IMG/VR virus record: IMGVR_UViG_3300037882_001481
Location: 1-28,353 of that record
Source: a virus
Direction: 5' to 3' (one strand)
DNA: 28,353 nt
Part shown: in pieces, positions 1-28,353 of the stretch
How positions within the stretch are numbered: the stretch's first letter is position 1
Layout of the letters: each line of letters starts with the position of its first letter
The notes under the pieces: generated by a model
Databases searched by the model: none
What the model was told of the DNA's origin: nothing
Seen by the model: the letters and a program-made list of their open reading frames with translations, nothing else
Program-made: the position numbers and the translations under genes

Positions 1-139
1 AATCTGGCTCGATGCCCAGGAACCGCAACTCCTTGGCAGCCTCAAAGGTGCGGTCGTACTTGAATCTCCAAGATAGGTCGCTTGCATGGAGTTTCTCCAG
101 GTCATCAACCAACCAAGTGATGTAGTCGATTCTACCCAT
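1..139 (-). CDS. Hypothetical protein, 5' part only (runs off the window)
   Basis: Reading from the ATG at 139 gives 46 residues beginning MGRIDYITWLVDDLEKLHAS and still open at base 1. The start has a good ribosome binding site (AAGGAG, about 9 nt upstream), and it overlaps the stop of the DUF4326 gene by 8 nt, the same coupling seen throughout this operon. The visible part is acidic and helical, with no motif I recognise. The C-terminus lies outside the window, so no function is offered. Confidence 0.6.
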   Translation of the reverse strand, partial: MGRIDYITWLVDDLEKLHASDLSWRFKYDRTFEAAKELRFLGIEPD

Positions 140-503
140 CGTCTTGTTCTCCTTCGTTTCCCATCGTATCTGCGGTGCGACGTTGTTCGAGCAATTTCAA
201 GAGGATGTCGCCGTGACACGCTTGCGGCTTACACCAGCATCCTAGCGTCTTGCCCTCTAGCTCATGCAGCTCAGCTAGCAGCCTCGGCATCGCCATCAAC
301 CAAACCTCGTACTTGGCTACGGCCTCTTCACGGGTAGCAACACGAAACTGGGCACTTGTGCCTTCTTTGTGGCTAAAGGGGTTGCCCCACTTGGAAGGAC
401 GACCGATGTACACGTCGTAAGGCTCCTTCCTGCAATGAACCACGCGGGACACCGCAATTTCGCCCTCTTTATCCGGGCCTAGTAACACAACCATGCCGCT
501 CAT
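132..503 (-). CDS. DUF4326 family protein
   Basis: The 123-residue protein carries the DUF4326 signature: VYIGRPSKWGNPF near residues 31-43 and, near the C-terminus, LGCWCKPQACHGDILLKLL. The conserved Cys and His residues suggest metal or nucleotide binding. The family is common in phages and its biochemical role is not established. The ATG at 503 overlaps the upstream stop as ATGA, with GGAG just before it; a second ATG at codon 4 is a possible alternative. The last 15 residues are acidic and polar and probably disordered. Family assignment is confident, function unknown. Confidence 0.85.
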   Translation of the reverse strand: MSGMVVLLGPDKEGEIAVSRVVHCRKEPYDVYIGRPSKWGNPFSHKEGTSAQFRVATREEAVAKYEVWLMAMPRLLAELHELEGKTLGCWCKPQACHGDILLKLLEQRRTADTMGNEGEQDDG

Positions 504-679
504 TGCTCCGTGCCTTCTTCGTCCTTCAGACGAGTCTCAACCGAGGCGGTTAAGACCTCCTTTGCGGGTTGGTGGATGCGGGCTGGCGCACAACCTATAA
601 GTGTACTTTTAACTTGTGACGGCCCCGGCGTTGCCGCTGCGCACAGGTCTTTTAGGTGTTGGAGTTGTTCCTTAGTCAC
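500..679 (-). CDS. Small Ead/Ea22-like phage protein (59 aa)
   Basis: A GTG-initiated frame of 59 codons, easily missed because of its size. It starts 8 nt inside the end of the upstream membrane-protein gene and stops in an ATGA overlap with the DUF4326 gene, so both boundaries fit the operon's coupled pattern. The N-terminus VTKEQLQHLKDLCAAATPGP resembles the L-x-L-x-x-A-A-T-P-G-P motif at the start of Ead/Ea22-like and other small phage early proteins. The rest is polar with a charged C-terminus. Function unknown. A copy of the dispersed TGTAGTG motif overlaps its start codon (677-683). Confidence 0.65.
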   Translation of the reverse strand: MTKEQLQHLKDLCAAATPGPSQVKSTLIGCAPARIHQPAKEVLTASVETRLKDEEGTEQ

Positions 680-929
680 TACACTGCTCCTTCTTGATTG
701 TAGTGTAACTGGCTACCCAATTAGCCCCCATCTCTGCCGGCACCACCCACCAGTTGTCCTCTCGTATCAACATCACCAGCGGGACGTAGTGCAAACCCAC
801 GAGCAGGGCATCAATATTCGCGGCCCGGAGAGGGCTCTTGGCGTGGTAGGCGGCCAGCCAGGAGAGCTGTAACCGGCCGATGGCATACGCTAGGAAGAAA
901 TAGGCACAGGCCCAGAGGATGTCAGTCAC
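672..929 (-). CDS. Small membrane protein
   Basis: Eighty-five residues from a GTG at 929 that forms a GTGA overlap with the metallophosphoesterase stop. An upstream frame extension exists (14 more residues or so), but the overlap decides the start. The N-terminal third, ILWACAYFFLAYAIGRLQL, is a clear transmembrane segment, and a second hydrophobic stretch, LLVGLHYVPLVMLI, follows near residue 45. The C-terminal tail is more polar. It may be a two-helix inner-membrane protein; no family is recognised. Two facing copies of the TGTAGTG motif (677-683 and 699-705) lie in its last codons. Confidence 0.6.
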   Translation of the reverse strand: MTDILWACAYFFLAYAIGRLQLSWLAAYHAKSPLRAANIDALLVGLHYVPLVMLIREDNWWVVPAEMGANWVASYTTIKKEQCSD

Positions 930-1549
930 AGATCCACCACGATCGGCGGGTTCCCCAGGTAGTAGCACTCATCACAAAGCGCGGCGTTAACGAACAGTGT
1001 GTCTTCAAATTGCTTTTGACCGTAAGCCTCGTGGATATGACCGAAGACATGCAGCTTAGGCTTAACAGAGAGCACCCGACTCAGTAAGTCAGGGCAACCT
1101 ACCTCGTTCATACACGGCACAGTCCAGTCCAACACCCCACGCGGAGGACCGTGGGTAATGAGTACGTCTGTGTTGCTCGGGATAAGCTGCCAGTGTTGAT
1201 CAATCTCGAACTGGTTCCTGTTAAACGCCCAGTTACCAAACTCCGGCTGTACCGGCGAGCCCCAGAAGTTTAACCCCTCAATGACCGCGCCGCTGTCATT
1301 CAAGTAAGTCACGCCCTCTGGGACCATGCTCGTGGCAAGCGTAGACTCTCGCTCGAACAGCCAATCGTGATTACCTGCGATCAGGACCTTGTGCTTGTGT
1401 GGCTGCTCACCAAACCACTTTAGAAACGCGCCAACCTCAGGGACCTTGCCAAGCATCGAGAAGTCGCCCGCGTGGATGAGTACGTCCCCTTCCGGTAGTT
1501 TGATTTTGTTGTGTTGGTTGTGTGTGTCAGAGACACAGACGATGCGCAT
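926..1549 (-). CDS. Calcineurin-like metallophosphoesterase
   Basis: A 207-residue protein with the full dinuclear-metal phosphoesterase signature: D8-T-H10 in VSDTHNQ, HAGDF (D29), AGNHDW (N60, H61, D62), ITHGPPRG and FGHIHEAYG. It is about the size of the short MPPED/239AB-like class and lacks extra domains. Such enzymes hydrolyse phosphomonoesters, phosphodiesters or nucleotides; the substrate cannot be read from sequence. The ATG at 1549 shares one base with the stop of a second metallophosphoesterase (TAATG), so the two are translated in tandem. Likely roles are end processing of DNA or RNA, or nucleotide metabolism, by inference. Confidence 0.9.
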   Translation of the reverse strand: MRIVCVSDTHNQHNKIKLPEGDVLIHAGDFSMLGKVPEVGAFLKWFGEQPHKHKVLIAGNHDWLFERESTLATSMVPEGVTYLNDSGAVIEGLNFWGSPVQPEFGNWAFNRNQFEIDQHWQLIPSNTDVLITHGPPRGVLDWTVPCMNEVGCPDLLSRVLSVKPKLHVFGHIHEAYGQKQFEDTLFVNAALCDECYYLGNPPIVVDL

Positions 1550-2634
1550 TAGCCGTACCTCTTCAGCAAGAACTCGAGCGACACTTCAATCAGCCCATAG
1601 TTCCCGTCCCTGCATTCCGTCTTGAGCAACACACCCCTCCAGAATCTCGCCCCCGGCATGTAGCTATCCGAGTGCTGATAGAAACTCCCTGCTATCAACC
1701 CCCGGTGCGTGGAGTGTGGTGTATTGAGAATCGCAACATCCAGCCCTTGCTTGTGCCCCGCCGTAGCACTCTTCATTACAGCCTTCACCTGCGCACTCGC
1801 GCTTCCTGCCCCCATCTTCAAACTGCCGCTCGTAACAGTCCCCCTCGTGGAGTATGGGAACAAGTGGCACATCAGGACCCCTTGCACTTCAATCGGCTCG
1901 AGGAAAGGGATGACCTCCCAACCGGTGTCACGCTCCAGTAGTGGCACCTTCTCCAGTAGGCGCCGATCGTCGGGGTGGTCTGCAAGGTACCGGCCGATGC
2001 GCCCGTGCTCGCCCCAACTATCGTGGTTACCCTCGAGCATGATCTTCCTCGGGCTGTACCCCTGTGCCTTGGCTAGCTCGTTCTCAAACTTCTCCAGCGC
2101 AGCGTTACCCGACTCGATGTCCGCAGCCTTGCACCTGCCCTCGCGCGCCTTCCGCACCAGTGACTCGTAGGAGCTGAGGCTCGGCATGTCCCGGAAGTCT
2201 CCGAGGTGCACAATCACGTCCGGGCGCTTGGCTACTGCGTACTTGCCGAGGGCGGTGAAGTGTGAGTCCGGGGCTCCGGGCATACACTGGGTGTCGGGGA
2301 TGCAGAGGATGCGGAGGGGCGTGGGGGTGTTGTACTGTCGTGGCTGCTCGAGCCATGGAACGGTACGTGAGGGGAGTTCAGGTTCCGGGGGTGTATCATT
2401 ATATGTGTGGTCCATATAGAGGGTCGTGCCAGGTCCTTGGCGCCACAGCCCCTGCCCCATAGCCTCGAGGATGCTGGTACCCGTCTGCCTCTTCCACGCT
2501 CGTTGAACTGCATCCCAACTGACATTCCTACCGAGGACAGCGCTCACAGCGCCCACGGCCTGACCCCTGGTTTCAGAGGTTCGCACTGCGGCTTCGACCG
2601 CAGCCCAGTTCGCTTCCCAAAGACTCACGCCCAC
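1549..2634 (-). CDS. Second metallophosphoesterase with N-terminal helix-turn-helix-like region
   Basis: The 361-residue protein has a calcineurin-like core from about residue 105 onward: ILCIPDTQ, HLGDF, LEGNHDSWGEHGR, a His in MCHLFPY and NTPHSTHRG. The first motif reads D-T-Q, where the family usually has D-x-H. The first 60 residues (AVGAVSAVLGRNVSWDAVQR) look like a small helix-turn-helix that could bind DNA, and a proline-rich linker joins the two parts. Size and layout match phage proteins annotated as metallophosphatases next to replication genes. It overlaps the HNH-type gene by 10 nt and the first phosphoesterase by 1 nt. Substrate unknown. Confidence 0.85.
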   Translation of the reverse strand: MGVSLWEANWAAVEAAVRTSETRGQAVGAVSAVLGRNVSWDAVQRAWKRQTGTSILEAMGQGLWRQGPGTTLYMDHTYNDTPPEPELPSRTVPWLEQPRQYNTPTPLRILCIPDTQCMPGAPDSHFTALGKYAVAKRPDVIVHLGDFRDMPSLSSYESLVRKAREGRCKAADIESGNAALEKFENELAKAQGYSPRKIMLEGNHDSWGEHGRIGRYLADHPDDRRLLEKVPLLERDTGWEVIPFLEPIEVQGVLMCHLFPYSTRGTVTSGSLKMGAGSASAQVKAVMKSATAGHKQGLDVAILNTPHSTHRGLIAGSFYQHSDSYMPGARFWRGVLLKTECRDGNYGLIEVSLEFLLKRYG

Positions 2635-3077
2635 TTCCGCCTGTTCTTGTTTTGTTCACTGCGAGTAGCCCATCTCACATTACCGGGCTCGTAGTTTCCG
2701 TCATTGTCAATCCGATCGATGCTGTAGTCGGGGCTAGGCCGCTCACCAACGTCTTTCGCAAACGCTACAAACGAATCCAACCACTCTGGGCTTACCCTTA
2801 TCCCCCGTGCACCGTAGTACTCATACGAGACGTAATTCGGGTTGTAACAGCGCTCTTTCACCGTGCACCAAATGCGGTAGAGATAGTCCTTGCTGCGTCC
2901 GTGCTTCGATCGCTTGCCAACTAAGCAGCCACAAGACTGCGTTGCACCAGACCGCAAGTGGTCTCTGCGAACCTCTCGGTTTCCTCCACACTCACACTGG
3001 CACAACCAGTACGTCTTACCTCCCCGGCTCGTGCCCTGAGCTGTCACAGAGAGCAGGCCAAACACTTCGCCTATCAA
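2625..3077 (-). CDS. HNH-type endonuclease-like protein, copy 1
   Basis: A 150-residue member of a five-gene family in this window. The N-terminal half has a zinc-ribbon-like pattern, WLCQCECG followed by SCGCL. The C-terminal half has the family core: [38 protein letters not shown] and VRWATRSEQ. This D-R-I-D-N-D-G-x-Y-x-P-x-N block resembles HNH/AP2-type mobile endonucleases. The start is a TTG at 3077, directly after the upstream TAG, with a strong GGGAGGTG site 8 nt away. Whether it cuts DNA is inferred. It sits inside an operon without breaking its reading, which argues for stable domestication or clean insertion between genes. Confidence 0.8.
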   Translation of the reverse strand: MIGEVFGLLSVTAQGTSRGGKTYWLCQCECGGNREVRRDHLRSGATQSCGCLVGKRSKHGRSKDYLYRIWCTVKERCYNPNYVSYEYYGARGIRVSPEWLDSFVAFAKDVGERPSPDYSIDRIDNDGNYEPGNVRWATRSEQNKNRRKWA

Positions 3078-3602
3078 CTACTTCACCTCCCGGATGCGCG
3101 CGTTCTTCTTCACATCAATTGAGGTCCCACGCAGCTCTGCATCCTCGGGGTGAACCTCCCAAATGCACGCGGGGTTGGACTGGCTTTCGGCCGTAAACCA
3201 TCCAGTGTTGTCTTTTGTAACGAAGTCATCCCTGAATTTTTCGAAGCTGTATGTCTGACAACACCCCCGGATCCACTGCACCTCATCGTTCTTCGGAGTC
3301 AGCGGCTCATCCCGCAGTAGCAGCTCCAACCGAGCCAGCGCATTCCACGCGGCGTGCCCGGCGTGCAGCATCCCACTCTCTCCGTCCCGTTCCTGACTGC
3401 CCTCTGCCAAGAGGTGCCGGCCCAGTGCCTCGGTGTACCGCTCGAAGCCGTTCTCCACCCGCTGCCAGTTGTCGTAGCTCGGGTACTTCTCCTGAGCCTT
3501 CTCACTAATCCGTGCGACCTCGGCCAACGCCAGCGGGAACAGCCGCATACAACCCGCAACAACCGGGGGCTTCCCGGTGTCCTTCTTAATCCCCTCACTC
3601 AC
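3078..3602 (-). CDS. dATP/dGTP diphosphohydrolase-like protein (MazZ-type N-terminal domain)
   Basis: The first 97 residues match the phage dATP/dGTP diphosphohydrolase N-terminal family: KKDTGKPP at 6-13, then helices containing EKAQEKYPSYDNWQ and HAAWNALARLELLL (83-96). Family members in aminoadenine (Z) phages, called MazZ, hydrolyse dGTP or dATP to supply dGMP for diaminopurine synthesis; others occur in ordinary phages. The second half, residues 98-174, contains WIRGCCQTYSF and is not recognised. The gene overlaps the HD-hydrolase gene by 4 nt (ATGA), so the two are probably made together. Family call good, exact substrate open. Confidence 0.75.
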   Translation of the reverse strand: MSEGIKKDTGKPPVVAGCMRLFPLALAEVARISEKAQEKYPSYDNWQRVENGFERYTEALGRHLLAEGSQERDGESGMLHAGHAAWNALARLELLLRDEPLTPKNDEVQWIRGCCQTYSFEKFRDDFVTKDNTGWFTAESQSNPACIWEVHPEDAELRGTSIDVKKNARIREVK

Positions 3603-4183
3603 CGCTTCAACAACTCCTCGTGCAAAGTCAGATACGTCTTGCGCGCCTCGTCCGCAGACCAGAACACGAACTCCGTGCCCTCTGGCTGCACGTCAGCCCG
3701 GTAGGCCGGGTCCCCGTAAGGCATGTACAGATGGTGATGCTCCGGGGGCACTAGCCAGTTCACCTCCGCGCAGAACACAATCCGGTCTGCCTCCTTCACC
3801 AGTGGGTCGCACACGTCCACCCCATACCGCGCGTTGACCGCAGCCTCGAGCCGCTTCTCGAGTGCCCGGAAGTCCGGGCAGAGGGCCTTGACCGGGCTGG
3901 GCAGGTCACCGAGACACGCTTCCGTGTCGTCGTGATGGAGTGCTGCCATCTGTTGTTGTGTGGTCCCGCCTAGACGAGCCACGGTCTCAGACACCAGCAC
4001 CGCGTGTTGTGCTACTGAGTAGGGGCCGTAGTTCCCGCCGTAGCGACACTCGTGGCTCAGGCCGTGGGCTGACCGGACCGGGTCGAAGTCAGCTGGCTTG
4101 GGATCGTCTAGGTAGATTTTGTGACCGCCGTGGACCGCCATGTAGCGTCCGGGGTTTTTGGTCTGTTCCGTCCAGTTACTCAT
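3599..4183 (-). CDS. HD-domain nucleotide hydrolase (YfbR/DatZ-like)
   Basis: A 194-residue protein with HD phosphohydrolase landmarks: YSVAQH (H60), [20 protein letters not shown] with the metal-binding H84-D85 pair, and a later Asp in KEADRIVF near residue 133. The N-terminal block, [20 protein letters not shown], is typical of phage HD proteins related to 5'-deoxynucleotidase YfbR. In Z-DNA phages the relative DatZ destroys dATP; many phages without Z-DNA also carry members. It starts in an ATGA overlap with an HNH-type gene and runs into the diphosphohydrolase-like gene by the same kind of overlap, suggesting a joint role in dNTP pool control. Confidence 0.85.
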
Positions 4184-4680
4184 TTAGTCCCCCAGTTGCG
4201 TCCAACGCAGATGTTCCCCACCCCACCTATGCTCATTGAGTAGCGAGCTGCGATTACCTTCAATGAAACTCCTTGCTCACGAAGGCGCCGCATCTCAGCA
4301 ACGTCAGCGGCAGACACCTTCACGTTTCTGGTATTGCGGGCCTGCTCTTTGGCTGTGGCCCAGCGGCAGTTCCCCGGTTCGTAGTTACCGGCGTTGTCTA
4401 TTCGGTCAATGCTGTACCCCGGGCCCGGTTTCTTACCCATGTCTGCCAGGAAGGCTTCGAAGGACTCGGACCACCTTTCACACACAGTGATGCCTCTGCC
4501 GCCATACCTAGGGTAGTGCTTACTGTTTTCGTTGCGGCAACGGTTCAGCATCTCCCCCCATGTCTTGTACTCAGTAGTCTTCGAAGCACCGTGACCAGTA
4601 ACCCACTGACCCTTCTCGTTGCGCTTACGCTTTGACCACGCGCCAGCACCACCAGCGCGCGCAGAAGAACCCTTCCCCAT
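4180..4680 (-). CDS. HNH-type endonuclease-like protein with C-terminal HTH, copy 2
   Basis: A 166-residue family member that lacks the N-terminal zinc-ribbon part of the other copies; instead it begins with a basic, glycine-rich stretch ([20 protein letters not shown]). The core is intact: [42 protein letters not shown] and CRWATAKEQ. After the core, residues 124-160 ([23 protein letters not shown] in two pieces) look like a helix-turn-helix, as in NUMOD-type tails of homing endonucleases. The DNA over the CRWATAKEQ end is nearly the same as in copy 3. The start overlaps the neighbouring gene by 56 nt with a weak ribosome site, so a later start is possible. Confidence 0.75.
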
Positions 4681-4945
4681 ATTTCTTACATCCCCACTTC
4701 TTAGCTAAATTCTCGGACAACACCGCCGCTTCCTCTGCCGTGAACGTTGCCCGGCTCAACCGCAGCAACCGGTACTCCCTCGGAGTGTCGCTGTACTCTG
4801 TGAACTCCCCGGGCGGGTTGTCCATGGTCGGTGGTTCCGGCTCCTCCGGTGGACCTTGAATCATCAGCGCCTCGGACAACTTCATGTTGTCGTCCAGCAC
4901 CCCGAGGTCCATCAGGACATCAATCTCATCATCCGTTAGGGTCAT
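4625..4945 (-). CDS. Hypothetical acidic protein
   Basis: The 106-residue frame begins at an ATG 17 nt inside the nuclease gene, preceded by AAGGGGC. Residues 1-55 are acidic with a proline-rich patch ([15 protein letters not shown]), and the second half contains [28 protein letters not shown], probably two helices. The C-terminus, [12 protein letters not shown], is rich in aromatic and Cys residues and overlaps the start of HNH copy 2 in another frame. No family is recognised. Its place between nuclease genes gives no firm clue. Confidence 0.55.
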
Positions 4946-5252
4946 TGGCCTGCCCCTTCACTACAAGCTCTAGGAACCGGCGCAGCGGTATCAGGACCAG
5001 ACTCTCTTTGCTGTCCATTCTGGTAACGACGAGGTCGCATCCCTCGGGGATTTGCAGGAACTGTGGCAGCCGCTTACGGCGCTTTGCCTGCACTCGCCAC
5101 GACCCGATGACTAGGTCCACACTCTCAGCCAGGCCGAGCGACTGACCGTTGCTACCCCATGCTCGTTGAGATGGGATGCCGAATGCCCGGCCCAGCGCCA
5201 CCACCTCACGCTCGAACTGCGAGCCCTTGCGCTTACTCTTCAGCCCGCTCAC
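4929..5252 (-). CDS. PD-(D/E)XK nuclease, Holliday-junction-resolvase-like
   Basis: From the GTG at 5252 the protein is 107 residues and has the compact PD-(D/E)XK order seen in Hjc-type and phage resolvase-like nucleases: GSQFERE with the first acidic residue (E14 or E16), SVDLVIG with D46, and WRVQAKRRKRLPQFL with Q55-x-K57. It would act on branched DNA or as a small endonuclease at replication intermediates. GTG 5252 forms a GTGA overlap with the tiny membrane ORF; an ATG at 5264 and a longer frame upstream are less likely because they lack good ribosome sites. Nuclease fold likely, junction specificity inferred. Confidence 0.75.
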   Translation of the reverse strand: MSGLKSKRKGSQFEREVVALGRAFGIPSQRAWGSNGQSLGLAESVDLVIGSWRVQAKRRKRLPQFLQIPEGCDLVVTRMDSKESLVLIPLRRFLELVVKGQANDPNG

Positions 5253-5338
5253 TTCGACAACCATTCTCGAAACGGCGCGGTAACGAGCCACACGATCACC
5301 ACTAGATAAATAGCGCCTACTGCTGCCAACCATTCCAT
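5249..5338 (-). CDS. Single-helix membrane peptide (29 aa)
   Basis: A frame too short for ordinary gene calling, but well supported: GAGGAG lies 7 nt upstream of the ATG, the ATG shares a base with the methyltransferase-like gene's TAA (TAATG), and its TGA overlaps the nuclease GTG (GTGA). The peptide is one hydrophobic helix, MEWLAAVGAIYLVVIVWLV, followed by the short basic tail TAPFREWLSK. It would insert in the inner membrane. Function unknown; similar peptides occur at 9228-9305 and 18024-18107. Confidence 0.6.
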   Translation of the reverse strand: MEWLAAVGAIYLVVIVWLVTAPFREWLSK

Positions 5339-5895
5339 TACAACTCCTCCCCCCACTGCTCTGCCATCGCCTCCGCAATCCCTGCAAAGGTACGGCTCCG
5401 CTCTTTCCATCTGTCAGGACCTGGGGGCATCCGATGCACCCGCGCCTCTCGCCCATCGACCACGTCCGTGGGCTGTAACTGGGGCAACCCCTTCAACCAC
5501 AAGCACGTTTCCTTAGTCTCCCCGTGCCCGAATTGCCACGGCTGGACAATCTGATCTGGCTTACGTATCCGGCTGGAGATAATCCCCACCGGGTTCTCAA
5601 TTGCAATGCGAGGGATTGGGGCGTCCATCAACCGCCGTACAAACTCCAACGCTTCTTGCTGCTCCTGCTGCTTCTCTTTGAACCACCGCGCGCCGCTGAC
5701 TGCCAGGTGCGTACAGGGTGGGAACGCTATCAACAGGTCCCACTTCAACTCGAGCAGCTCTAGTACATCCCCCTTGATATGAGCCCACGAAACTTCCGAG
5801 TCCAGCAGGTCGCACGAGAACGCGTAGTGTCCCCTTCTACGGAACGCATCCCGCACGGCGCCTGAGAACTCGCAGGCAACCAACACCTTTGCCAT
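5338..5895 (-). CDS. C5-cytosine DNA methyltransferase-like protein (compact phage type)
   Basis: The 185-residue protein has the SAM-binding start VLVACEFSGAVRDAF, the SCDL acidic turn, FPPCTHLAVSGA (residues 58-69, equivalent to the catalytic PPC motif) and IENPVGIISSRI (the ENV-like motif, about 100). This family is common in phages and lacks the long target recognition region and C-terminal part of full Dcm enzymes, so target and activity are uncertain. A role in protecting or marking phage DNA is the usual inference. It begins 4 nt after the helicase stop and is followed by the TAATG-coupled membrane peptide. Confidence 0.75.
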   Translation of the reverse strand: MAKVLVACEFSGAVRDAFRRRGHYAFSCDLLDSEVSWAHIKGDVLELLELKWDLLIAFPPCTHLAVSGARWFKEKQQEQQEALEFVRRLMDAPIPRIAIENPVGIISSRIRKPDQIVQPWQFGHGETKETCLWLKGLPQLQPTDVVDGREARVHRMPPGPDRWKERSRTFAGIAEAMAEQWGEEL

Positions 5896-5899
5896 ACAA

Positions 5900-6934
5900 C
5901 TAGAACGGTTTCTCTCCTATGTTCCGCGACTCTCTCGTCGCCCAGTGCGGTAGGTACTTCTCAGGCACAGGCTCGAACTCCTGGCCCTTCTCCTTCCACA
6001 CCGCTCGCCCCAACGTGTACCGGTCCTCGTACGTGCCCCTGTACTTGTTGTAGTTCATCCGCGCTATCAGCGGACTCGCCCTCCCCCGCCTGTCCTTCTC
6101 CACACTGAAGTAGGTCGGGAACAGGTGCCTCTGACTCCGGTCCCCTGTCCTGTCCGGTGCGACCATTACAATCACCGTAGCTACACCTGCGATGTGCTTA
6201 CTCCCCAAGAGGTCATCCATCCCCGGGACTAGCCGTCGCGACTCCCCGGCTGTGGACTTGCGGATGTGACTGGCCGCGAGTACCGGTACGTTCTTGTCGA
6301 GGGCGAGGTCCCGCAGGAGTCCCACGGTGCGGCGCTGTGTCTGGTTCTCAGCTCCGTCCACAGAGTCAACAACGTGTATGTGGTCACAAGCAACGAGACC
6401 AGCGTCAGTGATAGCAGCCAGATGCTTGCTAAGTGTTGCATTCGTGAAGTCCCCCCTTCCCCGGTAGAGCGTGTGTAGCCGTGACAGCATCGGCTTGAGG
6501 TAAGCGGCAACAGAGTCCCAGTGCTCCCCCTCTTGTTGTTGTGTGCGACCGCGCCAGAAGTCTGCGAAGTCCAGTGAGGAGGGAGACAGCTTGGACAATT
6601 CCTCGAACGCCATCCGAGCTGCTATCTCGCCGGGAGTTGCCTCGAGAGCAAAGAGCCGTACGTCTCCGACGCCGTGCTGTAGTGCCGCTTTAACAGTAGA
6701 CGTGACCAGCGCTGTCTTCCCCACTCCGGGCGCGGCTCCGAGTATGACGAGATCGTCAGGGTAGAGACCTCCCAAGGCGTCATCCAGAAAAGCATTGCCA
6801 AAAGGGATGCGCTTAGATACGAGCCGGTCTCGGTCCTGGATGATAGTCGTGAGGTAGTCACTCTCAGGCCGGAACCCCTCAACTCCCAACGACCCTCCGC
6901 CACGCGAGGACTTCCGTATCCCCGATGTAGTCAC
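5900..6934 (-). CDS. DnaB-like replicative helicase (RecA-fold ATPase)
   Basis: A 344-residue RecA-fold ATPase with Walker A GAAPGVGKT at 66-74, a preceding IPFGNAFLDDALGGLYPDDLVI typical (in two parts) of DnaB C-domains, and later LVACDHIHVVD (Walker B region), VLAASHIRKS and GSKHIAGVATVIVM. It lacks the DnaB N-terminal primase-interaction domain, so it is a short phage version. It should unwind DNA at the fork with the primase and SSB of this operon. The GTG at 6934 was chosen because no ATG precedes Walker A; a TTG near codon 16 with GGAGGG just upstream is an alternative. It overlaps the preceding gene by 56 nt. Confidence 0.85.
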   Translation of the reverse strand: MTTSGIRKSSRGGGSLGVEGFRPESDYLTTIIQDRDRLVSKRIPFGNAFLDDALGGLYPDDLVILGAAPGVGKTALVTSTVKAALQHGVGDVRLFALEATPGEIAARMAFEELSKLSPSSLDFADFWRGRTQQQEGEHWDSVAAYLKPMLSRLHTLYRGRGDFTNATLSKHLAAITDAGLVACDHIHVVDSVDGAENQTQRRTVGLLRDLALDKNVPVLAASHIRKSTAGESRRLVPGMDDLLGSKHIAGVATVIVMVAPDRTGDRSQRHLFPTYFSVEKDRRGRASPLIARMNYNKYRGTYEDRYTLGRAVWKEKGQEFEPVPEKYLPHWATRESRNIGEKPF

Positions 6935-7136
6935 TACAACAGCCGCAGCCTCCTACCGCAGAGCCCGACGCCTCATCCGTAGAGCAGTCACCGATGAGCC
7001 ACTCTGTTTCCGTTGGGTTTGAGTAACCAACCATCACGCGTACCTCGACACCTCGCAACTCACTCGAGTACTGGAGCCCTAACACCCCGTGTAACTCGCG
7101 CAACGCAACAGGCTTCTCAAGTACAACCCACTCCAT
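6879..7136 (-). CDS. Hypothetical protein
   Basis: Eighty-five residues from an ATG at 7136 that follows the upstream stop by 3 nt with a GAGG site between. The sequence is beta-like in its middle (GVEVRVMVGYSN) and has a Cys/Gly cluster, GGCGCCSDYIGD, close to the C-terminal VLAWRRVV. It overlaps the helicase start by 56 nt. No family function is known to me. Its position just before the helicase fits a small accessory protein of the replication operon. Confidence 0.55.
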   Translation of the reverse strand: MEWVVLEKPVALRELHGVLGLQYSSELRGVEVRVMVGYSNPTETEWLIGDCSTDEASGSAVGGCGCCSDYIGDTEVLAWRRVVGS

Positions 7137-7139
7137 CCT

Positions 7140-7304
7140 CTACCCCTCGTTTGCAGTTCTGAAAAGCGAGTCCACCAAGTCCTCTGCCTCGCTCAGCAGC
7201 TCCATCGCATTGTCACGATCAGACTCGGACCAGTTGCTACTCAGCTCGTGGCTCATCGCCAGTAGCCGGTACAGGTTGCCCCTCAGTTGATTGAGATGCC
7301 TCAT
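7140..7304 (-). CDS. Small hypothetical protein (54 aa)
   Basis: A 54-codon frame from an ATG at 7304 with AGGGGG about 6 nt upstream, ending in a TAG 3 nt before the next start. The peptide is helical and acidic (NAMELLSEAEDLVDSLFR). Its first 68 nt overlap the tail of the preceding gene in another frame; the internal ATG at 7256 would reduce this overlap but has a poor ribosome site. No family recognised. Confidence 0.5.
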   Translation of the reverse strand: MRHLNQLRGNLYRLLAMSHELSSNWSESDRDNAMELLSEAEDLVDSLFRTANEG

Positions 7305-7563
7305 TGGTTTCCCCCTTCTTGCCGTCCAACGCCTCGGTCAATGCCGCAGTCTCTTCCTCGCTAAGACCCCGCCCAATACAATCCTTGATGAGCAGCGTCA
7401 CGCACGTAGCCATCGTATCGATGAGCACCTCCATGCGCGGTTTGTTCTGTACCTCCTGCATCGCATAGGCATTGAGGTTGGCCAGTTGCTCGGCCTGGTT
7501 CTTTAGCTTGTTCTCGATCGCGCGCAGCCGTTCAGTGGCTGGCTTACCCTTGTTCTTCTTCAT
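7237..7563 (-). CDS. Hypothetical coiled-coil protein
   Basis: The start at 7563 forms an ATGA overlap with HNH copy 3 and has AGGAG just upstream; an in-frame extension inside the HNH gene is not credible. The 108 residues begin with a basic helix (MKKNKGKPATERLRAIENKL), continue with a heptad-like coil to about residue 40, then a hydrophobic helix, MEVLIDTMATCVTLLIKDC, and end in a low-complexity acidic tail. No known family. It may be a small oligomeric accessory protein. Confidence 0.6.
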   Translation of the reverse strand: MKKNKGKPATERLRAIENKLKNQAEQLANLNAYAMQEVQNKPRMEVLIDTMATCVTLLIKDCIGRGLSEEETAALTEALDGKKGETNEASQSTEGQPVPATGDEPRAE

Positions 7564-8048
7564 TGTCTCCTGTTGTTCCTCTGCTCTTTGGCTGTGGCCC
7601 AGCGGCAATTCCCCGGTTCGTAATTGCCGTCGTTGTCGATGCGGTCGATGCTGTACCCAGAACCGGGGTGCCTGCCCATGTCTTCAAGGAACGCCTCAAA
7701 AGAATTTAGCCACCGCTCACACACCCTGATTCCACGCCCACCGTAGTCAGCCCACCGTGAGTTGTTAGGGTTCGTGCACCGCTGAATGACGTGTTGCCAA
7801 GCCTTGTATTCTCGCGTGCCATACATCCCGTGCTTGATGAAGCGAGCGACAAACATGTCTACAGACAGACAGCCGCACGACTTCGAGTTGCCTGTCCGCA
7901 GGTGATCACCAGTCGTAATAATTGTACTGCCGCAATCACAAGTACACAGCCAAGCAGCTTTACCTCGCCTTGATGATCCAGCGCGCTCTTTCACAAGTAA
8001 TCGCCCGTAGCGGTTTCCCGCCTCATCAATGACTTTGGCCATCCTCAC
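7560..8048 (-). CDS. HNH-type endonuclease-like protein, copy 3
   Basis: A full-length member (162 residues) with the N-terminal block GNRYGRLLV, the zinc-ribbon-like WLCTCDCG and SCGCL, then [53 protein letters not shown] and [12 protein letters not shown] near its 3' end (about 7580-7660) is almost identical to that of copy 2, implying recent duplication or gene conversion. The start may be the GTG at 8048 or the ATG at 8042; both lie inside the end of the primase gene. Cleavage activity is inferred from the family only. Confidence 0.8.
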   Translation of the reverse strand: MRMAKVIDEAGNRYGRLLVKERAGSSRRGKAAWLCTCDCGSTIITTGDHLRTGNSKSCGCLSVDMFVARFIKHGMYGTREYKAWQHVIQRCTNPNNSRWADYGGRGIRVCERWLNSFEAFLEDMGRHPGSGYSIDRIDNDGNYEPGNCRWATAKEQRNNRRQ

Positions 8049-8889
8049 TTAATTCTGGAAACAGTTCTCTAAGAGCCTCGGCTATTTCTTGCCAAGTGTT
8101 TCCTGCGTACCACTTAAGCCAGGCCGCTAGTGACGCCCCACCCTGTACGCCAGCGAAGGTGTTCTCTGCGGTTATCCAGCAAGGAGTGCTGTGCCAGCGA
8201 GAACTACCGGGAGACTTGACCAGCACGTTGAATTTCCCGCCACTGGTGGGGATCAATTTAAAGTGCTCTCCTTTGCAAAGGGGGTGGCCGCTGAGTTTCA
8301 ACAGTGCCTCTTTGGCTGGAAGCCCCGCTACTCTCCCCCAGAACGTCGCAGGTCCTAGGTCCTCTCGGAGCCTGTCAACCACGACCTCAACGCGCCGATC
8401 AGGGAACGCCTCGAGCATCTGAGCTTCGCTGTAGGCAAGTTCAGGCTCGTCGCACAGCGTTCGCACAAGGAAGGGCTGTCCTTTGTGATGATAGTAACCG
8501 GGTGCCCGCAGGAGCCGCAGTGGATCACTGGCTTTAGGGTCCGCAGCAAGGGCTGGAACAATGCCTCCACGAACGATGCGATTCCAATTGCCAAGAGTAG
8601 CGTCAACAGCCCTCCAATAAACGTGGTGACCTTTGGCAGTCTCCACAACCCGAGACGGCTTGAGGTGCTTCCCGATACGTTCGAGCTGCTCCTCTTTGGT
8701 CCCGGAGTCCAGGTCGGCGTACCAGTAATTGATACGCCTGAGGTTCTCCACTACACGTCTGCCCTCGTACTCATTGACGACGTGGAAGATGCCGAAGCCC
8801 CGAGTGTTCAACACCTTTGCTTGGTGCTTAGTACACCCCAGCGGTGCCCCCGCCTCCCTGTCGTGCAGGGCTAGCAGCTCAACCGTCAC
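8026..8889 (-). CDS. Archaeo-eukaryotic-type (PrimPol/RepB-like) primase
   Basis: The 287-residue protein shows the primase catalytic order: YWYADLDSG with D59 and D61, then ETAKGHHVYW (83-92, the basic-His motif), then DPLRLLRAPGYYHHKG (122-137). This matches the RepB-primase/PrimPol-like branch used by many phages in place of DnaG. It would lay primers for the family A polymerase. A downstream region of about 100 residues, ending in TWQEIAEALRELFPEL, may be a helical accessory domain. The GTG start at 8889 has AAGGTGG upstream and overlaps the GroES-like gene by 11 nt. Confidence 0.8.
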   Translation of the reverse strand: MTVELLALHDREAGAPLGCTKHQAKVLNTRGFGIFHVVNEYEGRRVVENLRRINYWYADLDSGTKEEQLERIGKHLKPSRVVETAKGHHVYWRAVDATLGNWNRIVRGGIVPALAADPKASDPLRLLRAPGYYHHKGQPFLVRTLCDEPELAYSEAQMLEAFPDRRVEVVVDRLREDLGPATFWGRVAGLPAKEALLKLSGHPLCKGEHFKLIPTSGGKFNVLVKSPGSSRWHSTPCWITAENTFAGVQGGASLAAWLKWYAGNTWQEIAEALRELFPELSEDGQSH

Positions 8890-9235
8890 GCACCACCTTC
8901 ATCACAAGCTGCGCGTAGTCCAAGCACAGGTACTCATCCACCGCCTCGGGGTAGAATGCCTCCACCTTCAGGCACCGCGCGTCCGGGTTAACGAACACCT
9001 CATCACCCACCACCAGCCCGGACTTCTCCGCAGCCTTGGGGCCAAGGGCCTTGACCGTGGCACGCTTGCCCGTGTTGCCTGCAAGTGTAATGAGACTGCT
9101 CGGGGACCTGAACTCAAGCAGGACCGAACGACCGAGCGGGGTCCGGGTGCTGTTCCCCTTACGAGCCTCGAGCCTCTCCACATTCTTCGCAATGGCCTCA
9201 GCGATTGGGCCTTGCCAAGCTGGGTTGTCACTCAC
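8879..9235 (-). CDS. GroES-like (chaperonin-10 fold) protein, tentative
   Basis: Residues 37-116 of this 118-residue protein read like a chaperonin-10 barrel: a VLLEF strand, ATVKALGPKAAEKSGLVVGD (the G-x-V-x-A-x-G-P and VGD segments), VFVNPD and a final EYLCLDYAQLVMKVV, comparable to the EYLIL..DIL.VV end of GroES. The usual mobile loop is short. The first 30 residues are helical. If real, it would be a phage co-chaperonin like T4 gp31, but it sits in the replication operon. The GTG at 9235 has GGGG about 8 nt upstream and overlaps the membrane peptide ORF by 8 nt. Confidence 0.5.
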   Translation of the reverse strand: MSDNPAWQGPIAEAIAKNVERLEARKGNSTRTPLGRSVLLEFRSPSSLITLAGNTGKRATVKALGPKAAEKSGLVVGDEVFVNPDARCLKVEAFYPEAVDEYLCLDYAQLVMKVVRDG

Positions 9236-9305
9236 GGTACAGCCCCACTACAGCCATGAGGGCCATCATCATGACCGCCGCGATATACGCCGTCAGGTAA
9301 TCCAT
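9228..9305 (-). CDS. Single-helix membrane peptide (25 aa)
   Basis: A 25-codon frame with AGGAGATG before its ATG. The ATG shares a base with the upstream TAA (TAATG). The peptide MDYLTAYIAAVMMMALMAVV plus GLYRE is a single hydrophobic helix with a short charged end. Its TGA lies 8 nt inside the next gene. A TGTAGTG motif copy (9246-9252) is within it. Function unknown. Confidence 0.55.
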   Translation of the reverse strand: MDYLTAYIAAVMMMALMAVVGLYRE

Positions 9306-9502
9306 TACTTCATCATCTCCTGGAGTTTTTGCAGCGCCTTGATAAGCGCAGCGAGTTCTTGGCTGCCTAGGTAGAGCTGAGTTGAGCTGTCGTAGCCGTC
9401 AAACAGCACTAAATTGACAGTGTCTTTGCCAACGGTCCCGAATAAGGACTTCGAGTCTTCACCTATAAAGGTACGGAGCGTGTCCTTCTTACGCTTCGCC
9501 AC
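9305..9502 (-). CDS. Small hypothetical protein
   Basis: Sixty-five residues from a GTG at 9502 that shares one base with the SSB stop (TAGTG); AGAGAGG lies about 10 nt upstream. A longer frame reading into the SSB gene is less likely. The peptide begins with a basic patch (AKRKKDTLRTF), has a beta-rich middle (VNLVLFDGYDSSTQLYLG) and ends in a helix, ELAALIKALQKLQEMMK. No family recognised; its position suggests an SSB-associated accessory role, which is speculation. Confidence 0.55.
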   Translation of the reverse strand: MAKRKKDTLRTFIGEDSKSLFGTVGKDTVNLVLFDGYDSSTQLYLGSQELAALIKALQKLQEMMK

Positions 9503-9822
9503 TAGAACGGCCTCTCTTCCCCACTGTTCTTGCCACCACACAGGGTCACGCGGTTGGCCACGATCTCGGTGGTGTACTTCTTCTCGCCGTCTTTTGTAGT
9601 GTACTCCCGGGTCTGCAGCCGGCCCGTGATGGCAATGAGGTCACCCTTCGCCACGTACTGCGCCACGACTTCAGCATCCTTGCCCCAAAGGCAGACGCGG
9701 TGCCACTCGGTCTTGTCACCGTATTCTTTAGTCGCCACGCTGATGGTGGCCGTCTTCTTGTCTCCGACTTCACGAAGCTCCGGGGCTTGGCCCAGGCGTC
9801 CAACGATATTCACAACGTTCAT
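9502..9822 (-). CDS. ssb: Single-stranded DNA-binding protein
   Basis: A 106-residue OB-fold SSB: MNVVNIVGRLGQAPELR, then KKTATISVATKEYGDKTEWHR, then AEVVAQYVAKGDLIAITGRL and the TTEIVANRVTLCG end. It is close in size to the bare OB domain of bacterial SSBs, with only a short tail, GGKNSGEERPF, whose last residues recall the acidic-plus-Phe tail of SSBs. It coats single strands during replication and annealing. It starts directly after the upstream TAG with AAGGAG in place. Confidence 0.93.
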   Translation of the reverse strand: MNVVNIVGRLGQAPELREVGDKKTATISVATKEYGDKTEWHRVCLWGKDAEVVAQYVAKGDLIAITGRLQTREYTTKDGEKKYTTEIVANRVTLCGGKNSGEERPF

Positions 9823-10632
9823 CTACTTCTCCTTGTTCTTGCTCAGCCAGTCACTACAACTCGTCCGTGAGGGACAGAACCTGCAGTGCTCGCCGGGGTT
9901 AACCTCAGGGTCCTTACCGGCTTTGATGTCCTCAGCTATTTGTTGTGCCTTCACGAGTGCCCGCTTCACTCGGCGCTCAAACAGATCGATGTCCTCTCTA
10001 GTCAGCAGCGCGGGCTTGTCCTTCACCTGCCACCGGTCCTCGGGCTTGCGCCGTAGGTCTTCCCTGATGCGCTGGAAGTTGACGATGACCCACAGTGCTT
10101 TGGGAGCCAGGGCTTTCACTACAACCATGGCGGCAAACAGAAGCTGCGCTGCCTTGTTTGGCTCCCCCACCCATTTGCCGAATTTGTAGTCGTTAATCTC
10201 AACCGAGAGGTACCCGACCCGCACCACGTCTAGCGTGCACGTGATGTCCAGCGGTCCGCGAGGTGCCATGCCCCGCTCCATGAGTGCCTCGTCGTACCTC
10301 CTGTTGACGTTACGTCCGATGACTTCGGCGGTACCGGTCTCTCCCCGGTACACAAAGGAGACCTCTCTGTCCTCTAGTCGCGTGCCCTTCGCCGCAGTTC
10401 GGTTGATTAGGGACAGGACCTCGGCGGCCCGTTGCCTGTGACGCTGCTCAATCCGTTCCAGTACAGCAGCCCCCTCTTCGATGCCGTACTCCAGAACCGT
10501 GTGACCAGCAGTGCCCCACGCTGCCGCCTCTGCGCTGTTGGGGTGTTGTGGGGCTGACTGTTCCAGTTGGTTGCTGGTTGGGCATTCCAGTCCGCGATCT
10601 AGGGAGCTGGCAGACTCCAGTAATGTCTTCAT
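9823..10632 (-). CDS. Cas4/RecB-like PD-(D/E)XK nuclease (DUF2800-like)
   Basis: The 269-residue protein has the DUF2800/Cas4-like layout: LDRGLECP at the start, WGTAGHTVLEYG with H44, GPLDITCTLDVV (acidic residues near 129-135), VEINDYKFGK with D148-Y-K150, and a C-terminal cysteine cluster CRFCPSRTSC that may hold an iron-sulphur cluster. Such phage nucleases resect DNA ends and work beside annealing proteins, here the next gene upstream (ATGA overlap). A standalone RecB-like exonuclease role is inferred. Confidence 0.85.
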   Translation of the reverse strand: MKTLLESASSLDRGLECPTSNQLEQSAPQHPNSAEAAAWGTAGHTVLEYGIEEGAAVLERIEQRHRQRAAEVLSLINRTAAKGTRLEDREVSFVYRGETGTAEVIGRNVNRRYDEALMERGMAPRGPLDITCTLDVVRVGYLSVEINDYKFGKWVGEPNKAAQLLFAAMVVVKALAPKALWVIVNFQRIREDLRRKPEDRWQVKDKPALLTREDIDLFERRVKRALVKAQQIAEDIKAGKDPEVNPGEHCRFCPSRTSCSDWLSKNKEK

Positions 10633-11222
10633 CCGGCTACGCGATTACGCGCACGAGCACCAGCCTGCCGCACCGCAGTGTCCTCGTCGGAGCCACGCTC
10701 CACGGTCTCGAGGAAATCCACTGCCTCGTCGTACGCCTTGTTGAACGCATCGAGAGTCTTGGCAGCGTCCAGATTTTTCACGACCTGATCGACCTTCTTA
10801 GTCGAAATCCGTTTTTGACTAGAGGTAGGAGGTTTCCCTACAGGCCTAGGCTCCAGCTCCCGCTCCACCGGCGCATCCGCAAGCTCGTCGTGTTCGTCAA
10901 GGTCGCCGCTCAGCGTTCCGTATCCGCACAGCGCGAGAGCACGTCCAATAGCGCCCGTCTCAGCCGTCTCGAGTGGCCATAGCGCTGCAGGGCCCTTTGC
11001 ATCCTTACGAACCCTCTTATGAGCCGTAGCCATAATCTTGTCGCTGTCATTCACCACCGTAGCCTTGACGTAAACGTCATCCCCGACGTTCGCAGTGCTC
11101 GTCATGATGGACCACTCCGGGTGCTCCTTGCGGAACATTACAACCCTCGGCGCAACAGGGAGGTATAGTTTCCCCTGCAAGCGAAGCATGTGTTCTTCTT
11201 TAAATTGCTGTTCTTTACTCAT
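10629..11222 (-). CDS. Single-strand annealing protein (Rad52-like phage type)
   Basis: The first 110 residues match a phage annealing-protein family: GKLYLPVAPRVVMFRKEHPEW, a beta segment DVYVKATVVNDSDKIMATAHK, and ALWPLETAETGAIGRALALCGYGT, a signature seen in Rad52-like annealing proteins. The C-terminal third is acidic, then basic and helical, probably a linker with an SSB or nuclease contact region. It would pair complementary strands for recombination-dependent replication with the neighbouring RecB-like nuclease. The ATG follows the upstream TAG by one base. Confidence 0.75.
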   Translation of the reverse strand: MSKEQQFKEEHMLRLQGKLYLPVAPRVVMFRKEHPEWSIMTSTANVGDDVYVKATVVNDSDKIMATAHKRVRKDAKGPAALWPLETAETGAIGRALALCGYGTLSGDLDEHDELADAPVERELEPRPVGKPPTSSQKRISTKKVDQVVKNLDAAKTLDAFNKAYDEAVDFLETVERGSDEDTAVRQAGARARNRVAG

Positions 11223-11223
11223 C

Positions 11224-11544
11224 CTAGTTACTTCCCCCGTCCAACTTCCCCAGCTCAGCCCTAATGCTCTGAGACAAATAATCCTCGTCCATCATCCGCT
11301 CGGTAATCCCCGACTTGAGCCCCGGCGTCATGGACAGCACCGTCACCTGGATGCGTTCCACCTGGTCCTCGTCGGAATCCGCATCGCACATCATCGCGGC
11401 TAGAATCGTGCCGATGGTGCGGAGTCGGTCCACTTGCGGCCAGTCCTTCATTACCGTCATCACCTCCACCACCTGCTTGACCCATGCCAGCCGTTCCAAA
11501 AGCTCAGCCTTGCTAAGCCCGTCCACTACACTCTTCTTCAACAC
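11224..11544 (-). CDS. Hypothetical protein
   Basis: The start is uncertain: GTG 11544, TTG 11541 (a TTGA overlap with the polymerase stop) and GTG 11526 are all possible. I list the GTG at 11544, giving about 106 residues. The protein is mostly helical (AELLERLAWVKQVVEVM, QVERIQVTVLSMTPG, SQSIRAELGKL) with several acidic patches (DADSDEDQ). No family recognised. Its place between polymerase and annealing protein suggests an accessory replication factor, by position only. Confidence 0.5.
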   Translation of the reverse strand: MLKKSVVDGLSKAELLERLAWVKQVVEVMTVMKDWPQVDRLRTIGTILAAMMCDADSDEDQVERIQVTVLSMTPGLKSGITERMMDEDYLSQSIRAELGKLDGGSN

Positions 11545-12836
11545 TCCCCCCACGATCGGCCGGTCCCCCCAGCCACACTCAACTTGCACCGGAAATCCAC
11601 CAGCCCCTCAAGGCACCCGGTCATCCGCGTCTCAACCTCAGCACGCACATCCGCAACCACATTACTCGGACAAGTCCAGAGCAGGGAGTCATGCACCTGA
11701 AGCACGAGCTTGCTGCCCATATCCCGCAACCGCCCGTTGTACAACTCACTACAATCCCTCATCGCAACACTAACGATGTCTGCCGCGCTGCCCTGAATCG
11801 GATAGTTAAGCGCCAAGCGTTCGGCCTTTTGTCGTGTAAACCTGTTAGCGTGAATCTCAGGGACCGGGACGTACCGACCGAGCAGGGTGCGGACGTAGCC
11901 GTGGGTCTTAACGTAGTCCACCGCATCCACCAGCCACTGCGCGACACCCGGCTTGGCTGCGAGCAAGGCATTAATCAAGTCCTCTGCTTCGTCCTCGGAA
12001 ACCCCGAGTTGAGCCGCCAGCCCCTTCGCAGTCTTTCCGTAGTTGAGGCTATAAACCAGTATCTTAGCCGCAGCTCTCGACACAGGCCGACCCAGCTTCG
12101 CAGTCATGCCGTCTGCCGTGGCTTGGTGGATGTCACCTTTCTCAATCTCCTGAGCTAGCGAGTTGTCCCCGTATCGCTTTGCCACGATGTGCGCAAGGAT
12201 GCAGAGTTCGAGTGCGCTGTAGTCCATCTCAAGGAACACACAACCCTCAGGCGCGATAAACACGTCCTTAATCTCGGGTCCTTGATTCTGCAGATTTGGG
12301 TTCTTTGAAGTGAGCCTTCCAGTTCTGGCGAGAGCCCCTAACTGCGTGTGCACCCGACCGGTGGCCTCGGCATGGGCAGGTAGCGCCTCGTAGAATTGTT
12401 TTGTCGTCTTGAGCTTCGCCCAGCTAGGTTCGTGCTCTCGTGCTTTGACATCCGGCCAGCCTTGCAAGAGTCGCAGGTGCTTGCGGTCCTCTTGGTTTTG
12501 TAGTGTGCGGGCCAGGTGCAGCACTGCCATCTCGTCGGTAGGACGCTTCCCGGCCTTCACGTACTTCACGGCTCGGGTGTTCCCGCAGACCGGTGGCACC
12601 GGCCAGCCTCTGGTACCGTAGAAGAACTCAGCCTTCTGCTTGGGACTGCCCCAGTTGATCTCGCGCCCGGCCCACTGGTTGAGTTGTTCGCCTATGGCCT
12701 GTTGCTGCTCTTGGCACTCTTGGGCACGTTGCCGGCAGAGGTCGGGGTCAAGGCCGAGACCGTGACTCTCCATCTCCGACACTACACGAGCGGCGGGCTG
12801 CCAGACCGCGTTATGAAACTCCCACGCGTTACGCAT
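11538..12836 (-). CDS. Family A DNA polymerase without its own exonuclease domain
   Basis: The 432-residue polymerase holds only thumb, fingers and palm. Motif A is LEMDYSALELC with D205 and E210; the O-helix is R254-AAA-K258-ILV-Y262-SLN-Y266-G; IQGSAADIV is at 347-355; motif C is LQVHDSLLW with H382-D383. Motif C reads VHDS where most relatives have VHDE. Tyr at the O-helix 262 position resembles T7 polymerase. No 5'-3' or 3'-5' exonuclease precedes it; a separate exonuclease gene lies 400 nt upstream in the same operon. The ATG at 12836 makes a TGATG overlap with the upstream gene and is preferred to the GTG 3 nt before it. Confidence 0.9.
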   Translation of the reverse strand: MRNAWEFHNAVWQPAARVVSEMESHGLGLDPDLCRQRAQECQEQQQAIGEQLNQWAGREINWGSPKQKAEFFYGTRGWPVPPVCGNTRAVKYVKAGKRPTDEMAVLHLARTLQNQEDRKHLRLLQGWPDVKAREHEPSWAKLKTTKQFYEALPAHAEATGRVHTQLGALARTGRLTSKNPNLQNQGPEIKDVFIAPEGCVFLEMDYSALELCILAHIVAKRYGDNSLAQEIEKGDIHQATADGMTAKLGRPVSRAAAKILVYSLNYGKTAKGLAAQLGVSEDEAEDLINALLAAKPGVAQWLVDAVDYVKTHGYVRTLLGRYVPVPEIHANRFTRQKAERLALNYPIQGSAADIVSVAMRDCSELYNGRLRDMGSKLVLQVHDSLLWTCPSNVVADVRAEVETRMTGCLEGLVDFRCKLSVAGGTGRSWGEC

Positions 12837-13057
12837 CACTTCGGGTCGTACTTAATTGGGATGTACCAGATAGTGTTAGGCGGACAGGCAGGGTCTACGC
12901 GGATGGTCCAATTCCCATTGGCTAGCTCCTTCGCAGAGACCGGCTTTGCTGGTGCGTCCTCACACTCGCAATACCAACTCACACTGGTAAACAACGGGAC
13001 CTGCTTCATCCCCGAGCCACACCCACTACACTTCACAGCCCCTCCGTCAATGCTCAC
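12836..13057 (-). CDS. Small zinc-finger-like protein
   Basis: Seventy-three residues from a GTG at 13057 in a GTGA overlap with the upstream stop; an in-frame extension to 13078 exists. Cysteines are arranged as KCSGCGSGM and, about 17 residues later, WYCECED, a possible four-Cys zinc site. The C-terminal half, NWTIRVDPACPPNTIWYIPIKY, appears beta-rich. It lies between exonuclease and polymerase genes. Function unknown. Confidence 0.5.
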   Translation of the reverse strand: MSIDGGAVKCSGCGSGMKQVPLFTSVSWYCECEDAPAKPVSAKELANGNWTIRVDPACPPNTIWYIPIKYDPK

Positions 13058-13254
13058 GCTTCTGGTAAACCGTCCCACTCCTGCAACAACCCCTCTAGCT
13101 CACATTCAAGCCCTCTCACGTCCTTGAGGACTGCGCACCCGGCTGGATAAAGGCATACGTGGTGGTGATTCAAAAACCACCGCGCATAGGCCAAGGACGC
13201 CCGACACCCGCGAATCCAAAACCACAACCTAATCCGGCGTAACCACCGCCTCAC
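13054..13254 (-). CDS. Small basic protein with hydrophobic N-terminus
   Basis: Sixty-six residues from a GTG at 13254 (GTGA overlap with the exonuclease stop; GGAGG about 10 nt upstream). The N-terminus VRRWLRRIRLWFWIRGCRAS is strongly basic and aromatic, followed by LAYARWFLNHHHVCLYPAGC, with a His/Cys group. It could be membrane-associated or nucleic-acid-binding. The tail is acidic and helical (GLECELEGLLQEWDGL). No family known to me. Confidence 0.5.
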   Translation of the reverse strand: MRRWLRRIRLWFWIRGCRASLAYARWFLNHHHVCLYPAGCAVLKDVRGLECELEGLLQEWDGLPEA

Positions 13255-13967
13255 CAACGACGCCCCTCCATCCTCTTCTTCAACTTCTCGTACACTCTCA
13301 AACTCACAACTGGGTCGGTGCAGGCGTACTGCTTGATGGCTTCCCTACGCTCAGGCGTGTCTCTCCAAACCTCGTCCTGCCCGAGCTGCTGCACTACAAC
13401 CTTGAAGCGAACCTCTTGGTACTCCCCGCCCCTCAGCGTCGGCCACAACACCTGCGCCCTCGGCGCCCACGACTCACGTTTGTACTGTTTGACCTTGCCC
13501 GGCACAGTGACTAGACGTTCCACGGTGACCAGTTCCTCGAAGGTGCCTGCTTTGTTGTGGCCAATCCGTGCGCCCCACGCTTCCAGTGAGTGACCGCCGT
13601 GCTCGTCAATGTCCGGTCGTGAGTCCATGAGTCTGCTCATCAGTGCGGTGTCGGCGAGAATCCCGGACAGCTCGATGCCCTCGTTGCGCAGTGCGTGTCT
13701 GTCAAATCCCCAGAGGTTCGTGCCCACCTTCTGAGGACGGTCGCACTCCAGCCAGTCCCGCAGGAAGGGGAGGTACTCGCGGTGAACGAGGCAGGAGGTT
13801 TGTTGCCACGCTAGAGTCATCACGAATACCCTCGCCCTTCCCACGGGACTGACTCCGTCGTCAGGTGACCAACCCGTGGTCTCGAGATCTAGCCCAACCG
13901 GGTTCGGGAAATCACACAGCCAGTCGTTAAGGCGCCGGGCCTCTTCTTCGCTTCGGACTTCCAACAC
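13251..13967 (-). CDS. 3'-5' exonuclease (DnaQ/RNase D-like fold), stand-alone
   Basis: The protein carries the three DEDD exonuclease motifs: VGLDLETTGW (D27, E29), KVGTNLWGFDRHAL (D89) and, near the C-terminus, YACTDPVVSLRVY with the Tyr and final Asp. This is the proofreading domain normally fused to family A polymerases, here encoded separately and expressed ahead of the polymerase. I choose the GTG at 13967 (238 residues), which has GGTGAGGG about 7 nt upstream; the frame stays open to 14039 but that would overlap the preceding gene by 150 nt. A large insert lies between motifs 2 and 3. Confidence 0.85.
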   Translation of the reverse strand: MLEVRSEEEARRLNDWLCDFPNPVGLDLETTGWSPDDGVSPVGRARVFVMTLAWQQTSCLVHREYLPFLRDWLECDRPQKVGTNLWGFDRHALRNEGIELSGILADTALMSRLMDSRPDIDEHGGHSLEAWGARIGHNKAGTFEELVTVERLVTVPGKVKQYKRESWAPRAQVLWPTLRGGEYQEVRFKVVVQQLGQDEVWRDTPERREAIKQYACTDPVVSLRVYEKLKKRMEGRRW

Positions 13968-14101
13968 TCCAACACCCTCACCTGATACCCCAGCGGCATC
14001 ACCCGAGTAGGCTCGCTCTCCCAACTGTCCTGCACACAAGCCGGGCAGTCGTCGTCATCCTGCAACTTGCCCCAGCTCTGCCCACAACAGTCGCACTTCA
14101 C
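13889..14101 (-). CDS. Small zinc-ribbon protein
   Basis: Seventy residues from a GTG at 14101 in a GTGA overlap. The N-terminus MKCDCCGQSWGKLQDDDDCP continues with AC, giving a C-x-x-C...C-x-x-C zinc ribbon in the first 22 residues. The tail overlaps the exonuclease start by 79 nt in another frame and is less convincing. It is one of three small zinc-binding candidates in this stretch. Function unknown. Confidence 0.5.
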   Translation of the reverse strand: MKCDCCGQSWGKLQDDDDCPACVQDSWESEPTRVMPLGYQVRVLECWKSEAKKRPGALTTGCVISRTRLG

Positions 14102-14313
14102 TTGCCACCACGAATCTCGGCCAGTAGCCGGGCAATCTCTGGAACACGCGGGGGGATTGAGATGTCATGCTCTGTGAACAGAGCGAGTTGTTCAGCGTCC
14201 AACACCCAACTGTCCTGCTGCTCTCGTTCGTGGACCTCGGTGATCGTGTCCTCGTCCTCCCAGCCCGACTCAGAATCCTCGATGAAAGAAACCGTGACGT
14301 AGTCGTTCTTCAT
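14098..14313 (-). CDS. Acidic hypothetical protein
   Basis: Seventy-one residues from the ATG at 14313, which forms an ATGA overlap with the upstream stop; the in-frame extension to 14334 is rejected for that reason. It is strongly acidic (FIEDSESGWEDEDTITEVHE) with a helical C-terminus (VPEIARLLAEIRGGK). No family recognised. An acidic small early protein could mimic DNA, but nothing in the sequence shows it. Confidence 0.5.
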   Translation of the reverse strand: MKNDYVTVSFIEDSESGWEDEDTITEVHEREQQDSWVLDAEQLALFTEHDISIPPRVPEIARLLAEIRGGK

Positions 14314-14600
14314 TGCCCCACTCCCCTTTCCCACAAGAGACGTTCCTTAACTTCGGCCATTGGGATTGTCCGTCCCTGGTCCAACCTCACTTCAATCAGC
14401 ACCAACTCATCCGTATCCGGGCCACGCTCCCAACCCCTCGGACACGACCCCGGCGCCTCGGCCAAGTTGACGCTGCCGCACGCTAGGCACGCCTTTTTGT
14501 AGTGATGGGGCTGTTGCCACTCGCAGTCCCGGCAGAAGCAGTGGTGCCGTTTAGCCAGCGCCAGACTCACGCGGTTAGCCCGCCACGGGTGCTGCCTCAC
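14310..14600 (-). CDS. Small zinc-ribbon protein
   Basis: Ninety-six residues from a GTG at 14600 (GTGA overlap). It contains a HCFCRDCEW ... ACLACGSVNL arrangement, a treble-clef or zinc-ribbon pattern with the two Cys pairs about 13 residues apart, flanked by basic residues. The C-terminal half is mixed charge (EVRLDQGRTIPMAEVKERLL). It may bind nucleic acid. No named family recognised. Confidence 0.55.
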   Translation of the reverse strand: MRQHPWRANRVSLALAKRHHCFCRDCEWQQPHHYKKACLACGSVNLAEAPGSCPRGWERGPDTDELVLIEVRLDQGRTIPMAEVKERLLWERGVGQ

Positions 14601-14863
14601 AGGCCACCTCCCACTACACCAGCGGCCTGTAAAGCACCTAACGCAACTTTCCTAGCACGGTACTGGTCCCACCACTCATGGAAGCCCTCGATGAACTGGG
14701 CCACAAACCAAGTGGACTTGACCGTTCGGCCGTTACCCCAGAACGCAATGCGAGCGACTCGGGCTCTAGCATCACGTCCGTACCCCTTTACTTCGACTTT
14801 GAAAACCACCTTGCGGGGAGGGCGCGCGTGTGGCAGTCTGTACCTGTTCTGGCCTTGTGACAT
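14597..14863 (-). CDS. Hypothetical basic protein, first gene of the leftward replication operon
   Basis: Eighty-eight residues from an ATG at 14863 with only a weak ribosome site. The protein is basic and beta-rich near the start (RKVVFKVEVKGYGRDARARV) and has WFVAQFIEGFHEWWDQYRAR, an aromatic helix. It is the first gene after the 167-bp gap downstream of the integrase, so its leader may hold the operon promoter. No family recognised. Confidence 0.55.
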   Translation of the reverse strand: MSQGQNRYRLPHARPPRKVVFKVEVKGYGRDARARVARIAFWGNGRTVKSTWFVAQFIEGFHEWWDQYRARKVALGALQAAGVVGGGL

Positions 14864-15030
14864 TGGTCCGGAGCACTTTCTGGGTCTCGACGGTTCCAGC
14901 CGCCGGGGCCCTTTTTCGTTGTTGTTATGTGAAGCTAGTGTGGTCTCGATGAGTACAGTTCAATTCAAGAGATAACCCGTCTAAATCCTTGAACTGTCCT
15001 CTTCTACTATAAATGAGAAGAATTTAATAA
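14864..15030. other. Intergenic region next to integrase: candidate attP or control site
   Basis: This 167-bp gap lies just downstream of the integrase stop. It holds a perfect 9-bp inverted repeat, ACAGTTCAA at 14955-14963 and TTGAACTGT at 14989-14997, with a 25-bp spacer; a direct repeat GGTCTCGA at 14883-14890 and 14942-14949; and an A+T-rich end (15005-15035). Inverted core-like repeats beside a tyrosine integrase gene are typical of attP, but an operator or leftward promoter region is equally possible. Confidence 0.4.
14892..14916 (+). terminator. Possible intrinsic terminator (plus strand)
   Basis: GGTTCC (14892-14897) can pair with GGGGCC (14905-14910) through two G-U pairs, leaving a 7-nt loop, and CTTTTT follows. 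The stem is short. It would stop plus-strand transcription entering the leftward operon. Confidence 0.3.
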
Positions 15031-15963
15031 TTACTGACGGTTACCGCTTATCCCTGAATGGCGTTTCAATAAATCCGCCACCTTGGCTTGCTCCACAAAT
15101 TCAACGGTACCCGGAGCAACGTAGCTACCGCGCGAAACCGCAAAGCTGGAGTGACCCATGTCTTTGGAGATGGCGCGCTGGTACGAGTCATCACACAACA
15201 CCCGCAGCGTGGCGTACGTCCTGCGCAGAGCATGGACCGTGAGAACCGGTACCCCAGCTAGCTTGTAGTGATTGTAGATACGCTCGCGCAGCTGCTCTTG
15301 CTGGAACGGCCATCCGTCCGAACGCGTGAATACAAACGTCTCCCCAGTCTGCTCGCCCTTCCACCTAAGAAGGAGTTCGGCAACGTCTTCAGACAGGCGG
15401 GCTGGCCTACGGGCGTTACGGTTCTTAACTCGCTTTTTACGCGACAGACCCACCCACACCACGGTACCGCCACCGTCCACAGCCCGGGCAGTAATCCCTA
15501 GCACCTCACCAAATCGCAGCCCACCATCTAGACAGATGAGAGCCACCATCGCAGCAACATCAGCCTGGGCGCTGATTAGCAGATGAGCCCGGAGCTTCAC
15601 CGCTTCCTCCATGGTGAACTGGGGCTGTGGTCCCTCATCACAATCGCGCAGGGACTCCAGCAGAGAGAGGATCGCGTCATCCTCCCACGGGTGCTCCACT
15701 ACAAACTTCTTTCGCCTAAGCCAGGTCCAGAAGCCCTTGACGTGTCGCGCACCCTGTTTGGCTGTGCTAGCCATTCGCCCTTCGCACCAAGCTGCTAGAT
15801 GATGGGCCAAGAGTTCGGGCGATACTTCATCAGGTGTGCGTTTTTGAAGTGGGCCTACTACCTCAGAGAGGGTACTCTCCACGGCGCCGGCTGACTTCTT
15901 AGTCGTGCTCGACTGTTTCAGCAGTACGTACTCGTTCATTAGTGACTCCAGTGTCTTTTTCAT
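15031..15963 (-). CDS. int: Tyrosine integrase
   Basis: The 310-residue protein from the ATG at 15963 (AAAGGA 5-6 nt upstream) has all tyrosine recombinase landmarks: GLRFGEVLG with R150, VHALRRTYATL with H244 and R247, MGHSSFAVSRGSYV with H271 and the nucleophile Y281. The N-terminal 110 residues form the SAM-like core-binding domain; there is little room for an arm-binding domain. The upstream in-frame extension (22 residues) has no ribosome site. It would catalyse site-specific integration and excision. It is read leftward, with a strong promoter-like element about 275 bp upstream. Confidence 0.93.
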   Translation of the reverse strand: MKKTLESLMNEYVLLKQSSTTKKSAGAVESTLSEVVGPLQKRTPDEVSPELLAHHLAAWCEGRMASTAKQGARHVKGFWTWLRRKKFVVEHPWEDDAILSLLESLRDCDEGPQPQFTMEEAVKLRAHLLISAQADVAAMVALICLDGGLRFGEVLGITARAVDGGGTVVWVGLSRKKRVKNRNARRPARLSEDVAELLLRWKGEQTGETFVFTRSDGWPFQQEQLRERIYNHYKLAGVPVLTVHALRRTYATLRVLCDDSYQRAISKDMGHSSFAVSRGSYVAPGTVEFVEQAKVADLLKRHSGISGNRQ

Positions 15964-16267
15964 CCGGTCCTTTCCGGATTCAGACGGGTCACTAGTTATA
16001 GCACTGCACTGCGCATTGCCCCGGTACATTTACCACCCCCAGCGGGAACACTCCCGACCCCACTCCTAACGAATACCCTGAACGAAAGTTCTGTGTCCAG
16101 CAAAATTTGCGTATCACCTAAGCCCGTAACCCCACTAAGGCTTACATTACAACTTCCCTACTAGTACTAACCTACCTCCACCGCCCCAGTCCGTAACCAC
16201 TCCCTATATACATAGATTAGCCCCATTTCAGAGAGGGTGTCAAGCACTATCTCACAACCTGCTATAA
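15964..16267. promoter_or_regulatory. Control region upstream of the integrase
   Basis: This 304-bp gap has no gene. It holds the minus-strand promoter at 16214-16254, an imperfect palindrome GGGAACACTCCC near 16043, one CACCTAAG copy (16115-16122), TAAGCC and GGCTTA as a 6-bp inverted repeat between about 16118 and 16143, and two CCGTAACC copies (near 16124 and 16191). The repeats look like regulator binding sites. Confidence 0.5.
16214..16254 (-). promoter_or_regulatory. Leftward sigma70-type promoter
   Basis: On the minus strand a perfect -35 box TTGACA (16238-16243) is followed, after 18 bp, by TAATCT (16214-16219) as a weak -10. The 17 bases TGAGATAGTGCTTGACA are identical to those of the rightward promoter at 20739-20755. 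It would serve the integrase and possibly genes beyond it. Confidence 0.6.
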
Positions 16268-16471
16268 CTACCCCGGTTTCCGGCCCCCGTATTTTTCGTC
16301 CATGGCGGCGATTTCGGCGGCAGCGGCGGCACTGGCTACTCTCTTCAGCCAGGTGCTCAGCGACACCCCGGCAATGGCTGCTGCTTCTTCCCAGAAGGCA
16401 ATTTGCCCGCGCCTCACCCGGATGTTGAGCTGTTGACCTTTGCTGGATTCCTGCTTGTCGTCGTCACTCAT
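16268..16471 (-). CDS. Small ribbon-helix-helix/MobC-like DNA-binding protein
   Basis: Sixty-seven residues from the ATG at 16471, with AGGTGA 5 nt upstream. After a polar start (MSDDDKQESSKGQQ) comes LNIRVRRGQIAFWEEAAAIA and GVSLSTWLKRVASAAA. A beta strand plus two helices of this type is shared by Arc/MetJ-like repressors and MobC/plasmid mobilisation proteins. It is a good candidate regulator of the nearby promoters. The gene is flanked on both sides by CTTAGGTG repeats that could be its binding sites; that link is inference. Confidence 0.6.
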   Translation of the reverse strand: MSDDDKQESSKGQQLNIRVRRGQIAFWEEAAAIAGVSLSTWLKRVASAAAAAEIAAMDEKYGGRKPG

Positions 16472-16574
16472 GCTTTTCACCTAAGGATTGTAGTGTAAGC
16501 GCCTAAGACTGTCTAGCACCTAAGGGGGTCATTCGTCACTCTAGCACCTAAGAGGGGATTCGGGTTTGAACCCA
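16472..16574. repeat. CTTAGGTG repeat cluster
   Basis: In about 100 bp there are three CACCTAAG copies (16478-16485, 16517-16524, 16545-16552), one CGCCTAAG (16500-16507) and a TGTAGTG copy (16489-16495). Two copies extend to the 13-bp direct repeat TCTAGCACCTAAG (16512-16524 and 16540-16552), 28 bp apart. The first lies in the ribosome site of the regulator gene. Further copies occur at 15362, 16115, 16995, 17003 (tandem) and 17253. Confidence 0.6.
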
Positions 16575-16976
16575 TTAGTCATCATCTTCGGCCCAGACAT
16601 AACCCTCTCGTCGCAACTCCCCTTGAAGTTCCTCGGACTTTATCTCTTCGGCACGGATGACCAGCGGGATGCCCTTGTATTCGGCGCCATCGCTTAGGTA
16701 CTTGGCTAACGGTATCCCAGTTGAGAGGTCGTATCCTTTGCCCCTCCACTCACATTTCCTGAAATAAGCGGTGGCTTCTTCAAGACTGTTGGCCTCATCA
16801 ACCGAGTAGTCCGCACCACAACACGTGCAAGTAACTCGATAGGGGTTACGTCCAAACCTGTTTTGAAAAACCCGCACCGCTTGGTCCAAGGGAGCTTCTA
16901 TAAAGATAAGTCCCCAGTCCAACTTCTGCCCACCACCCGAAGACATATCCCAGAACTGTGTCCACTTACCGCTCAT
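16575..16976 (-). CDS. Conserved phage protein with Cys motif
   Basis: A 133-residue protein from an ATG at 16976 (AGGGGG 6 nt upstream) with YRVTCTCCGADYSVDEANSL in the middle, a CTCCGADY-type pattern recurring in small phage proteins, and a very acidic end (EGYVWAEDDD). The segment LVIRAEEIKSEELQGEL suggests a helix. The Cys group could hold metal with partners elsewhere. Function unknown. It overlaps the P-loop gene by 11 nt. Confidence 0.6.
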   Translation of the reverse strand: MSGKWTQFWDMSSGGGQKLDWGLIFIEAPLDQAVRVFQNRFGRNPYRVTCTCCGADYSVDEANSLEEATAYFRKCEWRGKGYDLSTGIPLAKYLSDGAEYKGIPLVIRAEEIKSEELQGELRREGYVWAEDDD

Positions 16977-17412
16977 CTCCTACCCCCTGTTTTTCACCTA
17001 AGCACCTAAGCGACTCCACAAACCCTTCCACGTCTTCTAGCACCTGTCTCGAATCCACGGCTCTGTAGCACTCCCTACCCCGCCACGGTGCTAGGTCCCG
17101 GTCTATCTTCGAGGCTAGGCCCTTGTGGCTCGGGTCTGCCAGGCCGTCACGTATGCACTCTATAAGCACGTCCGGGGTCCATACCTCACGATCACCTTTA
17201 CTGCCACTGTTCAGGAGTCGTGACGCGCCACACCCCTCCAGTATCGAGTTATCACCTAAGCGGGACAACATCACGGCTGGTTGCTGGTCCCAGGATAGCC
17301 ACGCTACATCGTCCCAGTGTAGCAATGTACACTCTAGGTATAGCTTCGTGTGGATTGCCCGGGCCAGTGTAGTCTTACCAGACCGGGGCACGCCAGTTAT
17401 GAGCAATTTCAA
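16966..17412 (-). CDS. P-loop nucleoside/nucleotide kinase-like protein
   Basis: From the TTG at 17412, which overlaps the upstream TGA as TTGA and has AGAGGTGA 5 nt before it, the protein has 148 residues. It opens with [20 protein letters not shown], a Walker A loop (GVPRSGKT), and continues with [15 protein letters not shown] and [11 protein letters not shown], resembling the lid and acceptor regions of small phage kinases. The substrate is not clear. A tandem CACCTAAG pair lies in its last codons (16995-17010) and one more at 17253. Confidence 0.7.
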
Positions 17413-18023
17413 GGCATCACCTCTTTCCAAGTTCTGCCTTTCACAGCGTCCCTCAGAGTTGCCTCGTGCACGCCGAATGCTTTAGCGATAACAGTCACCT
17501 GCGCACCGCGCGCTGCTAAGACCCTGGCACACAGCACAATCAACTCGGACAATCGAGTGCTCCTCCGGTTTCTTGCTTGCTCGTCCACGGATGCCCATCT
17601 GCAGTTACCCGGTTCGTAGTCACCGTCGTTATCGATGCGGTCAATGCTATACCCTGCAGGGCAAGTGCGCATGTCGCCTAAGAACGCTTCAAATGACTCG
17701 TCCCATTCCGGACAGACCTTTATTTCACGCCCACCGTAGCGCGGGTAATCCTTGTGTTTGGGTTTATTACAACGGCCGCGCATCCCAATCCACGCATGGT
17801 GCGTTGGGGTATGAGACCTACCGTGGCGTGGTAAGCGCCCCAGCATGGTGGCCATTTCAGCCTTCAGGCACCCGCACGACTGGGACTCGCCACGCACAAG
17901 ATTGGGTCCGAATACGTCACGCTCTGTGCCGCAGGAGCACCGACATGCCCAGTGTTGTTTCCGCTCGGACTTCGCCAGCACAGTCCATCTGCCAAACTGA
18001 GCACCGACTGTTACAGTCCGCAC
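17409..18023 (-). CDS. HNH-type endonuclease-like protein with C-terminal HTH, copy 4
   Basis: The longest family member (204 residues). The N-terminal block [20 protein letters not shown] is followed by CRCSCG and SCGCL; the core has [57 protein letters not shown] and CRWASVDEQ. Residues 155-200 ([36 protein letters not shown]) form a helix-turn-helix tail as in copy 2. The GTG at 18023 directly follows the TAG of the membrane peptide gene. Endonuclease activity inferred from family. Confidence 0.8.
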
Positions 18024-18107
18024 CTAGTACCTCCACTCCTGCACCACAAACAAATAAGCAACAGCCACAACCGTCAACACCAGCCCCGGCATCCACACCT
18101 CAAACAT
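18024..18107 (-). CDS. Single-helix membrane peptide (27 aa)
   Basis: A 27-codon frame with GGAGG about 8 nt before its ATG, starting inside the end of the preceding gene. The peptide MFEVWMPGLVLTVVAVAYLF plus VVQEWRY is one transmembrane helix with a charged end. Its TAG is directly followed by the HNH copy 4 GTG. Third example of this gene type in the window. Confidence 0.55.
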   Translation of the reverse strand: MFEVWMPGLVLTVVAVAYLFVVQEWRY

Positions 18108-18267
18108 TGGCAAACCTCCTGTCCTCTAGAATCCGTTCAATCTCGTCCACAATCGCTCTTGTAGTGGCGTCCCGGTCACATTCGTCATCCATGCACCGCG
18201 CACTACACTCCCCAGCTAGCACCTCATAAATACGTTCATAGAGACTCTCACGCTGGTAATCACGCAC
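18100..18267 (-). CDS. Small hypothetical protein (55 aa)
   Basis: A GTG at 18267 with a near-perfect AAGGAGGTGA site 4-5 nt upstream gives 55 residues, overlapping the preceding stop by 8 nt. The peptide is acidic and helical and holds four Cys (EVLAGECSARCMDDECDRDA), then AIVDEIERILEDRRFANV. The Cys spacing (4, 4-5) might bind metal. Two TGTAGTG copies in opposite orientation (18160-18166, 18201-18207) lie inside it. Function unknown. Confidence 0.55.
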   Translation of the reverse strand: MRDYQRESLYERIYEVLAGECSARCMDDECDRDATTRAIVDEIERILEDRRFANV

Positions 18268-18379
18268 GGGTCACCTCCTTGCTACGCACGACATACGGAC
18301 TAAACCGATAGGTCCACTCGTTCTGTGCGGTGCGATTGGCCCATTGGAAGTCGAGGATTTCGCGTAGTGAGAAGCGCAT
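18260..18379 (-). CDS. Small hypothetical protein (39 aa)
   Basis: The ATG at 18379 shares one base with the upstream TGA (TGATG), giving MRFSLREILDFQWANRTAQN plus EWTYRFSPYVVRSKEVTRA. The longer in-frame reading upstream lies within the neighbouring gene and is rejected. Basic and aromatic, with no recognised family. Confidence 0.45.
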   Translation of the reverse strand: MRFSLREILDFQWANRTAQNEWTYRFSPYVVRSKEVTRA

Positions 18380-18627
18380 CAGAATTGCCACCTTTCTTCG
18401 ATGTAGACATAGACGTTTCCCGAGCCGTCTGCTTTGCCACCTTCGGCGTAATGCCCGGGCCACCCTAACTTCTTCGCCAAGGCCTTGGCAGCCGCCCGGT
18501 GGTTGTCGTTAACGTCTAAGGCGTCATCCCAAGAGACTGTTATGGAGCCCGCTTGGGAGGTGGCCTTGACTCTGGAGCCACGGTGGTTCGTAGGTCCTAG
18601 GTACTTGGTCTCAATTGCTTGGCGCAT
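18379..18627 (-). CDS. Conserved phage protein (TKYLGPTNHRGSR type)
   Basis: Eighty-two residues from the ATG at 18627 (TGATG overlap, AGGTGA upstream). The start, MRQAIETKYLGPTNHRGSRV, and the later AAAKALAKKLGW and a tail of NVYVYIEERWQF match a small conserved phage family that I know only as hypothetical, with the pattern TKYL.PTN.RGSR...A...LGW. Likely a compact alpha-beta fold. It is expressed in a run of short coupled genes. Function unknown. Confidence 0.65.
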   Translation of the reverse strand: MRQAIETKYLGPTNHRGSRVKATSQAGSITVSWDDALDVNDNHRAAAKALAKKLGWPGHYAEGGKADGSGNVYVYIEERWQF

Positions 18628-18923
18628 CACTTCACCTTCCTTGCTTCGCGCTGTTGTTCTACCAGTGATACCGGCCCGTCACCGTCGTAGTAGCTCTCGA
18701 GGCAACGTTCGCAGTTCCGCTCGTTCTCAGCGTCCGACATGGCTTCTTGCTGTGCCATTCCGATAGCAATCCATTGCTCCGCTGTTTCGAGGTCTCCTGC
18801 TGCTACCGCCAGTTTTGCCCATTCGATGACATTAAGTAGGTGTGCAATTTGGGGGTCACTGTCATCGTCACCCGCGAAGTACTCCAGGCTGTATATGTCC
18901 GTGGTGATTTCATCGAGAGTCAT
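18627..18923 (-). CDS. Hypothetical acidic helical protein
   Basis: Ninety-eight residues from the ATG at 18923 (GGAGGTG upstream; TGATG overlap). Two helical repeats, AHLLNVIEWAKLAVAAGDLE and TAEQWIAIGMAQQEAMSDAE, are followed by NCERCLESYYDGDGP and a basic end. The paired helices look like a TPR-like hairpin. The CERC motif may bind metal. No family recognised. Confidence 0.55.
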   Translation of the reverse strand: MTLDEITTDIYSLEYFAGDDDSDPQIAHLLNVIEWAKLAVAAGDLETAEQWIAIGMAQQEAMSDAENERNCERCLESYYDGDGPVSLVEQQREARKVK

Positions 18924-19087
18924 CACTTCACCTCCTGCAGCGCCAGCTGCGTCAAATACGCGTCAATCCAGCCCGGTCCTTGCGGCGTCTCTACAGTCTC
19001 GGTGGTGATACCGTCCTGCCATTCCCGCTGTACTTCGGACCAGTCGATTTCCATGTCTTCGCCAGTTACGATGCTGATGTTGCGCAT
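18923..19087 (-). CDS. Small hypothetical protein (54 aa)
   Basis: A 54-residue frame starting at ATG 19087, two bases after the upstream TAA, and ending in a TGATG overlap. Sequence begins MRNISIVTGEDMEIDWSEVQ and ends WIDAYLTQLALQEVK, acidic throughout. Too short for most callers, but both boundaries fit the operon pattern. No family recognised. Confidence 0.5.
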   Translation of the reverse strand: MRNISIVTGEDMEIDWSEVQREWQDGITTETVETPQGPGWIDAYLTQLALQEVK

Positions 19088-19089
19088 GA

Positions 19090-19524
19090 TTACTGCGCCT
19101 TCGCGTTGAGTTCGCCAGCCAGTGCGCAGTTACGCTTGAGAGTGTCCAAGAACACTTCATGGAGGTAGTCCTTGATGTCGTTGCGGTTACGCCCCGAGAT
19201 GGTTATGTTCAGCTCAAACAGCAAAGAGGCGCGCACGGTCACAGTGTGTTCCGTCCAGCCATCGTAGTAACCGGCGTCGTTCATGTGGTGGTACGCCGTA
19301 TTGAGGACCAGCTTTTCAGACGTGGATTTTTCCGTGTCGATAGTGGTCCCGGAGTCGATTCCAGAGCCACTAGGTAGAAGTGACTCAAGCGTTTTGAGAG
19401 TGGACCAATGCCTGGCAGACCATTCGTGATTCTCGTTGTCACAGCAATGGCGGTAGGCATCGAGTGTAGAGACAATCAGCCTGTAGAGTTTGTCCTGCAT
19501 ACCCCCAACTAAAGCAGCAGTCAT
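19090..19524 (-). CDS. Conserved phage protein
   Basis: A 144-residue protein and the first gene of the leftward cluster that starts in the control region. It contains DKLYRLIVSTLDAYRHC, LPSGSGIDSGTTID, YHHMNDAGYYDGWTEHTVTV and ISGRNRNDIKDYLHEVFLDT, a set of motifs recurring in small phage proteins of unknown function. ATG 19524 has a poor ribosome site; ATG 19500 (codon 9) after TTGGGGGT is a possible alternative. Its closeness to the repeats at 19628-19679 suggests that this gene is transcribed from the region. Confidence 0.65.
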   Translation of the reverse strand: MTAALVGGMQDKLYRLIVSTLDAYRHCCDNENHEWSARHWSTLKTLESLLPSGSGIDSGTTIDTEKSTSEKLVLNTAYHHMNDAGYYDGWTEHTVTVRASLLFELNITISGRNRNDIKDYLHEVFLDTLKRNCALAGELNAKAQ

Positions 19525-20156
19525 GCCTAGTGCTATACACCTGTAACGCTTGGTGCACTCAGCTCGGACCGGGATTCTGGGCGTGGCGTTATGCCCCGGT
19601 GTCCAAATTTTAGACAGTGGGTGTATAGACGCCTTATAGGGTATCGAGCCGGGGCGGTATGACGCTCTATAGGGTATCGCTGGGGATTGTAGTGTGATTG
19701 TTTAGACCGATTACGGGACTCGTGCGTATAGCAGTTCCCTTTCCTATGTACATATCCAGCACTGCCTGGGATACGTAACAGGCAGACGAACGCCCTCCAG
19801 AAGTGGGTGTATGGAGAACCTTTGTCTGCGAACTCGACCCACCTCATTCCCCCTCAGAAATCCCTTGACTTCAGTCATTCCCCACCTATACCCCCGCAAT
19901 CCTTGACGTTCCCCGCCAGGCGCGGATAGCTGAACTGGCCTCGTCGTTTACGACATACGATGAGTACCTATAGATTCAGGTACTTTGGCGCCTAGCTCGA
20001 GGTGCTATGGGGCTGGAATGTTTGACCGGGGGGTGCCCCCTGGCGGATTATTGTGTGAGGCCGCCAAAGAGACCGTGGTTCATTACCCAGATTGCCTTAG
20101 CTCCCCCTACATGTCGGTCTTGTGCAGGGCATGCTCGCTGTGCTAGCTGGTCTGGG
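19525..20156. promoter_or_regulatory. Divergent control region
   Basis: These 632 bp separate leftward from rightward genes and hold no convincing gene. They contain two 19-bp near-identical repeats (19628-19646, 19661-19679), a TGTAGTG copy (19689-19695), the 11-mer AGTGGGTGTAT twice (near 19615 and 19801), and promoter-like pairs on the plus strand such as TTGACT-16-TATACC near 19865-19892 and TTTACG-16-TATAGA near 19949-19976. G-rich and A+T-rich patches alternate. Confidence 0.5.
19628..19679. repeat. Two direct 19-bp repeats with a TATAGGG core
   Basis: GACGCCTTATAGGGTATCG (19628-19646) and GACGCTCTATAGGGTATCG (19661-19679) agree at 17 of 19 positions with a 33-bp period. The second, with its upstream bases, matches 14 of 17 core positions of the T7 promoter (TACGACTCACTATAGGG). 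No phage RNA polymerase gene is visible, so these may be promoters for one encoded elsewhere, or operators. Confidence 0.5.
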
Positions 20157-20489
20157 ATGCGAAAACTTTGGTTGGCGATACTGACAACTCTTCTTGGCGG
20201 GTGTGGCGGGGCTTCCTGGGTGCACCGGTCCTACGAGCCCAAGGGCGGAACCCTGTCGTACCTCAACGAAGGCATGGGCTGGGTGCGTGAGAGGCGCGTA
20301 GCGGCTGCTGTGGATGAGATGAAGGCGTTCTGCGCCCCCCAGGGCGTGGCCATCCTCTCTGAGTCCGCTGCGCAGAGCAATCCAACCTACAATGCGTACA
20401 CTAACCCACAGACCGGGGTCACTTCAGTGGGGTCTACGACCAGTTCTTACACCCTACTGACGTTTGAGTGCCGGGGATCGGCTGAATAA
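20157..20489 (+). CDS. Predicted lipoprotein
   Basis: From the ATG at 20157 the 110-residue protein starts MRKLWLAILTTLLGGCGG, a short signal peptide with an LLGGC lipobox, so Cys16 should be lipidated. The longer frame from 20007 would bury this signal and is rejected. The mature part contains YEPKGGTLSYLNEGMGWVRE, a Ser/Thr/Asn-rich middle and TLLTFECRG; the KGG...YLNEG...RR...A...M...C pattern recalls lipoproteins of unknown function in Gram-negative bacteria. Alone between control regions, it looks like a lysogenic-conversion or exclusion gene, which is inference. Confidence 0.65.
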   Translation: MRKLWLAILTTLLGGCGGASWVHRSYEPKGGTLSYLNEGMGWVRERRVAAAVDEMKAFCAPQGVAILSESAAQSNPTYNAYTNPQTGVTSVGSTTSSYTLLTFECRGSAE

Positions 20490-20909
20490 CACACTCCAGG
20501 ACGCTATTAGCTGCCCGTGGTGACGTTTTTACCTGTTTCGGGTAGGGAGATACCCCAGGCGCCTGTTTTTGGCTTCTGGAGGGGCTTATTAGCTCGGTGG
20601 CGTGTCTATTTTGACACAATACGCGATTTCAAGGGGTTACATGGCGCGAATATCGGGTTTTCCGATAATACGGCCTGAAAACGTGTAGGGAAATGTGTTT
20701 TTGAGGCTCGCCGATTCCGTAGGCGCTATACGGGGTTCTGAGATAGTGCTTGACAGGTCATGCTCTGCCATGGTACAGTATTAGTATAAATACAGAACCG
20801 GTAGTGGTCACGGATTCTACACACTACACTTAGCAGGCAGCACTAGCAGTCCTAAATTGTAGTGTAGGGGACTGGGACAGTCACAGAGTAGGGATGTAAG
20901 GAGGGGTCT
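20490..20909. promoter_or_regulatory. Intergenic region with hairpins and rightward promoter
   Basis: The 420 bp after the lipoprotein gene contain no gene. They hold GGGTA-6 nt-TACCC (20540-20555) followed by palindrome CAGGCGCCTG and TTTTT (20556-20570), a possible weak terminator; a hairpin TATCGG-GTTTT-CCGATA (20651-20667); the rightward promoter (20739-20779); and facing TGTAGTG copies (20823-20829, 20859-20865). A ribosome site AAGGAGGGG precedes the next gene. Confidence 0.5.
20739..20779 (+). promoter_or_regulatory. Rightward sigma70-type promoter
   Basis: TTGACA (20750-20755), an 18-bp spacer and TACAGT (20774-20779) form a good promoter, with the A+T-rich TATTAGTATAAATA just downstream. 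The 17 bases ending in the -35 box equal those of the leftward promoter at 16238-16254. Two facing TGTAGTG motifs lie 44-86 bp downstream and could be operators. Confidence 0.65.
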
Positions 20910-21110
20910 ATGAAGAAGCCGATCATGTGCATGAGGGGTCTGCACGATATTACGAAGCAGCGGTGGGGTAAAAGCATCTGGAGCACAGGGGTGGTTCCAC
21001 TGAGCAAGACGGGGTCACGAACGGCCGCCTGCACGGAATGTGTGAGGGAATACTACAAAGCTAGGGCGAAAATCCGCGCAGCAAAGTATAAGAAAGACGC
21101 GGGGTTGTGA
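20910..21110 (+). CDS. Small basic protein with HNH-like Cys pattern
   Basis: Sixty-six residues from an ATG with a strong AAGGAGGGG site. It is basic and has two Cys-containing segments, MCMRGLHDITKQRW and TAACTECVREYYKARAKIRA; the C-x-x-C followed by a basic aromatic helix is like a small zinc-binding DNA-binding protein found ahead of phage endonucleases. The first gene after the rightward promoter, so possibly a regulator. Function unknown. Confidence 0.6.
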   Translation: MKKPIMCMRGLHDITKQRWGKSIWSTGVVPLSKTGSRTAACTECVREYYKARAKIRAAKYKKDAGL

Positions 21111-21280
21111 AAAAGGCATAAATTTTGCTTGCAATAGAGCCTCAGTTGTGGTAACATATAAGTAAGGGTGGAGTCCAGGCTCCCCTGATATTTCTCCGCC
21201 CTCGGTAACGGATCGCGACCGTGGGTGATGGTGCACCGAGACGACCACCAGACCTCGTATCCCGGGGTCTAATTTTTCAC
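21111..21280 (+). promoter_or_regulatory. Intergenic leader with promoter-like sequence
   Basis: TTGCAA (21129-21134), 17 bp, TAACAT (21152-21157) resembles a sigma70 promoter. It is followed by about 120 bp of G+C-rich leader rich in short complementary segments before the ATG at 21281. No tRNA T-arm and no riboswitch class was recognised. Confidence 0.4.
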
Positions 21281-21754
21281 ATGCCAGTATACGCCCCAGT
21301 CAACCCAGTACCCGGCCACGCGCCCCCGGTCAACCGCAACCCCTACCAAGGGAACCCGTACAACGACGTAGCTCCCAACGGGGGCATGACGCGCCCCTAC
21401 CAGCAGGGCCCGCAGGGTGCTTGGCAAGACGGTGCGTACAACACTCCTCCGGGGCTGGGCTATGCAACTCCGTTCGACCGCGCCCCGGGGACCCAGATCC
21501 TTGCGGACTCCAACCCGAGTCGTTACCAGTCTCCGCAAGGGTCTACCCGGCCATTGGGGACGGGGGTGGAAAGACCGCTGCTTGGGGGTCAACTCCGTTC
21601 TACTCTTGGTGGAGGCGGAAGCCAATCCGCCGCGAACAGTGGCTCGATTCTAGGCTCGTCTGTTGGCAACCCCGGATTTTACGGGGCCGGCTTAAGTCCA
21701 GCGAGCGGTCTCGGCGGTGGGCTTTGGCCCAGCCTAGTCAATCTCTACCGATGA
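21281..21754 (+). CDS. Pro/Gly/Tyr-rich low-complexity protein
   Basis: From the ATG at 21281 the protein has 157 residues: MPVYAPVNPVPGHAPPVNRN, then repeated NPY, GPQGAWQDG, PGLGYATPF and a Gly/Ser-rich end with GAGLSPASGLGGGLWPSL. It is likely disordered. An upstream GTG at 21221 stays in frame but adds only low-quality residues. The ribosome site for 21281 is weak (GGGG 12-14 nt away). Such proteins occur near the structural genes of phages; a virion or head-assembly role is only a guess. It ends in an ATGA overlap with HNH copy 5. Confidence 0.55.
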   Translation: MPVYAPVNPVPGHAPPVNRNPYQGNPYNDVAPNGGMTRPYQQGPQGAWQDGAYNTPPGLGYATPFDRAPGTQILADSNPSRYQSPQGSTRPLGTGVERPLLGGQLRSTLGGGGSQSAANSGSILGSSVGNPGFYGAGLSPASGLGGGLWPSLVNLYR

Positions 21755-22245
21755 TCAAATTTGACCTCACTGGTGCGCGGTTTGGCAGGCTTGTGGCCGT
21801 AGCTCGCGCTCCCCGCGATGGGAACAGCAAGGGCCAATGGCTTTGCCACTGCGACTGCGGAGCCACTGCTATTGTTAGGGGGCACGCGCTTCGCAAGGGG
21901 TTAACGAAGTCGTGCGGCTGTTTAAATCAGGAAACCCGCGTGCGGCTCAAGACTAAGCACGGGATGCACGACACCCCAGAGTACCACGCGTGGGAGGCCG
22001 CAATTCAACGTTGCACCAACGACAACAACCCGGCTTGGAAATTTTACGGGGCTCGAGGTATCAGCGTGTGTGAAGAGTGGCTGAACTCTTTTGAGGCTTT
22101 CTTAGCGCACATAGGGCGCAGACCATCACCGGACTTCAGTTTGGACCGTATCGACAACGACGGCAATTACGAACCGGGAAATGTGCGGTGGGCAGACTGG
22201 GCCACTCAGGGCACGAATAAGCGGCGCCCGGAAAGTCGTATCTAA
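21751..22245 (+). CDS. HNH-type endonuclease-like protein, copy 5
   Basis: The only family member on the plus strand (164 residues). The frame extends upstream, but the ATG at 21751 overlaps the previous stop as ATGA and begins the family block LTGARFGRLVAVARAP. Then come WLCHCDCG, SCGCL, EYHAWEAAIQRCTNDNNPAW, YGARGISVCEEW, NSFEAFLAHIG, SLDRIDNDGNYEPGN and VRWADWATQ. It sits among late genes, far from copies 1-4, and is followed by a TAATG-coupled gene, so it is well embedded in the operon. Confidence 0.8.
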   Translation: MIKFDLTGARFGRLVAVARAPRDGNSKGQWLCHCDCGATAIVRGHALRKGLTKSCGCLNQETRVRLKTKHGMHDTPEYHAWEAAIQRCTNDNNPAWKFYGARGISVCEEWLNSFEAFLAHIGRRPSPDFSLDRIDNDGNYEPGNVRWADWATQGTNKRRPESRI

Positions 22246-22550
22246 TGCCAGGCGGTAGGAACATTTTTGACCCGGCGTCTCGCCGCAGACTCAATGACGT
22301 GATCGGTGAAGCACCACAACCCGTGGCGCCTCCGCAGGACGACACGCTGGAGGCCGTGAACGTGGACGACTTGAACAAGCCCGCGTACGCACCACCGGAT
22401 ACGAGCCAGCCGTCGTACTACGACACTGACTACGCGAACTTCCCGGTTGGGCACCCGATGCGCACGGAGTATGAGCGCCAGCGCCAGGAGAGCATGTCCT
22501 TGGCGCAGAAGATGTTCCAGTTGTACCAGTCCCTTCGCGGGCGTAGATAA
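22245..22550 (+). CDS. Hypothetical protein
   Basis: The ATG at 22245 shares a base with the HNH stop (TAATG). The 101 residues contain a polar, Pro-rich middle (PQPVAPPQDDTLEAVNVDDL) and a tyrosine-rich part (QPSYYDTDYANFPVGHPMR), and end in a basic helix (SLAQKMFQLYQSLRGRR). Probably a small structural or assembly protein of the late region. No family recognised. Confidence 0.6.
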   Translation: MPGGRNIFDPASRRRLNDVIGEAPQPVAPPQDDTLEAVNVDDLNKPAYAPPDTSQPSYYDTDYANFPVGHPMRTEYERQRQESMSLAQKMFQLYQSLRGRR

Positions 22551-22556
22551 ATTGCA

Positions 22557-22575
22557 GAGCCGGTCGCGCCGGCTC
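22557..22575 (+). terminator. GC-rich hairpin, possible attenuator
   Basis: GAGCCGG (22557-22563) and CCGGCTC (22569-22575) pair perfectly around a 5-nt loop, just after the preceding stop. No T-run follows, so it may be a processing or stability element or a partial terminator. Confidence 0.4.
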
Positions 22576-22607
22576 GGGGTCCCTGAAGGAAGTCGGGGGC
22601 ACGGCGC

Positions 22608-22871
22608 GTGAGCAGTGGGTGGGGCTCCGCAGCCACTATTGTAATGTGGAAGCTAGACCTATCGCGGTATCCGTACCGCCCATGGAGTGAGCCACCGGCC
22701 GCAGAGCCGGAACCACTACAACTGCCCATTGCTCTCCCGGACGATTACTACGGCTGGGACGATGAGCCGACTGAGCCGCTGACCCCAGCGCCGGTTGAGA
22801 TTGACCTCGTGGACGACGAGGGGCCGTGCGGTAACCGCGCCTGCTTCTGTGAGAGATGCCTGAATGGTTAA
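22608..22871 (+). CDS. Hypothetical Pro/acidic-rich protein
   Basis: From the GTG at 22608, with GGGGG about 10 nt upstream, the protein is 87 residues; an ATG at 22644 is a second candidate but has no ribosome site. The middle is proline- and acid-rich (PPAAEPEPLQLPIALPDDYY), and the end CGNRACFCERCLNG contains four Cys that could bind zinc. It overlaps the next gene by 8 nt. Function unknown. Confidence 0.5.
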   Translation: MSSGWGSAATIVMWKLDLSRYPYRPWSEPPAAEPEPLQLPIALPDDYYGWDDEPTEPLTPAPVEIDLVDDEGPCGNRACFCERCLNG

Positions 22872-23343
22872 GCTGAACGCATACAGTCGCTGCCGCAAGT
22901 GCAGGACGTACTACCGAGAGCCAGACTTCGGCTGCGAGATTTGTAAGCCCGCCAAGGAGAACATTGACACTCCTCGCGGGTCTGACGCTGTCAACGCGGG
23001 CAACCGCGCCCTTGAGATGCTCGAGGAGCAGATCGATGACCTGCGCTATGAGAAGCGTCGGCTCCGCGAAGGCAAGGTAGACGTGGGTCGCTTCGACCAG
23101 AAGCTCATGAACCAGGAGCTGGCCTGTGCCAAGGCGCTCTCGATTTTACTTGAGCACATCCGCAAGCAAACTAAAAAAGAACAGGTCGAAGTTTCGGAGA
23201 TGACTCCCGAGGAACGCTTGGAAATTTTCCTCGACATGGTGGAGACCCTCCCGCCCCGGCTCGTGCCTTATCTGGAAGCTGGGCTCAAGGCTCGGCAGCT
23301 CCTCGCACGTTCCGCCCCTAAAGACATATTCGAGGGCCAGTAA
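22864..23343 (+). CDS. Coiled-coil zinc-ribbon protein, candidate small terminase
   Basis: The 159-residue protein opens with CRKCRTYYREPDFGCEICK, a C-x-x-C...C-x-x-C ribbon, then a long helical region (LEMLEEQIDDLRYEKRRLRE), a second helix and EERLEIFLDMVETLPP near the end. Helical, DNA-binding-like proteins just upstream of the large terminase are often small terminase subunits; the zinc ribbon would be unusual for one. An ATG at 22864 with GAGAG upstream is the start. Position supports the role; the fold is not confirmed. Confidence 0.45.
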   Translation: MVKLNAYSRCRKCRTYYREPDFGCEICKPAKENIDTPRGSDAVNAGNRALEMLEEQIDDLRYEKRRLREGKVDVGRFDQKLMNQELACAKALSILLEHIRKQTKKEQVEVSEMTPEERLEIFLDMVETLPPRLVPYLEAGLKARQLLARSAPKDIFEGQ

Positions 23344-23547
23344 GTGCCCTACTCACCCGAGACCAAGATCGTGCGTAACGGCGTGGTCAAGAGCGGTGTC
23401 TACAGTCCGAGCGACGGCGGGTTCGTCACGCTCACTGTCGAGGCAGACGGCATTACGTTCACGGTGTACGTGCACCCGGACACAGCCGCGAAGTTCCACT
23501 GCGGCGCACAGTTCACTATGACGCTCGCGATCGTTAATGTTCCCTAA
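23344..23547 (+). CDS. Small beta-rich hypothetical protein
   Basis: Sixty-seven residues from a GTG directly after the previous TAA, with GAGGG upstream. Alternating hydrophobic strands, GGFVTLTVEADGITFTVYV and AQFTMTLAIVNV, suggest a beta barrel or sandwich. It overlaps the next gene by 11 nt. No family recognised. Confidence 0.55.
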   Translation: MPYSPETKIVRNGVVKSGVYSPSDGGFVTLTVEADGITFTVYVHPDTAAKFHCGAQFTMTLAIVNVP

Positions 23548-24034
23548 CGGTCTCACTACACGACCCCCCACCAGCGATGACCTCGGATTCATCATCAAGG
23601 CGTGGGTAAGGTCGTATGCCAACAGTCCCTGGGCTGGGGCGATGTCCCGTGAGCGGCAGGTCGCAGCAATACGCGGGACGGTACTTGATTTACTGAAGAG
23701 AGGGGCTGAAGTGTCCCTCGTTTGTCTTTCCTCACGCCCGGATTTCATCTTGGGCTTCGTCTGTTACGAGAAGACCCCGGACGGACCAATCGTCCATTAC
23801 GTGTACGTCAAGCACGGCTATCGCCAGAACAGCATCGGGTCTGCGCTCGTACAAAGCATCGCTAACAATGCAAAAGTCAGAACAAGCCACCGCACGCCCC
23901 TCGGCGACTACCTCTTCAAAGGCAGCCAGTACAACCCCCGCCTCTCCCGCTACACTGAAGGTAGAGAGCGCCGGAATCCCCGAACGGATTCAGACCACGC
24001 AGGGAATACTTCCAGCGGGGAGAATCACCGGTAG
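23537..24034 (+). CDS. GNAT-type acetyltransferase-like protein
   Basis: Residues 10-120 follow the GNAT order: TSDDLGFIIKAWVRSYANSP, VSLVCLSSRPDFILGFVCYE, GPIVHYVYVKHGYRQNSIGS and ALVQSIANN, where YRQNSIGSAL corresponds to the acetyl-CoA-binding R/Q-x-x-G-x-G/A segment. The fold ends about YNPRLSRY; the last 25 residues are polar and overlap the next gene in another frame. GNAT proteins are found near terminase genes in some phages, with unknown targets. The ATG at 23537 overlaps the previous gene by 11 nt. Confidence 0.7.
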   Translation: MFPNGLTTRPPTSDDLGFIIKAWVRSYANSPWAGAMSRERQVAAIRGTVLDLLKRGAEVSLVCLSSRPDFILGFVCYEKTPDGPIVHYVYVKHGYRQNSIGSALVQSIANNAKVRTSHRTPLGDYLFKGSQYNPRLSRYTEGRERRNPRTDSDHAGNTSSGENHR

Positions 24035-24149
24035 TGAGTGGGAGATGACGACCTCGCCTGAGTGGGGTTGCGTCTCTTTCAAGCGAGTGGACTGGAAGCG
24101 GGCTGTGATGATTCCCGTCTCCAATCTCCGTTACTTCGTGCTCGCCTAG
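23868..24149 (+). CDS. Hypothetical protein overlapping the acetyltransferase gene
   Basis: The frame encodes 93 residues, of which the C-terminal part, PERIQTTQGILPAGRITG, WEMTTSPEWGCVSF and KRAVMIPVSNLRYFVLA, reads like a genuine small protein. The first 30 residues are Ala/Ser/Thr-rich and lie entirely inside the GNAT gene. ATG 23868 lacks a ribosome site, so the true start may be later or the protein may be made by frameshifting. It lies directly before the terminase. Confidence 0.5.
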   Translation: MQKSEQATARPSATTSSKAASTTPASPATLKVESAGIPERIQTTQGILPAGRITGSEWEMTTSPEWGCVSFKRVDWKRAVMIPVSNLRYFVLA

Positions 24150-24169
24150 TTTTCTTAGCCTAGCTTAGT

Positions 24170-25768
24170 TTGTCTAAAGCGCAGTTCCTCATCGACGAGG
24201 TACGCAGGCGCAAACAGCAGAGCACCCGGGCCACGGACCGCGAAAAGGCGGACCAACTCTTCGGCTCGCTGTTCCCCGCGCAGCAGAACTTCGTCCACGA
24301 CTCCTCCAAGCGGAAAGTCGCGCACTGCCCACGCCGGGCGGGGAAGAGTCACTGCGTCCTGATCTACGGCCTCCTTGTCTCGTTGTACCGGCCCGGGTCT
24401 TCGACCCTCATCTGCGCCCGGACTCGCGGACAGGCCAAGGGCATCTACTGGCGCCTGCTCAAGCGTCTCTGCGAGGAGTACGACGTTGACTGTCAGTTCA
24501 AGAACATGGACCTTGAGGTTCACTTCGCGAACGGCTCCGTCATCTACTTCTCGGGCGCTGACACCACCGAAGAGGTGGACAAGTACCGTGGTCGCAGCTT
24601 CGACCTCGTGGTCATCGACGAAGGCAAGTCCTACTCCAAGCACCTGCTGGACGAGTTCGTCTACGACGTAATCCTGCGGACGCTCGCGGACACGCGCGGG
24701 ACCCTCGTCATCATCGGCACTCCCGGCACGGTCGAGTCAGGACTTTTTTGGTCGCTCATCAATCAGCACACCGAGTACGAGCGCGCCGGCAGCGATGGCG
24801 TCAAGTCCAAGCTGTTCGTCAACAAGTACGATCCCGAGACTAAGCCCTCCTCCATGTACCACTGGTCGCTGCACCACTGGACCGGCAAAGACAACACGAA
24901 GATGCCCCACATCTGGGAGGACGCGTGTAAGGAAGTCGAGGAGAACGAGCTTAGTTGGAATGACCCGTACGTCATGCGGGAGATTCTCGGTCTCCCCGTC
25001 GCCGATTCGTCCAACCTCGTCTTCGGTTACAGCAAGGTCACGGACGGCCGATGCGATTGGGTCAAGGACCCCGAGGGGCCGCACGGTCTCCCATCTGGGC
25101 ATGACTGGCGCTACATCCTCAGCATCGACTTGGGGTGGCACGACGGGACCGCCTTTGTAGTGGCCGCGTGGAGCACCACGCACAAGTCTCTCTTCGCAGT
25201 ACACACCGAGAAGCACCCGCACATGCTCACCGACAAGGTGATGCAGCGGGTCCAAGAGTTGACCACACAGTTCGGGGGGTTCGACGCCCGCATCGTTGAC
25301 CCAGCTGCCGGTGGTAAGCGCCTCGCTGAAGACCTCGCCAACGCATACGGCGTCTACTTCGAATCCGCGAAGAAGAGTGACCGGAACGCGTACATCGCGA
25401 TGCTCAATGCGGACATCTCATCCGGGAAGATTGCGATTGACCCGGACGGCCCGTTGGCAAGTGAGATGGAGCGGCTCCAGTGGGGCAACCGCGAAAAGAC
25501 CGAAGTAGACACCGGTTGTGCCGACGACTTGTGTGACGCGTGGCTCTACGCCTGGCGCTTCGCACAGCACCACTGGGCTTCTGAAAAAGTTATTGGACCG
25601 GCCGCTGGGACCCCTGAGTACCACCGCGAACAACGCCGGAAAGAACGCGCGCAGCTTCAAAAAGAGCGAGCTGCCCAACTGAAAAGAGATACATGCCAGC
25701 GGTACGAAAGCCGACTAAACCAGTTGCCGATGAGCGCCTCCCGTCTTCCGGGCTGGAATCGCTCATAG
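24170..25768 (+). CDS. terL: Terminase large subunit
   Basis: The 532-residue packaging ATPase-nuclease has Walker A CPRRAGKS (53-60), Walker B LVVIDEG (146-152), a coupling-like IIGTPG segment, and a C-terminal RNase-H-type nuclease with SIDLGWHDG (about 320), IVDPAAGG (about 375) and CADDLCDAWLY (about 450) supplying the acidic residues. It translocates DNA into the procapsid and cuts it to length. The only available start in frame is the TTG at 24170, because a stop lies 7-9 nt upstream and the sequence before it has no clear ribosome site; weak initiation may keep its level low. Confidence 0.95.
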   Translation: MSKAQFLIDEVRRRKQQSTRATDREKADQLFGSLFPAQQNFVHDSSKRKVAHCPRRAGKSHCVLIYGLLVSLYRPGSSTLICARTRGQAKGIYWRLLKRLCEEYDVDCQFKNMDLEVHFANGSVIYFSGADTTEEVDKYRGRSFDLVVIDEGKSYSKHLLDEFVYDVILRTLADTRGTLVIIGTPGTVESGLFWSLINQHTEYERAGSDGVKSKLFVNKYDPETKPSSMYHWSLHHWTGKDNTKMPHIWEDACKEVEENELSWNDPYVMREILGLPVADSSNLVFGYSKVTDGRCDWVKDPEGPHGLPSGHDWRYILSIDLGWHDGTAFVVAAWSTTHKSLFAVHTEKHPHMLTDKVMQRVQELTTQFGGFDARIVDPAAGGKRLAEDLANAYGVYFESAKKSDRNAYIAMLNADISSGKIAIDPDGPLASEMERLQWGNREKTEVDTGCADDLCDAWLYAWRFAQHHWASEKVIGPAAGTPEYHREQRRKERAQLQKERAAQLKRDTCQRYESRLNQLPMSASRLPGWNRS

Positions 25769-25974
25769 AACTGTTGCGCAGCCATGGCGTGCTCGCGTTT
25801 GAGGGATACGGCGTAAAGCTCGCACTCAGCCCTCCGCAGCCCGAGCAGCCCATGCCCCGCGAAGTGACTTTGACGTTGGAGCGGGACGAGGAAGACCGGG
25901 ACGGCAGCGCTGTCACCGACCTCTACTCGAACCCCGCACTCTGGGGGCCGCGTGGCCGCCCGGACTTTGAGTAG
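25693..25974 (+). CDS. Hypothetical protein between terminase and portal
   Basis: Ninety-three residues from an ATG with AAGAGAT upstream, overlapping the terminase tail by 76 nt. It begins basic and Pro-rich, has a helix (SLIELLRSHGVLAFEGYGVK) and then a charged strand region (REVTLTLERDEEDRDG), and ends DLYSNPALWGPRGRPDFE. Several phages carry a short gene at this place whose product is not characterised. The overlap suggests translational coupling with terL. Confidence 0.6.
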   Translation: MPAVRKPTKPVADERLPSSGLESLIELLRSHGVLAFEGYGVKLALSPPQPEQPMPREVTLTLERDEEDRDGSAVTDLYSNPALWGPRGRPDFE

Positions 25975-25980
25975 TCGTAG

Positions 25981-27861
25981 ATGCTTGAGCAGTACGAGCA
26001 GGACGAGGCGCACTGGTACCTCAGGGACGACGGTAAGAGGCACGAGAGCGTATTTTCGTATGTCCAAGAGATTGAGGGCACTCCTCGTCACCGGGACATC
26101 CGCAGGCGCAACGTCGCTCACGCCCAGCTTTACTCGAACCGATACGAAGTAGGCTTCGACACCGCCTACAACTCTGATCACTTCCGGGACGGCTACAGCG
26201 CGGTTACTGACAACTTAATCCAGTCCATGACGGACACGGCCACCTCGTTGCAGGGGACTGGCCGGGTCAAGCCCACTTTCCTGACGGATGGCGCGGACTG
26301 GGAGACCTACAAGCTCGCTGAGGACTTGACCAAGGTCACTTGGGGTCTTTGGAACAGTCTCGAGATCAACTCCAAGCGTACCCGCATGTTCCGGGACGCA
26401 GCAATCTTCGGGACCGGCTGCCTCCGGGTATCGCGCAACGCCGGGAAGATTTGCGTAGACCGGGTCATCATCGATGACATTGTAGTGGATGAGGACTCTC
26501 TGCCCGCCTCGGGTGGGATGCCTCGGCAACTGCATCAGGTCCGCTTCGTTGCTCGTGAAGTGTTGGCCACCAGGTTCGGCGGTGACCCGGACATCGACGA
26601 AGCTATCGAGATTGCGTCTTGCGGTTGGCGCAGAACCTCCGACTGGCGCGGCACCAAGGGCGTAGACCTCGTTCTGGTCATTGAGAGTTGGCACCTGCCA
26701 TCCGGCCCCAAGGCTGGCGATGGTCGTTACTGCCTCTCCATTGACACCGCCACGCTGGTGGATGAGCCCTACGACGTTGAGCACTACCCGCACGTCTTCT
26801 TCCACTACGACGAGCCTGTTACTGGCTTCTACGGTCGTGGCGTAGCTGAGCTGCTGCTCGGCCACCAGATTCGGCTCAACCAGCTTCACGACTTCAAGCG
26901 CAAGGCGCAGGACCTCATGTCCGCTCCCCGCTGGTGGGTCAACTCGGCCTCTCGTGTTCTCGACAACGTGTTCGTGAATGACATGGGCGTGGTCGGACAC
27001 TACAGCGGCGCTGCTGCTCCGGTCTCGGTCACCCCGCAGGCCGTGCACCCTGAGATTTACCAAGAGGAGATGCGCATCGAGGAGTCCGCCCTTCGCCGGG
27101 CCGGCATCTCGTCCATGTCCGCCAACGCGGCTCGCCCCGAGGGTGTGGAGCACGCCGTGGCCCTCCGGGAACTCTCCGACAGCCAGGCCAAGCGCCACGT
27201 TGAGCGGTCAGCCCGGTTCGAGGACAGCGTGATTGAGATGGTGCGCCTCCTGGTCCACTCCCTCAAGGACATCGTTCTCGAAGACGGGGACCTGTCGGAC
27301 TTCCCCGAGCAGGAGGTTCTGGACCGCATCAAGTGGAAGAAGGTGGACCTCTACTCCACGCGCTTCTCCATTCAGGTGCAGACCGCATCCATGATGGGGG
27401 AGACGCCGTCTGGGCGTAAGCAGGCTGTGGTTGAACTGTTGCAGTACGGAGGCTTTGAGCTTCTGGGCGGTGGCAACCCGCAGGCTGGTATGCAGGAGGC
27501 GATGCGCCTCATCGGTCACCCGGACCTTGGGCAGAACCAGGCGCGCATGAACGCCGACCTGCAGCACATTGAGTGGGTCATTGGGCGGATGCGCGAAGGT
27601 GAGATGGTCCTCCCCGAGCGGTTCGATAACTTTGCCTTCACCATCCCGCGCGTTGTGCAGGCGATGAAGGATTTCGAAGTCCGCAACTGCCCCGAAGAGA
27701 TTTTGGACCTGTTCCGTAATTACGTCGAACAGGCAGAAGAGATGCTGCGAGAGCAGACGGCACCGCCACCGATGCCAGCTCCTGCAGACCAGATGGTCAC
27801 CCCCGACCCAACGCAAGCAATGGACCCGGCCGCTATGGACCCGAGTCTGATGGGAATCTAG
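25981..27861 (+). CDS. Portal protein
   Basis: A 626-residue protein directly after the terminase block. Features consistent with a portal: an N-terminal helical part (YEQDEAHWYL, RRRNVAHAQLYSNRYEVG), VTDNLIQSMTDTATSLQG, GLWNSLEINSKRTRMFRDAA followed by FGTGCLRV, the VIIDDIVVDEDSLP segment, YGRGVAELLLGHQIRLNQLH and a Pro/Met-rich C-terminus. The dodecameric portal forms the head vertex through which DNA passes. Its length is closer to podovirus-type portals than to the shorter siphovirus ones, but I do not assign a morphology. The ATG at 25981 lies 6 nt after the preceding stop. Confidence 0.85.
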   Translation: MLEQYEQDEAHWYLRDDGKRHESVFSYVQEIEGTPRHRDIRRRNVAHAQLYSNRYEVGFDTAYNSDHFRDGYSAVTDNLIQSMTDTATSLQGTGRVKPTFLTDGADWETYKLAEDLTKVTWGLWNSLEINSKRTRMFRDAAIFGTGCLRVSRNAGKICVDRVIIDDIVVDEDSLPASGGMPRQLHQVRFVAREVLATRFGGDPDIDEAIEIASCGWRRTSDWRGTKGVDLVLVIESWHLPSGPKAGDGRYCLSIDTATLVDEPYDVEHYPHVFFHYDEPVTGFYGRGVAELLLGHQIRLNQLHDFKRKAQDLMSAPRWWVNSASRVLDNVFVNDMGVVGHYSGAAAPVSVTPQAVHPEIYQEEMRIEESALRRAGISSMSANAARPEGVEHAVALRELSDSQAKRHVERSARFEDSVIEMVRLLVHSLKDIVLEDGDLSDFPEQEVLDRIKWKKVDLYSTRFSIQVQTASMMGETPSGRKQAVVELLQYGGFELLGGGNPQAGMQEAMRLIGHPDLGQNQARMNADLQHIEWVIGRMREGEMVLPERFDNFAFTIPRVVQAMKDFEVRNCPEEILDLFRNYVEQAEEMLREQTAPPPMPAPADQMVTPDPTQAMDPAAMDPSLMGI

Positions 27862-28353
27862 ATGAGTGATGTTGCTGAAGCCACGCCTGAAGTGGCCCCG
27901 AGTGCCAAGGCGGATGACGCTGCCTTTGAGGAAATCCTGCAGAAGTGGGATGTGAAGCTCAAGGCTGAAGATGATGCCGACGCCGACGCCGCGCTGGATG
28001 CCGCGATTGCAGCTGACGAAGCTGCTGAGACCGCAGAGCCCGTTCTTGATTCGCAAATAGCGAATGACGAAGCCCCGGCTCCTCCACCAGCCCCGACCGA
28101 TGCCATTTCAAGTGCTGATGCGCTGCTGGCTCGTGCTCGTGAGGAAGCTGAAGCCCGGGGCCGCCAGAAGCAGGAGCGTAGCTTCGAGCAGGAGATTAAG
28201 GCTGCCAGAGCCGAGGCAGAGGCGCTCAAGGCTCGTCTTAAGCAGAACCCTTTAGAGGTCATCAAGGAGCTTGGCCTCAACCCAGTTGACTTGGCCAACA
28301 CCGCGTATGCCGAAGCGCTGGGCGATGACGCTCCACCAGAATTTAAGTCGAAG
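27862..28353 (+). CDS. Scaffolding protein (5' part, runs off the window)
   Basis: The ATG at 27862 directly follows the portal TAG, and the frame is open to the last base (164 codons). The sequence is acidic and Ala/Glu-rich (ADDAAFEEILQKWDVKLKAE, DADADAALDAAIAADEAAET) with a long helical stretch, ADALLARAREEAEARGRQKQ and RSFEQEIKAARAEAEALKAR. Composition and position after the portal fit the head scaffold; the C-terminal coat-binding end and the major capsid gene should lie beyond 28353. Confidence 0.8.
   Translation, partial: MSDVAEATPEVAPSAKADDAAFEEILQKWDVKLKAEDDADADAALDAAIAADEAAETAEPVLDSQIANDEAPAPPPAPTDAISSADALLARAREEAEARGRQKQERSFEQEIKAARAEAEALKARLKQNPLEVIKELGLNPVDLANTAYAEALGDDAPPEFKSK

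Follow-up and report, generated by a model that had tools for sequence, protein, structure and literature searches.

Three very short reading frames of the phage under study, encoding 25-29 amino acids and all lying on the minus strand, are probably genes for single-span membrane microproteins, accessory and host-directed, within an operon of replication genes; we put the probability of this reading at about 0.6. Throughout, the window is the whole stretch of DNA analyzed, 28,353 nucleotides of IMG/VR record IMGVR_UViG_3300037882_001481. We call the frames pep1, pep2 and pep3 (Table 1). They fall in a known, often overlooked class of small phage gene, and each has the start, stop and ribosome site expected of a microprotein of less than about 50 amino acids (GGAGG, AGGAG at a weak spacing of 11 nt, and AGGAGGT, respectively). 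We favor the microprotein reading because of the way the frames fill gaps between genes, their canonical junctions, comparison with shuffled sequence, hydropathy ranks, codon log-odds, a similarly designed peptide in cyanophages of the genus Tangaroavirus, and published precedents.

Table 1. The three short frames, their ribosome sites and the adjoining genes, in window coordinates
Feature	Position	Strand	Description	Sequence or motif
pep1	5338->5249 (5249..5338)	minus	29 aa, ATG start, one predicted transmembrane helix	MEWLAAVGAIYLVVIVWLVTAPFREWLSK
pep2	9305->9228 (9228..9305)	minus	25 aa, ATG start, one predicted transmembrane helix	MDYLTAYIAAVMMMALMAVVGLYRE
pep3	18107->18024 (18024..18107)	minus	27 aa, ATG start, one predicted transmembrane helix	MFEVWMPGLVLTVVAVAYLFVVQEWRY
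pep1 ribosome site	5346..5350	minus	7 nt before ATG, within methyltransferase gene end; good	GGAGG
pep2 ribosome site	9317..9321	minus	11 nt before ATG; weak spacing	AGGAG
pep3 ribosome site	18114..18120	minus	6 nt before ATG; good	AGGAGGT
HNH gene ribosome site	18029..18034	minus	within last pep3 codons	GGAGGT
DNA methyltransferase (phrog_757)	5338..5895	minus	upstream of pep1; TAA overlaps pep1 ATG by 1 nt	TAATG
Resolvase-like gene (phrog_244, E 1.2e-6)	4929..5252	minus	downstream of pep1; GTG overlaps pep1 TGA by 4 nt	
78-aa frame without family	9305..9541	minus	upstream of pep2, behind SSB gene; 1-nt overlap	TAATG
118-aa frame without family	8879..9235	minus	downstream of pep2; GTG start overlaps pep2 end by 8 nt	
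55-aa frame	18100..18267	minus	upstream of pep3; end overlaps pep3 by 8 nt	
HNH endonuclease gene (phrog_374)	17409..18023	minus	GTG start abuts pep3 end	

An earlier note on this DNA had described three frames joined to their neighbors by stop/start overlaps or junctions, and all three are present where it had placed them. The intergenic gaps that they occupy measure 85, 69 and 76 nt, with spacings at start and end of -1/-4 for pep1, -1/-8 for pep2 and -8/0 for pep3. Five of these six junctions fall at -1, -4 or -8, the enriched gene-overlap spacings named in a review (PMC12548453). The -4 junction of pep1 hinges on the choice of GTG 5252, since the resolvase-like frame has other in-frame upstream starts at ATG 5456 and ATG 5264. 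The frame of pep1 itself is open back to ATG 5410 (53 aa), and the ribosome site belongs to ATG 5338. Only exact substrings of AAGGAGGTGA located 3-12 nt from a start were counted as ribosome sites. A strong site had been claimed for every frame; the sites of pep1 and pep3 are good, but that of pep2, 11 nt from its ATG, is not strong. From 926 to 14039 all other gaps in the gene list are at most 4 nt. Beyond 14863, however, gaps of 94-238 nt are left unfilled, and the gap-filling argument is therefore weaker for pep3. The gene list includes an entry without a start codon (7237-7566) and heavily overlapping entries near 7140-7566, flaws that affect the list of gaps, not the peptide sites. The phage also encodes an integrase, and the entry at 3078-3602, which is not adjacent to any of the three peptides, carries the PHROG label 'endolysin; inhibits RNA polymerase'.

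The single clear transmembrane helix previously seen in each frame is upheld by Kyte-Doolittle hydropathy, the one measure used: the best 17-residue means are 2.56, 2.33 and 2.41 for pep1, pep2 and pep3, and each hydrophobic helix is long enough to span a membrane. Of the window's 419 frames with a length of 20-60 aa, these are the three most hydrophobic, the fourth (24737-24862) being close to pep2 at 2.29. Only 3-5 residues precede the 17-residue core and 3-9 follow it, and all basic residues lie C-terminal to the core. Identity as a holin or lysis peptide was considered and rejected: the direct neighbors are methyltransferase, resolvase-like and HNH genes and frames without family, with no adjoining endolysin gene.

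Searches of Pfam (E<=0.1) and PHROGs (E<=1) gave no homologue of the three peptides, and tblastn against 50,697 phage records found no match at E<=10, although searches of this kind are weak for 25-29 hydrophobic residues. Scans of IMG/VR with single proteins (polymerase, helicase, terminase, portal and exonuclease), in which only close relatives are detectable, gave no confirmed relative of the phage; nor did the primase-like protein and the polymerase when each was run, subject to the same limit, against genomes of bacteria and archaea. The first 24 kb of the window, compared with phage records at the nucleotide level, were also without a match, as was the portal in a tblastn search. Alignment scans with the polymerase (A1) and the methyltransferase (A2), from each of which the best 80 loci among the matches listed were taken, gave loci with one or few genes in common with the window; nearer kin may lie outside these 80. 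One of them (L106) shares four genes, the methyltransferase at 71%, a metallophosphoesterase at 38%, the terminase at 34% and the polymerase at 29%, and is not close kin. A scan with polymerase motifs led to one contig (L181), in which no shared protein was detectable at E<=1e-3.

A 25-aa peptide built in a similar way, but with no evident relation to the three, is present in all five Tangaroavirus phages examined, and it is without annotation in the four annotated cyanophage records. Its changes are mostly synonymous (pS 0.40-0.67, pN 0.02-0.09). It resembles the window peptides in length, in its one helix, in its overlap with the upstream stop and in the basic residues after the helix, and in NATL2A-133, 9515-10a and P-SSP6 it is likewise preceded by a ribosome site. 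However, no sequence relation to the window peptides is visible by eye, the upstream overlap is -4 where those of the window are -1 or -8, and three of the five phages use a TTG start where the window peptides use ATG. In the four annotated records 67-165 nt separate it from the next annotated gene, so that it has no downstream junction of the kind seen in the window. It is conserved, whereas for the window peptides the searches gave no close relative for comparison.

We also looked at ribosome sites and hydrophobicity in 165 unrelated loci (2.15 Mb). Among frames with junctions on both sides, the hydrophobic ones number 5/18 with a Shine-Dalgarno (SD) match of at least 5 nt compared with 9/90 without (p 0.056), and 6/32 with a match of 4 nt; with a simple gene caller the hydrophobic frames at junctions are 3/17 versus 9/127. 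A like tilt is seen antisense (20/250 versus 197/4875) and inside genes (20/177 versus 76/2174), and part of the tie may therefore be base composition; in these loci the tie is weak. Flanking frames of 20-60 aa were counted as hydrophobic at a hydropathy of at least 1.9. Such frames lie upstream in 5/82 and downstream in 3/82 of the methyltransferase loci, compared with 0/78 and 0/78 in polymerase loci and 0/2 and 0/2 in SSB loci. We do not claim a link between methyltransferases and tiny membrane frames: the downstream 3/82 is unremarkable beside 19/1332 at other gene ends of the polymerase loci (p 0.13) and 15/906 at other gene ends within the methyltransferase loci themselves.

Could the frames be open by accident in untranslated spacer DNA? 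We made 20,000 dinucleotide shuffles per gap and scored them with thresholds chosen once the peptides were known. ATG frames of at least 20 aa that bridged the gap arose 981, 1969 and 705 times for pep1, pep2 and pep3 (about 5, 10 and 3.5%). However, requiring an SD of at least 5 nt reduces these counts to 156, 153 and 107, and a hydropathy of at least 2.2 in addition reduces them to 0, 0 and 2, which makes chance a very improbable account. In-frame codon use points the same way, with per-codon log-odds of 0.078, 0.181 and 0.223; the gene list has 0.134 +/- 0.065, and values in the other frames range from -0.227 to 0.004. Together with the junction spacing and the unannotated Tangaroavirus peptide, the shuffles and codon use support the suggestion that these frames are a genuine class that length cut-offs have caused to be overlooked. 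The frames might instead be translated but recent or transient, hydrophobic peptides born in the gaps that have as yet gained hardly any selected function, if any. The lack of any homologue would fit this, and one source describes emerging frames as tending to be hydrophobic and random-sequence hydrophobic small proteins as able to have effects (PMC10065794). However, that lack is expected, because no close kin of the phage came up in the collections searched. A transient origin is also opposed by the quality of the ribosome sites, by the canonical junctions and by the in-frame codon use, and we regard it as improbable.

A further alternative is that the frames are translated as a means of carrying ribosomes on to the following gene by translational coupling, the peptide itself being dispensable. 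Canonical junctions on both sides, at spacings suited to coupling, favor such a relay, as does the absence of a ribosome site of at least 4 nt from the genes downstream of pep1 and pep2; in the Tangaroavirus phage R27W, moreover, insertion of a 46-aa frame has restored the -4 junction, although it leaves no clear ribosome site directly before the peptide. However, such sites are absent from 18 of the 38 entries in the gene list, the HNH gene after pep3 has one of its own, and direct overlap of the genes would serve equally without the frames. Nor would a relay need a helix, yet these are the three most hydrophobic frames of their size range in the window. We consider a relay possible but rather unlikely. 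The earlier note had also raised the anchoring of replication. Helicase, SSB, primase-like and polymerase genes surround pep1 and pep2, and an analogy could be drawn to larger phage membrane anchors such as phi29 p16.7. However, the few residues outside the helix core are too few for a separate part binding DNA or the replisome, and pep3 sits beside the HNH gene, so that a role as anchor of the replication machinery is not supported and very improbable. Also very improbable is the idea that the three peptides form one set of in-cis mRNA tethers, placed along the replication operon and drawing translating mRNA and new replication proteins to the membrane. An action on the membrane, which had been proposed alongside anchoring, we retain as the most likely inference.

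Microproteins of this build have precedents. A 36-residue frame of Lactococcus phage sk1 is likewise a short phage frame and resembles a predicted membrane protein, but its translation was shown by ribosome profiling (PMC10986495). The 27-aa YohP of Escherichia coli matches the window peptides in size and is built of little more than one transmembrane segment; YohP and similar E. coli proteins differ in being host genes whose membrane insertion was shown (PMC7549839, PMC12719787). YohP is described as inserted via SRP/FtsY and SecYEG or YidC (PMC7549839), and as changing both the potential and the fluidity of the membrane (PMC12719787). Gp11 of Staphylococcus phage PhiNM1 is a small early phage membrane protein with the host-directed kind of action that we propose here; it has 53 aa and two predicted helices, however, and its binding to the targets MurG and DivIC was shown (PMC11237401).

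For the microprotein reading we envisage the following steps. A ribosome finishing the upstream gene would restart on the peptide, and the product of 25-29 residues would enter the inner membrane as a single helix with its basic residues in the cytoplasm. There, in the course of infection, it may serve as an accessory, host-directed peptide by binding or perturbing either a membrane protein of the host or the membrane as such. The handing of ribosomes to the next gene would be a side effect.

Genes of 25-29 codons sit below the usual cut-offs of gene finders, and here two separate measures, placement and hydrophobicity, point to the same three frames. If the tether idea were true, the peptide would act in cis and not as a free protein, with ribosomes moving on from each gene to the next. 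As to the microprotein reading, a filter that combines a ribosome site, a canonical overlap and one helix could find more such genes, a recipe that the conserved Tangaroavirus peptide backs. If pep1, pep2 and pep3 do act on host membrane proteins, they would be short candidates for testing.

Three tiny frames within the minus-strand block of this virus, pep1, pep2 and pep3 (29, 25 and 27 aa, each with an ATG start and one predicted transmembrane helix), exist at the positions given in the earlier note, all on the minus strand, and their occurrence is beyond chance. In the record of 28,353 bases, terminase and portal-like genes lie in a block on the plus strand, and the minus strand carries a long block of genes. 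The minus-strand block encodes two metallophosphoesterases, a nucleotide phosphatase, a DNA methyltransferase, a DnaB-like helicase, a primase-like protein (weak match), SSB, a PD-(D/E)XK nuclease, a family A polymerase in two frames, an integrase and HNH endonucleases.

Coordinates of the features discussed (window positions unless a locus is named; L-numbers are other phage or contig loci compared with the window)
Feature	Position	Strand	Match
pep1, 29 aa	5249-5338	-	
pep2, 25 aa	9228-9305	-	
pep3, 27 aa	18024-18107	-	
DNA methyltransferase, small	5338-5895	-	phrog_757
Family A polymerase, polymerase part	11538-12839	-	phrog_17
Family A polymerase, exonuclease part	13251-14039	-	phrog_17
HNH endonuclease-like genes	2625-3077, 4180-4680, 7560-8048, 17409-18023	-	
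HNH endonuclease-like gene	21421-22245	+	
Cyanophage 25-aa peptide	L089:3218-3295; L182 and L183:3464-3541; L184:438-515; L185:575-652		
Methyltransferase loci with tiny hydrophobic frame upstream	L093, L108, L133, L149, L170		
Methyltransferase loci with tiny hydrophobic frame downstream	L101, L157, L162		

The methyltransferase is conserved far above the rest of the window (up to 75% identity) and has counterparts in 401 phage records, ranging from an archaeal virus to cyanophages, yet Pfam gives it no match at E≤0.1. The two polymerase frames match successive parts of phrog_17 and are separated by two small frames, and their motifs DYSALELC and LNYGKTAKG are unusual relative to the compared loci, in which YSQI is the most frequent form (64 loci). 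All five HNH-like genes in 28 kb are one family (assigned by PHROGs for three and by shared tblastn loci for the other two), a burst of free-standing nuclease genes. The best PHROG for 3078-3602 (-) is phrog_5033, labeled “endolysin; inhibits RNA polymerase”, a label that may be misleading, as the gene also matches a dATP/dGTP pyrophosphohydrolase family. Read from an internal ATG (20157-20489), the frame at 20007-20489 (+) gives MRKLWLAILTTLLGGCGG, which we take to resemble a lipoprotein signal with its lipobox.

Pep1 starts inside the methyltransferase TAA (-1) and ends with a TGA that shares bases with the start of a resolvase-like gene (-4, provided that this start is GTG 5252). For pep2, the start lies within the stop codon (TAA) of a 78-aa frame located behind SSB (-1), and the last 8 nt are shared with a 118-aa frame; pep3 has an 8-nt overlap with a 55-aa frame, and its other end directly adjoins an HNH gene that starts with GTG. 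Five of the six junctions have the overlap spacings described as enriched in a review (-4, -1 and -8; PMC12548453). The peptides occupy what would otherwise be gaps of 85, 69 and 76 nt. By the gene list made here, all other gaps between 926 and 14039 are 4 nt or less, and gaps of 58, 167, 238, 94 and 163 nt past 14039 are unfilled; because of these larger gaps, the gap-filling argument is less strong for pep3 than for the other two peptides.

When each gap and its margins were put through 20,000 dinucleotide-keeping shuffles, a bridging frame with an ATG start and a length of 20 aa or more arose in 981, 1969 and 705 (pep1, pep2 and pep3, respectively), one that also had a ribosome site of at least 5 nt in 156, 153 and 107, and one with hydropathy (best 17-residue Kyte-Doolittle mean) of at least 2.2 in addition in 0, 0 and 2, with thresholds chosen after the peptides were seen. 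The three rank 1-3 in hydropathy among the 419 window frames of 20-60 aa, closely followed by 24737-24862 (2.29, versus 2.33 for pep2). Selecting on placement only (an ATG start, a length of 20-45 aa and a junction at each end) returns the three peptides plus 25227-25346 and 25354-25416, both without a ribosome site. Per-codon log-odds in frame, from small codon samples, are 0.078, 0.181 and 0.223, compared with values from -0.227 to 0.004 for the other reading frames and 0.134 ± 0.065 for the gene list.

For pep1-3 there was no Pfam match at E≤0.1, no PHROGs match at E≤1, and no tblastn match at E≤10 among 50,697 phage records, searches that are weak for short hydrophobic queries. Scans of IMG/VR, phage records, and bacterial and archaeal genomes turned up no close relative of this phage. 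In Tangaroavirus cyanophages there is a peptide of like design. NATL2A-133 contains an unannotated 25-aa frame, MTTFIVWVCIVTLLYIFLKNVHQNY, with one predicted helix; an 8-nt ribosome site precedes it, and it overlaps an annotated gene (-4). A search with this stretch returned eight records, three being second accessions of phages already counted, and with one record per phage (NATL2A-133, 9515-10a, P-SSP6, P-SSP10 and P-SCSP-R27W) the frame has the same length in all five phages examined. It starts with TTG in three of the five and has no feature in the four annotated records, the fifth being unannotated overall; we do not claim it as unreported. In R27W a 46-aa frame is inserted between the upstream gene and the peptide, which again overlaps the preceding stop by 4 nt and has no clear ribosome site directly before it. 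The frame is identical in 9515-10a and P-SSP6, and the four distinct sequences give pS of 0.40-0.67 and pN of 0.02-0.09 by a simple count of few changes (before splitting, five of the pairs have 9-14 changes each and the sixth has 8). Presence throughout together with mostly synonymous change indicates that, in at least one phage genus, selection keeps a peptide of this design. It does not abut the next gene in the four annotated records, whereas pep1-3 meet theirs, and the likeness is one of design with no sequence relation seen; it therefore supports the class and not pep1-3 directly. Together, the chance tests and this conserved peptide support the proposal of a real class missed by length cut-offs.

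How common are such frames elsewhere? Across 165 other loci (2.15 Mb), frames with a junction at each end reached a hydropathy of at least 1.9, here counted as hydrophobic, in 5/18 cases with a ribosome site of at least 5 nt, 6/32 with 4 nt and 9/90 without (5/18 versus 9/90, p 0.056). Base composition may account for part of this tie, since antisense frames (20/250 versus 197/4875) and frames inside genes (20/177 versus 76/2174) tilt alike. Hydrophobic 20-60-aa frames directly following a gene end (15/906 and 19/1332 in two sets) are a minor, recurrent feature, and three per 28 kb looks high, but the window was chosen because they had been noticed. Among the matches listed, tiny hydrophobic frames adjoin the phage methyltransferase in 8/82 loci and the polymerase in 0/78; compared on the downstream side, those by the methyltransferase were not significant relative to other gene ends. 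Five polymerase-bearing contigs (L041, L065, L073, L079 and L081) have similar hydrophobic 55-60-aa frames after gene ends with a common core like WTLLGMFVAW, possibly a conserved small membrane protein family.

We propose that a ribosome finishing the upstream gene would restart at the overlapping peptide ATG, aided by the ribosome site 7, 11 or 6 nt before it (pep1, pep2 and pep3). Net charge is -1 before the core and +1, 0 and 0 after it. Because every basic residue follows the core, the positive-inside rule suggests an N-out, C-in orientation, more firmly for pep1. The 27-aa YohP is inserted by SRP and FtsY with SecYEG or YidC (PMC7549839), and by analogy a peptide of this size can plausibly enter the membrane. 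With 3-5 residues before the 17-residue core and 3-9 after, the product is little beyond a helix. The suggestion that these peptides anchor replication is not supported, as there is no separate binding part; lacking room for that or for catalysis, they would more likely bind a host membrane protein helix to helix or change the membrane itself. Precedents are YohP, which reduces both the potential and the fluidity of the membrane (PMC12719787), and Gp11, a small phage membrane protein that binds MurG and DivIC (PMC11237401). At the peptide's end the ribosome may move on to the next gene, before which a ribosome site of at least 4 nt is absent for pep1 and pep2 and present for pep3. We take this relay as a side effect, because the gene after pep3 has its own site and 18 of 38 gene-list entries have none.

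Small phage proteins (PMC11323111) and small bacterial membrane proteins (PMC7549839) are established topics, and small phage genes have been surveyed (Fremin et al. 2022, cited in PMC11364881). Translation has been demonstrated for a 36-residue frame of Lactococcus phage sk1 whose product is similar to a predicted membrane protein (PMC10986495), and some of the most toxic of the cytotoxic genes of mycobacteriophage LeBron encode proteins under 100 aa (PMC13148394). Pep1-3 are additions to this already known kind of small phage gene.
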